This document shows, one piece after another, positions 1 through 64,000 of a stretch of DNA of 64,000 nucleotides. Position 1 is the first letter of the stretch, and each line of letters starts with the position of its first letter. A program made the position numbers and the translations under genes. Below the pieces are notes generated by a model, which was not told the origin of the DNA, searched no databases, and was given only the letters and a program-made list of their open reading frames with translations. Source of the stretch: Pectinatus frisingensis (GTDB lineage Bacteria > Bacillota > Negativicutes > Selenomonadales > Selenomonadaceae); the NCBI RefSeq assembly GCF_015732285.1, contig NZ_WIQU01000062.1, positions 50,997 to 114,996 on the forward strand. The letters run 5' to 3'.

Positions 1-2
1 AT

Positions 3-1208
3 ATGATGATATTTTTCCTGATATTGCGGGCTTTTGCCAATGGGTGCAGTTCCATGACCGGCTTGGAAGCAATAGCCAATGGTGTGCCAATGTTCAAAGA
101 ACCTGCATATGAAAATGCCATTCATACGACATATTATATGTCGGGCTTATTGGCAACGATGATGGTGGGAATTTCATTTTTGGTATTACATTATCATGTC
201 ATGCCTAATCCCGATATAACGATGTTGTCTCAGATTGCGGAAATGACGGTAGGCCGGGGATATTTTTATTATTTTTTTCAGCTGGCAACGATGTTGATAT
301 TATTTTTGGCGGCTAATACCGCTTATAACGGACTTCCGCCGCTTATGTCAATAATTGCCAAAGATGGTTATCTGCCGCGCTATTTGGGACAACGCGGTGA
401 ACGTTTGAACTTTTCCAATGGCATAATATTGCTCAGTTTAGCAACAGCTGTATTACTTATTGCATTTAATGGAAATACGGAACATTTGATTTCCTTGTAT
501 GCAATAGGTGTTTTCCTTTCCTTTACAATTGCCCAGTCCGGTATGGTGGTATATTGGTCGAGAAATAAGATACAGCATTGGCATTGGCGGGCGGCTATAA
601 ATGCTTTTGGTGCTGTAATAACGGGTATTGTTGTTGTTATTATAGCGGTGACTAAATTTTTTTATGGGGCGTGGATCGTTCTTATTTTTATTCCGGCGAC
701 GATATATTGCTTTAAGAAGATTAATTCGCATTATACGGAAATGGGTAAAGAACTGGCACTTAAACCCGGTGAAAAATTTAGGTATATAAGTTCACCTATT
801 GCTAAAAACTATGTAATACTGCCGATATCTTATCCGACACGAAGTGTTATAGAAGCCATGCGTTATGCCAGAAAAATTGGTGATGAAGTCATAGCTGTGC
901 ATATTGCGGCAGATGAGCAAAATGCTGAATATGTGAAAAAAGTCTGGCATATACAAGATCCTGAGATTGGTATTGTTACAATCAAATCACCTTATCGGAT
1001 GGTTATACAACCGTTGCTGGATTTTATTAAAAAGGTGCTTGTTGATAAAAATCCGGAAGATTATGTTACGGTATTAATTCCTGAAGTACAGACGAATAAA
1101 TGGTGGCATCGTCTTTTACACAATCAGACCGGTTTGATTTTACGGACTTTGTTGATACACAAGGAAAATGTTATCGTGGTAACCGTACCATTTAGATTAA
1201 AAATGTGA
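3..1208 (+). CDS. kimA: KimA-type high-affinity potassium importer, 3' part (truncated by window edge)
   Basis: C-terminal ~400 residues of an APC-superfamily permease; the N-terminal part lies outside the window (KimA of Bacillus subtilis is ~600 residues). The visible part starts in a membrane segment with the motif FANGCSSMTGLEAIANGVP, followed by several further hydrophobic helices, and ends in a ~170-residue soluble domain (from about residue 235) resembling the cytoplasmic universal-stress-like domain that in KimA binds c-di-AMP. Family knowledge: KimA imports K+ using the proton gradient and is inhibited by c-di-AMP. A strong hairpin follows the stop. The subfamily assignment rests on remembered sequence resemblance; a general amino-acid permease is the alternative. 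The true start, promoter and any riboswitch are not visible. Confidence 0.75.
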   Translation: MMIFFLILRAFANGCSSMTGLEAIANGVPMFKEPAYENAIHTTYYMSGLLATMMVGISFLVLHYHVMPNPDITMLSQIAEMTVGRGYFYYFFQLATMLILFLAANTAYNGLPPLMSIIAKDGYLPRYLGQRGERLNFSNGIILLSLATAVLLIAFNGNTEHLISLYAIGVFLSFTIAQSGMVVYWSRNKIQHWHWRAAINAFGAVITGIVVVIIAVTKFFYGAWIVLIFIPATIYCFKKINSHYTEMGKELALKPGEKFRYISSPIAKNYVILPISYPTRSVIEAMRYARKIGDEVIAVHIAADEQNAEYVKKVWHIQDPEIGIVTIKSPYRMVIQPLLDFIKKVLVDKNPEDYVTVLIPEVQTNKWWHRLLHNQTGLILRTLLIHKENVIVVTVPFRLKM

Positions 1209-1227
1209 CTTGATTATTGAGATAAAC

Positions 1228-1274
1228 AGCAAAAAAAGCTTTTGTACGATTTTGGTACAAAAGCTTTTTTGCTG
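1228..1274. terminator. Bidirectional intrinsic terminator between kimA and iolG
   Basis: Near-perfect inverted repeat of about 20 bp (left arm 1228-1248, right arm 1256-1274, loop of 7 nt) with A-rich and T-rich outer flanks, so it can stop transcripts from either side. It sits between the convergent ends of the kimA fragment and iolG. Confidence 0.85.
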
Positions 1275-1345
1275 TGCAGAACTAACAATAAAGGGGTATT
1301 TATATTGGAATTTATTAAATAAAATAGTGAGTATCTATATTATAG

Positions 1346-2380
1346 TCAGTCAATAGACAGATTGAAGGCTTTTTTTATTTCAGCTATTGTGACAGGTCTG
1401 TTTTCCTCAACAGATCTTTTGGCAGCAAGACCGATGAGTACAGGCTGTAATCCGTCGTTGGCATTCACGGTGGTTGGGGTGTTATTGCTGATTGAATCGA
1501 CAAAAGAATTGATTTCAGCGGCGTAGGCCATCATATAACGTTCAAGGAAAAAATACATTGGTTTTTCACCTGTAACGCCATCTTTATCACTAATTACAGC
1601 GGTAGAATTACTATCATTATTTATTGAAACAGCACCTTTGGTGCCAAATACTTCGGCTCGTTGATCATAACCATAAGCAGCTTGACGACAGTTATCTATT
1701 ATGGCGGTTGCACCATTGGCTAGCTTCATTGTTATCACTGCGGTATCTATGTCACCAGCTTTGCCAATCTCAGGATTAACAGTCACAGAACCAATAGCAA
1801 ATACTTCTTCTACTTCGCTGCCAGACAGATAACGCACCATGTCAAAATCATGTATAGTCATATCAAGAAAAATACCACCGGATACTTTTATGTATTCTAT
1901 AGGGGGAGCTTGTGGATCGCGGGAGGTTATTTTTATTATTTGCTGTCTGCCTATTTTACCAGCAGTAACGGCATCTTTTACAGCCTTGAAATTATGATCA
2001 AAACGACGATTGAATCCGACTTGATACTTTAATCCGGAAGTTTTTACTACATCCAAAACTTCTTTTATTTTTTTTACGTCATGGTCTATAGGTTTTTCGC
2101 AAAATACATGTTTACCAGATTTAATTGCTTCTATAGATATTGATGAGTGAGTATCCGTTGAGGAACATATAAGAACGGCATCAATATCTGGATCAGCCAA
2201 GATTTTTTTGTAATCGATATAAGTGTTCTCAATATCTAGGGAAGCTGCCCATTGTTTGCTATTATCATTTAAAAAAGGATCTGCGACAGCTTTGATCTTT
2301 GCATTTTTAACAAATTTTGTGATGCTTTCACCGTGAACACGTCCGATTCGTCCTATACCAATAATACCAATGTTTACCAT
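1346..2380 (-). CDS. iolG: Inositol 2-dehydrogenase (Gfo/Idh/MocA family)
   Basis: NAD-dependent oxidation of myo-inositol (possibly also D-chiro-inositol or glucose) to the 2-keto compound, the first step of inositol catabolism. The 344-residue protein is full length for the family. A Rossmann motif GIIGIGRIGRVH lies at residues 4-15, the EKP motif at 95-97, and the expected catalytic set K96, D173 and H177 (in FLDMTIHDFD) is present. A ribosome site (AGGTGAT) lies 4 nt before the ATG. Oddly, only 26 nt separate its start from a broken iolE on the other strand, and no other intact iol gene is in the window, so it may be the survivor of a larger iol locus. Another Gfo/Idh sugar dehydrogenase is possible, but the motif set strongly favours IolG. 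Confidence 0.88.
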   Translation of the reverse strand: MVNIGIIGIGRIGRVHGESITKFVKNAKIKAVADPFLNDNSKQWAASLDIENTYIDYKKILADPDIDAVLICSSTDTHSSISIEAIKSGKHVFCEKPIDHDVKKIKEVLDVVKTSGLKYQVGFNRRFDHNFKAVKDAVTAGKIGRQQIIKITSRDPQAPPIEYIKVSGGIFLDMTIHDFDMVRYLSGSEVEEVFAIGSVTVNPEIGKAGDIDTAVITMKLANGATAIIDNCRQAAYGYDQRAEVFGTKGAVSINNDSNSTAVISDKDGVTGEKPMYFFLERYMMAYAAEINSFVDSISNNTPTTVNANDGLQPVLIGLAAKRSVEENRPVTIAEIKKAFNLSID

Positions 2381-2406
2381 TTATATCACCTGTTATTAAT
2401 TAATAT

Positions 2407-2730
2407 TTGGTTTGTTCAGGTGAAGATCATTTACGTGTATTGGATAAATATATTGGTAGAATTAAACATGTGCACCTAAAAGATGTCCGTAAAGGTATTG
2501 TTGAAAAAGTAAAAAATGAAAATTTAAGTTTCTTAAAAGGTGTAAGAATGGGAATGTTTACTGTTCCCGGTGATGGAGACATTGATTTTAGACCAATATT
2601 TGATATCTTAAATAAAAACAATTATAGTGGATGGGCATTAGTAGAAGCCGAACAAGATCCGGCTGTTGCAAACCCATTGGAATATGCATTAAAGGCACAT
2701 GAATATGTTGAAAAGATAGCAAATATTTAA
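2407..2730 (+). pseudogene. iolE: 3' remnant of myo-inosose-2 dehydratase (iolE)
   Basis: About 107 residues homologous to the C-terminal third of IolE (normally ~300 residues), a TIM-barrel enzyme that dehydrates 2-keto-myo-inositol. Recognisable are [15 protein letters not shown], the [11 protein letters not shown] segment and the [12 protein letters not shown] segment with the late metal-binding Glu. Nothing upstream encodes the first two thirds: the open frame runs straight into the 5' end of the divergent iolG. The only in-frame start is a TTG with no ribosome site. This is a deletion or inversion scar, not a working gene, although the remaining frame has no stop, so the event may be recent. 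Confidence 0.85.
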
Positions 2731-2760
2731 TTTTAGTGAAAGTAATACTTGTAATATAGA

Positions 2761-2797
2761 AATGCTTGGGGTATCTTATAATAACTCAGGCATTTTT
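2761..2797 (+). terminator. Intrinsic terminator after the iolE remnant
   Basis: Stem of 10 bp (2761-2770 with 2785-2794, including two G-U pairs), loop of 14 nt, then a T-run. It is probably the original iolE terminator. Confidence 0.65.
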
Positions 2798-2947
2798 TGT
2801 TTAAGTAATTTAGTAAAGAGAATTTTATTAGTAATAAAAAGATGCATATGAGTTGTCAATATGAATCTCACTGTTTTGTGAGATTGTAACGGTGAATATG
2901 AGATACAGATCATTAGATATTCGCACATTTGTTAATAATAAACCATC

Positions 2948-3022
2948 TTGACATTTTGGACGGTTAATTTTATACTGATGCTGAGCAATGGTGCTTATCA
3001 GAAGGGTAAGTGCCTTTTTATT
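2948..3022 (+). promoter_or_regulatory. Promoter plus 5'-end leader terminator (copy A) upstream of hutD
   Basis: TTGACA at 2948-2953, 17-bp spacer, TATACT at 2971-2976: a near-consensus sigma-A promoter. The expected start (~2983) coincides with GAGCAATGG. A 10-bp hairpin follows immediately (2990-2999 with 3005-3014) and then T-rich sequence, so the transcript begins with an intrinsic terminator. The rest of 2731-3046 shows no gene. This is one of five such leaders in the window (also 4605, 13566, 15715 and 22418). Confidence 0.72.
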
Positions 3023-3046
3023 TTTAAAAGAAGGGCGATATTATAG

Positions 3047-3619
3047 ATGGCTGTTGAGGTGTTTTTAAAAGAGAACTATACTGTCACTGATTGGAGCGGC
3101 GGAACCACTACGCAGATGTATATATTTCCGGAAAACGCTGAGTATAATAAAAGAAATTTTAAATTGCGGCTAAGTTCAGCAACTGTAAAAACACCAGTAT
3201 CCGAATTTACTGATTTGAAGAATATAGACCGTATTTTGATGAGTCTTAATAAAAAGATAGAACTCGAGCATAATAAGCAGGAAAAGGTCATATTGAAACC
3301 TTTTGAGGCATATTATTTCAGCGGCGGCGATAAAACTATGAGCTATGGATGTTGTGAGGACTTTAATGTCATGCTTAAGCACGGTTCATATAATAAAGCA
3401 AAGCTTTTTCTTAATGAGGCAGGGCAATTCGATCTGTATGGTGATGCAGATGAGTGTTTTTTATATGTATATAAAGGTGAATACAAGGTAATAACACAAG
3501 ATGGCAGCAGTTATACACTTCAGGCTTTACATATGATGCATCTTGATGATTTTTCTGCGGGAAAAATTATAAGACTGGATATGCAGTCAAAGATGGTAGT
3601 ATTTAAAATTAATTGGTAA
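3047..3619 (+). CDS. hutD: HutD/Ves family protein
   Basis: A 190-residue cupin-fold protein of the HutD/Ves family, near the usual length. Family hallmarks are WSGGTTTQMYIFP near residues 18-30, the FKLRLSSATV strand, the IDRILMSL segment and CCEDFNVML around residue 105. HutD is associated with histidine-utilization operons in many bacteria. Its exact role is unsettled; it has been proposed to bind formylglutamate and limit pathway flux. The start is supported by AAGGGCG 9 nt upstream. It has its own promoter and leader terminator (2948-3022) and lies ahead of the RpiR regulator, consistent with a control or accessory role for the catabolic operon at 4.8-13.3 kb. Confidence 0.78.
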   Translation: MAVEVFLKENYTVTDWSGGTTTQMYIFPENAEYNKRNFKLRLSSATVKTPVSEFTDLKNIDRILMSLNKKIELEHNKQEKVILKPFEAYYFSGGDKTMSYGCCEDFNVMLKHGSYNKAKLFLNEAGQFDLYGDADECFLYVYKGEYKVITQDGSSYTLQALHMMHLDDFSAGKIIRLDMQSKMVVFKINW

Positions 3620-3747
3620 CATTTATGCAGGCATTAAGTCCATAAGCGTTGATTGAAATAATGGCTGCAGGTAAGTGCTGTGTTTTGCATAATGTCTTGA
3701 GTATTAATCAATGAAAATTAATTATTATATTATTAAGGGAAACACAT

Positions 3748-4608
3748 ATGGGAAAGAATATTGAGACCTTTGGGCAGCTGACAAATATGCTTAAGCTTAT
3801 TGCAGATACATCTCCGACCTATAAAAAGATTGCTATGTATATAAATGATAATTATCTGCAGATAGTATTCATGACTACAAATGAATTGGCGGAGCAGGTT
3901 GGGGTGAGCCAAGGCAGTATATCAAGATTTTTTATGGCTTTAGGGTACAGAGGATATAATGACTTTTTGCAGAATCTGCAGAATATAGTAAGTAAGGAAT
4001 TAACAGCTCCTAAGAGGCTTCAATTCACTGAAAAGCATGGTGTAAAAGATAAATATATGCATTCAATTTTTGACAATGAATTAGCTAATATGGAAAAGCT
4101 TGGCAGCATAATGGAAACAGATAATTACAAAAAAATAGTTGATATGATAGCTTCTGACAGACAGTTGATTTTAATGTCAGCCAGAATGTCGGCTACTATT
4201 GTTCCGTATGTACGGTATATATTGAACAAAATGAGAAATATGGTTTATGAATATAAGCCGTCGACGCCGCAATGGGATACAGTAGAACTTATGGATCCTG
4301 AAAAAGTAAATATAATGGCAGTTATGTTTCCGCGCTATCCGCGTGTACTTGTTGAAAAATGTCAACGGCTTAAAGAAAAAGGGTTTCATATATATGGCAT
4401 TACTGATAGTGAATTTTCTCCGTTGATAGAATGTAGTGATGCTGCGGTATGTGTACCGCTTACGGTATCGTCAATCTTTGATATTTACAGTACACCTATG
4501 ATTTTTTTCAATATATTATTACGGGATGCAGCAAAGAAAATACCGGGAATTTCTATGCGCATGGATAAAATAGAGAAGATAGAACTGCAAAATAAAGTTT
4601 ACTATTGA
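3748..4608 (+). CDS. RpiR/MurR-family transcriptional regulator (HTH + SIS)
   Basis: A 286-residue DNA-binding regulator. The N-terminal HTH of the RpiR type spans about residues 15-80 (FMTTNELAEQVGVSQGSISR recognition region), and a C-terminal SIS fold (about residues 125-260, around ILMSARMSATIVPYVRYI) normally senses phosphosugars or related small molecules. The ribosome site AAGGGA precedes the ATG. Placed between hutD and the seven-gene catabolic operon, it is the natural candidate for local control. AATGA-N5-TCATT palindromes downstream of the leaders at 4706 and 13663 are possible operators (inference). Whether it represses or activates, and its ligand (perhaps urocanate or a pathway intermediate rather than a sugar phosphate), cannot be read from the sequence. 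Confidence 0.88.
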   Translation: MGKNIETFGQLTNMLKLIADTSPTYKKIAMYINDNYLQIVFMTTNELAEQVGVSQGSISRFFMALGYRGYNDFLQNLQNIVSKELTAPKRLQFTEKHGVKDKYMHSIFDNELANMEKLGSIMETDNYKKIVDMIASDRQLILMSARMSATIVPYVRYILNKMRNMVYEYKPSTPQWDTVELMDPEKVNIMAVMFPRYPRVLVEKCQRLKEKGFHIYGITDSEFSPLIECSDAAVCVPLTVSSIFDIYSTPMIFFNILLRDAAKKIPGISMRMDKIEKIELQNKVYY

Positions 4609-4692
4609 CATTTATTTAATAGAAATTTATAATATGATATATCAATAAGAAGCAACGGCGCTTTATTCAAAAGGGAATAGAGTGCTTTTTTT
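4605..4692 (+). promoter_or_regulatory. Promoter plus 5'-end leader terminator (copy B) of the hut-like operon
   Basis: TTGACA 4605-4610, 17-bp spacer, TATAAT 4628-4633 (a perfect consensus), overlapping the end of rpiR. About 18 nt later AGCAACGG (from 4651) leads into an 11-bp hairpin (4658-4668 with 4675-4685) and a run of eight T. The transcript would start with an intrinsic terminator ~90 nt before the first gene, so expression needs antitermination, read-through or another promoter. Confidence 0.75.
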
Positions 4693-4705
4693 TTATTATT
4701 TATTG

Positions 4706-4720
4706 AATGATATTTTCATT
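4706..4720. promoter_or_regulatory. Palindrome AATGA-N5-TCATT, candidate operator
   Basis: Perfect 5+5 inverted repeat in the short AT-rich stretch between leader terminator B and the first gene of the hut-like operon. The same arms and spacing recur at 13663-13677, also just downstream of a leader. It is possibly the binding site of the RpiR protein at 3748; this is inference from position and repetition only. Confidence 0.35.
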
Positions 4721-4784
4721 ATAAAACATTTGTGAATGAAACGATTTAGCAATGAGATATATATTTTAACAGAGGATGATGCTT

Positions 4785-6056
4785 GTGATAGAACAGATGA
4801 AAAAAAGAACTGTCTCAATTAATAAAGAGAGACTTCTATATCGTTTAGAAGAAATGTCACAGTTTGGATTGAATAAGAAAACAGGTGGAATTGACCGTCA
4901 GCTTGGCAGCCAGGCTGATAAAGATACAAGAAAATGGCTGAAGAATATATGGAATAATGAAATGAGGCTCAATGTTACAGTGGATGCTATTGCCAATATT
5001 TGGGGAAGCTATGGACAGCATTTAAAAAACAGGCCTATTGTTTTTGGTTCGCATCACGATAGCGTTCCTAATGGGGGCAGATTTGATGGTGCATTAGGTG
5101 TTTTGATAGCAATGGAGGCTATTCAGACGATAAAAGAAAATAATATTGCAACGCAGCATCCGTTGGAAATTATTTCTTTCACAGGTGAAGAACCAAATAG
5201 CTTTTCTGTATCAACTCTAGGAAGTAAAGTATTGTGCGGACGCTTGACTAAAAAGAATATAGATTTATTGAGTGATAAGAATACAGGAAAAACTTTAACG
5301 GAAACTATTGATGAGCTTGGCGGCAGCAGTCAGAGAATAGATGAGGCTAAGCTTGTGCCAGGTATGATGACAGCTTTTTTGGAAATGCATATTGAACAAG
5401 GGCAATGTTTGTACAAGATGGAAAAGGCTGTTGCTGCCGTAAACTGTATCACAGGCATATATCGTGAAATAATAACGGTAAAAGGTGAGGCTAATCATGC
5501 TGGAACGACTCATTTGCAGGACAGACGCGATGCATTGTGCGCAGCCTCGGAATTGTGTCTTGCCATTGAGGCTATAATGAAACGATTGAATGATGTATCT
5601 GTTACAGTTGGACGTATACAAATAAAGCCAAATGCTTCTAATATAATACCTGGTGAAGCAAAATTCACAATAGATATGAGAACTGCTTATCCCGGGAGAA
5701 AAAGACAGGCATTGGCAATATTGACAGAAAAGGTAAAAGAAATAACTGATAGGCGCGGTGTAAAAATTATACGTGAACTTAATCTTGATCAGTCGGAAAT
5801 GCCTATGGATAAGGAAGTGATAAATGCTGTTTTACGGGCATCAGAACTTGAAGAACAGCAGTCAATACAGCTTGTGAGTATGGCTGGGCATGATGCGGCT
5901 AATATGGCACGCCTTACTAAGACAGCAATGCTGTTTGTACAAAGTGTGAAAGGATACAGCCATTGTCCGGAAGAATATACAGCATCACAGGAAATTGAAA
6001 TAGCAGCACAGGTTTATCTTGATACATTATTGATCTTGGATAGGGAGTTAAAATAA
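4785..6056 (+). CDS. M20-family Zn-dependent amidohydrolase (allantoate amidohydrolase / N-carbamoylase-like)
   Basis: Hydrolase of about 423 residues, typical for the allantoate amidohydrolase/N-carbamoyl-L-amino-acid hydrolase/ureidopropionase group. Visible metal-site motifs are GSHHDSVPNGGRFDGALGV with the His-x-Asp and following Asp, the GEEPNSF segment with Glu-Glu, LEMHIEQG, and the C-terminal His in YSHCPEEY. The dimerisation-domain motif (VKGEANHAGTTHLQDRRDA) is present. The first ATG (4776) touches the AGAGG ribosome site; the GTG at 4785 has proper 9-nt spacing, so I prefer it. It is first in a seven-gene operon with HutI and HutU. The family cleaves N-carbamoyl or N-imidoyl-type amides, so a plausible job is hydrolysing N-formyl- or N-formimino-glutamate in place of the missing HutG (inference). 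Confidence 0.82.
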   Translation: MIEQMKKRTVSINKERLLYRLEEMSQFGLNKKTGGIDRQLGSQADKDTRKWLKNIWNNEMRLNVTVDAIANIWGSYGQHLKNRPIVFGSHHDSVPNGGRFDGALGVLIAMEAIQTIKENNIATQHPLEIISFTGEEPNSFSVSTLGSKVLCGRLTKKNIDLLSDKNTGKTLTETIDELGGSSQRIDEAKLVPGMMTAFLEMHIEQGQCLYKMEKAVAAVNCITGIYREIITVKGEANHAGTTHLQDRRDALCAASELCLAIEAIMKRLNDVSVTVGRIQIKPNASNIIPGEAKFTIDMRTAYPGRKRQALAILTEKVKEITDRRGVKIIRELNLDQSEMPMDKEVINAVLRASELEEQQSIQLVSMAGHDAANMARLTKTAMLFVQSVKGYSHCPEEYTASQEIEIAAQVYLDTLLILDRELK

Positions 6057-6057
6057 T

Positions 6058-7395
6058 ATGACGGTAAAAATAATAAAAGCGTCAGCAATTTTTAATGATA
6101 ATATTCTAAAAAATAAAAGAGCTGTTGCTGTGAATATGGATACAGGTGATATCAAGAAAATAGGCCTATTTGAAGAGTTGCAGCAGGAATATTCAGATGC
6201 AGACATAGAGGACTGGGGAGAGCTTATAATTGTCCCGGGGAGTGTTAATGCTCATAATCATAGCTTTCAGAGTCTATTGAGAGGTATAGCTGCTGACAGA
6301 CCTTTTTTAGAATGGCGGGATAATTCTCTTTACAAGTTTTCGCCGCGAATGCGTCTCGACGATATCTATACAGGAGCTTTATTTGCTTTTACTGAAATGA
6401 TGAAATGCGGTGTTACTACCGTGTCAGATTTTTTTTATCTGCATCAGTTTGGCAGCCAGAGTGATGAAGCGGTAATTCAAGCGGCAAAGGATGCCGGTAT
6501 ACGGCTGGTTGTTGCCAGTACTATGTATGATTGGAGCGGAGCACCTTCAGGTTATGTAGAAAATGTAAAAATAGCTAGGAAACGTACTGAAATCTTGATG
6601 AAAAAATATTCCGGCGGCATGGTAAAAGTAATACCGGCACCACATAGCCTTCATGCAGCTTCACCGGAAATGATAATGGCTGGGCATAAGCTGGCACAGG
6701 AATATGGTACGCCATATCATATTCATGTGGCAGAGGAAATGTTTGAAGTGGAACAGGTCAAAAGGGAACATGGTATGACACCACTTGCTTATTTGGATTC
6801 ATTGGGAGTAGTTGATGAGCATATGTCAATAATTCATGGTGTATGGCTCAATAATACTGAAATAAAAACAATGGGGCAAAAGGGAGCACATCTTATATAC
6901 TGTCCATCCAGCAATATGTTTTTGGCTGATGGGATCACTGATATACCAGCTTATATGAAAAATGGCGTACCGATTGCCTTGGGCAGCGATGGTGCCTGTG
7001 GTAATAATCGTATCAGCGTATTCGAAGAAATGCGCATGGTTTCCATATTGCAGAAGGCAAAAACCTGCAATGCACTTTGTGTAAATTACGAGGACTCTTT
7101 TAAAATGGGAACACAAAATGGAGGAATTGTACTAGATATTCCTGTCGGTAAAATAATACCAGGCTATAAAGCTGATTTTGTCGGTATATCAGTAAAGGAC
7201 TTTTCTATGCAGCCGTTAACGGAAAAAGGTCATCAGTTTCTACCAAACATGGTTTATTCTATGCAGCCTACTGCGATTGGCCGGGTGGCAGTTAACGGCA
7301 GAACAACCGTGATAAATAATCAGCTTGTCAATATAGTTGAGAGCAAAGTGCTTGAACTTATATCGGCAACAATGCATCATTTGGAACAAGACTAA
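6058..7395 (+). CDS. HutF-like amidohydrolase (candidate formiminoglutamate deiminase)
   Basis: A 445-residue amidohydrolase-superfamily enzyme with a single-metal site of the deaminase type: HNH in VNAHNHSFQSLLRG, His in HIHVAEE, His in IIHGVWL and Asp in ALGSDGACGNN. The H-x-H-S-FQ segment and the following DFFYLH resemble HutF (N-formimino-L-glutamate deiminase), which releases ammonia from the HutI product. More general members (guanine, SAH or cytosine deaminases) share the motifs. It lies 1 nt after the M20 hydrolase, four genes before hutI, which supports an imidazole-catabolic role. Together the two first enzymes could convert formiminoglutamate to formylglutamate and then to glutamate. 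The exact substrate is inferred from context. Confidence 0.7.
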   Translation: MTVKIIKASAIFNDNILKNKRAVAVNMDTGDIKKIGLFEELQQEYSDADIEDWGELIIVPGSVNAHNHSFQSLLRGIAADRPFLEWRDNSLYKFSPRMRLDDIYTGALFAFTEMMKCGVTTVSDFFYLHQFGSQSDEAVIQAAKDAGIRLVVASTMYDWSGAPSGYVENVKIARKRTEILMKKYSGGMVKVIPAPHSLHAASPEMIMAGHKLAQEYGTPYHIHVAEEMFEVEQVKREHGMTPLAYLDSLGVVDEHMSIIHGVWLNNTEIKTMGQKGAHLIYCPSSNMFLADGITDIPAYMKNGVPIALGSDGACGNNRISVFEEMRMVSILQKAKTCNALCVNYEDSFKMGTQNGGIVLDIPVGKIIPGYKADFVGISVKDFSMQPLTEKGHQFLPNMVYSMQPTAIGRVAVNGRTTVINNQLVNIVESKVLELISATMHHLEQD

Positions 7396-7418
7396 ATATA
7401 TAATAGGGGAGATTATAG

Positions 7419-8618
7419 ATGTACCTGACAGAAGAAGAACAGAAAATGCTAAATGGTGATTATGGGCAGGGAACGCAGCTGGCAATGGAAATATTGGCAG
7501 CCATAGGTGAGGCTTATGATGCACCCAAAATGGTGCCGGTGACGCGTACTCATGTTGCCCTCAGCAATCAGGAAGCTGATTTATGGTTTGCAGAAAAACT
7601 GGTAAAAGGCGGGGCAAAATGCTGCATTCGTCCCACCGTAAATCCGAGCTTCAATTTAAAGCAGTTTCAGGAAATAACAACTATAGAAAAAGAAGATGAA
7701 GAAATCGTGATGCGTACACATGCCGCTTATAATAAGCTCGGTGCGGTAATGACTTATGACTGTACGCCATATTTAGAAAAAAATGTACCCCGCTTTGGTG
7801 AAATAATTTCTTTTTCGGAATCAAGTGCCACACCATTTGTTAATTCTGTTTATGGAGCTCGCACCAATAGAGAATCAGCACAAAGTGCCTTATGCAGCGC
7901 TGTAACTGGTGTTACACCATATTATGGTTATTTGCTCAAGGAAAATCGTGCCGGACAGGTATTGGTCCATGTAGAAGCAGATATGGAAGATGATTTTGCC
8001 TATCAAATGCTGGGGTATTTCGCACCTAAAAAGATCGGATTTGACATACCTGTATTTGAAGGATTGAAAAATCCAAGCAAAGAAGCTTTGATGAATCTTG
8101 GTGCACAGCTTAATACTGGAGGAAATGTAGCGCTTTATCATATACTGGGGTTTACGCCGGAAGCATTAACTATGGAAGAAGCATTTCAAGGAAAGGCACC
8201 GCAGCATGAAGTGGTTATTACTGATGATGATTTAAAGGCTATGCGGGAAGAAATTTCTGATAAGAAAGGCAAAATAGATTTTGCTCTTTATGGTTGTCCA
8301 CATTTTACAATTGATCAGGTAAGCACGGTAGCTGATCTGGTGAATGGCAAAAAACTCGCTGTACCGCTTTTTATAATGACTTCTTCCTTGACACACAGTC
8401 TGGCACAAAAGATGGGATATATGGATATCATAAGGGCTGCCGGTGGTGAAATAGTAGAGGATACCTGTATGGATCAGCCCTGCTGGAAATTCCTTTATGG
8501 CAAAAAGGGAATAACTGATTCACCAAAATGTGCTTATTATACTAAAAGGCGTGATATGCAGTTTGTGATAGCACCATTAAAAGACAGTGTCATTGCAGCA
8601 TTGAAAGGGGAGTATTGA
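7419..8618 (+). CDS. Aconitase X catalytic (large) subunit, DUF521
   Basis: A 399-residue AcnX catalytic domain. Family signatures include the N-terminal LTEEEQKMLNGDYG start, the cysteine-bearing segment AVMTYDCTPY, SFSESSATPFVNSVYGARTN, and cysteines in the LYGCPHFTIDQ and EDTCMDQPC segments. The swivel domain is a separate gene starting 1 nt later, the two-subunit arrangement. Known AcnX enzymes are dehydratases acting on cis-3-hydroxy-L-proline or mevalonate 5-phosphate. No mevalonate or proline gene is nearby; instead it sits between a HutF-like deiminase and HutI. A dehydration or hydration of an imidazole- or hydroxyproline-derived acid is therefore possible, but no specific reaction is established. 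GGGGAG 12-17 nt before the ATG supports the start. Confidence 0.85.
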   Translation: MYLTEEEQKMLNGDYGQGTQLAMEILAAIGEAYDAPKMVPVTRTHVALSNQEADLWFAEKLVKGGAKCCIRPTVNPSFNLKQFQEITTIEKEDEEIVMRTHAAYNKLGAVMTYDCTPYLEKNVPRFGEIISFSESSATPFVNSVYGARTNRESAQSALCSAVTGVTPYYGYLLKENRAGQVLVHVEADMEDDFAYQMLGYFAPKKIGFDIPVFEGLKNPSKEALMNLGAQLNTGGNVALYHILGFTPEALTMEEAFQGKAPQHEVVITDDDLKAMREEISDKKGKIDFALYGCPHFTIDQVSTVADLVNGKKLAVPLFIMTSSLTHSLAQKMGYMDIIRAAGGEIVEDTCMDQPCWKFLYGKKGITDSPKCAYYTKRRDMQFVIAPLKDSVIAALKGEY

Positions 8619-8619
8619 T

Positions 8620-9024
8620 ATGGATAAGCAGTATAAATGCCATAAAATATCCGGTGGTAAAGTTAAAGGTGAATTATTGTTTTCTAAAGATGGATTATGT
8701 TTTTATCTGATAGATCCGAAGACAGGTAAAATTATAGAAAAAGAACACTGCCTTTATGGACAGTCTATTGCCGGAAAAATTCTCGTATTCCCATATGGTA
8801 AAGGAAGTTCTGTAGTACAGGCCGATGGTATGTATCAATTGAAAATGACCGGCATGAATCCAGCGGCAATGATAGTTGTAAATGCTGATACCACTTTGGC
8901 TGCAAGCGCAATCATTCTTAAAGCGCCGATGGTAAATAAAATGAGTGGTGATTTTTACAAGGAGCTGCATAACGGAGATATGGCAGAGCTGGATGCAGAT
9001 AATGGTATTTTAACTAGAATATGA
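8620..9024 (+). CDS. Aconitase X swivel (small) subunit, DUF126
   Basis: A 134-residue small beta-rich domain matching the AcnX swivel subunit, with motifs GGKVKGELLFS near the N-terminus, the central FPYGKGSSVVQ loop and AAMIVVNADTTLAASAII. The FPYGKGSS loop is the family's substrate-binding serine loop. It pairs with the large subunit encoded 1 nt upstream to form the active dehydratase. The ribosome site GGGGAG lies in the end of the previous gene, pointing to coupled translation and one-to-one expression. Confidence 0.85.
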   Translation: MDKQYKCHKISGGKVKGELLFSKDGLCFYLIDPKTGKIIEKEHCLYGQSIAGKILVFPYGKGSSVVQADGMYQLKMTGMNPAAMIVVNADTTLAASAIILKAPMVNKMSGDFYKELHNGDMAELDADNGILTRI

Positions 9025-9037
9025 AAGGGATATTTGC

Positions 9038-10009
9038 ATGAAACCTGTAAAAATTTGGATAATTGATGAAGAATGGCCGGAATATGAATATGAAACTACC
9101 GTTTTAAAAAGAGAATTACCGGGCTGTGAAATAAGATATTCAACTTATGACAATGAAAAGGATTTGGAAGAGTTCGGCCGGTACGCTGATATTATTTTAG
9201 CTCAGATATACGTTGATTTTTCTGCACAGATAATAAATAAATTGGAATGCTGCAAAGGAATAGCCGTTTATGGAGGCGGTTATGACAGAGTTGATATCGC
9301 AGCAGCGCGTGCCAGAGGAATAGGTGTTACCAATGTTCATGGTTATTGTATAGAAGATATAGCAGATTACGTTATGGCGGCAATATACAGTATATGTAAA
9401 CCATTAAATGGTTATAAGGATAATATTAAAGCAGGAATGTGGGGAGCACAGGCAGTAAAAAATGTAATTTTTCACAGAATTTCGCAGCGGACGCTGTTTG
9501 TAGCAGGATTTGGTCTGGTCGGCAGAGGCGTGGCACAAAAAGCATTGTCAATGGGGATGAAGGTAATAGCTTATGATCCTTTTGTACCGGAAGAAAAAAT
9601 GCAGGAAATGCACGTTATGCCGGTATGTTTGGAAGATGGATTTAAACAAGCAGATTTTGCAAGTATACATATAATATGTAATGAAAAAACAACCAATCTT
9701 ATAACGAAGAAATATTTTTCCATGATGAAACCGACAGCTTATCTTATAAACACCGCCCGTGGAAAGGTACTTAATGAAGCAGAACTTATTGAAGCAGTAG
9801 AAAACAAAACCATTGCAGGAGCTATTATTGATGTTGTAAATGTTGAACCACCGACAGGCAGGGAACAAATTTTTAATACAGGAAATATCACAGTAACACC
9901 GCATATATGCTACATATCGGCTGAATCTTATAAAGAATTGAAGGAACGTACAGCATATAATGCTATAAAAATGCTGCGCGGTGAAAGACCTGATGACTTA
10001 GTGAACTGA
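9038..10009 (+). CDS. D-isomer-specific 2-hydroxyacid dehydrogenase (NAD-dependent)
   Basis: A 323-residue enzyme of the phosphoglycerate dehydrogenase/CtBP-like family. It shows the substrate-domain GGGYDRVDIAAARARGI motif, the nucleotide-binding GFGLVGRG (G-x-G-x-x-G), the catalytic Arg in NTARGKV, the Glu in VNVEPP and the His in TPHICY. It interconverts a 2-keto acid and a D-2-hydroxy acid with NAD(H). The gene lies 13 nt after the AcnX small subunit and 17 nt before hutI in the same operon. One speculative role is handling imidazole-lactate/imidazole-pyruvate, or the keto acid formed after an AcnX dehydration. Serine biosynthesis (SerA) is unlikely because there is no ACT domain and no partner gene. 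Confidence 0.85.
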   Translation: MKPVKIWIIDEEWPEYEYETTVLKRELPGCEIRYSTYDNEKDLEEFGRYADIILAQIYVDFSAQIINKLECCKGIAVYGGGYDRVDIAAARARGIGVTNVHGYCIEDIADYVMAAIYSICKPLNGYKDNIKAGMWGAQAVKNVIFHRISQRTLFVAGFGLVGRGVAQKALSMGMKVIAYDPFVPEEKMQEMHVMPVCLEDGFKQADFASIHIICNEKTTNLITKKYFSMMKPTAYLINTARGKVLNEAELIEAVENKTIAGAIIDVVNVEPPTGREQIFNTGNITVTPHICYISAESYKELKERTAYNAIKMLRGERPDDLVN

Positions 10010-10026
10010 AAGAACAAGGTGATAAA

Positions 10027-11271
10027 ATGGAACGTTTGCTGATAAAAAACTTGTCACAGATTGCAACACCTATAGGAAAGTCGGCTTTGAAAGGCAAGAA
10101 AATGGAAGACATAAAGTTTTATCATGATGGAGCCATTTATTGCGAAGATGGAATAATACAAGCAGTTGGTAATACTCAGGCGATAGTGCACAGATTAAAA
10201 CCTGCAGCTGAAATGAAAATAATTGATGGTAAAGGAAAATGCGCTGTACCAGGTTTTATTGATCCGCATACGCATTTTTTGTTTGGCGGCACTCGTGCTG
10301 ATGAATTTATTTCACGGCTGGAAGGTGTACCGTATATGGAGCTTTTGAAAAGGGGCGGTGGAATTGTCAGCACGATGAAGGCTACACGTGCTATGACGGA
10401 AGATGAAATGTATGCTGCCGGTAAAAAAACACTGGAAAATATGATAAAACAGGGTTTCACCATGATAGAAGGAAAAAGCGGCTATGGGCTTGATCATGAT
10501 ACAGAATTAAAGATGCTGCGCGCTATGAAAAAAATGAATGAAACTTTACCAGTATCATTAAAAACAACATTTCTCGGAGCACATGCTGTTCCACCAGAAT
10601 TTGCCGGTAATGCAGATGAGTTTATAGATTTTTTAATTGAAAAAGTTTTACCGGAAGTTGCAAAAGATAATCTTGCACAATTTTGCGATGTCTTTTGTGA
10701 AAAAGGTGTATTTACTGTAAAGCAGTCCAAGAAACTGCTGCTGGCTGCCCAGCAAATGGGATTAAAGTCAAAAATACATGCTGATGAGATAGTATCCACT
10801 GGTGGCGCCGGACTTGCTGTGCAGGTCGGAGCAATTAGTGCCGATCATTTATTGGCTGTATCGAGTACTGATATTGAAAAGCTGTCAGTAAGCAACACAG
10901 TGGCAGTACTTTTGCCAATCACGGCATTTTGTATGCGAAAAGACTTTGCCCCGGCTCGCCGCATGATAGATGCAGGATGTGCTGTAGCACTGGCAAGCGA
11001 CTATAATCCGGGCAGCTGTTATTCATATGCAGCACCGCTTTTACTGGCACTTGCTGTTATAAGCATGAAGATGAGTATTAATGAGACTGTTACGGCTATA
11101 ACGCTGAATGCTGCGGCAGCTGTTGATGAGGCTGAAACGGCAGGCAGCCTGGAAATAGGTAAAAAGGCAGATATTCTGCTTTTAAACAAACCGGATTATC
11201 GTTTTTTAGTTTATCTAACTGGTGTAAATATAGTTGAGCATGTTATAAAAAATGGCAAACTGTTATTTTAA
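10027..11271 (+). CDS. hutI: Imidazolonepropionase
   Basis: Hydrolyses 4-imidazolone-5-propanoate to N-formimino-L-glutamate, the third step of histidine degradation. Length (414 residues) and motifs fit HutI: PGFIDPHTHFLFGGTRADEF (metal His-x-His and substrate loop), IEGKSGYGLDHDTE, the metal His in KIHADEIVSTGGA, ADHLLAVS, and the Asp in LASDYNPGSCYS. It is followed 26 nt later by hutU. The pair is the firmest anchor for assigning this operon to urocanate catabolism. Confidence 0.95.
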   Translation: MERLLIKNLSQIATPIGKSALKGKKMEDIKFYHDGAIYCEDGIIQAVGNTQAIVHRLKPAAEMKIIDGKGKCAVPGFIDPHTHFLFGGTRADEFISRLEGVPYMELLKRGGGIVSTMKATRAMTEDEMYAAGKKTLENMIKQGFTMIEGKSGYGLDHDTELKMLRAMKKMNETLPVSLKTTFLGAHAVPPEFAGNADEFIDFLIEKVLPEVAKDNLAQFCDVFCEKGVFTVKQSKKLLLAAQQMGLKSKIHADEIVSTGGAGLAVQVGAISADHLLAVSSTDIEKLSVSNTVAVLLPITAFCMRKDFAPARRMIDAGCAVALASDYNPGSCYSYAAPLLLALAVISMKMSINETVTAITLNAAAAVDEAETAGSLEIGKKADILLLNKPDYRFLVYLTGVNIVEHVIKNGKLLF

Positions 11272-11297
11272 AAAATTATGCAAGGGAGTAATTTGGA

Positions 11298-13310
11298 ATG
11301 GCAAAATTAGTAACTGATGTAAAGCTGGACAATGTTTTTCCAGATATGCCGGAAGTCAAAAAAGGCATTCGTCGTGCACCGAGCCGCGGGTTTCTACTTA
11401 GCAATGATCAGACGAAAACAGCTTTAAAAAATGCCCTGCGTTATCTGCCTAAAGAACTGCATGAAAAAGCTGCACCGGAATTTTTACATGAATTGAAAAC
11501 ATATGGTCGTATATACGCATATAGGTGGCGGCCGCAAGGACGCATCTACGGTAAACCGATAGATGAATATAAGGGAAATTGTATTGAAGGAAAAGCTTTT
11601 CAGGTAATGATCGATAATAATCTTGATTTTGAAGTGGCACTTTATCCTTATGAACTCGTAACATATGGTGAAACAGGCAGTGTATGCCATGATTGGCTTG
11701 GTTATAGACTGATAAAAAAGTATCTGGAAATAATGACTAATGAACAAACTCTGGTAATAGAATCTGGCATGCCAATCGGTTTGTTTCCATCCAAACCGAA
11801 TGCACCGCGTGTTATAAATACTAATGCCTTGATGATTGGTATGTTTGATAATGAAAGGGATTGGGAAATCGCTGAGGAAATGGGTGTAGCCAATTATGGG
11901 CAGATGACAGCCGGTGGCTGGATGTATATTGGACCGCAGGGAATTGTTCATGGTACGTATAACACACTTTTAAATGCCGGTCGTCTGCACTTGGGAATTC
12001 CTAATGACGAAGATTTGCGCGGACATATATTCGTAAGCTCAGGAATGGGTGGAATGAGTGGCGCACAGCCTAAGGCTGTTGAAATAGCTAATGGGGTGGG
12101 TATAATAGCCGAAGTTGATTATTCCCGTATAAAAACGCGTCTGGATCAGGGATGGGTAAGTGAATGCTATGATAATCTTGATGAAGTATTTAAATCAGCT
12201 AATAAGCATATGAAAAATAGGATGACCATATCTATAGCTTATAATGGCAATATAGTTGATCTTTTAGAGTATATTGTAAAAAATGATATAAAAATCGACC
12301 TTATGAGTGATCAAACTTCATGCCATGTTGTCTATGAGGGTGGATACTGCCCGCAGGGAATTACCTTTGAAGAACGTACACGCATGCTGTCAGAAGACCG
12401 TGAAACTTTTAAAAAATTTGTAGATAAAAGTCTGCGGCGTCAGTATAGGCTCATAATGAGCTGTGTAAAAAAAGGAACATATTTCTTTGACTATGGCAAT
12501 TCTTTTCTTAAAGCAGTATATGATGCCGGTGTAAAAGAATTATCCAAGAATGGCATTGATGAAAAAGATGGATTTACTCTGCCGTCCTATGTTGAAGATA
12601 TAATGGGACCGCATCTTTTTGATTATGGCTATGGTCCATTTCGCTGGGTATGCCTTAGCGGTAAGCACAAAGATCTTGTGCAGACAGATAAGGCCGCTAT
12701 GTCCTGTATCAATCCCGATCGCCGTTACCAGGATAGAGATAACTATAACTGGATACGTGATGCAGAAAAAAATAAAATGGTAGTTGGTACACAGGCACGC
12801 ATACTTTATCAGGATGCTGAAGGAAGAATAAAAATTGCTCTTAAATTTAATGAAATGGTACGGAAGGGAAAAGTCGGACCAATAATGCTGGGACGTGATC
12901 ATCATGATGTCAGCGGCACAGATTCGCCATTCAGAGAAACGTCTAATATTAAAGATGGCAGCAATGTTATGGCTGATATGGCTGTACAGTGCTATGCCGG
13001 TAATGCGGCCCGCGGCATGAGTCTGATTTCACTGCACAATGGTGGTGGTACCGGTATAGGTAAAGCTATAAACGGTGGATTTGGACTGGTACTTGATGGC
13101 AGTGAAAGAATTGATAAGATAATAAAATCAGCTATACTCTGGGATGTAATGGGAGGAGTAGCCCGCCGTAACTGGGCACGCAATCCTCATGCAATGGAAG
13201 TGGCAGAAGAATTTAATAAAAAATATGAAGGCAAGGGACATATCACTATACCTTTTGTGGCAGACGAAGATATGATAAATACTCTTGTTGATAAAATGTT
13301 TGATGAATAA
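11298..13310 (+). CDS. hutU: Urocanate hydratase (long form)
   Basis: Urocanase adds water to urocanate to give 4-imidazolone-5-propanoate, using tightly bound NAD+ as an electrophile. The 670-residue protein belongs to the longer urocanase form (the B. subtilis enzyme is ~550). Signatures are the NAD-site SSGMGGMSGAQPKAVE, the conserved DQTSCH motif with the expected cysteine, GGYCPQGITFEE, and SGTDSPFRET near the C-terminus. It is the last gene of the operon and is followed by a 449-nt non-coding stretch. No HutH (histidine ammonia-lyase) is in the window, so urocanate is either imported, made by a distant HutH, or produced by another route. A thiourocanate-hydratase relative is a less likely alternative. 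Confidence 0.93.
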   Translation: MAKLVTDVKLDNVFPDMPEVKKGIRRAPSRGFLLSNDQTKTALKNALRYLPKELHEKAAPEFLHELKTYGRIYAYRWRPQGRIYGKPIDEYKGNCIEGKAFQVMIDNNLDFEVALYPYELVTYGETGSVCHDWLGYRLIKKYLEIMTNEQTLVIESGMPIGLFPSKPNAPRVINTNALMIGMFDNERDWEIAEEMGVANYGQMTAGGWMYIGPQGIVHGTYNTLLNAGRLHLGIPNDEDLRGHIFVSSGMGGMSGAQPKAVEIANGVGIIAEVDYSRIKTRLDQGWVSECYDNLDEVFKSANKHMKNRMTISIAYNGNIVDLLEYIVKNDIKIDLMSDQTSCHVVYEGGYCPQGITFEERTRMLSEDRETFKKFVDKSLRRQYRLIMSCVKKGTYFFDYGNSFLKAVYDAGVKELSKNGIDEKDGFTLPSYVEDIMGPHLFDYGYGPFRWVCLSGKHKDLVQTDKAAMSCINPDRRYQDRDNYNWIRDAEKNKMVVGTQARILYQDAEGRIKIALKFNEMVRKGKVGPIMLGRDHHDVSGTDSPFRETSNIKDGSNVMADMAVQCYAGNAARGMSLISLHNGGGTGIGKAINGGFGLVLDGSERIDKIIKSAILWDVMGGVARRNWARNPHAMEVAEEFNKKYEGKGHITIPFVADEDMINTLVDKMFDE

Positions 13311-13565
13311 GTTTATGTTACCGGGTAGATTGACATTAAAATTGAAGAGTAAGCAGAAAATGATGAAATGGTATCTGCTTCGTGCCCAGGATATAATAAA
13401 GACTCATATAAAAGCATTAGCGAATGCAATTGCATTTGTAAAAATTAAGTATATATATTATCATTAAAGGATTATTAAAATGAGAAAAATGAGTATTGAA
13501 TGCATAAATATATAAGTTTGATATAATAAAATAAAGATATTTTAATATCATAATAAAATGTATAA

Positions 13566-13652
13566 TTGACAACCTAATAAATGCATATTATAATGAGTAC
13601 ATAAAAAGCAATGGCGCTTATCCTTTAGAGGATAGGTGCCATTTTTATTATA
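13566..13652 (+). promoter_or_regulatory. Promoter plus 5'-end leader terminator (copy C) of the TauC/TauB-type transporter
   Basis: TTGACA 13566-13571, 17-bp spacer, TATAAT 13589-13594. The transcript would start at about 13601, then AGCAATGG (from 13607) enters an 11-bp stem (13613-13623 with 13630-13640, loop of 6 nt; two more A-U pairs extend it) followed by a T-run. The stretch 13311-13565 before it and 13678-13759 after it carry no convincing gene. Confidence 0.75.
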
Positions 13653-13662
13653 TTTAGGCATA

Positions 13663-13677
13663 AATGAAATTATCATT
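13663..13677. promoter_or_regulatory. Palindrome AATGA-N5-TCATT, candidate operator
   Basis: Same arms and spacing as at 4706-4720, again between a leader terminator and the first gene. The repeated position supports a shared DNA-binding regulator, most simply the RpiR protein encoded at 3748 (inference). Confidence 0.35.
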
Positions 13678-13759
13678 AATGCAAGTGAATGATTTATTAC
13701 AATCACAATATAAGGATAATATATAAGCTTAAGTATTTATAATATTATGGAGGTAAAAA

Positions 13760-14551
13760 ATGGGATCATTAATAGATGCATTTACACCTAAGGGAAAAAT
13801 GAAATCTACATATGTCGTTGTAATTGCAGCAATAGCATTCGCAATAATTTTACTGCTGTGGTCGGCATTTACTTTAACAGGAGCGGTTGATCAGTTTTTT
13901 TTGCCACCGCCTACTGATGTAATAAAAACAGCTATAAGTTTATTTACTCAGGGAGATTTCATAAAAGATATAGGGATAACGGTTTTTCGTGTTATGGCAG
14001 GGTTCATAATCGCGGCTGCAGTAGCGTTGCCGCTGGGACTTATGATAGGAACCTATGCACCTATGTCAGCTTTTTTGGAATATGTAGTTTCCTTTGTCAG
14101 ATACCTGCCGGCATCAGCATTTATTCCATTGTTTATTTTGTGGATAGGAATAGATGAACCGGAAAAGATAGCGGTAATTATCCTGGGAAGTTTTCCACAG
14201 CTGATTTTGATGATTGCAACTAATGTGCGCAATGTACCGATGTCAATGATTGAAGTCTCCTATACACTGGGAACATCAAAGGCTGATGTTTTATGGAAAG
14301 TAATTTTACCAAAAGCGCTGCCCGATATAATGGATACATTTCGTACTGTTTTAGGCTGGGCATGGACATATGTAATAGTTGCAGAACTAGTAGGCGCATC
14401 TTCCGGCATAGGGTTTATGATAATTCAGTCACAGAGGATGATGAATACGGCTAATATTTTTGTTGGCATTTTATCTATAGGATTTATAGGAATGATTATT
14501 GATGTTTTATTTAAACTTTGTCATAAGAAATTTTTCTTCTGGAATAATTAA
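13760..14551 (+). CDS. ABC transporter permease, TauC/SsuC/ThiX type
   Basis: A 263-residue inner-membrane permease with about six hydrophobic helices. The family's EAA-type loop appears as IEVSYTLGTSKADVLWKVILPKALP (residues ~170-195), the coupling site for the ATPase. The YLPASAFIPLFILWIG segment is typical of nitrate/taurine/sulfonate-type importers. GGAGG lies 7 nt before the ATG. It is followed by its ATPase, a small unknown protein, then the binding protein under its own leader. Given the hut-like genes upstream and the shared leader type, the substrate may be urocanate or another imidazole/amide compound. Taurine-type substrates cannot be excluded from sequence. Confidence 0.85.
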   Translation: MGSLIDAFTPKGKMKSTYVVVIAAIAFAIILLLWSAFTLTGAVDQFFLPPPTDVIKTAISLFTQGDFIKDIGITVFRVMAGFIIAAAVALPLGLMIGTYAPMSAFLEYVVSFVRYLPASAFIPLFILWIGIDEPEKIAVIILGSFPQLILMIATNVRNVPMSMIEVSYTLGTSKADVLWKVILPKALPDIMDTFRTVLGWAWTYVIVAELVGASSGIGFMIIQSQRMMNTANIFVGILSIGFIGMIIDVLFKLCHKKFFFWNN

Positions 14552-14573
14552 TGCATAACAGGAAGGGATACAA

Positions 14574-15386
14574 ATGCAGATTAGAGATATAGAAAATACC
14601 AATTTAGGGCTTGAGGTAGAGAATGTAACTAAAATATATAACATAAAAAAAGGCAATGTTTTAGCATTGGATAATGTTAGTTTGCATGTACATCCCAATG
14701 AATTTTTATCGCTGTTGGGAACGTCAGGCTGTGGAAAATCGACATTACTGCGGATCATTTGTGGATTAGAGAAAACAACGGAAGGTCGAATAGTAAATCA
14801 GGGGAAAGTTATAACAGGTCCGGGGGCAGATAGAGGAATGGTCTTTCAGGCATATAATCTTTTTCCATGGATGACTATTTCTGAAAATATTCAATTTGGT
14901 TTAAAGCAAAAAAAAGCTTCTTCTAAAGAAGCCAGGGAAATAGCAGAACATTATACAAATCTTGTTGGTCTTAACGGTTTTGAAACGCAGTATCCTAATT
15001 CTCTTTCCGGAGGGATGAGGCAGAGGGTGGCAATTGCCAGAGCTTTAGCCAATGATCCCAGCGTGCTTCTTTTGGACGAACCTTTTGGAGCATTGGATAT
15101 GCAGACAAGAGGAGTTATGCAGGAACTATTGTTGAACATATGGCAAAAATCACCAAAAACGATAATAATGGTGACTCATGATGTAGATGAAGCAATATTT
15201 TTGGCTGACAGGGTAGCGATAATGTCAGCCCGGCCCGGTAAAATTAAAGAAATACTGGATGTAAAGAAAGGACTGCCAAGGCCGCGTAACTATCATGTAA
15301 AAACATCACAGGAGTTTATCAAATATAAAGAAAGGGCAACTGATATTATCAGGGAAGAAAGTATGAAACTTTTAAATAGTGTATAA
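14574..15386 (+). CDS. ABC transporter ATPase, TauB/SsuB type
   Basis: A 270-residue nucleotide-binding subunit. It has Walker A GTSGCGKSTLL (~residue 50), the Q-loop VFQAYNLFPW, signature [15 protein letters not shown], Walker B VLLLDEPFGALD and the H-loop VTHDVDEAIFLADRV. Sequence and size match the nitrate/sulfonate/taurine group. It powers import through the permease 22 nt upstream. It lies on the leader-C transcript, whereas the binding protein is on a separate leader-D transcript, so stoichiometry could be tuned independently. Confidence 0.9.
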   Translation: MQIRDIENTNLGLEVENVTKIYNIKKGNVLALDNVSLHVHPNEFLSLLGTSGCGKSTLLRIICGLEKTTEGRIVNQGKVITGPGADRGMVFQAYNLFPWMTISENIQFGLKQKKASSKEAREIAEHYTNLVGLNGFETQYPNSLSGGMRQRVAIARALANDPSVLLLDEPFGALDMQTRGVMQELLLNIWQKSPKTIIMVTHDVDEAIFLADRVAIMSARPGKIKEILDVKKGLPRPRNYHVKTSQEFIKYKERATDIIREESMKLLNSV

Positions 15387-15400
15387 AAAGGAGAATTTTT

Positions 15401-15631
15401 ATGTATTTGATAAGAAAGTTTATTACTGAGAATCAGCAGGAAACCAGGCTGGTTGTAGGATATACCTATGAATTGGAAAATGCGGTAGAATCCATTGAAA
15501 TTAATTATGGTGAGCCTGATTCTATAGAAGATATTACAGGCGGTAAGATACTTTATTATAATAAATCAGGTAAAAAGATGGCTTTTTGGGTTCGTGAAAT
15601 GAGTCTAATAGAAAAAGGCAATAAATTCTAA
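15401..15631 (+). CDS. Small uncharacterised protein (76 aa) in the transporter locus
   Basis: A 76-residue protein that I do not recognise. It is soluble-looking, rich in Glu/Lys/Tyr, with an alternating pattern in the middle (VVGYTYELENAVESIEINYG) suggestive of beta strands and no membrane segment or signal. It begins 14 nt after the ATPase stop with a good AAGGAG ribosome site, so it is very likely translated as part of the transporter operon. A short weak hairpin (GGGCT/AGTCC near 15676) follows. It could be a regulator or accessory of the importer; nothing in the sequence fixes a function. Confidence 0.7.
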   Translation: MYLIRKFITENQQETRLVVGYTYELENAVESIEINYGEPDSIEDITGGKILYYNKSGKKMAFWVREMSLIEKGNKF

Positions 15632-15714
15632 TAATAGGATGATTTTGATAATAACGAGCTACAATTTTAGTATGGGCTTATAGTCCTTTTCGGATGAAAA
15701 TCATAAAACAAATA

Positions 15715-15797
15715 TTAACAATAAGGTGTGATGATATTACTCTAATGGCAAAGCAAAGGCGCTTATTCCAAGTAAGGGAGTAGGCGTTTTTGTTTTA
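15715..15797 (+). promoter_or_regulatory. Leader terminator (copy D) with weak promoter upstream of the binding protein
   Basis: AGCAAAGG (15752) leads into a 10-bp stem (15760-15769 with 15777-15786), followed by TTTTTGTTTT. This closely resembles copies A-C. The promoter is less clear than the others: TTAACA at 15715-15720 with TACTCT 17 bp later is the best fit. Confidence 0.6.
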
Positions 15798-15810
15798 TTT
15801 TATATTAAGA

Positions 15811-15829
15811 AATGAATAATTTATTCATT
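15811..15829. promoter_or_regulatory. 19-nt perfect palindrome, candidate operator
   Basis: Perfect palindrome with arms AATGAATAA/TTATTCATT around a central T, placed right after leader terminator D and ~45 nt before the binding-protein start. It contains the AATGA...TCATT ends seen at 4706 and 13663 but with wider spacing. Confidence 0.35.
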
Positions 15830-15874
15830 CAATATGGTGGTTATTTAATTTATATATTTTGGGAGGTAGCAACT

Positions 15875-16909
15875 ATGAAATTAAAATGGGAAAAATTGAT
15901 TGCGGCTGGAATAGCATCAGCTATGCTGATTGTGGCTGCAGGATGTGGTGGAAGTACAGGTACGTCATCCGGTTCGGGATCTGGGACAGGATCGGGGTCG
16001 GCACAAAGTGACAAGGTAATCATAGGACAGTCGTCATGGATAGGTTTCGCACCACTTTATATAGCTGAAGAAAAAGGATTTTTTAAAGAACATGGTGCTG
16101 ATGTTGAAATTCAGTCAATTGAAAGCAAGACTGACAGCAAAACAGCGCTGGCAGCTGATCGGATTCAAGGTGTATCCACCGATATGTCCACGCAGGTCAT
16201 GAATGCGGCAGCAGGCATTGATTTAGCACAAATTCTGGCATTAGATACTTCAGCCGGCGGTGATGGCATAGTAGCTAAGAAGGAATATAATTCAATTGAG
16301 GATTTAAAAGGTAAGAAAATTGCACTTGATACTACAGGCGGTGCTGATTATTTTTGGTTTCAATATTTATTACAGCAAAAAGGAATGACACTTAAGGATT
16401 TTGATGTGCAGAATATGTCAGCAGGGGATGCTGGAGCTGCTTTTGTTGCAGGAAAAGTTGATGCTGCTATTACTTGGCAGCCATGGCTTTCAAAAGCGGA
16501 AAAAACTGATTTTGGGCATACCATAATAGACAGTAAGGCAAGCCCTGGCGTAATAGTAGATACATTCGCTATGAAAAAATCCTATATAAAGGATCATCCT
16601 CAAGTAGCAAAAGCAATTGTAGCAGGCTGGTATGAAGCTATTAATTATATGAAATCCAACCCGGATGATGCTATAGCTATTATTGCAAAAAGAATGGGCG
16701 AAAAACCGGAAAGCATAAAATCTGAGTTAAATGATGTAAAATTTTATGACCAAGCTGGTAATAAGGCTTATTTTGGAACTGCTGATAATCAGGGTGATTT
16801 TTATAAGGTTACTGCTTTGGCAGCTAAATTGTGGAAGGATCTTGGTCTTGTAAACAAGGATGTAGATGCCGCATCAATTATTGACGGTTCTTTTCTTGAT
16901 GCAAAATAA
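15875..16909 (+). CDS. ABC transporter substrate-binding lipoprotein, TauA/SsuA (NMT1-like) type
   Basis: A lipoprotein of 344 residues: N-terminal Lys-rich segment, hydrophobic core and lipobox VAAGC, so the mature protein is anchored through cysteine. A low-complexity Gly/Ser linker follows, then the binding fold starting VIIGQSSWIGFAPLYIAEEKGFF, typical of nitrate/sulfonate/taurine-type binding proteins, with VDAAITWQPWLSKAE later. The start at 15875 is preceded by GGGAGG at 9 nt; the longer frame from 15812 would place ~21 residues before the signal and is rejected. It is the receptor for the permease/ATPase at 13.8-15.4 kb. It has its own leader (copy D), fitting the usual need for excess binding protein. 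The ligand is unknown. Confidence 0.88.
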   Translation: MKLKWEKLIAAGIASAMLIVAAGCGGSTGTSSGSGSGTGSGSAQSDKVIIGQSSWIGFAPLYIAEEKGFFKEHGADVEIQSIESKTDSKTALAADRIQGVSTDMSTQVMNAAAGIDLAQILALDTSAGGDGIVAKKEYNSIEDLKGKKIALDTTGGADYFWFQYLLQQKGMTLKDFDVQNMSAGDAGAAFVAGKVDAAITWQPWLSKAEKTDFGHTIIDSKASPGVIVDTFAMKKSYIKDHPQVAKAIVAGWYEAINYMKSNPDDAIAIIAKRMGEKPESIKSELNDVKFYDQAGNKAYFGTADNQGDFYKVTALAAKLWKDLGLVNKDVDAASIIDGSFLDAK

Positions 16910-16967
16910 CTTGAATAGTTAAAAACTCACTGATGATGATATATAAAAAATAATAGTTCATGTACAC

Positions 16968-17019
16968 TTCCTATATGGCAGACGGATATTAGAAATTGTT
17001 GCTGTGTAGGAAGTATTTT
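16968..17019 (+). terminator. Terminator after the binding-protein gene
   Basis: Imperfect 14-16 bp stem (ACTTCCTA arm near 16968 with TAGGAAGT arm near 17006-17014, several G-U pairs), followed by ATTTTTATG. Confidence 0.55.
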
Positions 17020-17032
17020 TATGGGAAAATAA

Positions 17033-17075
17033 AGGGGCGTCGCATGAATGTGTTGATTTCATAAAGATGCGGCTA
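17033..17075. repeat. Partial copy of a dispersed GTCGCATGAA...TTCATAAAG repeat
   Basis: About 40 nt closely matching 63059-63100 (shared blocks GTCGCATGAA and TTCATAAAG around TTGA). Here the inner GTCGCAT/ATGCGGC arms can form a small hairpin. The copy appears degenerate and lies in a 298-nt gap between convergent genes that is otherwise without a gene. Confidence 0.5.
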
Positions 17076-17151
17076 TTATTTACAAGTCTTATTAGAATTG
17101 TAAATTTCAGTAGTAAATACAATTCTTTATATAAAAAATTAATAATAAAAT

Positions 17152-17199
17152 AATGAGGCAATGGCAGTAAAATAAAAGAATTACTGTCATTGCCCCATT
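17152..17199. terminator. Bidirectional terminator downstream of ctpA
   Basis: Inverted repeat with ~19-bp arms (17152-17170 and 17181-17199, few mismatches) right after the ctpA stop on the minus strand. Confidence 0.75.
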
Positions 17200-17207
17200 A
17201 TTTATAT

Positions 17208-18362
17208 TTATTGTGCTAATTTTTGTTTCATGACATCTATAGCTGTATTGAGCTGATTATCAACGTTACCGCTGGTATCAAGTTCTACAGGAACGTCGGG
17301 TTCAATACCGGTACCATCTATTGAACGACCGCTTGGCGTATAATATTTAGCAATAGTAAGCTTGATAGCAGTTCCTTCACCTAAAGGAATTATTTGTTGT
17401 ACGGAACCTTTACCGTAAGATTTGGTACCAACAAGAGTGGCAGCTTTAGTATCTTGCAAAGCACCGGCAAGAATTTCAGATGCGCTGGCACTGTTACCAT
17501 CAATCAGGACGACAATCGGATAAGCAGATTGTTCCAGTTCCGAACTATAAGTTTCCTTGTTGCCGCTGCGGTCAACAGTTGAAACGATTGTACCTTTGGG
17601 AACTACTTGCTTGGCAATTTCAACGCAGCTGGTTAAAAGTCCGCCGGGATTTGAACGTAAATCAATTATCAAGCCTTTCATGCCTTGATTTTGTAAATCA
17701 GTATATGCTGCAGAAAATTCTTTACCAGTGTTTTCTGAAAACATACCTATTCGTAAGTAACCGATATTGTTATTAAGCATCTGATGTGTTACAGTGGATG
17801 TTTTAATAGTTGCCCGGGTTAGTTTTACACTGCGCTGGCCATCAGCATTTTTCAGTGTGAGTGTAACATCGGTACCGACAGGGCCTCTGATGTGTGAAGC
17901 TATTTGGTCAAAAGAAAAATCTTTAGTTGGGGTATCATCTATGGCAACTATTTCGTCACCTTGTTTTATACCGGCCTGTTCGCCGGGAGTGTCTTTCATT
18001 ACTGTAACAACATTAACAGATTGGTTATCCTTGTTATATTGCATAACGACGCCGATTCCGCCGAATGAACCTTCTGTTTGTTCCATCAAGCGTTTATAAA
18101 GATCCTGATTGAGATAAACAGAATGTGGATCGCCCAGGGAATTAACCATACCGGTTATAGCACCATCAATTAATTTACTATTATCCACATTATTGACATA
18201 ATCAGTCTGGATTAGTCGCAAGGCACCAAAAAAACGCACTGTGTCAGCAAGTTTATATTTATTAAAACCGAATAGAAAATAAAATATAGATAAAGTAATT
18301 AAAGAAGAGGCTATAAATACAATAAATACCAGCGCCGCCAGAAACTTTTTATTGACTTTCAT
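17208..18362 (-). CDS. ctpA: C-terminal processing peptidase (S41 family) with PDZ domain
   Basis: Membrane-anchored serine protease of about 384 residues. One N-terminal transmembrane helix is followed by a PDZ domain (around GGIGVVMQYN... GIKQGDEIVAIDD) and the S41 catalytic domain with the nucleophile Ser in DGNSASASEILAGAL and the general-base Lys in TKSYGKGSVQQ. Such Ctp proteases degrade or trim envelope proteins. In this genus-type neighbourhood it follows ftsEX and an EnvC-like hydrolase, so it may trim the division hydrolase machinery (inference). The first ATG (18377) lacks a ribosome site; the second at 18362, preceded by GGATGTGAT, gives the more usual MKVNKKF start. The choice is uncertain. 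Confidence 0.9.
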   Translation of the reverse strand: MKVNKKFLAALVFIVFIASSLITLSIFYFLFGFNKYKLADTVRFFGALRLIQTDYVNNVDNSKLIDGAITGMVNSLGDPHSVYLNQDLYKRLMEQTEGSFGGIGVVMQYNKDNQSVNVVTVMKDTPGEQAGIKQGDEIVAIDDTPTKDFSFDQIASHIRGPVGTDVTLTLKNADGQRSVKLTRATIKTSTVTHQMLNNNIGYLRIGMFSENTGKEFSAAYTDLQNQGMKGLIIDLRSNPGGLLTSCVEIAKQVVPKGTIVSTVDRSGNKETYSSELEQSAYPIVVLIDGNSASASEILAGALQDTKAATLVGTKSYGKGSVQQIIPLGEGTAIKLTIAKYYTPSGRSIDGTGIEPDVPVELDTSGNVDNQLNTAIDVMKQKLAQ

Positions 18363-18435
18363 AATTATCACATCCAATAGAGTTTAGTACCGGCCTTATA
18401 GAGAAGGAATTGTATAGGACGGTTTGTGGAGCTGG

Positions 18436-19563
18436 TTATAAATAATTGAGAGGATTTACCGGTTCGCCGTTTTTACGTACTTCAAAATGACAATGTGGTC
18501 CGGTAGAATTACCGGTTGAACCACAATAAGCGATAACCTGGCCTTGGGAAACATATTGTCCTTCACTTACATTAAGGGATTGATTATGACCATATAGAGT
18601 CTGCAGATCACCGCCATGGCTTATAATGACAGCATTACCATACCCTGATATCCAGCCAGCATAGATGACAGTACCAGCAGCTGCCGCATGTATCGGCATA
18701 CCATAGTCACCGCCGATATCTATGCCGCTGTGAAAAATGCGCGTGCCATATATTGGATGTATCCGCCAGCCGAAAGGTGATGTAATAGGGCCTGATATCG
18801 GCCAGATAAATTGTCCGCTGCCAGAGCCGGAATAATCATCGGAATTGTTGCTGGTGTAAGCTAAAATCATTTGTTCGACTTGGCGGGACGCTGCCATAAT
18901 CTCATCATAAGCTTGTTCGGCAGTCTGACGATCATTCTTAACTTTATTAAGCAAAGCCTGTTGTTGGTCTTTTTTGTTTTGTAAAATATCAGCTTTTTCC
19001 TTGGCAGCCTGAGTAAGTTTTTCTATTTTAGCATGTTCGGTTTCAAGGTCTTTTTGGGTGTTGGTTATAGTTTGTTTTTCTTGTAGTATACCACTTATAA
19101 GGTCGTAATCATACTTAATGATGCGCTTTATAAGGTCAATACGAGTTAAAAAATCAGAAAAATTGTTAGCACCAACGAGAACATCAATGTAGCTGATTTG
19201 ACCATGCATGTAAATATCACGTAACCTTTTGCCAAGAATTTTTTCCCGTTTATCAAGATTTTGTTGGGTCTGCTTTAATAGGATTTCATTGTCATTAATT
19301 TTTTTGTTAGTGCCGTCAAGCTGATTTTTTACATCATTATATGCCGTTGTTGCATTGTCGACTTGTTCAGCAATACTGCGCAACTGTTCAGATACGGTCA
19401 TTTCTTTTGACTTTGCCGAATTGATTTCAGTTTGTTTGCTGGTAGCCTGTTGTTTGAGGGTATCTAGTTTATCTTGTAATGATTCGGCAAAAACGGAATC
19501 GGTAAGGCAGATTGTTATTAGAAATGTGATTAATATATGGCAAATACGTTTATGAAATAACAT
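18436..19563 (-). CDS. EnvC-like murein hydrolase activator / M23 peptidase with coiled coil
   Basis: A 375-residue secreted protein: signal peptide (about 28 residues ending in VFAES), a long heptad-rich coiled coil (~30-240, Lys/Gln/Glu/Asp rich), then an M23/LytM domain. The LytM metal site seems intact: HSGIDIGG (H-x3-D) and HCHFE (H-x-H). This differs from E. coli EnvC, which lacks the metal site, so the protein may be a direct endopeptidase. Coiled-coil M23 proteins next to ftsEX are recruited by FtsX to split septal peptidoglycan. The gene is 13 nt after ftsX, same strand, consistent with that partnership. Confidence 0.88.
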   Translation of the reverse strand: MLFHKRICHILITFLITICLTDSVFAESLQDKLDTLKQQATSKQTEINSAKSKEMTVSEQLRSIAEQVDNATTAYNDVKNQLDGTNKKINDNEILLKQTQQNLDKREKILGKRLRDIYMHGQISYIDVLVGANNFSDFLTRIDLIKRIIKYDYDLISGILQEKQTITNTQKDLETEHAKIEKLTQAAKEKADILQNKKDQQQALLNKVKNDRQTAEQAYDEIMAASRQVEQMILAYTSNNSDDYSGSGSGQFIWPISGPITSPFGWRIHPIYGTRIFHSGIDIGGDYGMPIHAAAAGTVIYAGWISGYGNAVIISHGGDLQTLYGHNQSLNVSEGQYVSQGQVIAYCGSTGNSTGPHCHFEVRKNGEPVNPLNYL

Positions 19564-19576
19564 ATACTAATCTCCC

Positions 19577-20464
19577 TCATACTTTAAGATAACGTTTTAT
19601 TGATATCACACTGCCCAAGGCGCCAATAATTATACCGCTGAAAATTATAGCAATAGTCATATAAGTTAAAAAGGGGTAAAGTGGAATTAATGGGAAAAAG
19701 GTCATCATATCATAAATTTTTTGTGTCAGAGCCAAATATGAAAGACGCAACAATATTATAGCAACACTGCCACCAATGAAACCTAATACAACACCTTCCA
19801 AAAGAAATGGCCAACGAATAAACCAGTCTGTGGCGCCAACATATTTCATGATAGCGATTTCTTTACGCCGGGCAAAGACAGTCAGGCGGATCGTGTTGGA
19901 AATAATAAAGATAGTAGCGCCGAACATGAAAATTATTATCGCAAGGCCGATTGATCTTATTAGTTGTGTCAAATCAAATAAATGTTCCACTACATCCTGG
20001 GCATAAACAGCAGTATCAACTCCGGGAAGTTTTTCTATTTCTTTGGAGGCTGTTTTTACCATTTGAGGGTTTTTGACAGTGATTTCATAAGCATTGGGTA
20101 AAGGATTAGTGCTGTCAAGTGAATCCAGCAGATATTTTTGATCACCCAGTCTTTCCTGGAAACGTTCCATTGCTTTTTCTTTAGAAATGTAAGCAACAGA
20201 GTCAATTCCCTGCATGGCCTCGAGTTTTTCTTTTAACTCTTCACTTTGCTTTTGACTGATGTCATCTTTTAAGTAAACACTTATTTGCACTTGTGATTCC
20301 AGAGTAGATGCCATACGATCAAGATTTACTACAATCATCAAAAACATACCCAGAATGAATAAGGAGATTGTAACTGTACCTATTGATGCCAAAGACATCC
20401 AATTATTACGTTTTAATGATGTTGCAACTTCTTTTATAAAATACTCTGAGGTCTTAAGTTTCAT
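19577..20464 (-). CDS. ftsX: Cell-division ABC transporter permease FtsX
   Basis: A 295-residue inner-membrane protein with an early transmembrane helix, an extracellular domain (around LESQVQISVYLKDD...), and three more helices at the C-terminus, the standard FtsX layout. It contains the cytoplasmic segment FARRKEIAIMKYVGATDWFI that meets FtsE. The start at 20464 is set by GGGAGG inside the end of ftsE; the gene overlaps ftsE by 11 nt, so translation is coupled. It transmits FtsE ATPase movement to periplasmic hydrolases such as the product of the next gene. Confidence 0.92.
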   Translation of the reverse strand: MKLKTSEYFIKEVATSLKRNNWMSLASIGTVTISLFILGMFLMIVVNLDRMASTLESQVQISVYLKDDISQKQSEELKEKLEAMQGIDSVAYISKEKAMERFQERLGDQKYLLDSLDSTNPLPNAYEITVKNPQMVKTASKEIEKLPGVDTAVYAQDVVEHLFDLTQLIRSIGLAIIIFMFGATIFIISNTIRLTVFARRKEIAIMKYVGATDWFIRWPFLLEGVVLGFIGGSVAIILLRLSYLALTQKIYDMMTFFPLIPLYPFLTYMTIAIIFSGIIIGALGSVISIKRYLKV

Positions 20465-21164
20465 ACCCATATCCTCCCGAAGCTTCATCACGTATGATGC
20501 GCCCATTTTCTATGGCTATGACACGCTTTTGCATTGTGTCCACAATTGTCTTGTCATGTGTGGCCATCACTATTGTGGTACCGACAGCGTTGATGCGCTG
20601 AAAAATATCCATTATTTCCCATGAAGTTTCGGGGTCAAGGTTTCCTGTCGGTTCGTCGGCAATTATTACGGATGGGTTATTTACAATGGCTCTTGCTATA
20701 GCAACACGCTGCTGTTCACCACCGGACAATTGAGAGGGAAAACACTTATATTTTTCCCGTAACCCGACAATATCCAGTACGCTGTTAACACTACGCAAAA
20801 TGAGCCGTCGGGGTGATTCGATAACTCGCATAGCAAAAGCAACATTTTCATAGACTGTTTTATTGGGCAGCAGGCGGTAGTCCTGAAATATTACACCCAG
20901 ACTGCGCCTTAGATATGGTAATTCACGTGTAGACATATTGTTTATATTGTAACCGTTTACAACTAACAACCCAGATGTGGGAAGAATTTCACGAAGCAAT
21001 AATTTAATGAAAGTGGATTTTCCGGCACCACTGGTGCCGACGATAAAGACAAACTCACCGCGAGTTATATTGATATTGACCTTGTCCAGGGCAATTGCGC
21101 CATTATCGTATACCATCGAGATATCTTTCATTTTTATGATGTTTATCTCATTAGGTGATTTCAT
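20454..21164 (-). CDS. ftsE: Cell-division ATP-binding protein FtsE
   Basis: A 236-residue ABC ATPase with Walker [13 protein letters not shown]-loop [20 protein letters not shown], signature [14 protein letters not shown], Walker [14 protein letters not shown] and H-loop MATHDKTIV; the [15 protein letters not shown] segment is typical of FtsE. AAGGAGAG lies 8 nt before the ATG. It partners with FtsX (overlapping gene). Confidence 0.95.
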
Positions 21165-21261
21165 TGAGGCAACTCTCCTTAATACCGGAATTTTACTGAA
21201 ATATAAGAGGGTTTTATCATAAATCTGTTATTACTGCCGATTTCATGGCGGGAAAGAAAAT

Positions 21262-22134
21262 TTATTCTGCAAGAACTTTTGTACCGGTTTCAGTTATAAG
21301 AATAGTTTTTTCCCATTGTGCCGATAAAGAACCGTCTTTAGTATAAACAGTCCAGCCGTCGTCTTCATCGGTATATACATCAAAATCTCCTGCGTTGATC
21401 ATTGGTTCGACAGTGAAGACCATGCCTGGAACTAAGAGCATGCCGGTGTTTTTTTCGCCGATGTGGTTAACAAAGGGGTCTTCGTGGAATTTTTTACCAA
21501 CACCATGTCCTCCCAGTGCAGTAACCACGGAATAGTGGTTCGCATGGGCATTTTTTTCAATAACGGCTCCGATATCACCGAGAAAATGCCATGGTTTAGC
21601 TGCGTTTATACCCAGTTCCATGCACTGTCTGGTAACTTCGACCAATTTTTTTGCCTCATCACTAACGTCACCAATCATAAACATGCGTGAAGCATCGGCA
21701 AAATATCCATTTAATATGGTTGTGATGTCTACATTGACGATATCGCCGCTTTTTAGAATGGTTTTTTCGGAAGGAATGCCATGACAAACAACATTGTTTA
21801 TTGATATGCAGATGCTTTTGGGGTATCCGGCATAATTCAGGCAAGCTGGTATGCCGCCATTGTCGACAATGAATTTATCAGCTATGTCATTGAGTGTGAG
21901 AGTATCCATACCTTCTTTTATATTTTCTGCAATTAAATCAAGTGCGGCATTATTTATCTTACCACTTTCAATTATACCCGCAATATCTTTTTCAGTTTTT
22001 ATTATTTCATGTGGTGGCCTTACCTGTCCCCTTTTAAAATCAAGTTTCATACCATCGATTTTTTCATCAAATTCAAGATGGCAGCGTTTATATTTTAGAC
22101 CGCTGCCGCACCAGCAAAGATCATTTCTATGCAA
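21262..22134 (-). CDS. map: Type I methionine aminopeptidase with N-terminal SEC-C motif
   Basis: Removes initiator methionine. The first ~20 residues carry a SEC-C zinc motif (LCWCGSGLKYKRCH), an extension common in clostridial-type enzymes that may help ribosome docking. The catalytic part has the metal ligands in GDIVNVDI, FADASRM, GGHGVGKKFHEDP, FTVEPMI and QWEKTI. Start: the ATG at 22149 has no ribosome site, but it opens the sequence ATGGAGGAA, so GGAGG sits 8 nt before an in-frame TTG at 22134. I take TTG as the start (290 residues). Confidence 0.9.
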   Translation of the reverse strand: MHRNDLCWCGSGLKYKRCHLEFDEKIDGMKLDFKRGQVRPPHEIIKTEKDIAGIIESGKINNAALDLIAENIKEGMDTLTLNDIADKFIVDNGGIPACLNYAGYPKSICISINNVVCHGIPSEKTILKSGDIVNVDITTILNGYFADASRMFMIGDVSDEAKKLVEVTRQCMELGINAAKPWHFLGDIGAVIEKNAHANHYSVVTALGGHGVGKKFHEDPFVNHIGEKNTGMLLVPGMVFTVEPMINAGDFDVYTDEDDGWTVYTKDGSLSAQWEKTILITETGTKVLAE

Positions 22135-22417
22135 AATATATTCCTCCATTGGTTTAATTATATGTTATGCAGTCGATTAAACAAAATAATAGACGATTTA
22201 TACATAACTATATTATATTCTAGGCTAAAATATAATAATCCTTTATTTCATGAGAAATATTATATTACTTATAATAATACCACGAATGGCAAAAGCCTGC
22301 GTGTTTAATACAGCATGATTATAACAGATGGTATTTGCAGTTGGAAAATTCGTATATGTAATAAATAAAATTGTGCTCTGATAACAATGGAGCATAAAAA
22401 AATTGTGCTTGGGTACA

Positions 22418-22530
22418 TTGACTGGATTAAAAGGTACATGGTAGAATGAACGTAATTCCTAAGAGCATATAGTTTTATCGAGCAGAGTCGCTCAATTTCC
22501 GTGAGGAGATTGGGCGGCTTTTATTTTTAT
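22418..22530 (+). promoter_or_regulatory. Promoter plus leader terminator (copy E) of the amino-acid ABC operon
   Basis: TTGACT 22418-22423, 18-bp spacer, TAGAAT 22442-22447. A ~35-nt leader then reaches AGCAGAGTCGCTC and a 14-bp stem (22487-22500 with 22505-22518, GTGA loop) followed by TTTTATTTTT. It is the most divergent member of the leader family and has a longer 5' segment. The remainder of the 470-nt gap 22150-22619 shows no gene. Confidence 0.65.
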
Positions 22531-22619
22531 ACTTTATGCAGTCAGCACGATATCAATTGTTGTATTTAGTTTGAGGAATTTATATTGGGAGTATTTTCTG
22601 TAATAAAGGGGCGTCTGTT

Positions 22620-23348
22620 ATGCTGAATATATTCGATTTAAAAAAGAATTATGGAGATACGGAAGTTCTGAAAAATATAACCATAAGAATCGATGATGGT
22701 GAAGTGGTTTGTATAATAGGTCCTTCCGGTTCGGGGAAAAGCACTTTTCTACGCTGCCTGAATTTGTTGGAAGTGCCCACAAGTGGGAAGATTTACTATA
22801 ATGGCAGTATTCTTGATGAAGATCTTGACAGTAAGCGAATGCGCCGGGAAGTGGGAATGGTATTTCAGAAGTTTAATTTGTTTCCTATGTTTACAGTATT
22901 GAAAAATATTATGTATGCACCGATACATGTGAAAAAAATGAAAAAAAAAGATGCGGAAATTTTAGCACACAGTCTTTTAAAAAAAGTGGGATTGGATAAT
23001 AAGGCAAATGCCTATCCGATGCAGCTTTCCGGTGGGCAGCAACAGCGAGTCGCCATTGCCAGAGCACTTGCCATGCAACCTAAGCTACTCTTATTTGATG
23101 AGCCTACTTCTGCTCTTGATCCTGAACTTGTCGGTGAAGTTTTAAATGTAATGAGAGACTTGAAAAAAGATGGAATGTCTATGGTTGTAGTAACGCATGA
23201 AATGGGGTTTGCCCGTGACGTTTCTGATCGAGTCGTATTCATGGATAAAGGTTATATCGTAGAAGAAGGGTGTCCTGCCGATATATTTAATCATCCTAAG
23301 GAAGAACGTACTCAGCGGTTTCTTAACAGAGTACTGGGGGGAATGTAA
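22620..23348 (+). CDS. Polar amino-acid ABC transporter ATPase (GlnQ/ArtP type)
   Basis: A 242-residue ATPase with Walker [13 protein letters not shown]-loop [16 protein letters not shown], signature [14 protein letters not shown], Walker [15 protein letters not shown] and H-loop [11 protein letters not shown], the classic polar-amino-acid family pattern. It is the first gene of a three-gene operon (ATPase, permease, binding protein). Shared leader architecture with the hut-like locus hints that histidine or a related amino acid may be the substrate, but the sequence does not decide this. Confidence 0.93.
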
Positions 23349-23350
23349 AC

Positions 23351-24064
23351 ATGGATAATTTACTATCTCAGTTACATTTTGCGACAGTTGGGCAGTATTT
23401 AGTGCCCTCTCTTATTGATGGTGTAGGAATTGTTTTAGAAGCTACATTTTTCGGATTTATTTTAGCTACCATAGTGGGTGTATTTATCGCTGTAGGAAGA
23501 TTATTCGGATGGAAACCAATAAAAATATTTTTGTATGTTTTTTTAGAAATAATAAGAGGAACTCCTCTTTTGGTGCAACTTGTGTATATATATTATGTTG
23601 TTCCGCTTATTATAAACCTGTTAGCCGGAATGCTGGGGTATAAAACTGATATGCAGATAGCACCTTTGACTGCAGGAATAGCAGGTTTGGCAATTAATTA
23701 TGGCTGTTATATGTCAGAAGTTGTCAGGGCAGGAATAATAGCGGTAGATAAAGGCCAGATGGAAGCGGCTTTAGTGCTGGGGTTTGGTAAATATGAAGCA
23801 TTATTTCGCATCGTGATGCCCCAGGCTCTGCGTAGTATAATTCCATCTTTGGGAAATTATTTAGTAATGATGATCAAGGATACATCTTTATTGGCATATG
23901 TGGCAGTAAACGAATTGTTGCTGCGGACACAAACATATGCATCACAAACTTTTTATACGATTGAAGCGTATAGTTATCTGGCAATTGCCTATTTGATTTT
24001 GAGTGTACCATTGTCACATTGTGTAAAATTCATTGAATATAAACTTTCTTCATCTAGTCGTTAG
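23351..24064 (+). CDS. Polar amino-acid ABC transporter permease (HisM/GlnP family)
   Basis: A 237-residue inner-membrane permease beginning 2 nt after the ATPase stop. Family motifs are FLEIIRGTPLLVQLVYIYY after the second helix, MSEVVRAGIIAVDKGQMEAA, LGFGKYEALFRIVMPQALR (the EAA loop) and KDTSLLAYVAVNELL. About five helices are visible. It works as a homodimer with the preceding ATPase. Confidence 0.92.
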   Translation: MDNLLSQLHFATVGQYLVPSLIDGVGIVLEATFFGFILATIVGVFIAVGRLFGWKPIKIFLYVFLEIIRGTPLLVQLVYIYYVVPLIINLLAGMLGYKTDMQIAPLTAGIAGLAINYGCYMSEVVRAGIIAVDKGQMEAALVLGFGKYEALFRIVMPQALRSIIPSLGNYLVMMIKDTSLLAYVAVNELLLRTQTYASQTFYTIEAYSYLAIAYLILSVPLSHCVKFIEYKLSSSSR

Positions 24065-24093
24065 ATGAAGAATAAAATGAAAGGTTGGTTTTT

Positions 24094-24990
24094 ATGAAAA
24101 TTTATCACAAAAAAGTTATTGTTTTGGGACTGAGTATTTTGGCGGCATTATTCATTTTTGCCGGATGTGGATCTAATAATACGGAAAAATCCACGGATTC
24201 ATCTTCGGCACAAAACACTGCAGATGGTAATACACTTGATAAGATACGCAAAAGTGGTGTATTAGTTGTGGGTTCTTCCAATGATGCACCGTTTGCATAT
24301 ATTGATGCCAAAACCAACGAATTTTCCGGTGTGGATTCAGATATAATAAAAGAAATAGCAAGGCGGCTTGGTGTCGAAAAAGTTGAAATGAAGCAGATAC
24401 CTTTTGAAAATTTGCTTATTTCTCTTGATAACGGATCTGTGGATATGATTACAGATGCAATGTATATAAAACCTGAACGGTTACAAAAAGCATTGTTTAC
24501 TAATATCTGGTATACGGAAGCTGAAGCTGTTGTTGTAAAAAAAGAATCTGATATAAAGAGCAAAAGTGATTTAAAAGATAAGGTTATTGGTGGACAGAAG
24601 GGAATGACTTTTCTGGAACTTGCTGATAAATGGAAAAATGATGGAATAGTAAAAGATGTTAAGGTATTCAATAGTCAGTCAGAACTGATGATGGCGGTTA
24701 ATACGGGCAAGATAGATGCTTGTGTTACTGATGGAATTGTCGCAGCCTACACCTTAAAACAAAATTCCTCACTTGATCTGCGTATATTAAGTCCCTATGA
24801 ACCGGAAGCTTCGGGGAAAATTGGTGCGGCGGTGAGATTTGCTGATAAGGATCTGTTGGATGCAGTAAATACCGAATTGGAAAAAATGCGCAATGATGGT
24901 ACCTTAAAGAAAATACTGGAAAAATATGGGTTACCTGAAAGTTATATGGTGTTATCGACAGATGCTGCTGTGACTAAAAATATTAAATAA
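24094..24990 (+). CDS. Amino-acid ABC transporter binding lipoprotein
   Basis: A 298-residue family-3 binding protein: Lys-rich start, hydrophobic segment, lipobox IFAGC, a Ser/Thr linker, then the binding fold (LDKIRKSGVLVVGSSNDAPF..., DIIKEIARRLGV, and DMITDAMYIKPERL). The early TTG frame at 24085 adds three residues; the ATG at 24094, 9 nt after AAAGG, is preferred. The usual Arg that binds the amino-acid carboxylate is not obvious in the MYIKPER segment, so ligand identity is open. It completes the importer encoded immediately upstream. Confidence 0.9.
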   Translation: MKIYHKKVIVLGLSILAALFIFAGCGSNNTEKSTDSSSAQNTADGNTLDKIRKSGVLVVGSSNDAPFAYIDAKTNEFSGVDSDIIKEIARRLGVEKVEMKQIPFENLLISLDNGSVDMITDAMYIKPERLQKALFTNIWYTEAEAVVVKKESDIKSKSDLKDKVIGGQKGMTFLELADKWKNDGIVKDVKVFNSQSELMMAVNTGKIDACVTDGIVAAYTLKQNSSLDLRILSPYEPEASGKIGAAVRFADKDLLDAVNTELEKMRNDGTLKKILEKYGLPESYMVLSTDAAVTKNIK

Positions 24991-25396
24991 ATTTATAAAA
25001 TATAAATGAGACTGTCGTACGTAATCATTTTCATTGATAATATGCAGTATATCGTTCCCTTGGTGTCTATTCTTAAAAGAATAGAGAGGCATAGCAATGG
25101 TAGATTTGCATCTTTATAAAGTGAATGTTGTTCGTGCGGCGGTTTTATTTTTGTTGAAAGGTATTTTCAATATGGATTTTTTAGTTAACTGATATTTATA
25201 GGTAAAAAGAGATGATTGCTATGTGTTTTTCAAAGTTGTATAATTTTTTCGTGAAAGTTTACTATAAATGTAAGTAAATATTTATAATATCTTGAAAAAA
25301 ATCATCGAAAATTTCAAATATTAGTTGCGATAATTTAAGATGTAATGCCGGATAATAGGTGGCTGTTTAAAAGGATGCTGTGAAAGGCAGGAAACT
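24991..25396. other. 406-nt intergenic stretch with a hairpin and a possible 31-codon ORF
   Basis: No annotated-type gene. There is a perfect 8-bp hairpin (25058-25077 region, TCTATTCT/AGAATAGA). Directly after it GAGAGG precedes an ATG at 25097 that opens a 31-codon frame ending at 25192 with a hydrophobic centre (VVRAAVLFLLKGIF). Translation is plausible but unproven. No T-box-like sequence is seen before alaX. Confidence 0.4.
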
Positions 25397-26593
25397 ATGA
25401 CTAAGAAATTATTTGAAGATAATGTTATGGAAAAAGAGTGCGGAGCAGTGGTAGAAAACTGCGTACCGATGAAATCAGGGTTTGGTATTGTGCTTGACCA
25501 GACTGTGTTTTTCCCAGAAGGAGGCGGGCAGCTTAGTGATGTTGGCTGGTTGGAGACAGAAGCTGATGAGAAAATTCCCGTTACGCATGTTCGTATAAAG
25601 GATGGTATCATTTTACATGAAATCAATAAGGAATTATCTGTCGGAACCCGTGTCAACGCAGTATTGGATTGGCAGATTCGTTTTGATCATATGCAGCAAC
25701 ACTGTGGTGAACATTTATTATCATATGCATTTTGGAAATTGTTTGGGTGTGATAATGTAGGTTTCCATATGAATTCTGAAATAGTTACTATTGATCTTGA
25801 CAAAGCAGTATCACTGAAAAAAATTCATCTGGCAGAAGAGTTGGCTAATAAGCAAATCCAGGAGAATAAGATCATTAGAGTAAAATGGATGTCACATATG
25901 GAAGCTGCAAAACTCAATTTACGGAAATTTAATGAAAAAATTACCGGTATGTTGCGTATTGTAAGCATTGAGGGAAGTGATACGTGTACTTGTTGTGGTA
26001 CGCATCCGCCGGCAACTGGGATGGTGGGACTGGTTAAAATATTTCATACGGAAAAGCATAAAGAAGGAATGCGTATTTATTTTCTGTGCGGGCGGCTGGC
26101 ACTGCAGGCGATTACTCAACGCTTGGAAGCATTGGCAAAAGCAGCTCGGATACTTTCAGTCAAAGATGAGAAAATTGCCGCCGGAGTTGCCAGACTTAGT
26201 GAAGAAAATCGACAGCTTAAAAAAATTTCTCACGAACAAGATGAAATGCTTATGGAATATCAAGTCCGTGATTTGCTGGCGGCATCACATACAGATGCAA
26301 GAGGAAATATTTGTTTGACTGTATTATCAGATACATTAACGGCTAATTATGCTAAAGAATTGGCTAAGCATCTGGCGAAAATACCAAAGGCACAGGCGTT
26401 GATAGCATATGCTTTTAATGGCCGTATCAATTATATTCTCTCGCTTGGAAATCAGGCTGCTGGTGATTGCCGAAAAATATTACGGCAGATCAATGATATG
26501 CTTAACGGACAGGGTGGTGGCAAAGAGAACTTTGCTCAAGGAAGTGCTTCAGTACGACATGGATGGCAGGAACTGTTTAAAAAGATTATTTAG
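25397..26593 (+). CDS. alaX: Alanyl-tRNA editing protein AlaX (long form with DHHA1)
   Basis: A 398-residue trans-editing protein that deacylates Ser- or Gly-charged tRNA-Ala. The N-terminal part resembles the AlaRS middle domain (FFPEGGGQLSDVGW), the editing core carries the zinc motifs HMQQHCGEH (H-x3-H) and CTCCGTH (C-x3-H), then a coiled segment and a C-terminal DHHA1-like domain (ILSLGNQAAGD...). There is no aminoacylation domain, so it is not alaS. The gene stands alone between the amino-acid ABC operon and convergent gabT. Confidence 0.9.
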   Translation: MTKKLFEDNVMEKECGAVVENCVPMKSGFGIVLDQTVFFPEGGGQLSDVGWLETEADEKIPVTHVRIKDGIILHEINKELSVGTRVNAVLDWQIRFDHMQQHCGEHLLSYAFWKLFGCDNVGFHMNSEIVTIDLDKAVSLKKIHLAEELANKQIQENKIIRVKWMSHMEAAKLNLRKFNEKITGMLRIVSIEGSDTCTCCGTHPPATGMVGLVKIFHTEKHKEGMRIYFLCGRLALQAITQRLEALAKAARILSVKDEKIAAGVARLSEENRQLKKISHEQDEMLMEYQVRDLLAASHTDARGNICLTVLSDTLTANYAKELAKHLAKIPKAQALIAYAFNGRINYILSLGNQAAGDCRKILRQINDMLNGQGGGKENFAQGSASVRHGWQELFKKII

Positions 26594-26663
26594 AAATTTA
26601 AAAATGTAAGGGTGTTTGAAGTAATTAATCAGTGATTTTGGGATTTTATCTGGTTTTGTGATA

Positions 26664-26703
26664 AAAAAACTGCCAACATATTTTTATGGTGACAGTTTTT
26701 TTG
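26664..26703. terminator. Bidirectional terminator between alaX and gabT
   Basis: AAAAACTG arm and CAGTTTTTTT arm with a longer imperfect inner stem (26664-26679 with 26686-26703), between two convergent genes. Confidence 0.75.
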
Positions 26704-26735
26704 CAATAATAATATAGTTAAAACATAAAATAGTA

Positions 26736-28103
26736 TTAGATATTTCTACGGCCTACACATTTTTCAATGGCTGCTTCAAATATATCCAGACCAGTATCGA
26801 GTTGTTCATCAGTTATTACCAGAGGAGCCAGAAAACGTATGACATTATTATAGATGCCGGCACTTTCCAGCAATAATCCATGCTGTACTGCTTCGGCAGT
26901 CAATTCATTGACCAATTCTCCGGCTGGTTCCTTACTGTATTTGCTTTTAACGAATTCTATACCGATCATACCGCCTAAACCACGAATATCACCGACAGCA
27001 TCATATTTTTTCAACCATTCGGCATAACGAGTCATGACTTTTTTCCCTATTTCGATGGAACGTTGGGCCAGATTGTCCCGCTGCATTATTTCAATGACTT
27101 TTAAAGCCGCCGCGCATGCTAAAGGATTGCCGCAATATGTTCCACCGATGATTCCAGCTGGGACAGCCTGCATAATTTCATCACGGGCAACAATGCCACT
27201 GAGTGGAATACCGGCTGCTATTGATTTTGCCATTGTAATAATGTCTGGCTGTACACCGGCTTCACACCAGTATTCAGTCGCGAAAATACGACCGGTACGG
27301 CAGAAACCGCATTGTACTTCATCGGCAACAAGAAGAATACTATATTTATCACAAATTTTTCGTATGGCTTGCACCCATTCTATTGGAGCAGGAATAAAAC
27401 CTCCTTCACCTTGTAATGGTTCGACAACTATTGCTGCTACATATTCAGGATCGGAGCAGTTGCGAAAAGTTTCATAAAGTTTTTCGATGTAATAGTCAAT
27501 GGCTTTTTCTTTTGGCATACCGTCTGGCCGACGGTAAAGATAGGGAAATTCGGCGCGATATACACCATCCGGAAATGGCCCCATTCCCCTGGCATAGGAT
27601 TTTTTTGCAGTCATGGACATTGTAAGTAAAGTACGTCCATGAAAGGCTCCGGAAAATACTATGATATTGGGACGTTTGGTAAAGGCTTTGGCTATCTTTA
27701 CTGCGTTTTCATCGGCTTCAGCACCGCTGTTGGCAAAAAATGTACGTTTTTTATTACCTTTGACTGGAGCAAGTGAATTGATCGTTTCAGCTAATTTCAC
27801 GTAGCCTTCATGTGTGATGACGTTAAACATTCCATGAAAATAATTTTCGGCTTGTTTTTTTACAGCTGCTATTACTTCCGGGTGACTGAATCCTATATTT
27901 AAAACGCCCACTCCACCAATAAAATCTAAGAAACGGTTACCATCAAGATCTTCGATTATTGCGCCAGCACCGCGCTTGATAACCACGGGATAACCACAAC
28001 GGATAGCACTGGGAACAGCCTCGTTCCTTCGATTTATGACTGAAGCTGATTTTGGCCCCGGCAGATGTGATGTGACTATTTTAGGCAGGTCATCTTTTAA
28101 CAT
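26736..28103 (-). CDS. gabT: 4-aminobutyrate aminotransferase (class III, PLP)
   Basis: A 455-residue fold-type I aminotransferase: FANSGAEADENAVKIAK (PLP phosphate site), FSGAFHGRTL, LLVADEVQCGFCRTGR (Asp contacting the pyridine N), TMAKSIAAGIPLSG with the Schiff-base Lys, and GGTYCGNPLAC. This pattern matches GABA transaminases, giving succinate semialdehyde from GABA; acetylornithine or beta-alanine transaminases are alternatives. The start at 28103 is preceded by AAGGAG; a longer frame (28151) is not supported. The divergent PucR-type regulator across 270 nt is its likely activator. Confidence 0.85.
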   Translation of the reverse strand: MLKDDLPKIVTSHLPGPKSASVINRRNEAVPSAIRCGYPVVIKRGAGAIIEDLDGNRFLDFIGGVGVLNIGFSHPEVIAAVKKQAENYFHGMFNVITHEGYVKLAETINSLAPVKGNKKRTFFANSGAEADENAVKIAKAFTKRPNIIVFSGAFHGRTLLTMSMTAKKSYARGMGPFPDGVYRAEFPYLYRRPDGMPKEKAIDYYIEKLYETFRNCSDPEYVAAIVVEPLQGEGGFIPAPIEWVQAIRKICDKYSILLVADEVQCGFCRTGRIFATEYWCEAGVQPDIITMAKSIAAGIPLSGIVARDEIMQAVPAGIIGGTYCGNPLACAAALKVIEIMQRDNLAQRSIEIGKKVMTRYAEWLKKYDAVGDIRGLGGMIGIEFVKSKYSKEPAGELVNELTAEAVQHGLLLESAGIYNNVIRFLAPLVITDEQLDTGLDIFEAAIEKCVGRRNI

Positions 28104-28373
28104 TATACTTATCTCCTTTGCATAAATTAAAAAACTGTAGGCAAAACCCAATTATCAATGAAGATATATGGCTTCGTTGCCGTACAGTTTTATTTTAAAT
28201 ACTTCTTTATAGTATCGCAGTGGAGATGTTGTCACAACGGAATATGAAACTAATCTTTTTAAAAAAGTTTGTACTTTACGCACAAATAGAATTACTGTAT
28301 CATAAATAAAAGTAAAATTATTGATAACTTTATTGTGCCTGACTGGGAATTTGTATGAAGGAGAGCTGGTAAG

Positions 28374-29558
28374 ATGTCTATCCAAATGAAAAAGATATTT
28401 AACGAGACAATCAAAATTTATCAATTAACTTTACTCGCCGGTAAAAGTGGGCTGGATAATGAGATAGTCTGGGTGCAATATGTGGAAGATATAGCAACCT
28501 CCAATTTTCTGCGTGGTAATGAACTGATAATAACAACAGGATTATGCAGTAATGGTAAAGTCTGGATTATGGATTTTATAAGAAAGCTGATTGCACGAAA
28601 GGCATCAGGAATAATTATTAATATTGGTAAATATATTCAAGTAGAAGATATTGATGGTGATGTTATCTCTTTGTGTGAAAAGAAAAATTTTCCTTTGTTA
28701 ACAATGCCTTGGCGAATTCATTTATCCGATATTATGCAGGATTATCTTGATAGATTGTTTTTAGCTGCACAGACCGATAATGAAATTACAGAGATGGTAA
28801 GGCAGGCAATTTTTAAGCCGGAAAAATTTATGGCGGAAATAAAAAACAGTAAAATAAATAATTTGATGGATAATCGTTCGTTTCATATAATGGTTTTTAA
28901 TTATCCGGCAATTATTTCTGAAAAAATACATGTAGAGATATTACTGCACAATAAAAAATTATTAAATCAAATTCAAAAAAAATATGTTGCATTTTGGCAG
29001 AAAAATTTATTGATTATAATTGTTAGTGAATCTGATAAAGATAATCTGCAGAAAATTATAGCTGAATGTGATAATTTTCAATATAGATTGTTGCATAAGA
29101 GTGAAATTCCTTGTGGAGTTAGTTCCAAACACAAGGAGAATAGTTCTTTTAATGAAGCATTTAATGAGGCTGTGGCAGCAATTTGCGTTGCGTCGTTATA
29201 TAATGTTAATATTTTGTTTTTTGATGATCTTGGTGTGTACAGAGTATTGTTTGCCACCAATAATAATAAAATGTTAAAAAAGATACATGACACTCTTTTG
29301 TCGGTCGTAATAGAATATGATGAAAAGCATAAAGCACAATTATACAATACTTTGCGAATATATCTTTTTAATAACAGCAGTTTGCAGACAACAGCCAAGA
29401 TTACTTTTACACATCGCAATACGATAAATTACCGTATTACAAAGATTCGTCATTTGCTTGATTGTGATTTGGATAATGCTGTGGTACGATTTAATTTGAT
29501 GATGGCATTTTATATTTCTGATTATCTGCGCATCATTGATATGAATTTACATTCGTAA
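28374..29558 (+). CDS. PucR-family transcriptional regulator
   Basis: A 394-residue regulator with the N-terminal PucR ligand domain (GLDNEIVWVQYVEDIA, FLRGNELIITTG, ASGIIINIGKYI) and a C-terminal HTH_30 (LYNTLRIYLFNNSSLQTTAK followed by THRNTINYRITKI). Relatives control purine, GABA and proline catabolism in Gram-positives, often activating a neighbour in response to the substrate. It is divergent from gabT, so a GABA-responsive activator role is likely (inference). GAAGGAGAGC precedes the ATG. The encoding DNA is clearly AT-rich. Confidence 0.88.
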   Translation: MSIQMKKIFNETIKIYQLTLLAGKSGLDNEIVWVQYVEDIATSNFLRGNELIITTGLCSNGKVWIMDFIRKLIARKASGIIINIGKYIQVEDIDGDVISLCEKKNFPLLTMPWRIHLSDIMQDYLDRLFLAAQTDNEITEMVRQAIFKPEKFMAEIKNSKINNLMDNRSFHIMVFNYPAIISEKIHVEILLHNKKLLNQIQKKYVAFWQKNLLIIIVSESDKDNLQKIIAECDNFQYRLLHKSEIPCGVSSKHKENSSFNEAFNEAVAAICVASLYNVNILFFDDLGVYRVLFATNNNKMLKKIHDTLLSVVIEYDEKHKAQLYNTLRIYLFNNSSLQTTAKITFTHRNTINYRITKIRHLLDCDLDNAVVRFNLMMAFYISDYLRIIDMNLHS

Positions 29559-29587
29559 ATAATAGATAAAGAATATGGTTGATGAGA

Positions 29588-31408
29588 ATGAATGAATTAA
29601 TTAAACAAAAATTGCAACAATTACCGATTAATCCTGGCGTTTATATAATGAAAGATGTCAATAAACGAATAATTTATGTCGGTAAAGCTGTGGTATTGAA
29701 GAATCGTGTGCGGCAGTATTTTCAAAGCAATAAGAATCATTCGGCCAAGGTTATAGCAATGGTTAAGAGAATTGCTGATTTTGAGACGATAATAACAGAT
29801 TCAGAAATAGAAGCATTGATTTTAGAATGCAATTTGATAAAAAAACATCATCCGCATTATAACATAAGTTTGCGTGATGATAAAACTTATCCGTATTTGA
29901 AGGTCACTTTGAATGAAGACTTTCCGAGGGTGATAATAACGAGACGCGTAAAAAAAGATGGTTCACGTTATTTTGGACCCTACACGAATGTAGGTGCAGT
30001 CAAAGAAAGCCTGAAATTGCTGCGCAAGTCTTTTCCGCTTCGAACCTGCAAAAATATGAATGTTGACAGGCCATGTCTTGAATATCACATAAAACGTTGT
30101 TTGGCACCGTGCGTAGGGAAAATTGGTAAAAATTCCTATGGTGAGATGGTAAAATCAGTTGTATTGTTTTTGGATGGAAAAAGTGCTGTGCTGGAAAAAA
30201 ATTTACAGCAACGAATGGGAAAAGCGGCAGCAAATCTTCAGTTTGAATTGGCTGCTTCATTGCGTGATCAATTGTCAGCAGTGCGCAAGACAACAGAAAA
30301 ACAAAAAATAATGCTTGATGGCGGGGACCAAGATGCTGTGGGAATGGCCCGCTCGGTATATGGTGCCTGTATTCAGGTGTTTTATATAAGAAACGGCAAG
30401 ATGATAGGACGAAGCCATTTTATCTTGAAGAATAGTGAGGATGAAACTGATGAGGCAATACTCACAGCTTTTTTGCAGCAGTATTATAATCAGGCATCTT
30501 CATTACCTAGAGAAGTGTTATTACCAATAAAAATAGATGAAAGCATATTGATTGAAAAATGGCTTACAAAGGCACAAGGTAATAAAGTTGAAATAAGTGT
30601 ACCGCAGCGTGGCGTGAAAAAGGATATTGTAAATATGGCTGAGGAAAATGCTGATAAATTTCTCAGGGATGAACAAGAACGGATAATGAGAGAAAAGGCC
30701 AAAACTACAGGGGCCGTAGAAGAACTTGGTAAATATTTGAAACTGCCGCAACTGCCACGACGTATGGAATGTTTTGATATATCTCATATTCAGGGATCGG
30801 AAACGGTAGCTTCGATGGTCGTATTTGAGGATGGTGAGCCCAAAAAGTCAGATTATCGGCGCTTTAAAATAAATTCTACAGAAGGAAAACCCGATGATTT
30901 TATGTCGATGCGCGAAGTGACCAAACGGCGTTATGAAAAATTAACTGAAACAGAAATGCCTGATCTGATAATAATTGACGGCGGCAAGGGACAACTTAGC
31001 TCAGCCTTGGAAATAATAAGAGGGGCAGGTCATTTGAGTGTTCCCGTAGTCGGATTGGCTAAACGTTTTGAATACATTTTCATTGAGGGTGAAAGTGAAC
31101 CTGTTATTCTACCACGGCATGGGGAAGCTCTTTATCTGGTACAGCGCATTCGTGACGAAGCTCATCGGTTTGCCATTACATATCACAGAAAACTGCGCAG
31201 CAGGCGCAATATGGTATCAATACTGGATCATATCGATGGAATTGGACCGAAAAGGCGCAAAGTACTTTGGGAGCACTTTGGCCGTCTGGATAAAATAAAA
31301 GCGGCAACAGTGGATGAAATGGCAGCTGTAAATGGTATGACTAAGCCGGCGGCGCAGGCGGTGTACAATTTTTTTGCGGCGCAGCAATCATTTATTGACA
31401 ACAGGTGA
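29588..31408 (+). CDS. uvrC: Excinuclease ABC subunit C
   Basis: A ~606-residue nucleotide-excision nuclease. The N-terminal GIY-YIG domain (PGVYIMKDVNKRIIYVGKA), Cys-rich linker (CKNMNVDRPCLEYHIKRCLAPC), UVR-type helix binding UvrB (~210-245), RNase-H-like C-terminal nuclease domain (MECFDISHIQGS with Asp, and PDLIIIDGGKGQLS) and terminal double HhH (LDHIDGIGPKRRKVLWEHFG) are all in order. Several starts are possible between 29579 and 29588; none has a strong ribosome site. Confidence 0.95.
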   Translation: MNELIKQKLQQLPINPGVYIMKDVNKRIIYVGKAVVLKNRVRQYFQSNKNHSAKVIAMVKRIADFETIITDSEIEALILECNLIKKHHPHYNISLRDDKTYPYLKVTLNEDFPRVIITRRVKKDGSRYFGPYTNVGAVKESLKLLRKSFPLRTCKNMNVDRPCLEYHIKRCLAPCVGKIGKNSYGEMVKSVVLFLDGKSAVLEKNLQQRMGKAAANLQFELAASLRDQLSAVRKTTEKQKIMLDGGDQDAVGMARSVYGACIQVFYIRNGKMIGRSHFILKNSEDETDEAILTAFLQQYYNQASSLPREVLLPIKIDESILIEKWLTKAQGNKVEISVPQRGVKKDIVNMAEENADKFLRDEQERIMREKAKTTGAVEELGKYLKLPQLPRRMECFDISHIQGSETVASMVVFEDGEPKKSDYRRFKINSTEGKPDDFMSMREVTKRRYEKLTETEMPDLIIIDGGKGQLSSALEIIRGAGHLSVPVVGLAKRFEYIFIEGESEPVILPRHGEALYLVQRIRDEAHRFAITYHRKLRSRRNMVSILDHIDGIGPKRRKVLWEHFGRLDKIKAATVDEMAAVNGMTKPAAQAVYNFFAAQQSFIDNR

Positions 31409-31484
31409 CCGCTATGTTCATGCTGTTGTGTTTGTCAAAGGATTGATTTACAATAAATATATCAGCAGCAAGGGATGGGATAAA

Positions 31485-32342
31485 ATGAAATTGATTGATT
31501 TACATGTTCATTCGACAATGTCGGACGGAACGTATACACCGGAAGAAGTTATAAAATTAGCAAAACAGCAGGGACTAGCGGCAGTTACCCTGACTGATCA
31601 TGATACCATTGATGGATTGGCTGAAGCCGCTGCTGCCGCAGCCAAAACTAATGTGGAATTTATTAACGGTATGGAAGTTTCCGTTGATTATAAAAATCGT
31701 AAACTGCATGTTGTTGCATTAGGATTTGATGCAGATAGCCTGGCGTTTAAGAAAATATATAAAAAAATTCGCAGCAATAAAGAAAAAGACATGGATAAAA
31801 TTATTGCTAAAATAAAGGATAAGGGTATTGATATAAGTGTTGAAAAAGTTAGTCCATTTATAAATGGGACAAAGCTGGAAAATTATGGAATAATGCGTTA
31901 TTTGGTTTCCGTACATGCAGCGGATCGAATACAAAAGATATGGGATACTTATATAAATCCGGCGGTGGAGGAATTGGGCCTTAACAAAAATGTTGAAATT
32001 GCGGAATTAGCGCGGGGAATTCATCAGGCCGGAGGTGTGTTGTCATTGGCACATTTTCATAAAAACATCGGTCTTAAAGGTCTGACACGTATTGAACAGG
32101 AAAAGGCCATTGCCCAGCTTCACAGTGAAGGTTTGGATGGTATGGAAAAATATTATACCAATTATACGGAAGAAGACAGAATGTTTGCTGCGGCCATGAT
32201 TGATAAATATAAACTTTTACCGACGGGCGGCAGTGATTTTCATGGACAAAACCGCATCGGAGTTGATCTGGGCACAGGTTGTAATAATAACCTGAAAATA
32301 CCATATGAATTTTATGAAAATATATTGAATCATAGTAAATAG
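31485..32342 (+). CDS. PHP-domain phosphoesterase (TrpH / nucleoside-3',5'-bisphosphate type)
   Basis: A 285-residue PHP metallo-phosphoesterase. The metal motifs are LHVHSTMSDGTY (His-x-His), TLTDHDTIDG (Asp-His-Asp), the Glu in FINGMEVSV, the His in LSLAHFHKN and the final GGSDFHG. Relatives hydrolyse pAp or 5'-phosphates of short RNAs. The frame opens earlier inside uvrC, but the ATG at 31485 gives the canonical MKLIDLHVHS start with AGGGATGG upstream. Confidence 0.88.
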   Translation: MKLIDLHVHSTMSDGTYTPEEVIKLAKQQGLAAVTLTDHDTIDGLAEAAAAAAKTNVEFINGMEVSVDYKNRKLHVVALGFDADSLAFKKIYKKIRSNKEKDMDKIIAKIKDKGIDISVEKVSPFINGTKLENYGIMRYLVSVHAADRIQKIWDTYINPAVEELGLNKNVEIAELARGIHQAGGVLSLAHFHKNIGLKGLTRIEQEKAIAQLHSEGLDGMEKYYTNYTEEDRMFAAAMIDKYKLLPTGGSDFHGQNRIGVDLGTGCNNNLKIPYEFYENILNHSK

Positions 32343-32481
32343 GTGTGATTTAGTATATTGTAGATTTAATAACATGTGCTTTACAGAATTTTAATGCATA
32401 CTGAAAACTGCTAAATATCTCAAGAAATGTCAGCATGATAGAAGTATATTGGCAACATAAATTTTTAAAGAGGTAAGGCGA

Positions 32482-33315
32482 TTGTTGAATATAGGAAGCC
32501 ATATATCGGCAGCGGGTGGTTTTTTGGCAATGGGCAAAGAGGCCGTCAGTCTCGATGCAAATGTATTTGCTTTTTTTACTCGCAATCCACGCGGCGGCCG
32601 GGCAAAAAAAATAGATGAAGAGGATATTATAAAATTTAACGCATTTTGTCGGGAAAACAATATTATTAAATTAGTGGCACACGCTCCGTATACACTTAAT
32701 GCCTGTTCGGGTAGGGAAAATATAAGGCAATTTGCTAAAGAAACTATGGCTGATGATTTGAAGCGTATGGAATATGTACCGGATAATTATTATAATTTTC
32801 ACCCGGGCAGTCATGTTGGGCAAGGGGAACAAATAGGTATAAGGCAAATTGCTGAGTGCCTTAATGTAATATTGTTACCGGAACAGAGAACGACGGTGCT
32901 GCTGGAAACAATGGCTGGCAAGGGAACAGAAATCGGTCGCAGCTTTGAAGAGATACGTGCTATCATTGATAAAGTACTATTACAAGATAAGATTGGGGTA
33001 TGCTTGGACACCTGCCATGTTTTTGACGGTGGATACGATATTGTCAATGATCTTGATGGTGTTGTTCAGCAGTTTGATAACATTATTGGTTTGCATCGTC
33101 TTAAGGCGATACATTTAAATGACAGTAAAAATAGCATGGGATCACATAAAGATCGCCATGAAAAGATTGGTGCGGGCAATATCGGACTTAAAGCATTAAC
33201 CAGAGTAATTAATCATCCAAAACTTCGACATTTGCCTTTTATTTTGGAAACACCTAATGATCATGACGGGTATGCCGGAGAAATTGCTATGTTAAGAGAA
33301 AAATATATTGAATGA
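32482..33315 (+). CDS. nfo: Endonuclease IV (AP endonuclease)
   Basis: A 277-residue TIM-barrel tri-zinc AP endonuclease for base-excision repair. Recognised by [94 protein letters not shown] and FILETPND, which include the zinc-binding His, Glu and Asp residues. It starts with TTG after AGAGGTAAGG. It forms a small DNA-repair neighbourhood with uvrC upstream. Confidence 0.95.
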
Positions 33316-33389
33316 AGATGGGGATAGGATAGACTTTGAATATATGATAAGATAATAAGAAAGACCAATTTGAGAAAGAGGGAGTTATT

Positions 33390-33941
33390 TTGATAAGAGA
33401 CTTTGATGGTAAGACACCGACTGTTGACAGTAAGGCATATGTTTTTAATGAAGGCTGTGTTATAGGAATGGTAGAGATGGACGAATACAGCAGTGTTTGG
33501 TTTAATGCTACAGTTCGTGGTGATATAGCTCCGGTAAAAATTGGCAGGTATACCAATGTACAGGATAATGCAGTACTGCATGTGGCTGATGATCTTCCCT
33601 GTATAGTTGGTGATTTTGTAACTATAGGGCATAGTGCTGTCCTGCATGCATGCACAGTGGAAAATAATTGTTTAATAGGGATGCATGCTACTGTATTGGA
33701 TGGAGCGGTAATCGGTGAGGGATCTATCGTTGGTGCTGGTGCTTTGGTTACTAAGAATACTATTGTTCCACCGCATTCATTAGTACTTGGTGTACCGGCC
33801 AAAGTCGTTAAATCTATGAGTGCGGAGTCTGCTAAAAGTATTCATGCACAGGCAGTTAAATATAAAACAGCTTGGACTGAGGGCTATGGTATATTGCCCG
33901 GTGCTGCCGGTGAAAAATATAATGGTGAAAAAATAGTCTAG
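33390..33941 (+). CDS. Gamma-carbonic-anhydrase-like hexapeptide protein (YrdA family)
   Basis: A 183-residue left-handed beta-helix protein with hexapeptide repeats and the three metal histidines placed as in gamma carbonic anhydrases (VLHVADD, TIGHSAVLHAC). Many YrdA-type members lack strong carbonic-anhydrase activity, so the function is tentative. TTG start after a GAGGGAG site. Confidence 0.88.
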   Translation: MIRDFDGKTPTVDSKAYVFNEGCVIGMVEMDEYSSVWFNATVRGDIAPVKIGRYTNVQDNAVLHVADDLPCIVGDFVTIGHSAVLHACTVENNCLIGMHATVLDGAVIGEGSIVGAGALVTKNTIVPPHSLVLGVPAKVVKSMSAESAKSIHAQAVKYKTAWTEGYGILPGAAGEKYNGEKIV

Positions 33942-34005
33942 GGGCAATAAAAAATCTGTATGACAGTAGCAATACCGTCATACAGATTTTTTATTGCCCT
34001 TTTTA
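33942..34005. terminator. Long bidirectional terminator
   Basis: Almost perfect 27-bp stem (33942-33968 with 33973-33999, one mismatch, 4-nt loop) with T-runs reading in both directions, overlapping the end of the hexapeptide-protein gene and abutting the convergent HD-GYP gene. Confidence 0.9.
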
Positions 34006-34007
34006 AG

Positions 34008-35147
34008 TTAAGTATTATTATCACTGTCTTCTAAAAGAGAAGATGGATCAAATTGGATTGCATTAATGAGATTGATGGCTTCATAATCATCATATACATT
34101 TTCAATAAAACAAACAGGATTTAAAGATAAATCCGTTAATATAGGCTTATGTAAACGATTGTATTTATCAGTGAATATATATATAATCGGAAAAAGAGTT
34201 TTACCAAATGAAGAAGATTTTACAATCGCCGAACCGAGATTTGTTTTAATAATAGTACCATTGGGATAAATAGCAACATTATCAAAAAAAGTTCTTAATA
34301 TGTTGATATCAAATTGTCCTGGTGAATGATGCATCATGATATCAAAGGCAATATGCGGTTTGTAAGCTTTTTTATAAGGCCGCAGGCTGGTTAGGGCATC
34401 ATATACATCAGCAATAGCAACAATTTTAGCAAGAAAATTAATTCGTTTATCCGGGAGTCCTCTGGGGTAACCACTGCCATCAATTTTTTCATGATGCTGT
34501 TCCGCAATGTCAATTATATTACTATTAAAACAGCCAGCATCATGCAGTTTATGTACAGAAAAAATTGGATGCTTTCTGATGATAGAAAACTCATCGTTGG
34601 ATAATGGTGAAGTTTTGTTTAGTATTTCAATGGGAATAGCCGTCTTTCCTAAGTCATGAAGCATAGCACCTAAGGTAAGGTCGTGTAACATTTCATATGA
34701 TAATGAATGGAGAGAGCCTATAATAGCAGCCAATATTGATACATCAATGGAATGGACCAAGGTATAGTTATCATAGGTTCGAATATCATTCATTTGGACG
34801 AGGACATGTTTATTATGGATTACATCTTGGATTATTGCGACAACAGAGCGATGCAGATTCTCAATAATAAAGATGCCTCTTTTGTCAAGATCTGAGAATG
34901 CTGTCGTCAAACTTTTTATTGCAGCGGCACGTGTTGATTCAGATACGGCTTCATTAGGCATTGAAAAATTGTTATGGGTATCTGTTGATGCGACAGCTAT
35001 TTCTTTAACACCGAGCAGCTTTAACTTCGTAATGTAAAAATCTGTTAATTTTGTACCGCGACGCAAAAGGAAAAGGCCGCTGTTATCAAAAATATTTTGG
35101 CAGGTTGTCATTCCCGGACGCAGTTTAGCTGTAGGTAGTATAATCAT
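34008..35147 (-). CDS. HD-GYP domain protein (predicted c-di-GMP phosphodiesterase)
   Basis: A 379-residue protein. The N-terminal ~120 residues are an uncharacterised sensory region and the HD-GYP domain spans about 125-300, with HDLGK (HD metal motif) and HHEKIDGSGYPRGL (GYP loop). Members break cyclic di-GMP (or related dinucleotides) to linear products, using a di- or tri-iron site. No transmembrane segment is visible, so it is cytosolic. It is a single gene without a receiver domain. The input signal is unknown. Confidence 0.9.
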   Translation of the reverse strand: MIILPTAKLRPGMTTCQNIFDNSGLFLLRRGTKLTDFYITKLKLLGVKEIAVASTDTHNNFSMPNEAVSESTRAAAIKSLTTAFSDLDKRGIFIIENLHRSVVAIIQDVIHNKHVLVQMNDIRTYDNYTLVHSIDVSILAAIIGSLHSLSYEMLHDLTLGAMLHDLGKTAIPIEILNKTSPLSNDEFSIIRKHPIFSVHKLHDAGCFNSNIIDIAEQHHEKIDGSGYPRGLPDKRINFLAKIVAIADVYDALTSLRPYKKAYKPHIAFDIMMHHSPGQFDINILRTFFDNVAIYPNGTIIKTNLGSAIVKSSSFGKTLFPIIYIFTDKYNRLHKPILTDLSLNPVCFIENVYDDYEAINLINAIQFDPSSLLEDSDNNT

Positions 35148-35272
35148 AATGTTTGTGTCACCCTTGATTAATCAAAATAGTTATGATGTTTGCTGCTTAT
35201 AATATATGTTAAATCTTTGTGTAAAATGAAATCATTGTCATAGGATAATAATTTTGACTAAAGTTTTGAAAA

Positions 35273-35749
35273 TTATTTCTTGGGAAAACGCCGTATTCCA
35301 TACCGTTGCATATATTCTAATGATTTTGGTGCTTTTAGAATTTCTGCGTAAATGATAGCCTTTGTCAGTGTAGTTTTACTGATGTCAATATTGTATTGAT
35401 TTGTAGTGACCGGTCTTGGTATATTACCTGCCGCAAAAATAGGTGAAGAATTTTGTTGGGATGATGTCGAAGGTGCTTTAGGCAAGGCAATATTTACGGG
35501 CGTTGATTTTAGTTCTGGCAAGGATGGTTCCCTTTTTAAGGGAGGGTGCCCGACAGCAGTTTCAGCGGCAGTCTCCTTTTGGGGCTTATGCATCATGTAA
35601 TCTAATGATCGTTTCGCTGTTTTTTCCGGCGGAGGCAATGGTTTTTTTATTGGTGGAAAAGGATATTTGGCTGGTTTGGTATTTTTCCTGCCGACATCGG
35701 ATAATAAAAAAAATATAACTATAACGGCCAATATTATAAAAATATCCAT
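35273..35749 (-). CDS. Small membrane-anchored proline-rich protein in the floA operon
   Basis: A 158-residue protein that I do not recognise as a named family. An N-terminal hydrophobic helix (MDIFIILAVIVIFFLLS) is followed by a Lys/Pro-rich stretch (PFPPIKKPLPPPEK), a disordered-looking Pro/Ser/Thr middle, and a short ordered C-terminal part (SKTTLTKAIIYAEILKAPKSLEYMQR). It starts 1 nt after the floA stop, so it is cotranslated. It is probably a bitopic protein working with the flotillin, as an adaptor or cargo; this is inference from position alone. Confidence 0.75.
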   Translation of the reverse strand: MDIFIILAVIVIFFLLSDVGRKNTKPAKYPFPPIKKPLPPPEKTAKRSLDYMMHKPQKETAAETAVGHPPLKREPSLPELKSTPVNIALPKAPSTSSQQNSSPIFAAGNIPRPVTTNQYNIDISKTTLTKAIIYAEILKAPKSLEYMQRYGIRRFPKK

Positions 35750-35750
35750 G

Positions 35751-36749
35751 TCATTTCACCGGTGGGGGAGTTGTTGGAAGTTCCTCATCGCTGCTTTTAC
35801 TGATAGTTTCACGCATTTTGGTATCAGCATTGATGTTGTTCAGGTTGTAATAGTCCATCACACCAAGTTTGCCTTCACGCAGGGCGGCAGCAAGTGCGTG
35901 AGGAACATCTGATTGGGCTTCGACAACACGAGCCTGCATTTCCTGGGTATAAGCTTTCATTTCTTGTTCCTTGGCTACGGCCATTGCTCTTCTTTCTTCT
36001 GCTTTAGCCTGGGCGATACGTTTATCTGCTTCAGCTTGGTCGGTTTGTAATTGTGCGCCTATATTTCTTCCTACGTCCACATCAGCAATGTCAATAGATA
36101 ATATTTCGAAAGCAGTTCCGGCATCAAGTCCCTTACCCAGGACCGTTTTAGAAATATCGTCAGGGTTAGATAAAACATCGGAGTGGTTTTCAGAAGAGCC
36201 GACAGTAGTCACTATTCCTTCACCAACACGGGCAATGATTGTTGGTTCTCCGGCACCACCTACCAGCCGGTCAATGTTTGCCCGCACCGTTACGCGTGCT
36301 TTTATTTTTAATTCGATACCATTTTTGGCCACTGCTGATACGATTGGTGTCTCTATCACTTTAGGGTTGACACTCATTTGTACAGCTTCTAAAACATCAC
36401 GGCCGGCAAGATCAATTGCCGCTGAACGTTCAAAAGGAAGTGGAATTTGAGCACGATGGGCAGCAATAAGGGCGTCAATAACCTTATCAACATTGCCACC
36501 GGCCAGATAATGCGCTTCCAGTTGGTTGGAATTAACTGTAAGACCGGCTTTGTTAGCCTTGATAAGCGGTAAAATTATTTTCTGTGGTATTACACGCCGC
36601 ATGCGCATGCCGACCAAAGTAAAAATACCAACAGGAACGTTGGCAGCGAGAGCTGAAATCCACAATCCTAATGGCACAAAGTATAAAAATGCCATAATGA
36701 CAACAACGGCAATAACTAATAAGAATCCAGAACCAAGTAACAACTCCAT
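35751..36749 (-). CDS. floA: Flotillin-like protein FloA
   Basis: A 332-residue scaffold protein of functional membrane microdomains. It has an N-terminal hydrophobic hairpin ([20 protein letters not shown]), then the SPFH-type region (GVRMRR-like [58 protein letters not shown]) and a C-terminal Ala/Glu-rich coiled coil ([20 protein letters not shown]). Length and sequence match FloA/YqfA closely. The preceding NfeD-type gene is its usual partner. Confidence 0.95.
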
Positions 36750-36781
36750 ATGTGGTGACCTCCTGATAAAAATTTATAGGG

Positions 36782-37414
36782 TTATATTTTTCTTACGATA
36801 ATACGGCTGCCTTCTATTTTTATAACACGGACAGTTTGACCTTCATCAATGTAAGCACCTTCCGATACGGCATCTATAGGAGTACCGGCAACTATAATTG
36901 TGCCTGAAGGACGTAATTTTGTCAATACAATACCGGTCTTATTCAGCAATGATGAATGATCAATGCTGCTGATGTAACCGCGTTCTTTAGTTGACATGTC
37001 TTTTAATATCATTTTTTGCCATAATTGACTTGCGGGGAGATATTTTACTATCAGAGCAAAAACAGCCACAGCGATAACCAATGCGCCTAACAGCATATAA
37101 ATAGCATTCAAGTTACCACCCAAAGCCAATATAACACTATAGAGCATCATTACAATGCCTAATGCAGCAAAGACACCGGTTACAGGGGTTACAGCTTCAA
37201 TGACAATAAATAAAATACCGCCGAGAAACAGGGCAATATGATAAATATTGACTAATCCGTTTATGTAGCTGCTGCCCCAGAAAATTGCTGCAGCTATCAT
37301 GCCTAATAGAGCACCAATGCCAGTTCCGCCAGTTTTTATTTCAATCAATATGGATAAAAATATTATCGCTATCAGAAGAATTTTCAATGCGGGTAAGTCG
37401 ACAATGATATTCAT
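36782..37414 (-). CDS. NfeD-like membrane protein (short form)
   Basis: A 210-residue protein: four or five transmembrane helices in the first ~130 residues (ILLIAIIFLSILIEIKTGGTG and others) and a C-terminal soluble OB-fold (GIVLTKLRPSGTIIVAGTPIDAV...). It is the short NfeD type, without the ClpP-like protease domain. NfeD proteins pair with SPFH proteins; here it precedes floA by 32 nt on the same strand. It may help place or stabilise FloA assemblies. Confidence 0.88.
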   Translation of the reverse strand: MNIIVDLPALKILLIAIIFLSILIEIKTGGTGIGALLGMIAAAIFWGSSYINGLVNIYHIALFLGGILFIVIEAVTPVTGVFAALGIVMMLYSVILALGGNLNAIYMLLGALVIAVAVFALIVKYLPASQLWQKMILKDMSTKERGYISSIDHSSLLNKTGIVLTKLRPSGTIIVAGTPIDAVSEGAYIDEGQTVRVIKIEGSRIIVRKI

Positions 37415-37593
37415 TGAGTAGTCCTCCTTTAGTTATGTTGAGTTATTAGTAATATTATATGATATCAATTGGCATTACTTTTATTAAGATTATATTATTC
37501 TATATGCAGTTCAAAAGCAAGGTGAATTTGTGCAAATATGGCACATTCGGATTATTGCAGTAATGCAACCGCTAAATTTTATAATATGTTATT

Positions 37594-38928
37594 TTATTGA
37601 TTTTTTTGTATATGGGCCGTTAGAAAAATTATGATTTCACTTTCTGATTTGCTGGTTTTAGTACTACGGAAAAAATTTCCTAAAATGGGTAAATCACCTA
37701 AAAAAGGAATTTTACTGATGTTTTTTGCTTCTTCACTACCGATAAGACCACCGATGATCATTGTTTCACCATCTTTAAGACGCACTGTAGTATCTGCTGA
37801 ACGTTTTTGAAAACGATAGGCCTTTAAGTCTTCAACATATAGGGGACTGCTGACTTCCGTATGGACTGCGGCGGTAATATCGCCATTATCATTTATAAAT
37901 GGGGTGTAACGTAAAATTATACCGGTATCATGATATTCATAGGATGTCGTAGTAGTGGAATCAGTCACACTGACTTTAGGAATAGGGATACTGCCGCCAA
38001 TTGCAATGACGGCTTCGTGATTATTTAATGTCATTATATTAGGTTTTGCTAAAATATTGGCTTTGCCATCAGTGATTAAGGCATTTATGGTTGCTCCGTA
38101 ATAAAATTCAAAAGGAATGTTTTCCGGACCTTTACCAAATTGGATTATACCGGGAATGCTGCTGTTATAATGGCGGGTTGTTTTAGTTGAAGGGATGTCT
38201 TCGGTAACTGTCGAACGGCTCCCGTCAGGATTTATAACGCTGTGTTTGATGGCAGTATATGATGTTTCAATGTCAGGAGTTTGTGGTAGTTGCGACCAAT
38301 TCCATTCAATGCCGAGTTTTTTTGAGGCATCTTTTTGTATGGCAATGACTTTAGCTTCCAACATAACTTGTTTTACTGGTACATCAAGACGTTTGATAAA
38401 TGCGGCAATTTCGGCTGCATCACCATCTGTTCCATAAAAAATTACAGTATTATTGTCTGAATCAATCCAAGTATTATTGGTCGGGACAATGGCTGGTCCG
38501 AAATTTATTGTTTTATCAGGTTTATTGTTGTCAGTTGAGGATTTATTGGCAGTATAGCTGAATATTTTTAGGGTATTGGTTAAAAAGACAGGTGATATAT
38601 GTTGTAATTTAAATATGTGTAAGCTGCCAAGGGTATTGTTAAGTACATGATTTTTACCGATAAAAAGGGTATTGTTGGTCTGCTCAACGGAAAAGCCATT
38701 GCTTTTAGCAATTAATTTTATGGCATCAAGTGCGGTAATATCGGTAAGGTTAGCAGAGACAATACCGGACACATCATCATTTAGAATGATATTTATATTA
38801 CCATCTGCAGCCAATGCAGTGAATATATATCTTATGTCAGCGTCAGATACACGTAGAGACATCGCAAAGGAAGGGCAGGGCAGTAACCAAAGTAAAAATG
38901 CTGTGATTATCATGTACTTAAGGTGCAT
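37594..38928 (-). CDS. Secretin (type II/IV pilus-type outer-membrane channel, PilQ/GspD-like)
   Basis: A 444-residue secretin. A signal peptide ends near CPSFAM. A short secretin/TonB-like N domain (LRVSDADIRYIFTALAADGNINIILNDDVSG) and an N1-type domain precede the C-terminal channel domain (VMLEAKVIAIQ..., KANILAKPNIMTLNNHEA, and DGETMIIGGLIGSEEAKNISKIPFLGDLPILGNFF). The last is the conserved secretin signature. It is shorter than most PilQ (no AMIN domains). The start at 38928 fits GGATGG upstream; the protein overlaps the PilP-like gene by 11 nt. A secretin means an outer membrane, a key pointer to a diderm Firmicute. Confidence 0.88.
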   Translation of the reverse strand: MHLKYMIITAFLLWLLPCPSFAMSLRVSDADIRYIFTALAADGNINIILNDDVSGIVSANLTDITALDAIKLIAKSNGFSVEQTNNTLFIGKNHVLNNTLGSLHIFKLQHISPVFLTNTLKIFSYTANKSSTDNNKPDKTINFGPAIVPTNNTWIDSDNNTVIFYGTDGDAAEIAAFIKRLDVPVKQVMLEAKVIAIQKDASKKLGIEWNWSQLPQTPDIETSYTAIKHSVINPDGSRSTVTEDIPSTKTTRHYNSSIPGIIQFGKGPENIPFEFYYGATINALITDGKANILAKPNIMTLNNHEAVIAIGGSIPIPKVSVTDSTTTTSYEYHDTGIILRYTPFINDNGDITAAVHTEVSSPLYVEDLKAYRFQKRSADTTVRLKDGETMIIGGLIGSEEAKNISKIPFLGDLPILGNFFRSTKTSKSESEIIIFLTAHIQKNQ

Positions 38929-39529
38929 AACTGTTTCCATCCTTTATACTGAAACTGTCTAAATAATAGACTGATATTTCTCCAGTTTCATTTCTTAGTT
39001 GAACACTGTCGTCATCAATGGCTAAAACAAAATATGAGATAAAATTATCACCTGCCGATACAGTGTAGTAAGTGTTTTGGGTTTTGATTATAGCTTTATG
39101 ATTATCTGAAACGATAATACCTGTCAATTGCAAAGATTTGTCCGGTTGAGGTTTTATATTGATAGCGGGCAGATTTTTTTGTTCGGCAGATTCTATAATA
39201 TTGTTTGTTTCAGTATCGTTTGTTGAGACGGATTCATTAACAGCGTGTTCGGGTGTAAAAGGATTGTGCAGTGTGCTTGATTGATGTATGGGAACGGTGG
39301 AATACTCAAGGTTTGATAAAGATTTTTTTAGTGACGGAGCAGGATGCTTCGTCGAGTTATTGGAAAAAGATATACCGATAAAATGAATAATTAAAATAGT
39401 ACTGCAAAATAATAATAATACGAAAATTAAAAATATTTTCTTTCGAATAATAATAAAATATCTGGCTTGTAATAATGAATCTTTTATTTTTAGCTTATTG
39501 GGAAGCTTTGCATGAAAATTTGGCAGCAT
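38918..39529 (-). CDS. PilP/GspC-like inner-membrane protein
   Basis: A 203-residue bitopic protein: cytoplasmic N-terminus (~30 residues), a transmembrane helix (IFLIFVLLLFCSTILIIHFIG), a Ser/Thr/Asn-rich linker, then a small C-terminal beta domain (LQLTGIIVSDNHKAIIKTQNTYYTVSAGD...) of the PilP/GspC HR type. Such domains dock the secretin to the inner membrane. It ends inside the secretin gene, so the two are cotranslated. No other pilus genes are present here, so assembly proteins must be elsewhere if the machine works. Confidence 0.68.
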   Translation of the reverse strand: MLPNFHAKLPNKLKIKDSLLQARYFIIIRKKIFLIFVLLLFCSTILIIHFIGISFSNNSTKHPAPSLKKSLSNLEYSTVPIHQSSTLHNPFTPEHAVNESVSTNDTETNNIIESAEQKNLPAINIKPQPDKSLQLTGIIVSDNHKAIIKTQNTYYTVSAGDNFISYFVLAIDDDSVQLRNETGEISVYYLDSFSIKDGNSYAP

Positions 39530-39708
39530 TTAGCACCTCTTTATAAATGTGGGGTGTATAGTTGTCAGTCAGCAATGCGCGTATTGTATATACTGGCAAT
39601 TAATATAAAAATTCAAATATATATAACATTATATGGTGTTTTTTGAGGGGCGTCAATCTGTCGGCAATTTTGAAATATAATAAATAAAGTAAAAAGATTA
39701 AATTTAAA

Positions 39709-39733
39709 AGGGGTTTTATTTTATATGACGAAT
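39709..39733 (+). promoter_or_regulatory. Possible sigma-H-type promoter of hpf
   Basis: AGGGGTTT (39709-39716), 11 nt, ACGAAT (39728-39733) resembles the sigma-H pattern (AGGAWWT then GAAT). A sigma-A-like TATAAAT lies nearby at ~39741 without a clear -35. In B. subtilis the orthologue has sigma-H and sigma-B promoters. Weak evidence. Confidence 0.3.
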
Positions 39734-39787
39734 TGATATAGTATAAATACAGATCCACGAACTACTTAGAAAGGTGTTGAAGATATT

Positions 39788-40324
39788 ATGGCAACATTCA
39801 CTATTAGAGGAAAAAACATTGAAATTACTCCAGCTTTACACGATTACGTGGAAAAAAAGGTTGGCAGGGTGACTAAGTATTTTGATACTGTGGGTGAAAT
39901 TACCGTATTGCTGACGGTGACAAAAGGACGCCATATTGTAGAAGTAACTGTGCCGGTGGAAGGTATATTGTTACGTGGTGAAGAATCAACCATGGACATG
40001 TATACGTCGATAGATTTGGTTATAGAAAAGCTGGAACGTCAAATACGTAAACATAAGACTAAATTGGCACGTCGTTTTCGTACCGGCAATTTTAAAATGG
40101 AAGATATCCCGTCCAGCCCTAATGACGCTGATAATAGTGAGGAATATCCTGTAGTAAAAACAAAACGTTTTGCAGTTAAGCCAATGGATGTTCAAGAAGC
40201 TATCATGCAAATGAATCTTATAAACCATGAATTTTTTGTATTTCGTGACGCCAAGTCCGATGAAGTAAATGTTGTATATCGCCGTAAGGATGGAAATTAC
40301 GGGCTGATAGAACCAAGCCATTAA
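39788..40324 (+). CDS. hpf: Ribosome hibernation promoting factor (long form)
   Basis: A 178-residue protein. The N-terminal ~105 residues are the ribosome-binding HPF domain (FTIRGKNIEITPALHDYVEKK, then VTKGRHIVEVTV), followed by a linker and the ~55-residue C-terminal dimerisation domain (RFAVKPMDVQEAIMQMNLINHEFFVFRDA). The long form joins two 70S ribosomes into inactive 100S particles in stationary phase. Ribosome site GAAAGGTGTT precedes the ATG. It stands alone with its own terminator. Confidence 0.95.
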   Translation: MATFTIRGKNIEITPALHDYVEKKVGRVTKYFDTVGEITVLLTVTKGRHIVEVTVPVEGILLRGEESTMDMYTSIDLVIEKLERQIRKHKTKLARRFRTGNFKMEDIPSSPNDADNSEEYPVVKTKRFAVKPMDVQEAIMQMNLINHEFFVFRDAKSDEVNVVYRRKDGNYGLIEPSH

Positions 40325-40354
40325 TTTGTGCTAAGAATATTGATATGTTGCTGA

Positions 40355-40387
40355 AGCGGGCGGATATATAATCTGTCCGCTTTTTGA
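40355..40387 (+). terminator. Intrinsic terminator of hpf
   Basis: 11-bp GC-rich stem (40355-40365 with 40371-40381) followed by TTTTT. Confidence 0.85.
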
Positions 40388-40460
40388 TTGAAAAATTTCA
40401 ATTTGATGAATTGACAAACACAGCAAAGTTTACAAAATAACAAATTTAGGGAAAAGAGGC

Positions 40461-40750
40461 TTGACAAAAATATAAAATACTGGTATATTCCTATACAAGA
40501 TGAAATGCAGTGAACAGGAAAAGTACATTGGCCGACATTTTACAGAGAGCTGTGGATTGGTGCAACGCAGTAAGTGTGGCAATGGAAATACACTTGTGAG
40601 CAGCAGGCTGAATTGATAGTAGGCTGTGCCGGATTGCCTCCGTTATCTTGGGCTAGGATATGTTAGTATCTGAAAAAGTGGCTTGCTAAAGGCAAGTAGG
40701 GTGGTACCACGGGTAAATTGCTCGTCCCTTTTGAGGGACGGGTTTTTTTG
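40461..40750 (+). promoter_or_regulatory. Tyrosine T-box riboswitch (with promoter) upstream of aroF-tyrA
   Basis: Promoter TTGACA 40461-40466, 17-bp spacer, TATATT 40484-40489. The leader then runs ~255 nt. The universal T-box sequence AGGGTGGTACCACGG is at 40698-40712, and the terminator (CGTCCC/GGGACG stem, 7 T) at 40723-40749. The specifier loop GAAATACAC near 40584-40593 exposes UAC (40589-40591), the tyrosine codon. The variable base after UGG in the T-box bulge is U, matching the A73 discriminator of tRNA-Tyr. Uncharged tRNA-Tyr would favour the antiterminator and turn on aroF and tyrA. Confidence 0.92.
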
Positions 40751-40798
40751 TTTGCATTCATCGCGAAATAATAACTGGATGATTTAGGAGGAGTAAGA

Positions 40799-41809
40799 AT
40801 GATTATTGTAATGAGTCCTGAGGCGACGCAAGAAGACTTGGCAAAAGTAGAGGAAAAAATTAAAGCAGAAGGTCTGTCATTTCACTTATCAAAAGGGGCT
40901 GTGCGAACTATAGTCGGTGTTATCGGTGATAAGAAGATTATTTCGGGTCTGCAGATGAATGCGTTTAAAGGAGTGGAAAAAGCTATTCGGATTACTGAAA
41001 AATATAAATTGGTCAGCAGAGAGTTTCGCCATGAAGACACGATTGTTGATGTTGGCGGAGTAAAGGTCGGAGGACCACATTTAGCTATCATGGCAGGGCC
41101 TTGTGCAGTAGAAAGTCGGGAACAGCTTATGGAAGCTGCCGAATGTGTAAAAAAAGGCGGAGCTAATTTTTTGCGTGGTGGTGCTTTTAAACCGCGTACT
41201 TCTCCATACGATTTTCAGGGCTTGGCAGAAGAAGGATTAGCAATGTTGAAAGATGCCGGGGAAAAATTTGGTTTAAGGGTAGTCACAGAAGTAGTTAATC
41301 AAAATGATATAGAAATGATCAGTAATTATGCAGATGTTTTACAAATAGGTGCCCGCAACATGCAAAATTTTCAATTATTAAAAGAAGTTGGGAAGACACA
41401 TAAACCGGTACTTTTGAAACGTGGATTGGCAGCTACAATAAGTGAATGGCTTAATGCTGCCGAGTACATTGCAAATGAGGGCAATTATAATATAATACTA
41501 TGTGAACGCGGCATTAGAACATATGAAACTTTTACTAGAAATACGCTGGATCTGGGGGCAGTGGCCGCAGTCAAGGAGTTGTCACATCTGCCGGTTATTG
41601 TTGATCCAAGCCATGGTACGGGAAGATGGCAGATGGTACGTCCGATGGCAAGAGCTGCAATTGCGGCGGGTGCTGATGGCCTCATTATTGAAGTGCATCC
41701 ACATCCCGAAAGTGCTCTGAGTGACGGGGATCAGTCTTTGACGCCGCAGAATTTTGAATCCACGATGGTAGAAGTGAGGAAAATTGCAGCAATGATGGGA
41801 AAAAAATGA
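40799..41809 (+). CDS. aroF: 3-deoxy-7-phosphoheptulonate synthase (DAHP synthase, type I-beta)
   Basis: First step of aromatic biosynthesis: phosphoenolpyruvate plus erythrose 4-phosphate to DAHP. The N-terminal ~70 residues form a ferredoxin-like regulatory domain ([20 protein letters not shown]), then the TIM barrel with [77 protein letters not shown] and the late [16 protein letters not shown]. It is controlled by the tyrosine T-box 50 nt upstream and overlaps tyrA by 4 nt, so this copy is the tyrosine-directed DAHP synthase. Confidence 0.95.
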
Positions 41810-42708
41810 CGATGACCAAATTGAAGTTAGCTATTTTGGGTGTCGGGCTGATTGGTGGATCTTTTGGATTAGCGCTTAAGGATAAACTGCATGATAAAAT
41901 TTATATAACAGGAACAACGCGTACTGAAAAATCTTGTAAAAAGGCTGAAATGATGGGTGCCGTTGATAAAGGATATATAGATAATACCGCAGCAGTGAAA
42001 GATGCAGATGTAGTGTATTTAAGCACACCGGTATTGCAGATGGTGCCAATAGTGCAGCAGATACTTCCTTGTTTGAAAAAAGGAACGATAATAACCGATG
42101 CCGGCAGTACAAAACAGTATATAGCTGCCAGCTTGCAGAGAATATTGCCGGAAGAGATTTATTATGTACCGACACATCCCATGGCCGGCAGGGAACAAAG
42201 CGGTATAACAGCTGCAAGCAAAGATTTATTTAAGAATAAAAGCTATGTGATAATAAAAGATCCAAAAATGTTCACTCCGGCGGAAGCTGTCGAAAAAATA
42301 CGCACATTGATCGTACTGACAGGTGCTCATGTAACTGAGCTTGATTTAGTCAAACATGACCGTTGTGCGTCCTTGATAAGCCATGTTCCGCATATAACGG
42401 CAGCTGCCTTGGTAAATTTGTTAAATCGCAATTATAATGATCTTGAGGAATGTATTAAATTAGCCGGGGGAGGGTTTAAGGATACGACGCGGATAGCATC
42501 ATCCAATGCAGATATGTGGGCTGATATATGCATATCAAATCCTATACCGATAATTAATAATCTGCAGACATTGCAGACGATAATCGATGATGTCATTGCT
42601 GCGGTCAATAATAAGAATCGGGAGGCATTGTATGATTATTTTTCCACAGCAAAGCAGACGCGTGATAAAATTATCGATGAGAGTAAAAATATGTATGAAA
42701 TAGAATAA
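41806..42708 (+). CDS. tyrA: Prephenate dehydrogenase
   Basis: NAD-dependent oxidative decarboxylation of prephenate to 4-hydroxyphenylpyruvate, the committed step to tyrosine. A 300-residue protein: Rossmann GVGLIGGSFGLALKD at residues ~12-26, STPVLQMVPI, DAGSTK, THPMAGREQSGI with the conserved His, and a helical C-terminal domain (HDRCASLISHVPHITAAAL). There is no ACT domain. ATGA overlap with aroF gives coupled translation under the same Tyr T-box, a tidy two-gene feedback unit. Two near-adjacent ATG codons are possible; I use the first. Confidence 0.93.
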   Translation: MTMTKLKLAILGVGLIGGSFGLALKDKLHDKIYITGTTRTEKSCKKAEMMGAVDKGYIDNTAAVKDADVVYLSTPVLQMVPIVQQILPCLKKGTIITDAGSTKQYIAASLQRILPEEIYYVPTHPMAGREQSGITAASKDLFKNKSYVIIKDPKMFTPAEAVEKIRTLIVLTGAHVTELDLVKHDRCASLISHVPHITAAALVNLLNRNYNDLEECIKLAGGGFKDTTRIASSNADMWADICISNPIPIINNLQTLQTIIDDVIAAVNNKNREALYDYFSTAKQTRDKIIDESKNMYEIE

Positions 42709-42713
42709 TTGAC

Positions 42714-42747
42714 AAAAGATTCCGAGGCATCTCGGAATCTTTTGTTT
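42714..42747 (+). terminator. Intrinsic terminator after tyrA
   Basis: Perfect 13-bp stem (42714-42726 with 42731-42743, GCAT loop) ending in TTTTGTTTG; it separates the T-box operon from the prmA block. Confidence 0.88.
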
Positions 42748-42769
42748 GTAAGAGCAAGTGTCGGGGAAA

Positions 42770-42798
42770 ATGACAAGTCGGATAAAATCAGCTATAAT
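42770..42798 (+). promoter_or_regulatory. Promoter of the prmA-rsmE-mtaB block
   Basis: ATGACA 42770-42775, 17-bp spacer, TATAAT 42793-42798, 40 nt before the prmA start. Confidence 0.6.
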
Positions 42799-42837
42799 GA
42801 GTTTGCTGTGAATTCAATATTATTGGGGAGAGATTTT

Positions 42838-43773
42838 ATGGATTGGGCACAGATTTCTGTACGCACTTCACATGAAGCTATGGATGTAATAGCTGAAATT
42901 TTTACTGATTTGGGAGCAAATGGTGTATCCATGGATGATCCGGCCATTATAAATGAATATATAAATTCTGATTTATGGGATTATACAGATATACCATTAC
43001 AAAAAGATACTGAAGTAGTTACTGTAAATGCATGGTTGCCACGTGATACTGAGCTGGATGGACGGTTGGGTGAGCTGCATGAACGTTTAAAAAAATTGTC
43101 ATTGACGCTTAATACTGCACCGGCTGAAATAATGGTTGGTAATATTAAAGATGAAGATTGGGCTAATAATTGGAAGAAATATTTTCATCCTGTTAAAATT
43201 GGGCAGAGAATTGTTGTAAAACCATCGTGGGAGAATTATTTACCACAAAGTGGAGAAATTATTGTAGAACTTGATCCCGGCTGTGCTTTTGGCACAGGAA
43301 TGCATCCAACGACATCAATGTGTGTTAATTTTATGGAACAATATTTATCACCACAAATGAATTTGTTTGATGTGGGAACAGGTTCAGGTATATTGGCAAT
43401 TACCGCTGCCAAACTGGGAGTAAAATCTGTGCAGGCAGGAGACTATGACACTGTGGCGGTAAAAACAGCAAAAGATAATATTGCTGATAATCAGGTTGAT
43501 ACTATTAAGTGTTTCCAAAGTGACTTATTAAAAAGATTTTCGGGCAAGGCGGATTTTATCTGCGCCAATATAATTGCTGACATAATTATTCGATTGTTTG
43601 ATGAACTGCCGAAAAAATTAGCGACAAATGGTATTTTGCTGGCCAGCGGAATAATCGAGGATCGTTTGCAGGACGTTGAAACAGCGGCGTTAGAGCATGG
43701 CCTCTATATTACCGATATGCAGAAAAAAGCTGGTTGGGTGGCGTTGATAATAAGATTTAAGGCGGCTGAATAA
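42838..43773 (+). CDS. prmA: Ribosomal protein L11 methyltransferase
   Basis: SAM-dependent trimethylation of ribosomal protein L11 (encoded at 52300). A 311-residue protein: an N-terminal substrate-recognition domain beginning MDWAQISVRTSHEAMD, then the Rossmann methyltransferase with ELDPGCAFGTGMHPTT, DVGTGSGILAITAAKLG and FICANIIADII. The open frame extends upstream through the terminator, but the ATG at 42838 has GGGGAGA and a promoter just ahead, so the long version is rejected. It shares 1 nt with rsmE. Confidence 0.93.
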   Translation: MDWAQISVRTSHEAMDVIAEIFTDLGANGVSMDDPAIINEYINSDLWDYTDIPLQKDTEVVTVNAWLPRDTELDGRLGELHERLKKLSLTLNTAPAEIMVGNIKDEDWANNWKKYFHPVKIGQRIVVKPSWENYLPQSGEIIVELDPGCAFGTGMHPTTSMCVNFMEQYLSPQMNLFDVGTGSGILAITAAKLGVKSVQAGDYDTVAVKTAKDNIADNQVDTIKCFQSDLLKRFSGKADFICANIIADIIIRLFDELPKKLATNGILLASGIIEDRLQDVETAALEHGLYITDMQKKAGWVALIIRFKAAE

Positions 43774-44522
43774 TGCGGCGGTTATTTATTGATGGGACAT
43801 TAACAGAGTATATGATCATTGAAGGTGACGATGCCAGACATTTGCTGTATGCCATGCGGGTAAAACCGGGACAACGCATAGTAGTGGCTGATAAAAAAGG
43901 GATAATTGCCGAAACTGAGATAATAAAGTGTGAAACGCAAAGGGTATTTTTACATCTGCTACATAAATTAAGTGATCAGAAAAACGAGTCAGATATTGAG
44001 ATCGTATTGGTGCAATGCTTGCCAAAAGGTGACAAAATGGATTATATCGTACAAAAGGCGGCTGAACTTGGCGTGAATAAAATTATACCGGTGATGAGCT
44101 GCAATTGTGTAGTGAGATATGATTTAGAAAAAAGAGAAAAACGACAGCAAAAATGGCAAAAAATTGCTGAGGAGGCATCTAAGCAATGTGGCAGGGGATC
44201 AGTACCGCAGATTGCTGCAATAACTGATTTATCAACGTGTCTGGATATGGCTGAAGGCTATAATGCCTGTATTTGTTATGAAAATGAAAAACACATGTCT
44301 CTTAATCAATATTTAAAAAATCATGATGGGATGAATTATATGTTGTTTATTGGCCCGGAGGGTGGTTTCACTTTGGATGAGGCGGCACGATGTAAAATAC
44401 GGGGGATAAACAGTATTTCATTGGGTAATAGAATTTTGCGCACCGAAACAGCGGCGTTAGCTGCAGTGACAATAGTTCAGTATGAGAAAGGTGATTTGGG
44501 CAATCAGGCACAGCAAAAATAA
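43773..44522 (+). CDS. rsmE: 16S rRNA (uracil(1498)-N3)-methyltransferase
   Basis: A 249-residue SPOUT methyltransferase acting on U1498 of 16S rRNA. An N-terminal PUA-like part (DARHLLYAMRVKPGQRI) precedes the knotted SAM site (FIGPEGGFTLDEA, SLGNRILRTETAALAAVTI). Stop and start codons overlap as TAATG with prmA, the usual order in Firmicutes. Confidence 0.94.
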   Translation: MRRLFIDGTLTEYMIIEGDDARHLLYAMRVKPGQRIVVADKKGIIAETEIIKCETQRVFLHLLHKLSDQKNESDIEIVLVQCLPKGDKMDYIVQKAAELGVNKIIPVMSCNCVVRYDLEKREKRQQKWQKIAEEASKQCGRGSVPQIAAITDLSTCLDMAEGYNACICYENEKHMSLNQYLKNHDGMNYMLFIGPEGGFTLDEAARCKIRGINSISLGNRILRTETAALAAVTIVQYEKGDLGNQAQQK

Positions 44523-44556
44523 TTAATGGTACTAAATTGTGAATGAAGGGGATTTT

Positions 44557-45855
44557 ATGCCAAAAGTTGCACTTACTACACTTGGTTGCAAAGTCAATCA
44601 ATTTGAAACAGAAACGATGGCAGGTTTATTTAGGCAAAGAGGTTATGAAATAGTTGATTTTACGGAAAAAGCTGATTTTTATATAATAAATACTTGTTCG
44701 GTGACACATTTAGGAGAGCGAAAATCACGTCAGCTGATTCGCCGGGCCGTACATCTTAATAGTACAGCGATAATTGCAGTAACCGGTTGTTATGCGCAGC
44801 TGGCGCCTGAAGAAATAAAAGATATTGAAGGAGTAAATGCTGTAATCGGCACTAATGAACGAAAGCATATTGTTGATGTGGTAGAATATGCGGCCGAGGG
44901 AAAAGAATTTGTCGGTGATGTGAGAAATGTTATGCAGGAACATGAATTTGAAGACATTCCAATGTTTGGCATGCAGTCGCGGACCAGAGCTTTTTTAAAA
45001 ATTCAAGATGGCTGCACTAATTTCTGTTCCTATTGTATAATACCTTATGCCAGAGGGCCATTGCGTTCACGGACTATTGACAGTATTGTACAGGAGTCTT
45101 ATAAACTGGTAAAAAATGGTTTTAATGAAATTGTTTTAGGCGGCATTCATCTTGGTGCCTATGGGCGTGATACGAATAATGGAAAAACATTGGCAGACGC
45201 TGTAGCTGCCGTACTTAACATTGACGGTTTAAAGCGTCTCAGGCTTGGTTCATTGGAATCAATAGAAGTCTCAGATGAATTACTAGACTTATTGGTAAAA
45301 AATGAACATTTTGCCCATCATTTGCATTTACCGCTGCAGTCAGGACATGATAATGTATTAAAAGCAATGAACCGGCATTATACTACAGCTGAATTTGCGG
45401 CTTTATTGCAAAGAATAGTTGGGAAAATACCGGATATTGCCATATCAACTGATATAATAGCTGGATTTCCTGGTGAAACAGCCAGACAATTTGCCGAAAG
45501 TCTGGAATTTATAAAAACACTGCCGATTTGTCGTATTCATGCTTTTCCTTATTCCAGACGCAAAGGGACTCCGGCAGCTGTTATGCCGGATCAAGTGGAC
45601 GAAACAGAAAAAAAGTCACGGGTTCATAGATTGCAACAGTTGAGCAATGAAAAGGCACGGCAATTTTGTCAGAATTTTATTGGTACTGTTATGGCAGTGT
45701 TATTTGAACAGACAATGTCTGATGGGATTGCTGATGGACATACGGGAAATTATATAAAAGTATATACTGATAAAGTTGCACGGCGGGGGGAAATCCGTCG
45801 GATGAAGTTGACCAAATTGTATAGAGATGGTCTGTGGGGAGAGAATTTATTTTAG
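44557..45855 (+). CDS. mtaB: tRNA t6A37 methylthiotransferase (MtaB)
   Basis: Radical-SAM enzyme converting t6A37 to ms2t6A in tRNAs reading ANN codons. A 432-residue protein: N-terminal methylthiotransferase domain with Cys in TLGCKVNQ, INTCSVT and TGCYAQ; radical SAM motif CTNFCSYCIIPYARG (C-x3-C-x2-C); C-terminal TRAM domain (IGTVMAVLFEQ...). All six cluster cysteines are visible. The start at 44557 is set by GAAGGGGA; six upstream codons are ignored. Confidence 0.94.
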   Translation: MPKVALTTLGCKVNQFETETMAGLFRQRGYEIVDFTEKADFYIINTCSVTHLGERKSRQLIRRAVHLNSTAIIAVTGCYAQLAPEEIKDIEGVNAVIGTNERKHIVDVVEYAAEGKEFVGDVRNVMQEHEFEDIPMFGMQSRTRAFLKIQDGCTNFCSYCIIPYARGPLRSRTIDSIVQESYKLVKNGFNEIVLGGIHLGAYGRDTNNGKTLADAVAAVLNIDGLKRLRLGSLESIEVSDELLDLLVKNEHFAHHLHLPLQSGHDNVLKAMNRHYTTAEFAALLQRIVGKIPDIAISTDIIAGFPGETARQFAESLEFIKTLPICRIHAFPYSRRKGTPAAVMPDQVDETEKKSRVHRLQQLSNEKARQFCQNFIGTVMAVLFEQTMSDGIADGHTGNYIKVYTDKVARRGEIRRMKLTKLYRDGLWGENLF

Positions 45856-45929
45856 CAATATTGCAGGGAATATAAAACAAAAACCGAATTAACTAATATT
45901 AGGAATCTTCCTCGAATGGGGGTGCTATT

Positions 45930-46277
45930 ATGTCGGATTGTGTTTTTTGTAAAATAGTTTCTAAAGAGATACCAGCCAGTATAGTATATGAGGATGATGT
46001 TGCGCTGGCATTTAAAGATTTGGAACCACAGGCACCTGTACATGTTTTGATTGTACCAAAAAAACATATAAAAAGTCTTACCGATACTACACCAGAAGAC
46101 AAGGAGACCATATCACATATAATGGTTGACGTGATTCCTGAATTGGCCAAAGAGTTTAAGATAGTTGACAATGGGTTTCGCACTGTGATAAATACTGGTG
46201 TTGAAGGGGGGCAGACTGTAGCCCATCTCCATTTTCATCTTATTGGCGGCAGGTCGATGCAATGGCCGCCAGGCTAA
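45930..46277 (+). CDS. hinT: HIT-family nucleotide phosphoramidase (HinT)
   Basis: A 115-residue purine-nucleotide phosphoramidate hydrolase. CVFCKIVSKEIPA start, zinc-type CxxC, LEPQAPVHVLIVPK, and the histidine triad HLHFHLIGGRSM near the C-terminus. Standard length; its position after mtaB and before rpsU is the conserved Firmicutes arrangement. Confidence 0.94.
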   Translation: MSDCVFCKIVSKEIPASIVYEDDVALAFKDLEPQAPVHVLIVPKKHIKSLTDTTPEDKETISHIMVDVIPELAKEFKIVDNGFRTVINTGVEGGQTVAHLHFHLIGGRSMQWPPG

Positions 46278-46284
46278 TATTTGA

Positions 46285-46314
46285 TTGACAATCGTATTAA
46301 TTGTCAGTTATAAT
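46285..46314 (+). promoter_or_regulatory. Promoter of rpsU-yqeY with overlapping palindrome
   Basis: TTGACA 46285-46290, 18-bp spacer, TATAAT 46309-46314. A perfect inverted repeat TGACAAT-N7-ATTGTCA (46286-46306) covers the -35 and spacer, so a repressor site or a weak hairpin ending the hinT transcript is possible. Confidence 0.6.
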
Positions 46315-46370
46315 AGTTTGGTGTAGCGAATAAATACACTCCCATAGCGTGTGGAGGGGAGGGAAGATAT

Positions 46371-46550
46371 ATGTCAGAAGTTAAAGTTGGAAAAAATGAA
46401 ACCATTGACAGTGCGCTTCGTCGTTTTAAACGCACTTGCCAGAAAGCAGGCACCCTCGCTGAAGTTAGAAAACGTGAACATTATGAAAAGCCTAGCGTAA
46501 AGCGCAAGAAGAAATCTGAAGCTGCCCGTAAACGCAGATATAAAGCTTAA
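46371..46550 (+). CDS. rpsU: 30S ribosomal protein S21
   Basis: A 59-residue, very basic protein starting [20 protein letters not shown] and ending in an Arg/Lys-rich tail, matching S21. GGAGGGGAGGG precedes the ATG. S21 helps pair mRNA with the 16S 3' end. It is too short for ordinary ORF lists but unmistakable; it is followed 19 nt later by yqeY. Confidence 0.97.
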
Positions 46551-46569
46551 TTACGTGGAGGTCTAAGAA

Positions 46570-47013
46570 ATGTCGATTAAGGACAAGCTTGTGGCAGATA
46601 TGAAAGAAGCCATGAAAGCCAGGCAGTCAGATCGTCTGACAGTCATTCGTTCAATGCGCTCGGCGATTCGTCAAGCGGAGATAGACGGAAAAGTCGATCT
46701 TGACGATAATGGAGTCATTGGCATAATAAGCAAAGAGCTTAAGATGCGGCAAGACTCACTTAGAGAATTTGAAAAGGGCGGCAGAGCCGATTTAGTTGAA
46801 AAAACTGAAGCTGAAATAGCAGTTATAATGCCGTACCTGCCAAAGCAACTCTCAAAAGACGAAATATGCACTTTAGTGAAAAGCACCATTGAAAAAACTG
46901 GTGCATCAACACCGAAGGATATGGGTAAAGTCATGAAGGCACTCATGCCTGAAGTAAAGGGGAAAGCTGACGGTAAACTTGTAAATGATATCGTCAGGGA
47001 AATGCTGAACTAA
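46570..47013 (+). CDS. yqeY: GatB/YqeY domain protein
   Basis: A 147-residue all-helical protein resembling the tail domain of GatB (amidotransferase tRNA-binding part). Features include the N-terminal ADMKEAMKARQSDRLTVIRS, EAEIAVIMPYLPKQLS and the C-terminal KALMPEVKGKADGKLVNDIV. It is conserved downstream of rpsU in Firmicutes; its biochemical role is unknown, probably tRNA-related. Confidence 0.92.
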   Translation: MSIKDKLVADMKEAMKARQSDRLTVIRSMRSAIRQAEIDGKVDLDDNGVIGIISKELKMRQDSLREFEKGGRADLVEKTEAEIAVIMPYLPKQLSKDEICTLVKSTIEKTGASTPKDMGKVMKALMPEVKGKADGKLVNDIVREMLN

Positions 47014-47075
47014 TAACCGATTATAAATTATCGGTTAAAGGGCAGAGACTGCATTTAAGTACTTTGCCATGGACA

Positions 47076-47137
47076 TATAGATAAAAAACAAGCAGCGGAA
47101 TAAAATCCTATTCCGCTGCTTGTTTTTTATCTATATA
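47076..47137. terminator. Long bidirectional terminator between yqeY and the threonine dehydratase gene
   Basis: Perfect ~27-bp inverted repeat (47076-47102 with 47109-47135, 6-nt loop) with internal A- and T-runs, abutting the stop of the convergent gene. Confidence 0.9.
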
Positions 47138-47141
47138 GGAA

Positions 47142-48401
47142 TCAATAAACTTTGGTGATTAAAAAACCGTGTTTTTTTAATTCATCGGTAATTTTTGTGA
47201 TATGGGCACTGTTATGGGTTTCAACAGTAACTTCCAATAAAACTTTTTGGAAACTATCGGTGACTTTAGCCTGATTATGATCCAAGTGAATGACGTTGGC
47301 ATCAAGCCTAGCCAATATTTGTGAGATGGCCAATAATTGACCAGGTTTATCAGGTAACTGAACGCTAAAACAGAAAACCCGTCCACGGGCAATCAGTGCT
47401 TTATCAATAAGTGCAGAGATAGTAGAAATATCTATGTTACCGCCGCTGACAATGGCAACTGTTTTTTTATTTTTAAATGGGAGTTTTTGTAATGCTGCCA
47501 GCGATAGCACTCCGGCACCCTCAGCAATGAGTTTATGTTTTTCAATAAGGGAAAGTAAGGCGGACATTATTTCAAATTCTGATACGGTTATGATTTCGTC
47601 TACATATTTTTTTATGAAAGCAAAAGTAAGGTTACCGGGAGTCTTTACTGCGGTCCCCTCAGCAACTGTTTCCACAGAAGAAAGCGAAATAACTTTTCCG
47701 GCGGCTAAGGAAGCTTTCATACAGGCGGCACCTTCCGGTTCAACACCGATGACTTTTACATGAGGGTTTACAAGTTTGCTGGCTAAGGCTACACCACTGG
47801 CAAATCCACCGCCACCGATGGGAACAAGGATGGCATCAACATCTTTTAGGCTGTCAATTATCTCTAGTGCGGTTGTACCTTGTCCAAGCAGTACTTTTAA
47901 ATTATCAAAAGGATGAATAAATACATAGCCATGTTGTTTTTTTAATGCATAAGCTTTGGAACAGGCATCATCATAACTGTCGCCGTACAGGACTACTTCA
48001 GCACCATAAGCGCGAGTGGCTTCTACTTTTAAAATAGGTGTAGTTGCCGGCATAACAATGACGGCCTTGATACCTAGTTTTTGTGCAGCATAAGCTACTC
48101 CCTGGGCATGATTACCGGCAGAAGCGGCGATAACGCCATGCAATTTTTCCTCGTCAGAGAGTTGACTGATGCAGTTATAAGCACCGCGTATTTTGAAAGA
48201 ACCGGTTTTTTGCAGATTTTCTGGTTTTATGTATACATCATTAGATGAAATAGCAGAGAAATATTCACTGTGGACTAAATCGGTATGCTGCGTGATACCA
48301 TCTAACTGTTTAGCCGCCTGATATACATCAGCGATAGAAGTCCGTTCAACGATTTGTTCGGGGGTGAGAGCGGATTTGTGGGTATTGTTCACTTTTTCCA
48401 T
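47142..48401 (-). CDS. Threonine ammonia-lyase (dehydratase) with ACT domain
   Basis: PLP enzyme converting threonine to 2-oxobutyrate and ammonia. A 419-residue protein: the Schiff-base Lys in KTGSFKIRGAYN, phosphate loop VPIGGGGFASG, GNHAQGVAYAA, and a C-terminal ACT-type domain (FCFSVQLPDKPGQLLAISQIL). The single ACT and length suit the IlvA-short/TdcB-like class seen in Firmicutes; whether it serves isoleucine synthesis or catabolism is not decided. The start at 48401 (AGGAA upstream) is preferred over a frame opening 29 codons earlier. Confidence 0.9.
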   Translation of the reverse strand: MEKVNNTHKSALTPEQIVERTSIADVYQAAKQLDGITQHTDLVHSEYFSAISSNDVYIKPENLQKTGSFKIRGAYNCISQLSDEEKLHGVIAASAGNHAQGVAYAAQKLGIKAVIVMPATTPILKVEATRAYGAEVVLYGDSYDDACSKAYALKKQHGYVFIHPFDNLKVLLGQGTTALEIIDSLKDVDAILVPIGGGGFASGVALASKLVNPHVKVIGVEPEGAACMKASLAAGKVISLSSVETVAEGTAVKTPGNLTFAFIKKYVDEIITVSEFEIMSALLSLIEKHKLIAEGAGVLSLAALQKLPFKNKKTVAIVSGGNIDISTISALIDKALIARGRVFCFSVQLPDKPGQLLAISQILARLDANVIHLDHNQAKVTDSFQKVLLEVTVETHNSAHITKITDELKKHGFLITKVY

Positions 48402-48622
48402 TATAATGTTCCTACTTTCAATTATACGAATAGTCGATTTTTGGTCGATAAATTCCATTATAACTAAATAATTTAATCTTTGCAACATTACAATTTAAAT
48501 TAAATAATAATATGCGAAATAATACAAAAATAATTATAATATACATCTATACAGCGTATATTTTTCGGATAAGATGTTTAACATAAATGAAACAATAACC
48601 GATAATAAAAAAATTAAATAAA

Positions 48623-49555
48623 TTATTTTAAAAAACCTGTTATTATATGATTTTCAGCTTCTTTTTCGGTGAGTCCCAGCGACATTAATTTGATTAGCTG
48701 TTCATTGGCTATTTTACCGATGGCAGCTTCGTGAACAAGTGTGGCATTGGGATCATTGGCCTTTATTACAGGAACAGCTGTTATATGTGCATTATTCATT
48801 ATGATTGCATCACATTCAGAATGACCGTGGCATTTGTTATTTCCATAAATTTTTGCTGTAAATAATTGGCGTGACTTATCTTGCGCGACGGCACGTGAAA
48901 TAACATTGGTACTGGAATCGCAGCCGTCGAGGTCAACCTGAAAGGCTGTTTCTGCATATTGTGCCGCATGAGTGAGTAGTTTTTCTTTTACGATGAATGT
49001 TCCTTTGGCTGCAACACGGGCATTAGTTATGCGTTTTGTGGAATTAATACCACGAATTTGTGTCGTCTCCATTTCCATATAGCCATTTTCAGCAATATTA
49101 ACAATGGTTGTGGGATTCATGATTCGTTCGCCGGAGCCGCTGCCTTCACCAAAATGTTTTTCTAAATATTTGACACGGGAATTTTTTCCAATATGAAAAG
49201 TATGTATACCGTCATGCTGGGAATCTTGATTACCGCAATTGTCGATACCACAGCCCGCTATAATAGTTACGGCGGAGTTTTCACCAATGTAAAAATCATT
49301 ATAAACGAGTTCTGTATGGCCGGATTTATCCATAATCACAGGGATATATACCGTTTCATTTTTTGTACCGGGACGGATATGAATGTCAATGCCGTCCTTG
49401 CCATCAGATTTTTTTGCAATTATAATATTTTTGCTTGAAGAACGGGCCAGCGCTGTTCCGTTAAAGCGTATATTATAAGCACCGTTTGGTAATGAAGTTA
49501 ATCCTGAAATAATTTTCAGCAATTTTTGTTCGCTGTGATTTAATTCCTGTTTCAT
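48623..49555 (-). CDS. smsB: SufB/SufD-like Fe-S scaffold (SmsB, minimal SUF)
   Basis: A 310-residue beta-helix scaffold of the SufBD family, shorter than SufB. Core repeats (SAVTIIAGCGIDNCG, SRVKYLEKHFGEGSGSGERIM) and the C-terminal docking helix motif (ATLVHEAAIGKIANEQLIKLMSLGLTEKEAE) are present, including the late Glu/His region used for cluster assembly. Only it and the ATPase form the locus, with no sufS, sufU or second SufBD. This is the minimal SmsCB arrangement regarded as an ancestral Fe-S system in anaerobes. It overlaps the ATPase gene by 4 nt. Confidence 0.88.
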   Translation of the reverse strand: MKQELNHSEQKLLKIISGLTSLPNGAYNIRFNGTALARSSSKNIIIAKKSDGKDGIDIHIRPGTKNETVYIPVIMDKSGHTELVYNDFYIGENSAVTIIAGCGIDNCGNQDSQHDGIHTFHIGKNSRVKYLEKHFGEGSGSGERIMNPTTIVNIAENGYMEMETTQIRGINSTKRITNARVAAKGTFIVKEKLLTHAAQYAETAFQVDLDGCDSSTNVISRAVAQDKSRQLFTAKIYGNNKCHGHSECDAIIMNNAHITAVPVIKANDPNATLVHEAAIGKIANEQLIKLMSLGLTEKEAENHIITGFLK

Positions 49556-50283
49556 TGATCTTTAACTCCTTTATAAATATTACAGCTGCCGGCTATTGAT
49601 ACAAGCTGTGGGATAATGACATCTTTTTTGCCGACCTGCTGTATCTGTCCGTTGGCGATGAGAATTATTTCGTCGGCGATGTTTAATATTCTTTCCTGAT
49701 GAGAAATTATGAGGATTGTATGGTGCATTTCATGCATTTTTTCAAATACCTGGATAAGTTTTTGGAAACTCCATAAATCGATACCGGCTTCCGGTTCGTC
49801 AAAAATGGCCAGTTGAGTATTTTTTCGTGCCAGTATGGTAGCAATCTCAATACGTTTGATTTCACCTCCGGAAAGTGAAGTGTCGACATCACGGCCTACA
49901 TAGTCGGCGGCACATAATCCGACTTCTGCTAAGTATTCACAGGCTCCTTTGGTGGATAATTCATTACCAGCGGCCAAGGATAATAGTTCTTTTACACCAA
50001 TTCCCTTGAAACGAACAGGCTGTTGAAAAGCAAAACTGATACCATAATTGGCACGTTGGGTAATACTCCAATCAGTAATATTTTTATTGTGAAAAAATAT
50101 TTCTCCGGAAGATGGCTTTTCTATACCCATAATTATTTTAGCCAGTGTCGATTTACCACCACCGTTTGGACCGGTTATTACAACTGTTTTCTTATCGTTT
50201 ATGGATAGATTTATATCGCTGAGGATATGTTTGGTGTTTTTTCCTTCATTTACAGTAAAGGATAAATGTTTTAATTCCAGCAT
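49552..50283 (-). CDS. smsC: Fe-S assembly ATPase SufC-like (SmsC)
   Basis: A 243-residue ABC-type ATPase: Walker A GPNGGGKSTLAKIIMG, signature LSGGEIKRIEIATIL, Walker B LAIFDEPEAGIDLWSF, H-loop ISHQERIL. SufC-typical features are the PEAGIDL D-loop area and FAFQQPVRFKGIGVKELL. It drives scaffold rearrangement in SmsB (next gene, ATGA-type overlap) during cluster assembly. Confidence 0.92.
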   Translation of the reverse strand: MLELKHLSFTVNEGKNTKHILSDINLSINDKKTVVITGPNGGGKSTLAKIIMGIEKPSSGEIFFHNKNITDWSITQRANYGISFAFQQPVRFKGIGVKELLSLAAGNELSTKGACEYLAEVGLCAADYVGRDVDTSLSGGEIKRIEIATILARKNTQLAIFDEPEAGIDLWSFQKLIQVFEKMHEMHHTILIISHQERILNIADEIILIANGQIQQVGKKDVIIPQLVSIAGSCNIYKGVKDQ

Positions 50284-50476
50284 AACAGAACTCCTATCTG
50301 ATAATTTATATAACCTATTAAGAAGGCAAAAGGATAATTAATTGATAAAGCTGCTTTTTATAGTATCATATTTAAATTTTAAAAGAAATAGTATTGGTGC
50401 AGTGCAAGCAGCAGTCAAAGATAATAAGTGCATCAATGCGGATTTTATTAAAAAATGATATTTTTTTAAATAAAGC

Positions 50477-50505
50477 TTGCAAAGATTACAAAAAGGCAGT
50501 ATAAT
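50477..50505 (+). promoter_or_regulatory. Promoter of the tRNA cluster
   Basis: TTGCAA 50477-50482, 17-bp spacer, TATAAT 50500-50505; the first tRNA begins ~9 nt after the expected start. Confidence 0.7.
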
Positions 50506-50520
50506 ATATCTTGTTTTCAA

Positions 50521-50597
50521 CGGGATGTAGCACAGTTTGGTAGCGCGCATCGTTCGGGACGATGAGGTCGCAGGTTCGAATCCTGTCATCCCGACCA
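50521..50597 (+). tRNA. tRNA-Pro (anticodon CGG)
   Basis: 77-nt cloverleaf with encoded CCA. Acceptor CGGGATG/CATCCCG; anticodon stem CATCG/CGATG with loop TTCGGGA, reading CCG. T-arm GCAGG TTCGAAT CCTGT. The D-stem GCAC/GCGC has an A-C mismatch. Confidence 0.93.
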
Positions 50598-50707
50598 TTC
50601 ATTTATATCACATAAGGTTTTTTAGAATAATAAAAAAGCTTTACAAATTGTTTGAGATGTGATAACATGTGATATCAGTGACTGATCGAAACTAGAACTG
50701 ATAATAT

Positions 50708-50783
50708 GCTGATGTAGCTCAATTGGCAGAGCAGCTGATTTGTAATCAGCAGGTTGGAGGTTCAAGTCCTCTCGTCAGCTCCA
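50708..50783 (+). tRNA. tRNA-Thr (anticodon TGT)
   Basis: 76-nt cloverleaf with encoded CCA: acceptor GCTGATG/CGTCAGC, anticodon loop TTTGTAA in stem GCTGA/TCAGC, T-loop TTCAAGT. Reads ACA/ACG. Confidence 0.95.
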
Positions 50784-50793
50784 AAAATTACAT

Positions 50794-50869
<76 letters not shown>

Positions 50870-50873
50870 ATAT

Positions 50874-50949
50874 GCTGATGTAGCTCAGTCGGCAGAGCGT
50901 ATCCTTGGTAAGGATAAGGTCACCAGTTCAATCCTGGTCATCAGCTCCA
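50874..50949 (+). tRNA. tRNA-Thr (anticodon GGT)
   Basis: 76-nt cloverleaf with CCA: acceptor GCTGATG/CATCAGC, anticodon loop TTGGTAA in stem TATCC/GGATA. Reads ACC/ACT. The acceptor is nearly identical to the tRNA-Thr(TGT) at 50708, suggesting local duplication and drift. Confidence 0.95.
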
Positions 50950-50958
50950 TAGAATTGT

Positions 50959-51035
50959 GGCGGCGTAGCTCAGTTGGCTAGAGCATGCGGTTCATACCCG
51001 CAGTGTCCGCGGTTCAAATCCGTGCGCCGCCACCA
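50959..51035 (+). tRNA. tRNA-Met, elongator (anticodon CAT)
   Basis: 77-nt cloverleaf with CCA: acceptor GGCGGCG/CGCCGCC fully paired, anticodon loop TTCATAC in stem TGCGG/CCGCA. Elongator Met is most likely; a lysidine-modified Ile(CAT) tRNA cannot be fully excluded by eye. Confidence 0.88.
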
Positions 51036-51049
51036 ACACAATCAAGTAT

Positions 51050-51075
51050 AACCCCTTATCACGGGGGTTTTATTT
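51050..51075 (+). terminator. Terminator of the tRNA cluster
   Basis: AACCCC (51050-51055) with GGGGGTT (51063-51069), then TTATTTATG. Confidence 0.7.
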
Positions 51076-51107
51076 ATGTAAATGAGAATTTCTTAATAGT
51101 TTTTTCA

Positions 51108-51137
51108 TTGACAGTCAACACTTGGTTATGGTAAAGT
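51108..51137 (+). promoter_or_regulatory. Promoter of rpmG-secE-nusG-rplKA
   Basis: TTGACA 51108-51113, 18-bp spacer, TAAAGT 51132-51137. Confidence 0.5.
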
Positions 51138-51225
51138 TTAATCGGGAATGCGGCAATGTATGCCAGATGACCGGGAGATTAAAAAGTTTGAGATGAATCT
51201 ATATTCGGTAAGGAGTGCATGAAGG

Positions 51226-51375
51226 ATGCGTAATGCAGTTACTTTGGCCTGCACAGTTTGCAAACAACGCAATTATCAGACCAATAAAAACAAAAAGAAC
51301 GATCCAGACAGATTAGAAATGAATAAATACTGCAAATTCTGTCATAAACATACACTGCACAGAGAAGCTAAATAA
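51226..51375 (+). CDS. rpmG: 50S ribosomal protein L33 (zinc-binding form)
   Basis: A 49-residue protein, [18 protein letters not shown]..., with two CxxC pairs (CTVC and CKFC) typical of the C+ zinc form of L33. AAGG precedes the ATG at short distance and a stronger AAGGAG lies farther up. It is usual before secE in Firmicutes. Its last codons form one arm of a 14-bp hairpin (51363-51405). Confidence 0.95.
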
Positions 51376-51405
51376 ATTATAATATAATTTGTTTATTTAG
51401 CTTCT
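51363..51405. repeat. Inverted repeat spanning the rpmG stop codon
   Basis: Perfect 14-bp stem (51363-51376 with 51392-51405, 15-nt loop) containing the rpmG stop. There is no T-run after it, so it is not a standard terminator in the forward direction; it may slow ribosomes or protect or process the mRNA between rpmG and secE. Confidence 0.6.
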
Positions 51406-51485
51406 GAAATCAGTGAATGGATTTGTTATAAGTATCAAATGATGGGGAGCTTTGTTTCGTATTTACCTTTTAGGATGTGAATGAA

Positions 51486-51710
51486 TTGGCTGATGGGAAA
51501 ATGGCAACTGAAAATAAAAAGGGCGGCAGTTTCAACCTTAAAGAATTTTTGATCGGTGTCAAAACTGAAATGAAAAAAGTGGTTTGGCCAACTCGTAAGG
51601 AATTGTCTTCTTATACGGTCGTTGTATTCATCGCAGTTATATTTGTATGTGCTCTCATCTGGATATGCGATACTATTTTTGCCAGACTCTTAGAAATAAT
51701 TTTACGCTAG
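51486..51710 (+). CDS. secE: Preprotein translocase subunit SecE
   Basis: A 74-residue single-span SecE: cytoplasmic amphipathic part with FNLKEFLIGVKTEMKKVVWPTRKEL, then a membrane helix (TVVVFIAVIFVCALIWICDTIF). Part of the SecYEG channel. Start: GTG 51477 is too close to AGGA (51472-51475), whereas TTG 51486 is at suitable spacing; ATG 51501 lacks a site. It lies 20 nt before nusG. Confidence 0.92.
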   Translation: MADGKMATENKKGGSFNLKEFLIGVKTEMKKVVWPTRKELSSYTVVVFIAVIFVCALIWICDTIFARLLEIILR

Positions 51711-51729
51711 TGCCGGGGAGGTGTAATGA

Positions 51730-52275
51730 ATGTCCATTGATACAGCAAACGAAAAAAGATGGTATGTCATTCATACTTATTCCGGTTATGAAAATAAGGT
51801 AAAGGCAAACTTGGAACGCAAGGTACATTCCATGGGAATGGAAAGCGAAATTTTTGAAATCGTTGTTCCGTTGGAAGACGAAATCGAAAAGAAAAACGGT
51901 AAGGAAAAAGTAGTAAGTCATAAGGTCTTTCCTGGTTATGTTCTGGTAGAGATGATTGTAAGCGATCGCTCATGGTATGTTGTCAGAAATACACCTGGTG
52001 TGACGGGATTTGTTGGTTCAGGCACTAAACCAATACCACTCACTGATACTGAAGTGAAGAAGATATTGGGAACTGGCAATGATGCGGCAGCGGCTCCGGT
52101 TCATATTGACGTTGAAGTTGGTGAAAATGTTCATATTAATTCCGGCGCGTTTGAAAATTTTGCTGCAACTGTCACTGAAATTGATTATAATAAATCAAAA
52201 GTAAAGGTTATTGTTGATATGTTTGGCAGGGAAACGACTGTGGAAGTCGGCTTTGACCAGATAGAAAAGATTTAA
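51730..52275 (+). CDS. nusG: Transcription termination/antitermination factor NusG
   Basis: A 181-residue protein: NGN domain (KRWYVIHTYSGYENKVKANL, KVFPGYVLVEM) and C-terminal KOW (VGENVHINSGAFENFAATVTEID). Binds RNA polymerase, affects pausing and couples transcription to translation. Standard secE-nusG-rplK order. Confidence 0.97.
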   Translation: MSIDTANEKRWYVIHTYSGYENKVKANLERKVHSMGMESEIFEIVVPLEDEIEKKNGKEKVVSHKVFPGYVLVEMIVSDRSWYVVRNTPGVTGFVGSGTKPIPLTDTEVKKILGTGNDAAAAPVHIDVEVGENVHINSGAFENFAATVTEIDYNKSKVKVIVDMFGRETTVEVGFDQIEKI

Positions 52276-52299
52276 ATTTAGGTTAAGGAGGTGTTAGAT

Positions 52300-52725
52300 A
52301 TGCCGAAAAAAGTTGTAAAAATGGTAAAATTGCAAGTAGCTGCAGGTAAGGCTACTCCTGCTCCTCCGGTTGGACCTGCATTGGGTCAGGCTGGTGTTAA
52401 TATCATGGCGTTTGTTAAAGAATTCAATGAACGTACTGCAAGTCAGGCAGGACTTATAATTCCTGTAGAAATCAGTGTTTTTGAAGATCGCTCATTTACT
52501 TTCATTACTAAAACACCGCCGGCTGCTGTATTGCTTAAGAAGGCTGCTGGAATTGACAAGGCTTCTGGAGAACCTAATAAAAAGAAGGTCGCTAAGCTGC
52601 CACGTGCTAAAGCTATAGAAATAGCACAGACCAAGATGCCGGATTTGAATGCTGCTGATGTTGAAGCTGCTACTCGTATGGTAGAAGGTACAGCGCGCAG
52701 CATGGGTATTGAAATCGTAGATTGA
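52300..52725 (+). CDS. rplK: 50S ribosomal protein L11
   Basis: A 141-residue L11 with the conserved [20 protein letters not shown] region and C-terminal rRNA-binding domain ([19 protein letters not shown]). AAGGAGGTG sits 6 nt before the ATG at 52300, overriding the GTG-like frame three codons earlier. Substrate of PrmA at 42838. Confidence 0.97.
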
Positions 52726-52775
52726 TTTCATATGTGGGAGGCAAGACCGTTATAACCACGAAGGGAGAAATTTAT

Positions 52776-53477
52776 ATGTCTAAAGTTGGAAAAAAATATC
52801 AGGATGCTGCGAAACTTATTGAAGATAAACTTTATGATGCTCCTGAAGCTGTTGAATTAGTCAAAAAAACAGCAACGGCTAAATTTGATGAAACTGTAGA
52901 AGCCTCTGTACATTTAGGAGTTGATCCTAAATATGCTGATCAGCAGGTTCGCGGTGCCTTGGTTTTACCGCATGGCACTGGTAAGACTAAAAAAGTCCTC
53001 GTTTTTGCAAAAGGGGATAAAGTTAATGAGGCAGAAGCAGCAGGTGCTGATTTTGTCGGCTCTGATGAATTGGTAACGAAAATTCAGGGCGGTTGGTGCG
53101 ATTTTGACGTAACAGTTGCTACTCCTGATATGATGGGCGTAGTTGGGCGTCTTGGGAAAATCCTCGGACCACGTGGTTTAATGCCAAATCCTAAATTGGG
53201 AACTGTTACTATGGATCTTACAAAGGCTATAAATGAAATAAAAGCTGGTAAGATTGAATATCGTACTGATAAAGCGGGTAATATTCACGTACCTATTGGA
53301 AAAGCTTCTTTTGACAGTGCAAAATTACTGGAAAATTTGCAGATATTGATTGATACATTGCTGAAGGTAAGACCGGCAGCTGCAAAAGGACAGTATATGA
53401 AATCTGTAACTATAAGTTCTACAATGGGTCCTGGTATTCATATTAATCCGCTTATAAAAATTTCTAAAGCTGAATAA
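52776..53477 (+). CDS. rplA: 50S ribosomal protein L1
   Basis: A 233-residue L1: [15 protein letters not shown] start, [49 protein letters not shown] and [13 protein letters not shown] C-terminus. GAAGGGAGAAA precedes the ATG; the frame open from 52722 is not used. In many bacteria L1 represses its own rplKA mRNA. Confidence 0.97.
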
Positions 53478-53490
53478 TACAATCTTATAA

Positions 53491-53627
53491 ACTTAAGACA
53501 GCAGGTGCCATAAATGGTATAATGTGTGATTGCCTGCCGAGGTTAAATGGATTTTTGATATATATGGTCGATGACCATTGAATCTTAAAGACAGCCTGCG
53601 GCAGAAATCGCGGGCTGTTTGTTTTTA
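53491..53627 (+). ncRNA. L10 leader RNA and attenuator of rplJ-rplL
   Basis: Closing stem TTAAGA (53493-53498) with TCTTAA (53583-53588) encloses a multi-branched leader containing the signature GCCTGCCGAGG at 53532-53542, the L10-binding region. It is followed at once by a 10-bp GC-rich terminator (53591-53600 with 53609-53618, T-rich tail). Free L10-L12 complex binds the leader and shuts down rplJ-rplL, so this sets L7/L12 supply. Confidence 0.85.
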
Positions 53628-53661
53628 TAAAGATAATTTTTATTTGAGGGGAGGTGTTTTT

Positions 53662-54201
53662 ATGGCAGTACGTCCAGAAAAACAGGCGATTGTAGCAGAG
53701 TTAAAAGAAAGCTTTTCTCAGGCAAAAGCGATAGTTCTAACTGGTTACAAAGGATTGACCGTTGCTCAGGATACAAAACTTCGTGCTAAAATGCGTGAAA
53801 ATGGTGTTACGTATCGTGTTGTAAAGAATACAATGCTTCGGTTTGCAATGCAGGACCTTGGTTATGATGAATTGGTTTCTTATTTAGAAGGGACAACAGC
53901 AGTAGCTTATTCGACGGAAGATGCTATTGCTCCGGCAAAAGTAATTGAAACCTTTATCAAGGAAAATAATTTAGCTAAGTTAGAAACTTTGACCGTTAAG
54001 GCCGGTGTTGTTGATGGTAAAGTCATCGATGCGGCAGGTGTGAAAGAATTGGCTGCTCTCCCATCTCGCGAAGTGCTTATTGCAAAGATGCTCAGCAGTA
54101 TGCAGGCTCCTGTTTCCGGTATGGTCAATGTACTTCAAGGTACAATTCGCAATGCTGTTTATGTGCTTGAAGCTATTCGTAAACAAAAGGAATCAGCATA
54201 A
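53662..54201 (+). CDS. rplJ: 50S ribosomal protein L10
   Basis: A 179-residue L10 starting MAVRPEKQAIVAELKESFSQ; LTVAQDTKLRAKMRENGVTYRVVKN is the rRNA-binding part and the C-terminal helix binds L12 dimers. GGGGAGGTG precedes the ATG at 53662; the earlier TTG frame lies inside the attenuator and is rejected. Confidence 0.97.
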   Translation: MAVRPEKQAIVAELKESFSQAKAIVLTGYKGLTVAQDTKLRAKMRENGVTYRVVKNTMLRFAMQDLGYDELVSYLEGTTAVAYSTEDAIAPAKVIETFIKENNLAKLETLTVKAGVVDGKVIDAAGVKELAALPSREVLIAKMLSSMQAPVSGMVNVLQGTIRNAVYVLEAIRKQKESA

Positions 54202-54251
54202 GCCATATATTTATAAAATAAAACGATATTTAATTTTGGAGGAATATTAAA

Positions 54252-54617
54252 ATGACTAAAGAAGAAATAATGCAGGCCATTGAAGAAATGACTGTTCTTG
54301 AATTATCTGAACTTGTAAAAGCTATGGAAGAAAAATTCGGTGTTAGTGCTGCTGCTCCTGTAGCCGTGGCTGCTGCTGCTCCTGCTGCCGGTGCTGCAGA
54401 AGAAAAAACTGAATTTGATGTAATTCTTGCTTCTATTGGTGCGAGCAAGATCAATGTTATCAAAGTTGTTCGTGAAATCACCGGACTTGGATTGAAAGAA
54501 GCTAAAGCTTTAGTTGATGGTGCTCCTGCTCCTGTAAAAGAAAAGGTAGCTAAAGATGAAGCCGAAGCTGTTAAGGCAAAATTGGAAGGTGCCGGCGCAA
54601 CTGTAGAAGTAAAATAA
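54252..54617 (+). CDS. rplL: 50S ribosomal protein L7/L12
   Basis: A 121-residue L12: N-terminal dimerisation part ([20 protein letters not shown]), Ala-rich hinge ([16 protein letters not shown]), C-terminal factor-binding domain ([34 protein letters not shown]). Recruits translation GTPases. Unlike in most bacteria, rpoB does not follow: a terminator and a PTS island do. Confidence 0.97.
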
Positions 54618-54643
54618 TTTTACTGCTGTACTGAATAATAAGG

Positions 54644-54676
54644 GGCTGTCGCATGTTAAAAGTGCGATGGCTTCTT
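54644..54676 (+). terminator. Terminator after rplL (derived from the GGCTGTCGCA repeat)
   Basis: 12-bp stem with several G-U pairs (GGGGCTGTCGCA with TGCGATGGCTTC), then eight T. The left arm repeats the start of the dispersed element seen at 63056 and 17033. Confidence 0.8.
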
Positions 54677-54900
54677 TTTTTTGCAAAAAATTATTTATGT
54701 TATAATTCCTGACAATAATAATTTATAAACATTGTCTAAATCATTTATTTTATAGCTAGTAATGATTTATCAGCATAGAATTTGCTTTAGTTACAAGAAA
54801 CAACATTTATTTAGTGTATTCTACTAACCGGAAAGAGCAATATATAAGAATTAATGTAATATTTTCTGTTGCTGAGAAAATTTTTAGATTATTCACATAT

Positions 54901-54959
54901 TTACAAGACATATTTTTTAATGTTATAGTTTAGTTAATAAATAAAGTTAGTTGCGCAAC
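54901..54959 (+). promoter_or_regulatory. Promoter of the PTS/GRE operon with GTTGCGCAAC palindrome
   Basis: TTACAA 54901-54906, 17-bp spacer, TATAGT 54924-54929. Just downstream of the expected start is a perfect 10-bp palindrome GTTGCGCAAC (54950-54959), a candidate operator for the PRD regulator. The rest of the gap 54677-54900 is AT-rich with no gene seen. Confidence 0.5.
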
Positions 54960-55005
54960 GTTTAAAGGGGGCTGACGTTATTAACAATAAGTTAAGGTGG
55001 GACAA

Positions 55006-57027
55006 ATGAAAAAATTTGATGGTAAAATTTGTATTGTTAAAATACTGCTTTCAAATGTTGGACCGGTATCAATAAATAATTTGGCTCAAATAATAAATAG
55101 AAACCAACGTACTGTCAGAAATTATTTGAAAGAAATACAAAAAGAAAAAAGTGAATTTAATTTAGTAAGCAATAATCAGGGTGTATTTTTAGATATTGAT
55201 GAGAATTTAAAAGAGAAATATTTAAGCTCATATAATCAATTGCCAATAGAGAACAGTTCATCATTGGTTCAGAGGCAAAGGCAGGAATATATATTAAAAG
55301 TATTGTTTCTAGAACGGAATACCTATACTATACAGTTATTTGCTGATGAGTTATTTTGTAGCAAAAGTTGTATTATGCAGGATCTGGTTCAGATCGAAAA
55401 ATGGCTGTCAAACAGAAATATTACATTGTGCAGGCGTCAGAACCAAGGAATATGGCTCAAGGGTGAGGAAAAAGATCTGCGTTTGGGTTTCAAAAAACTA
55501 TTGGATGAGCTTAATTTATTTTATAATACCAGGCAGGAACCACAGCTATCTTGTAAATTGGATCTTGATTATCGTATAAACATAGCTAATTATAAAAGAA
55601 TATGTGCTATTTTAAAAGGAATTGATATTCTTTTTATTCAAAAAATAGTACAGAAAATTGAAAAACAGCTTAATTTTTTATTTACAGAGCAGGCGTTTCA
55701 AAACCTGGTTATTCATTTGGCAATAGCGGTAAAACGTATCAGAGAAAATAAATTCGTCAGGGAATTTTCGCTTTCTCCCAGATTAAAAATGACACCTGAA
55801 TATGCAGCTGCCAGTGGAATGATAATGGCTTTGGGCAGTAAGATGAATTTGAATTTTCCTGTTTCAGAAATAGATTATGCAGCAGTCCACATTTTAGGTT
55901 CGAAAATTCAGATCAATGATGATAAAAATACAATAGACTCATTTTTATCCAATTATGATGAATCAGAAATAAATCTTGCAGAGGCAATACTTTCTATATC
56001 GTCTAAAATACTTCAAACAGAATTAGCTGGTGATAAGCAGCTTTTTATGCAGCTTATTCAGCATTTACGTCCTACGATTATAAGAATGAAACAAGGACTG
56101 AGTCTTATTAATCCACTTTTGCTGCAGATAAAACGAGAGTATCCTGCGATTTATGCCGCGGCATGGGCATGCAATGATGTTTTTGAAAACATTGTAGGAG
56201 TACCTCTTAATGAAAATGAAGCGGCCTATATAGCAATGCATCTGATAGCAGGCATATCTAAATATAAGCCTAAGTATAAAGCAGTTGTTGTATGTGCCAG
56301 TGGTATAGGTACATCACAGTTTATCACTAATAGATTAGAACAAAATTTTCCTGATATGGAGATAGTTATGACGCTGCCATACACTGATTTGACTGATAAA
56401 ATCAGAGAACAGGCAGATGTTATAATTTCAACCATAAAAATATTGCAGGGAGAAAATATTGTTTATATTTCTGTGTTGTTAACTGAGACAGATAAAGAAA
56501 ATATTAATCAGGTTTTGCGAAAAGTGAGAGTAAAAAAAGAAAACAGGATAGTACCGATTAAGGAAGATAATATGACACTTAATGTACCTTTGAATGTTTT
56601 TGACTATAAATATTGTTATGTAGATGAAGAAATATTATCATTTGAACAAATAATAATAAAGTATGGCAGTATTATGGAAAAAAACGGTTTTGTTAAAAAC
56701 GGTTTTACACAAGATGTTATAAAGCGTGAAAATATAAGTTCAACTTATATTGGCTGTGGTATTGCAATTCCACATGCAAAGTCGTCTTTTGTAAATAAAT
56801 CAAAAATTGCTTTTATACGTCTAAAGAATCCTGTTCAGCATCGTTCAAATCATGTGCATATAATATTGCTATTATGCTTGTCTTTTGCAAAAACTGGTAA
56901 TGCGGTACAATTTTTTAAAAATTTTTATTCAATATTATCTGATAAAAATAGAGTTGCTATATTGCATAACGAAATAGATAAGAAAAAAATCGTAAACATT
57001 TTAAATAATGGAGATATAAATGAATAA
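55006..57027 (+). CDS. PTS-controlled transcriptional regulator (HTH-PRD-PRD-EIIB-EIIA, MtlR/FrvR type)
   Basis: A 673-residue modular activator. In order: N-terminal winged HTH (ISINNLAQIINRNQRTVRNYL-like), a linker, two PRD domains (about 190-290 and 310-410, with His residues such as those in FQNLVIHLAIAVKR and AAYIAMHLIAG), a GatB-like EIIB domain (VVVCASGIGTSQF, phosphorylatable Cys) and a fructose-type EIIA (GCGIAIPHAKSSF, His). Such proteins sense flux through their own PTS by phosphorylation. It overlaps the EIIA gene by 8 nt and heads the operon, so it almost surely controls it. The start at 55006 is set by AAGGTGG. Confidence 0.9.
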   Translation: MKKFDGKICIVKILLSNVGPVSINNLAQIINRNQRTVRNYLKEIQKEKSEFNLVSNNQGVFLDIDENLKEKYLSSYNQLPIENSSSLVQRQRQEYILKVLFLERNTYTIQLFADELFCSKSCIMQDLVQIEKWLSNRNITLCRRQNQGIWLKGEEKDLRLGFKKLLDELNLFYNTRQEPQLSCKLDLDYRINIANYKRICAILKGIDILFIQKIVQKIEKQLNFLFTEQAFQNLVIHLAIAVKRIRENKFVREFSLSPRLKMTPEYAAASGMIMALGSKMNLNFPVSEIDYAAVHILGSKIQINDDKNTIDSFLSNYDESEINLAEAILSISSKILQTELAGDKQLFMQLIQHLRPTIIRMKQGLSLINPLLLQIKREYPAIYAAAWACNDVFENIVGVPLNENEAAYIAMHLIAGISKYKPKYKAVVVCASGIGTSQFITNRLEQNFPDMEIVMTLPYTDLTDKIREQADVIISTIKILQGENIVYISVLLTETDKENINQVLRKVRVKKENRIVPIKEDNMTLNVPLNVFDYKYCYVDEEILSFEQIIIKYGSIMEKNGFVKNGFTQDVIKRENISSTYIGCGIAIPHAKSSFVNKSKIAFIRLKNPVQHRSNHVHIILLLCLSFAKTGNAVQFFKNFYSILSDKNRVAILHNEIDKKKIVNILNNGDINE

Positions 57028-57460
57028 TTTGATTACAGATAAAATGATAATATTAGACCAATCTTTGAAAACAAAGGATGAAGTCATTCGTACTTTAGCG
57101 CAAAAAATAAATAATGTTGGAAGATTAAATGATATTTGTAAATATATTGAAGCAGTAAAGAAAAGAGAAGCAGATTTTCCTACATCAATGGGGTTTTGTG
57201 TAGCTATACCGCATGGTAAATCGGATGCAGTCAAAACATCGTCATTAGCATTCTTGAGACTGAATGAAATGGTAAAATGGTCCGAAGAAGAGAAGGTAAA
57301 GTATATTTTTATGATAGCTGTTCCCAGTGAAAATAGTGACGATGAACATCTCAAGATTTTGGCAGCACTTTCGCGGCATCTTATGCATGAAGATTTTAGA
57401 AAAAAATTAATGACTATACAAAATGCGCATGAACTTGTGGATATTATAGAAAATATGTAA
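57020..57460 (+). CDS. PTS EIIA component, fructose/mannitol family
   Basis: A 146-residue phosphocarrier. The active His65 lies in CVAIPHGKSDAVK. Accepts phosphate from HPr and passes it to the EIIB encoded at 58569. Usual domain length; no fusion. Confidence 0.92.
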   Translation: MNNLITDKMIILDQSLKTKDEVIRTLAQKINNVGRLNDICKYIEAVKKREADFPTSMGFCVAIPHGKSDAVKTSSLAFLRLNEMVKWSEEEKVKYIFMIAVPSENSDDEHLKILAALSRHLMHEDFRKKLMTIQNAHELVDIIENM

Positions 57461-57473
57461 TGGAGAGATATAA

Positions 57474-58535
57474 ATGAATGAATTTATCAATATATTTAAA
57501 AATTTAAGGGAACATTTGATGAATGGTGTATCCTATATGATACCTGTAGTTGTAGCAGGAGGAGTATTGATGGCTGTTGCACTTATAATGTATGGACAGG
57601 CAGGTGTTCCGGAAAAAGGATTGGCCGCAGACATATGGAAAATAGGTGTGACAGGAATTGGGCTTATGGTACCGGTATTATCTGCATATATTGCAGCATC
57701 AATAGCTGATAGAGCGGGTATTGCCCCGGGACTGATAAGTGGACTTGTAGCTTCAAATATCGGTGCTGGTTTCCTGGGGGGATTGGTCTCCGGGATAATT
57801 GCCGGTGTAGTATGCTATTATTTAAAAAAAATACCACTTCATCCCTATGTTCGGTCATTGGGTCCGATAATTATTATTCCTATATTGGGAACATTAATTA
57901 CATCAGGTATATTATTATGGGGGATAGGCACATATGTTGCAATAGCGATGAGTGCCGCTAATCAATTCCTGACATCAATGACAGATGCCAACAAGATTAT
58001 TTTGGGACTTATTGTCGGTGCTATGATTGCTTTTGATATGGGTGGACCGATAAATAAGGTGGCATATAGTTTGATGGTTGCTACTGTGGGATCAGGAATA
58101 TTTTCTTATGCCGGTCCTTGTGCTGTAGCTATAATGATACCACCGATGGCTATGGCTATAGCTTCATTTATTATGCCTAAAAAGTATTCGGAAGAAGAAA
58201 GAGATGCGGGTAAAAGTGCATTTTTTATGAGCCTTGTTGGTATTACTGAGGGAGCAATTCCATTTGCAGCAAATGATCCTATTAGAGTTATTCCATCCTT
58301 GATGATAGGAACCTCTATTGGCTGCGCAGCGGCATACATTTTTAATGTGCAGACACATGTAGCCTGGGGTGGATTTATTGCTCTGCCGGTTACTGAAAAC
58401 ATAGGCGGCTTTATAATATCTGTCTTGATCGGATCTATTATAGGAGCTATACTGGTAAACTTTTTGAAGAAAAGTTATGTGAATAAAAAAACGGACACTG
58501 ATGACACTGATGTGGACATTTTGTTTGAAGATTGA
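57474..58535 (+). CDS. PTS EIIC component, fructose family (FrwC-like)
   Basis: A 353-residue membrane channel with about nine helices, including the family loop FMSLVGITEGAIPFAANDP. Separate EIIA, EIIB and EIIC genes with a glycyl radical enzyme downstream recall the E. coli frw/pflD locus. Substrate is not fructose by necessity; with the GRE context a 1,5-anhydrohexitol is the best guess. Confidence 0.92.
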   Translation: MNEFINIFKNLREHLMNGVSYMIPVVVAGGVLMAVALIMYGQAGVPEKGLAADIWKIGVTGIGLMVPVLSAYIAASIADRAGIAPGLISGLVASNIGAGFLGGLVSGIIAGVVCYYLKKIPLHPYVRSLGPIIIIPILGTLITSGILLWGIGTYVAIAMSAANQFLTSMTDANKIILGLIVGAMIAFDMGGPINKVAYSLMVATVGSGIFSYAGPCAVAIMIPPMAMAIASFIMPKKYSEEERDAGKSAFFMSLVGITEGAIPFAANDPIRVIPSLMIGTSIGCAAAYIFNVQTHVAWGGFIALPVTENIGGFIISVLIGSIIGAILVNFLKKSYVNKKTDTDDTDVDILFED

Positions 58536-58568
58536 TAATATGGCCTTAAAGGGGAGAGAAAATAAATT

Positions 58569-58883
58569 ATGAATATATTAGCAGTGACGGCATGTCCATC
58601 GGGTGTGGCACATACGTATATGGCAGCTGAAGCATTGAAAAAAGCTGCAGAAGAAAGACATCATATAATAAAGGTTGAAACGCAGGGGTCAATAGGTATT
58701 GAGAATGCGATAACAGAAAATGATGTGAAATGTGCAGATGTTATAATATTGACCAAGGATATGCCAATAAAAAATGAAGCACGGTTTAAAAACCATTTGG
58801 TAGTGCGTGTAGCTATCAGCGATGCGGTTAAGAAAGCAGCCGCTATAATTATAAAGGTAGAAAAACATTTAGAAAATAAATAA
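58569..58883 (+). CDS. PTS EIIB component, fructose family
   Basis: A 104-residue EIIB. Cys9 in ITACPSGVAHTYMAAEAL-type motif (here LAVTACPSGVAHTYMAAEAL) is the phosphorylation site. Located between EIIC and the glycyl radical enzyme. Confidence 0.93.
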   Translation: MNILAVTACPSGVAHTYMAAEALKKAAEERHHIIKVETQGSIGIENAITENDVKCADVIILTKDMPIKNEARFKNHLVVRVAISDAVKKAAAIIIKVEKHLENK

Positions 58884-59001
58884 TGATGGTTTAAAATAAT
58901 AAAAGACATTAAAAAAAATATTATTGTTTATTATTAGTTATTGAAATAGGTAAATAATAAATATATAATAATAATAAATAATAGAAAAGGAGGGGCAGAT
59001 T

Positions 59002-61365
59002 GTGGATTTAAAATTACTGAAAATGTCAGACAGGATAGAAACACTTAGAAATAAAATGTTGTCACAAAAACGTTATATGTCTATAGAGCAAGCTCTTATT
59101 ACAACAGATATTTATAAAAAGAATGATAATAAGCCTGTGATTATAAAAAGAGCGTTGGCATTAAAAGCAGCTTTAGAGAACATAGAAATAGCTGTTGAAC
59201 CGGAAGAATTGATAGTCGGTAATAGGACTAAAGGAGTGCGCTTTGGTGTTGTATCGCCGGAAAGCGGCGGGTCATGGGTGGACAAAGAGCTGGAAACATT
59301 GCCGACAAGGCCTCAGGATAGGTTTAATGTCAGGGATGAAGACATAAAAATCTATCGTGAAACGATTAAACCATATTGGCATGGTAAATCACTTGAAGAT
59401 GTGTTAGCAGAAAAATTTGGCAGCGAATTTTCGGCGATAAGTAAAGTGGCTAAGATAAATCAAACTGATCATTCTCAGGGACATATTTGTCCTGACTGTA
59501 CACTTTGGTTGGAAAAAGGACCTGATGGTATAAAAAAAGAAGCACAGAAAATGCTTGACAAAAAAGGCATGAATCGAAAACAGCAGGATTTTTATCAGGC
59601 TGTTGTTTTAACTATGATCGGTGCACAGAATTTTATACGTCGATACAGTGTCCTTTTAAAACAAACAGCAAAGATAAATGGTGATTTCAATCCAGCTTTA
59701 GAGAAAGCAGCTAATGTTTGCAGCAATGTTGCTGAACGGCAGCCTCAGTCATTCTATGAAGCAGTCCAGTCATTATGGTTTTTATTTGTTATATTGCAGA
59801 TGGAGTCCAATGCTTCTTCATTTTCACCTGGACGTATGGATAGATATATGTATCCATTTTACAAGAAAGATATTGAGAATAATGTGATAACCAATAATGA
59901 AGCGCTGGAAATAATAGAATGTCTATGGTTAAAATTCAATCAGATAGTATATATGCGCAATGAGCAAAGTGCTAAATATTTTGCAGGATTTCCTATTGGT
60001 TTCAATATAGCTGTCGGAGGAGTCGATGAAAATGGAAAAGCGACAGAAAATGAATTGTCATACTTATTTTTGAGAGCGCAGGAAGATCTTGGACTGCCGC
60101 AGCCAAATTTATCAGTCCGTTTAAGCAAGGGAATATCGGAAAACTTGCTGGAATATGCTGTCAGGGTAGTAGCAAAAGGAAGTGGAATGCCTCAGTTTTT
60201 TAATGATGAAGCAGTAATAGGTACAATGATAAATGATTTGGGAATAGAAAAACAGGATGCGCTTGATTATGCTATCGTGGGCTGTGTGGAATTGACGACT
60301 CAGGGGAATAATCTGGGCTGGAGCGACGCGGCCATGTTTAATCTGAACAAAGCTCTGGAACTGGCAATGAATCACGGCAGGTGCTTATTGACAGGCAGGC
60401 AGATAGGACCTGATTTGGGCGGTCTTGATACGTATACTTCATATGAAGCACTGGAACATGCATTTGCTGGACAGATCGATTATTTTACTGAAAAAATGAT
60501 AAAAGCATGTGAAAAGGTAGAACAAGGGCATATTGATTTACTGCCATCACCGTTTTTGTCCGCTGTGATTGACAATTGTCTCCAAAAAGGAATTGATGTT
60601 ACAGCAGGCGGTGCAAAATATAATTTGTCAGGTATACAGATGATACAGGCAGCCAATGTGGCTGACAGTCTGGCAGCCGTATGGCAGCTGATATATACGG
60701 AAAAGCGCATAAATGGCAGTGATATGCTCAAAGCTTTGCAGAATAATTTTGTTGGTTTTGAAATAATAAAAGCAATGGCAGAGAATAAAGTACCTAAATA
60801 TGGTAATGATGTCGAATGGGTGGATAATATAGCCGTCAAATGGGCACATTATTTTAAAGATAAACTTACGCATTATAAAAATTACCGCGGCGGCTTATAC
60901 CATACAGGTATGTACACTGTGTCGGCACATGTGCCGATGGGGGAAAATGTTGGCGCTTCACCGGATGGACGGCTGGCATATCAGCCTTTAGCTGATGGCG
61001 GTATGTCACCGGTATATGGACGTGACGAAAATGGACCAACGGCTGTTTTGCAATCGGTGGGCAGATTGGATAATGTACTTACATCTAATGGTGGTTTATT
61101 GAATATGAAATTTCTGCCGGAGTTTTTTGCGACACAAGAAGGAATAAAAAAATTTGCAATGTTTTTGCGAACATTTGTTGATTTGAGGATTCCCCATGTG
61201 CAGTTTAATGTGTTACATCGTGAAGATCTGCTTGAAGCTAAAAGAAATCCGGAAAAATATCGCAGCTTGACTGTTCGTGTCGCAGGATATACGGCTTATT
61301 TCACAGAATTGGATGGGAAATTGCAGGATGAAATAATCGCCAGAACAGAATATGGCGCAGTATGA
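59002..61365 (+). CDS. Glycyl radical enzyme, PflD/YbiW-like (candidate 1,5-anhydrohexitol-6-phosphate lyase)
   Basis: A 787-residue GRE. The thiyl-radical Cys428 and Glu430 lie in IVGCVELTTQGNN, and the radical Gly762 in TVRVAGYTAYF near the C-terminus. GCVE rules out true pyruvate formate-lyase (which has Cys-Cys), and the family includes glycerol and choline lyases. GTG start after AAGGAGGGG at good spacing. The operon context (fructose-type PTS, activase, Fsa-type aldolase) equals that of E. coli PflD/YbiW, reported to open the ring of 1,5-anhydromannitol/anhydroglucitol 6-phosphate to 1-deoxy-fructose 6-phosphate. I infer the same here; glycerol or diol dehydratase activity is the alternative. 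Oxygen-sensitive; needs the next gene. Confidence 0.9.
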   Translation: MDLKLLKMSDRIETLRNKMLSQKRYMSIEQALITTDIYKKNDNKPVIIKRALALKAALENIEIAVEPEELIVGNRTKGVRFGVVSPESGGSWVDKELETLPTRPQDRFNVRDEDIKIYRETIKPYWHGKSLEDVLAEKFGSEFSAISKVAKINQTDHSQGHICPDCTLWLEKGPDGIKKEAQKMLDKKGMNRKQQDFYQAVVLTMIGAQNFIRRYSVLLKQTAKINGDFNPALEKAANVCSNVAERQPQSFYEAVQSLWFLFVILQMESNASSFSPGRMDRYMYPFYKKDIENNVITNNEALEIIECLWLKFNQIVYMRNEQSAKYFAGFPIGFNIAVGGVDENGKATENELSYLFLRAQEDLGLPQPNLSVRLSKGISENLLEYAVRVVAKGSGMPQFFNDEAVIGTMINDLGIEKQDALDYAIVGCVELTTQGNNLGWSDAAMFNLNKALELAMNHGRCLLTGRQIGPDLGGLDTYTSYEALEHAFAGQIDYFTEKMIKACEKVEQGHIDLLPSPFLSAVIDNCLQKGIDVTAGGAKYNLSGIQMIQAANVADSLAAVWQLIYTEKRINGSDMLKALQNNFVGFEIIKAMAENKVPKYGNDVEWVDNIAVKWAHYFKDKLTHYKNYRGGLYHTGMYTVSAHVPMGENVGASPDGRLAYQPLADGGMSPVYGRDENGPTAVLQSVGRLDNVLTSNGGLLNMKFLPEFFATQEGIKKFAMFLRTFVDLRIPHVQFNVLHREDLLEAKRNPEKYRSLTVRVAGYTAYFTELDGKLQDEIIARTEYGAV

Positions 61366-62270
61366 AAAATAAAGCATTGATTTTTGATATAAGGCGGTTT
61401 TCAACACATGATGGGATAGGCATCAGGACAACCGTATTTTTTAAGGGTTGTCCGCTGCACTGTGTATGGTGTCAGAATCCGGAGGGGATAGCACCGCAGA
61501 CTAAGCTGGTATATTTTGCCAATTCTTGTATATTATGCGGTTGCTGTACACAAATAAAAGACGGTGCTGTCCATATTGAAAATGATAAACTTATATTAGA
61601 TAGTTCAAGGGTAAAAAATACCGGTGATTACGAGTATATTTGTCCGTCAGGTGCATTGCGCATGGACAGCAAATGGTATGAGCCGGATGAACTGACAGAA
61701 ATATTAAAGAGAGATATGCCGTTTTTTAAACATGGCGGTGGTGTAACTTTTTCAGGTGGGGAGCCGTTTTATCAGGCTAAATTTACTATTAGTATACTGA
61801 AACGGCTCAAAAAAATTAAGATCAATACGGCAGTAGAAAGTTCCTTGTTTACTGACAGTAAAACAATAAAAGCAGCACTGCCATTTATTGACACACTGTT
61901 TGCTGATTTTAAGATATATAATGATACACAGCATAAAAATTTTACTGGTGTATCAAATAAAATTATAAGGGAAAATATAAAAATGGTGCTGCAATCATTA
62001 TACCGTGACAATGTCGTTATCAGGACGCCTCTTATACCTATGCACACAGCAAATGCTGATAATCTGAGAAAAATAGCAAAAGAAATAAGTGAATGGTATC
62101 CTGGTGTGCGTTATGAGTTGCTAAATTATAATCCTCTTGCTAAGGCCAAGTATGATCATATGGATTATGACTATTGCTTTGCAGACAATCCACCGCTTTA
62201 TACAAAGCAGCAAATGGAAGATTTTTATAAGATAATAGAAGATGCCGGTATTGTTAATGTTATTAAGTAA
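61362..62270 (+). CDS. Glycyl radical enzyme activase (radical SAM, PflC-like)
   Basis: A 302-residue activating enzyme that abstracts H from the GRE Gly using SAM. The radical SAM motif is FFKGCPLHCVWCQNPEG (C-x3-C-x2-C), with an extra Fe-S insert (CILCGCC and ICPSGAL) marking the group activating non-PFL GREs, and VTFSGGEPFYQ as the SAM-binding GGEP. It overlaps the GRE stop by 4 nt (ATGA), coupling expression. Confidence 0.93.
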   Translation: MKNKALIFDIRRFSTHDGIGIRTTVFFKGCPLHCVWCQNPEGIAPQTKLVYFANSCILCGCCTQIKDGAVHIENDKLILDSSRVKNTGDYEYICPSGALRMDSKWYEPDELTEILKRDMPFFKHGGGVTFSGGEPFYQAKFTISILKRLKKIKINTAVESSLFTDSKTIKAALPFIDTLFADFKIYNDTQHKNFTGVSNKIIRENIKMVLQSLYRDNVVIRTPLIPMHTANADNLRKIAKEISEWYPGVRYELLNYNPLAKAKYDHMDYDYCFADNPPLYTKQQMEDFYKIIEDAGIVNVIK

Positions 62271-62357
62271 ATTAAGGAGTATGGATTGCTTTAATGAAGA
62301 AAAGAATTCATTATAATATTGTCTGGAAATTTATCAATAAGAGGAGAGTCTGTTTCG

Positions 62358-63038
62358 ATGAAATATTTGATTGATACCGCTAATTTGGAAATGATTAAAA
62401 AATGCAATGATTTGCTGCCAATTGCTGGTGTTACCAGCAATCCCAGTATTATAAAGAAAGAAGGCAAAATTGATTTTTTTGCACATCTGAATAAAATACG
62501 TCAAATCATTGGTACCGATAAAACACTGCATGTTCAAATACTGGCTGAAGACAGCAGTAATATATTGAGGGAAGCACATGTTATACTGGAAAATATTGAT
62601 AAAAATGTGTTCATAAAAGTACCAACTACACTACAGGGACTTAAAGCTATGAAACTGCTGAAAAAAGAAAATGTCGGCGTGACAGCAACAGCTATTTATA
62701 CTAAGACACAGGGATTTATGGCAATGGAAGCGGGTGCAGATTACATAGCACCATATTTTAATCGCATGGAAAATCTTGATATTGATGCAGCAGATACTAT
62801 TGCTGTTTTTGCTGATATGATTGCGGCATATGGTTATCAAACAAAGATTTTGGCAGCAAGCTTTAAAAATATTGCTCAGGTCAATACTGCCCTTAAATGT
62901 GGAGCGCAGACAATCACCGTGGCACCTGATGTTTTAATGGCAGCGTTTGCCGTACCATCAATAAAAAAAGCGGTTGATGATTTTGCTGCTGATTGGAAAC
63001 AAACATTCGGTGATGTTTCTATTTGTGATTTGAAATAG
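62358..63038 (+). CDS. fsa: Fructose-6-phosphate aldolase-type transaldolase (FsaA/FsaB-like)
   Basis: A 226-residue TIM-barrel class I aldolase: MKYLIDTANLEMIKK start, VTSNPSIIKKEG, Schiff-base Lys in FIKVPTT, VTATAIYTKTQGFMA, FNRMENLDIDA. Cleaves fructose 6-phosphate or 1-deoxy-fructose 6-phosphate; in the anhydroglycolysis scheme it yields glyceraldehyde 3-phosphate and hydroxyacetone. GAGGAGAG precedes the ATG at 62358; the longer frame (62319) is not supported. No GldA-type dehydrogenase is seen before the window ends. Confidence 0.92.
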   Translation: MKYLIDTANLEMIKKCNDLLPIAGVTSNPSIIKKEGKIDFFAHLNKIRQIIGTDKTLHVQILAEDSSNILREAHVILENIDKNVFIKVPTTLQGLKAMKLLKKENVGVTATAIYTKTQGFMAMEAGADYIAPYFNRMENLDIDAADTIAVFADMIAAYGYQTKILAASFKNIAQVNTALKCGAQTITVAPDVLMAAFAVPSIKKAVDDFAADWKQTFGDVSICDLK

Positions 63039-63050
63039 TATTACACTAAA

Positions 63051-63197
63051 AAAGAGAGGCTGTCGCATGAACGGCATTGACTTCATAAAGGTGCAACCTA
63101 TCTCAGCTATGTGGTTTCCCACCATTCTAAGAGCGGGAAAAGAGAGAAAAATATTGCATACTTATGAGCAAATATGGTCACGTGCGGCAGCCTCTTT
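63051..63197. repeat. ~147-bp element with terminal inverted repeats (MITE-like or terminator-like)
   Basis: Outer arms (63051-63067 and 63183-63197) share ~13 nt of inverted repeat AGAGGCTG(T/C)CGCA. The inner part near 63059-63100 repeats at 17033. Not coding. It follows the fsa stop, so it may also end the PTS/GRE transcript; the right arm is followed by TTTATG. Confidence 0.6.
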
Positions 63198-63334
63198 ATG
63201 AGATTAAAACAGTAACACCATAAAATAAACGTAATAAACATGCTATGACTGAAAAAAATATCAGGAGAAATATAATCAGCGATGACCGTGTGAGACTGTA
63301 ACTAATTATGTGTAAATAGAATAAATGAACTATT

Positions 63335-63374
63335 CCTCCTGGATTGATGTTAGAATAAATATTAATTCAGGAGG
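63335..63374 (+). promoter_or_regulatory. Hairpin sequestering the transposase ribosome site
   Basis: 12-bp stem (63335-63346 with 63363-63374, two G-U pairs, 16-nt loop). The 3' arm contains the whole AGGAGG Shine-Dalgarno (63369-63374), 8 nt before the transposase ATG. In a read-through transcript this would block translation. Confidence 0.7.
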
Positions 63375-63382
63375 ATTTTATT

Positions 63383-64000
63383 ATGGCCAGACAAAGAAAA
63401 CTTTCCCCAGAACGTAAAGAATTTCTCCAGAAACTGCTGCGTGCATATCAACCGGAAGATGCGCAGGACGTTCAGAACATGCTCAAGGATCTCCTCGGAG
63501 ATACGCTGCAAACCATGCTGGAAACTGAGATGGATGAGCATCTTGGCTACTCCAAGTACGACTATAAAAACAAGGATACGGATGACAGCCGGAACGGTTA
63601 TAGCAAGAAAACCGTAACGTCTACGATGGGTAATGTTCCTCTCGACATTCCTCGTGACCGGAAGGGTGAGTTCCATCCGCAGGCTGTGAAGAAGAATCAG
63701 ACGGACGTTTCCAATATCGAGGACCAAATACTGTCCATGTATGCCAAGGGGATGACCACCAGGGATATCACTGCCCACCTTAAAGAAATCTATGGCGTGG
63801 ATGCTTCTGCTGAAATGATTTCCCGCATGACAGACCGTATTCTCCCTATTGCTAAAGAATGGCAGAACAGACCGCTGTCCAAGAAATACGCTATTGTCTT
63901 CATGGATGCTGTCCATTTTCATGTCAGACAGGATGCTCAGGTTGTAAAGAAAGCGGTCTATGTCGCCATTGGAACCCGTCTGGATGGTTCCCGTGAGGTC
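63383..64000 (+). CDS. IS256-family transposase (3' end outside window)
   Basis: First ~206 residues, still open at the window end, of a mutator-type DDE transposase. Recognised by the N-terminal region with LLGDTLQTMLETEMDEHLGYSKYD, RNGYSKKTV, VPLDIPRDRKGEFHPQAV, QILSMYAKGMTTRDI and the first catalytic Asp in YAIVFMDAVHFHVR. AGGAGG at 8 nt supports the ATG. Base composition is less AT-rich than its neighbours, a sign of recent arrival. Confidence 0.93.
   Translation, partial: MARQRKLSPERKEFLQKLLRAYQPEDAQDVQNMLKDLLGDTLQTMLETEMDEHLGYSKYDYKNKDTDDSRNGYSKKTVTSTMGNVPLDIPRDRKGEFHPQAVKKNQTDVSNIEDQILSMYAKGMTTRDITAHLKEIYGVDASAEMISRMTDRILPIAKEWQNRPLSKKYAIVFMDAVHFHVRQDAQVVKKAVYVAIGTRLDGSREV

Follow-up and report, generated by a model that had tools for sequence, protein, structure and literature searches.

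In the LicT/SacY (CAT) and HutP systems, the latter used by the hut operon of Bacillus, a protein-bound RNA structure prevents the terminator from forming. The Sac/Bgl antiterminators likewise rely on a protein-bound RNA structure that blocks the terminator (PMC3369931). In the eut system of Enterococcus faecalis (EutV/EutW; PMC3369931, PMC8934654), the protein is a response regulator made of a receiver and an ANTAR domain, working with a partner kinase, and its target is a hairpin whose hexaloop has A first and G fourth and which overlaps the 5' arm of an intrinsic terminator. The current model holds that two hexaloops are needed, the upstream hairpin recruiting the protein to the polymerase (PMC8934654). 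Deletion of P1 abolished eutP induction, which made the first hairpin obligatory (PMC3369931), and lengthening the linker by 20 nt led to loss of antitermination in vitro (PMC8934654). The NasR-nasF and AmiR-amiE leaders also attenuate nitrogen genes through ANTAR proteins, with two hairpins and one locus each (PMC3369931), and actinobacterial ANTAR RNAs were curated as dual stem-loops, only few of which stand before a terminator (PMC8164766). The leaders described below resemble the eut targets in their hexaloop and its overlap with the terminator; unlike them, they show no first hairpin, and the hairpin they have is placed right at the predicted 5' end or close to it.

The window, a stretch of 64,000 nucleotides from Pectinatus frisingensis, holds five leaders (A to E) which a sequence-only reading had described as sharing one plan, and all five lie where that reading had put them. 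In each, a promoter-like start is followed by the motif RAGC-[A R N G N Y]-GCTY and then by an intrinsic terminator whose 5' arm starts within the motif; the leaders and the genes behind them are on the + strand. Leader A has its promoter at 2948-2976 (-35 TTGACA 2948-2953, -10 TATACT 2971-2976, spacing 17), recognised in the sequence and by the shuffle test given below, its hexaloop hairpin GAGC-AATGGT-GCTT at 2983-2996 (hexaloop 2987-2992), and its terminator at 2990-3019 (arms 2990-2999 and 3005-3014, T-run 3015-3019); the predicted transcript start, at about 2983, is the first base of the hexaloop hairpin. In leader B the promoter (4605-4633; TTGACA 4605-4610, TATAAT 4628-4633) precedes the hairpin AAGC-AACGGC-GCTT at 4650-4663 (hexaloop 4654-4659) and a terminator at 4657-4695 (arms 4657-4668 and 4675-4686, then a T-run). 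Leader C follows suit, with its promoter at 13566-13594 (TTGACA 13566-13571, TATAAT 13589-13594), the hairpin AAGC-AATGGC-GCTT at 13606-13619 (hexaloop 13610-13615) and a terminator at 13610-13647 (arms 13610-13624 and 13629-13643, with a T-run). Leader D combines a weak promoter (15715-15743; TTAACA 15715-15720, TACTCT 15738-15743) with the hairpin AAGC-AAAGGC-GCTT at 15751-15764 (hexaloop 15755-15760) and a terminator with T-run at 15757-15791, and leader E has TTGACT at 22418-22423 and TAGAAT at 22442-22447 (promoter 22418-22447, spacing 18), the hairpin GAGC-AGAGTC-GCTC at 22480-22493 (hexaloop 22484-22489) and a terminator with T-run at 22484-22525.

The shared plan has to be amended for E, where the -10 box is separated from the loop by 36 nt, against 10-20 nt in the other four; amended too is the conserved part, which is the hexaloop hairpin inside the terminator arm. 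This hairpin, AGCAANGGCGC, went unrecognised as such in the earlier reading and is, by its sequence, an ANTAR hexaloop hairpin; the leaders would thus represent a known mechanism in a version with one hairpin, with predicted binding by an ANTAR protein.

Leader A precedes hutD (3047-3619; family match to PF05962), and an RpiR-family protein gene (3748-4608) lies between leaders A and B. The operon behind leader B (4776-13310) encodes an AllC-like protein of the allantoate/N-carbamoyl amidohydrolase family, a HutF-like amidohydrolase, aconitase X with its swivel subunit, a 2-hydroxyacid dehydrogenase, HutI and HutU; HutI and HutU exceed their curated cut-offs, and HutF is below its own. Behind leader C is a Tau/Ssu-type importer (13760-15386) with a permease (13760-14551; family match to PF00528) and an ATPase (14574-15386) identified by eye in its translation, and behind leader D a substrate-binding protein of the SsuA family (15875-16909; TIGR01728, under its curated cut-off). 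The importer behind leader E (22620-24990) is of the polar amino-acid ABC type, its ATPase and permease assigned by eye and the family matches of its binding protein lying under curated cut-offs.

That these leaders form a family proved right, but five was an undercount. A covariance model (R1) built from nine members, of the kind that the sequence-only reading had proposed for searching the genome and its relatives, was run over the 2.92 Mb of the same genome; of its 15 matches with E<=1, 11 have a hexaloop, a terminator and a gene downstream, a count that leaves out match L052. Three other matches (L049, L050, L051) were dropped as having no hexaloop by eye; a pattern site, C11:144847, was set aside for its position within a reading frame resembling an MFS transporter, and the other pattern sites of the genome were passed over as having no terminator by eye. 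The element recurs across the genus and the class Negativicutes, L120 having been removed from the genus set for its resemblance, by eye, to the terminator of a T-box-like leader. The 11 leaders of this genome precede hutD, the AllC-like/acnX/hutI/hutU operon, the Tau-type importer, its binding protein, amino-acid-type importers, a HisC-like gene, 5-oxoprolinase, a urea importer and nifH, and the nitrogen theme is found among downstream genes in this genome and in relatives alike.

A six-base loop with A first and G fourth is the recognition hairpin of ANTAR antiterminators. In 91 Negativicutes matches (our 11 and 80 fetched from relatives), taken without filtering for a hairpin, the loop begins with A in 83 and has G as its fourth base in 88; member J of our own set has G at position 1. 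The stem has 3-5 pairs in all 11 own leaders, at least 3 being required of dual-hairpin ANTAR targets, and, as in the second hairpin of such targets, it overlaps an intrinsic terminator. The fourth stem pair varies yet pairs in 60 of 84 distinct sequences (2000 permutations gave a mean of 43.3, sd 3.4 and a maximum of 55; L163 and L164, out of register, are left out), and in member K the second stem pair is changed on both sides (GAAC/GTTC). Within the nine seed leaders alone, four of which came from a pattern that fixed the inner hexaloop pairs, the hexaloop stem was not separated from shuffles.

The terminator helix recurs beyond the original five and covaries: pairing is kept in 96% of 81 cells. 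None of 500 shuffles attained this percentage or the covariation score, while 38 of the 500 had as many pairs changed on both sides. Ten of the 11 leaders have a computed terminator energy of -12 to -28 kcal/mol (the value for member H, a trimming artefact, is left out); by itself, the hexaloop hairpin has -1 to -5. Fold z-scores were -4.8, -5.9, -6.1 and -4.2 for B, C, D and E and -1.4 for A, whose fold is matched by 19 of 200 shuffles. Every element being a palindrome with a T-run, and an rpiR gene lying between leaders A and B, one could take them for plain terminators of upstream transcription or for DNA operators of a repressor such as the RpiR-family protein, but they stand between promoter and gene, and we regard this reading as extremely unlikely. 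The 5' arm is strongly conserved and the 3' arm mainly keeps pairing, G-U pairs included, a pattern that fits an RNA better than a DNA site.

An ANTAR-domain protein, which the sequence-only reading had named as something to look for, was found: the genome has one detected (E=1.9e-19), encoded next to a PdtaS-type GAF/PAS/HisKA_2 kinase, the two forming a PdtaS/PdtaR-type two-component system. The likeness to PdtaS/PdtaR of Mycobacterium lies in the GAF_PdtaS domain of the kinase and in Rv1626, the closest solved structure to the regulator; its best PDB matches are Rv1626 and EutV. Eleven RNA-contact residues of EutV (roles from PMC8934654) were checked in 59 close homologues of the regulator. 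R142, K143, K149, E160, M172 and R175 are kept in all 59, and Y164 stays Y in 48 and is replaced by F in 11; K147R and R168Q are found in all homologues, and N173 and R177 are not kept. Our own protein differs from EutV in having Q for R168, A for N173 and T for R177, and also in that this one regulator is predicted to serve many nitrogen operons.

Of 249 Bacillota genomes, 58 bear the element, and 54 of these have ANTAR, four being without it; among the 191 others, 72 have it (p=6e-15). In at least 13 genomes an element match lies within 10 kb of an ANTAR gene. In 80 relatives the mean number of matches is 2.6 with ANTAR (n=71) and 0.44 without it (n=9; p=0.003). Within the same family, ANTAR is also present in many genomes that have few element matches or none. 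In a search for residues that would set apart the ANTAR proteins of one-hairpin and two-hairpin genomes, 5 of 14 fetched stretches fitted the search pattern, and the genomes chosen for their one-hairpin leader contributed none of these.

It might be argued that these leaders respond to a small molecule or to an RNA-binding protein of another kind, since the hut operon of Bacillus sets a precedent with HutP and ANTAR binding here is a prediction. Against this, neither HutP (PF09021; control positive in B. subtilis) nor the CAT RNA-binding domain (PF03123; four controls positive) was found in the genome, which also sets the leaders apart from the LicT/SacY and HutP systems and their different domains. 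Seven Rfam matches at gathering score occur in the window, none of them at these leaders, which bears out the earlier failure to match the leaders to a named riboswitch; the matches between 2700 and 22700 are all sub-threshold. There are seven of these, most of them falling at about 17,140-17,510, away from the leaders (the best with E=1.5e-4 and half its gathering score), and one, to RyhB, overlapping leader A on the other strand (E=0.39). With the A1/G4 hexaloop and the co-occurrence pointing to ANTAR, we hold another regulator to be very unlikely. The proposal of one attenuation regulon acting through an RNA-binding protein is supported by the A1/G4 hexaloop, the one ANTAR protein, the lack of HutP and CAT in the genome and the co-occurrence across the phylum.

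Where the transcripts start bears on the number of hairpins. Promoter scores were compared with 100 dinucleotide shuffles per leader, and starts were predicted from the promoters. Matching scores were reached by no shuffle for A, B and C, by 1 for E and by 31 for D, so that the count of four clear promoters and one weak one holds; genome-wide, four of the 11 do not reach significance (D, G and I, p 0.13-0.31; J, p 0.13). Own promoters with p<=0.05 have the -10 box 10, 11, 15, 16, 18, 20 and 36 nt from the loop, and in the genus the distance is at most 21 nt in 17 of 23 leaders. Of the 30 genus leaders whose promoter is good, 23 have their predicted start 0-11 nt ahead of the hairpin, which leaves no room for a first one; in these the protein would have to work from one hairpin at the very 5' end, without a recruitment hairpin of the EutV type. 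A first hairpin could be accommodated in E (36 nt) and, on unsure promoters, in G (35), I (61) and J (25), and none is seen there. In other Negativicutes with a good promoter the leader is too short in 6 of 21 and 25-66 nt long in 15, which suggests that the 5'-terminal layout is a trait of the genus more than of the class.

No first hexaloop hairpin was found in the 41 leaders of the genus: an A1/G4 hexaloop was absent upstream from all 11 own leaders under five rules and from all 30 genus leaders under four, so that neither set shows the two tandem hexaloops of a dual-hairpin ANTAR target RNA (Ramesh 2012). Under the strict rule the counts were 0/9 own, 0/28 genus, 0/41 other Negativicutes and 5/25 other Bacillota, the same scan thus finding two-hairpin leaders in the last group, and a weak candidate appeared in 2 of 43 other Negativicutes leaders, as chance predicts. 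The statement that A to C have no room for a riboswitch or double stem-loop agrees with their short gaps and the lack of a first hairpin there. These could still be ordinary two-hairpin ANTAR leaders with a non-canonical first hairpin or a start further upstream: leaders with two hairpins are established (PMC3369931), and some of the R1 matches in other Bacillota are of this kind, the homologues of leader E keep a conserved stretch from promoter to hairpin, and the 15 longer leaders of other Negativicutes would be long enough. We nevertheless judge this improbable, as not even a 3-bp hexaloop hairpin with A or G as first and G as fourth loop base ends within 45 nt upstream in any of the 11 own leaders or lies within 20 nt in any of the 30 genus leaders, and as the gaps from -10 to loop are short in both sets, against 42-57 nt where a first hairpin is visible.

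We therefore favour, with good though not full confidence, the view that the 11 leaders each carry one ANTAR-type hexaloop overlapping the 5' arm of the terminator, and that the sole detected ANTAR regulator is predicted to bind it, likely allowing read-through into nitrogen-acquisition genes. By default the strong terminator would stop transcription; the kinase would phosphorylate the ANTAR regulator, probably under nitrogen limitation, and a regulator dimer would stabilise the hexaloop hairpin as it exits the polymerase, so that the terminator could not form. It seems somewhat more probable than otherwise that these leaders represent a one-hairpin, 5'-terminal ANTAR class, the rule in Pectinatus and present in other Negativicutes and Bacillota, in which a single hairpin suffices for the dimer without a recruitment hairpin and one ANTAR system serves as a general regulator of nitrogen scavenging. 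Given that the first hairpin was obligatory in eut (PMC3369931) and that the linker matters (PMC8934654), a one-hairpin leader might work poorly or in another way. The leaders appear to be natural transcription antiterminators with a single hexaloop, and in many the predicted start is at the hairpin. They make the need for two hexaloops directly testable, and they suggest a coordinated acquisition of nitrogen from histidine, urea, 5-oxoproline and amino acids, up to nifH.

All five leaders that the sequence-only reading had placed in the window, before hutD (leader A), a hut-like operon (B), a Tau-type importer (C), its binding protein (D) and an amino-acid importer (E), were found in those places. 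The description of four promoters as clear and one as weak also holds, since at most one of 100 shuffles reaches the score of A, B, C or E, whereas that of D is indistinct from the shuffles (p = 0.31). Against shuffles, the palindrome folds with z-scores of -4.2 to -6.1 in leaders B-E and modestly in leader A (-1.4). Drawn as a hairpin, the shared near-start sequence, written as AGCAANGGCGCT, becomes AGC-[AANGGC]-GCT, a short stem with a six-base loop (hexaloop) that has A first and G fourth (A1/G4); such a hairpin is present in five of five window leaders, the version in leader E being GAGC-AGAGTC-GCTC. The terminator 5' arm begins with the second half of the hexaloop and the 3' strand of its stem, and hence the two structures are mutually exclusive. 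ANTAR antiterminators are described as two small A1/G4-hexaloop hairpins, of which the second overlaps the terminator (PMC3369931); judged by sequence, the window leaders match this design in that overlap. The window also carries ordinary RNA features: a T-box leader (40501-40732), a ribosomal protein L10 leader (53474-53632) and a five-tRNA cluster (50521-51032).

The element recurs beyond the original five, and 11 leaders are found in the genome. Four came from a genome pattern search, which fixed the inner stem pairs, and were picked by eye; with the window leaders they align cleanly. The terminator helix covaries in this nine-leader alignment: 96% of 81 cells hold a pair, and both this share and the covariation score exceed 500 of 500 shuffles, while two-sided changes occur in four of nine pairs, a count that 38 of 500 shuffles reach. 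The hexaloop stem of the nine is indistinguishable from shuffles, with three of its four pairs invariant and four members drawn from the pattern fixing those pairs. R1, a covariance model built from these leaders, recovered its seeds at E ≤ 1.3e-6 and added members J and K at E = 0.0012 and 0.0027; J has G at loop position 1, and the K stem (GAAC/GTTC) carries a two-sided change at an inner pair. The leaders precede hutD (A; HutD above a curated cut-off of the family), an AllC-like/HutF-like/aconitase X/hutI/hutU operon (B; HutI and HutU above curated cut-off), a Tau-type permease and ATPase (C; ATPase named by eye from translation), the binding protein of that importer (D), amino-acid-type importers (E, F and K; ATPases and permeases of E and K by eye from translation), a HisC-like aminotransferase with an importer permease, an NRAMP-like transporter with pxpABC (5-oxoprolinase; Pxp subunits above curated cut-off), a urea importer (UrtA above curated cut-off) and nifH (J; by eye from translation).

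The gene content of the hut operon (4776-13310) is unusual for histidine breakdown: an aconitase X pair and a 2-hydroxyacid dehydrogenase also lie within it, and one amidohydrolase of the operon is a strong sub-threshold match to the N-carbamyl-L-glutamate amidohydrolase ErtE. An extra hexaloop, AGC-AAAGAC-GCT, occurs at L033:2461 (minus strand; own genome, C65), between HisC-like and ABC permease genes, without a T-run and near a ribosome-binding site; it is perhaps a candidate translational ANTAR site.

At least one R1 match at E ≤ 0.05 was present in 58 of 80 relative genomes, and the five genomes of the genus have 8-11 each. At E ≤ 0.01, matches numbered 8 in P. haikarae, 10 in P. cerevisiiphilus, 5 and 5 in two Propionispira, 5 in Sporomusa malonica, 2 in Sporomusa ovata, 10 in Pelosinus fermentans JBW45, 2 in one Selenomonas ruminantium strain and 0 in Anaerovibrio slackiae. 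Eighty matches from relatives, a subset taken mostly by low E-value, were pooled with the 11 own leaders with no hairpin filter. Of these 91 sequences, 83 begin the loop with A and 88 have G at its fourth position; the three loop-proximal stem pairs form in 88, 89 and 86. A fourth pair, not a pair in R1, is seen as A-U, G-C, G-U, C-G, U-G and U-A; with two out-of-register rows removed, 60 of 84 distinct sequences preserve the pairing versus 43.3 (sd 3.4) when permuted, although kinship of sequences inflates such counts. Genes 3' of the matches, assigned for 72 of 80 (eight lacked a usable nearby reading frame, and the 72 include some false matches), comprise ABC ATPases (13), PxpA (6), M20 amidohydrolases (6), class-III aminotransferases (4), and NifH, ammonium transporters, uracil/xanthine permeases and P-II domains (3 each).

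An ANTAR-domain protein had been named as a possible antiterminator, and a single one was detected in the genome, a receiver-ANTAR response regulator encoded directly 3' of a GAF_PdtaS-PAS-HisKA_2 kinase gene. Its nearest solved structures are Rv1626 and EutV, and its nearest named homologues are from Pectinatus haikarae (90%) and P. cerevisiiphilus (88%). Match coordinates in two genomes of the genus are identical to those in the records of these species, which places the window in Pectinatus or close to it. EutV touches the hexaloop with eleven residues (PMC8934654). Six of them, R142, K143, K149, E160, M172 and R175, are invariant among 59 close homologues with 66-90% identity, all of which have R in place of K147 and Q in place of R168; position 164 holds Y in 48 of them and F in the other 11, and N173 and R177 are variable. 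Across a phylum sample of 249 genomes, R1 matches (E ≤ 0.003) occur in 58 and ANTAR in 126 (123 above curated cut-off), with ANTAR present in 54 of the 58 element-bearing genomes versus 72 of the 191 others (Fisher p = 6e-15); a match lies within 10 kb of an ANTAR gene in at least 13. Among the relatives, the mean is 0.44 matches in 9 genomes without ANTAR versus 2.6 in 71 with it (one below curated cut-off; p = 0.003), and 16 of these 71 have none.

A second A1/G4 hexaloop was sought upstream of each element hairpin. A strict rule, requiring 4 bp no more than 16 nt upstream, found such a first hairpin in 0/9 own, 0/28 genus and 0/41 other Negativicutes leaders and in 5/25 from other Bacillota, with 3 genus, 7 other Negativicutes and 2 other Bacillota matches left out as failing the hairpin rule. 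Four looser rules each gave 0/9 own and 0/30 genus, with 0-2/43 in other Negativicutes, which is chance level (0.6-2.1 expected), and 5-8/25 in other Bacillota versus 0.5-1.3 expected; a fifth (3 bp, within 45 nt), with J and K included, gave 0/11 own. The classical form was found in other Bacillota, and hence the scan is able to see a first hairpin where one is present. Clear two-hairpin ANTAR leaders (L178, L182, L183, L193, L194 and L195, the last of which opens its first loop with G) were picked up by the second-hairpin-only model and are useful as positive controls. Some other Bacillota leaders (L176, L177, L180) have a second hexaloop, GGC-AATGGA-GCC, straight after the first terminator, a layout that suggests tandem one-hairpin attenuators.

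The distance between the 3' end of the -10 and the loop is 10, 11, 15, 16, 18, 20 and 36 nt in the seven of 11 own leaders with a promoter at p ≤ 0.05, and 10-21 nt in 17 of 23 genus leaders with a good promoter (the rest 25, 28 four times, and 38). With a start assumed 7 nt after the -10, we calculate that a 3-bp first hairpin and 3-nt linker need at least 25 nt, and 23 of these 30 own and genus leaders would therefore have no room for one; in the hutD leader (10 nt) transcription is predicted to start on the hairpin's first base. Where a first hairpin is visible, the same distance is 42-57 nt. A class-wide 5'-terminal rule is opposed by the other Negativicutes, since only 6 of 21 good-promoter leaders fall below 25 nt; going by these sequences, their single hairpin is mostly away from the 5' end. 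Other Bacillota are below 25 nt in 7 of 19, e.g., L177 (11), L192 (14) and L189 (15). In the E-type leaders L097, L100, L107 and L122, a conserved stretch resembling CCAATARYTGAGAATATA lies between the promoter and the hairpin; this stretch does not form a hexaloop hairpin.

ANTAR regulons and ANTAR control of nitrogen genes are already known (PMC3369931). The literature searched, mainly the main text of non-subscription papers, yielded no description of a one-hairpin transcription antiterminator. PMC3369931 and PMC8164766 both defined their covariance searches on two hairpins, which would hardly return such leaders. The hexaloop hairpin alone is computed to be weak (-1.1 to -5.4 kcal/mol) versus terminators of -12 to -28 kcal/mol (10 leaders; member H left out), so that by default transcription would be terminated; binding by a phosphorylated ANTAR dimer is predicted to keep the hexaloop hairpin in place, so that the gene can be read. 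EutV targets cannot do without their first hairpin (PMC3369931), which has been interpreted as a recruitment site, the dimer fully contacting one hexaloop (PMC8934654). No separate recruitment hairpin was found in the Pectinatus leaders; recruitment would fall on their only hairpin, and its 5'-end position may be what makes this possible. The list of genes behind the leaders suggests nitrogen limitation as the inducing signal.
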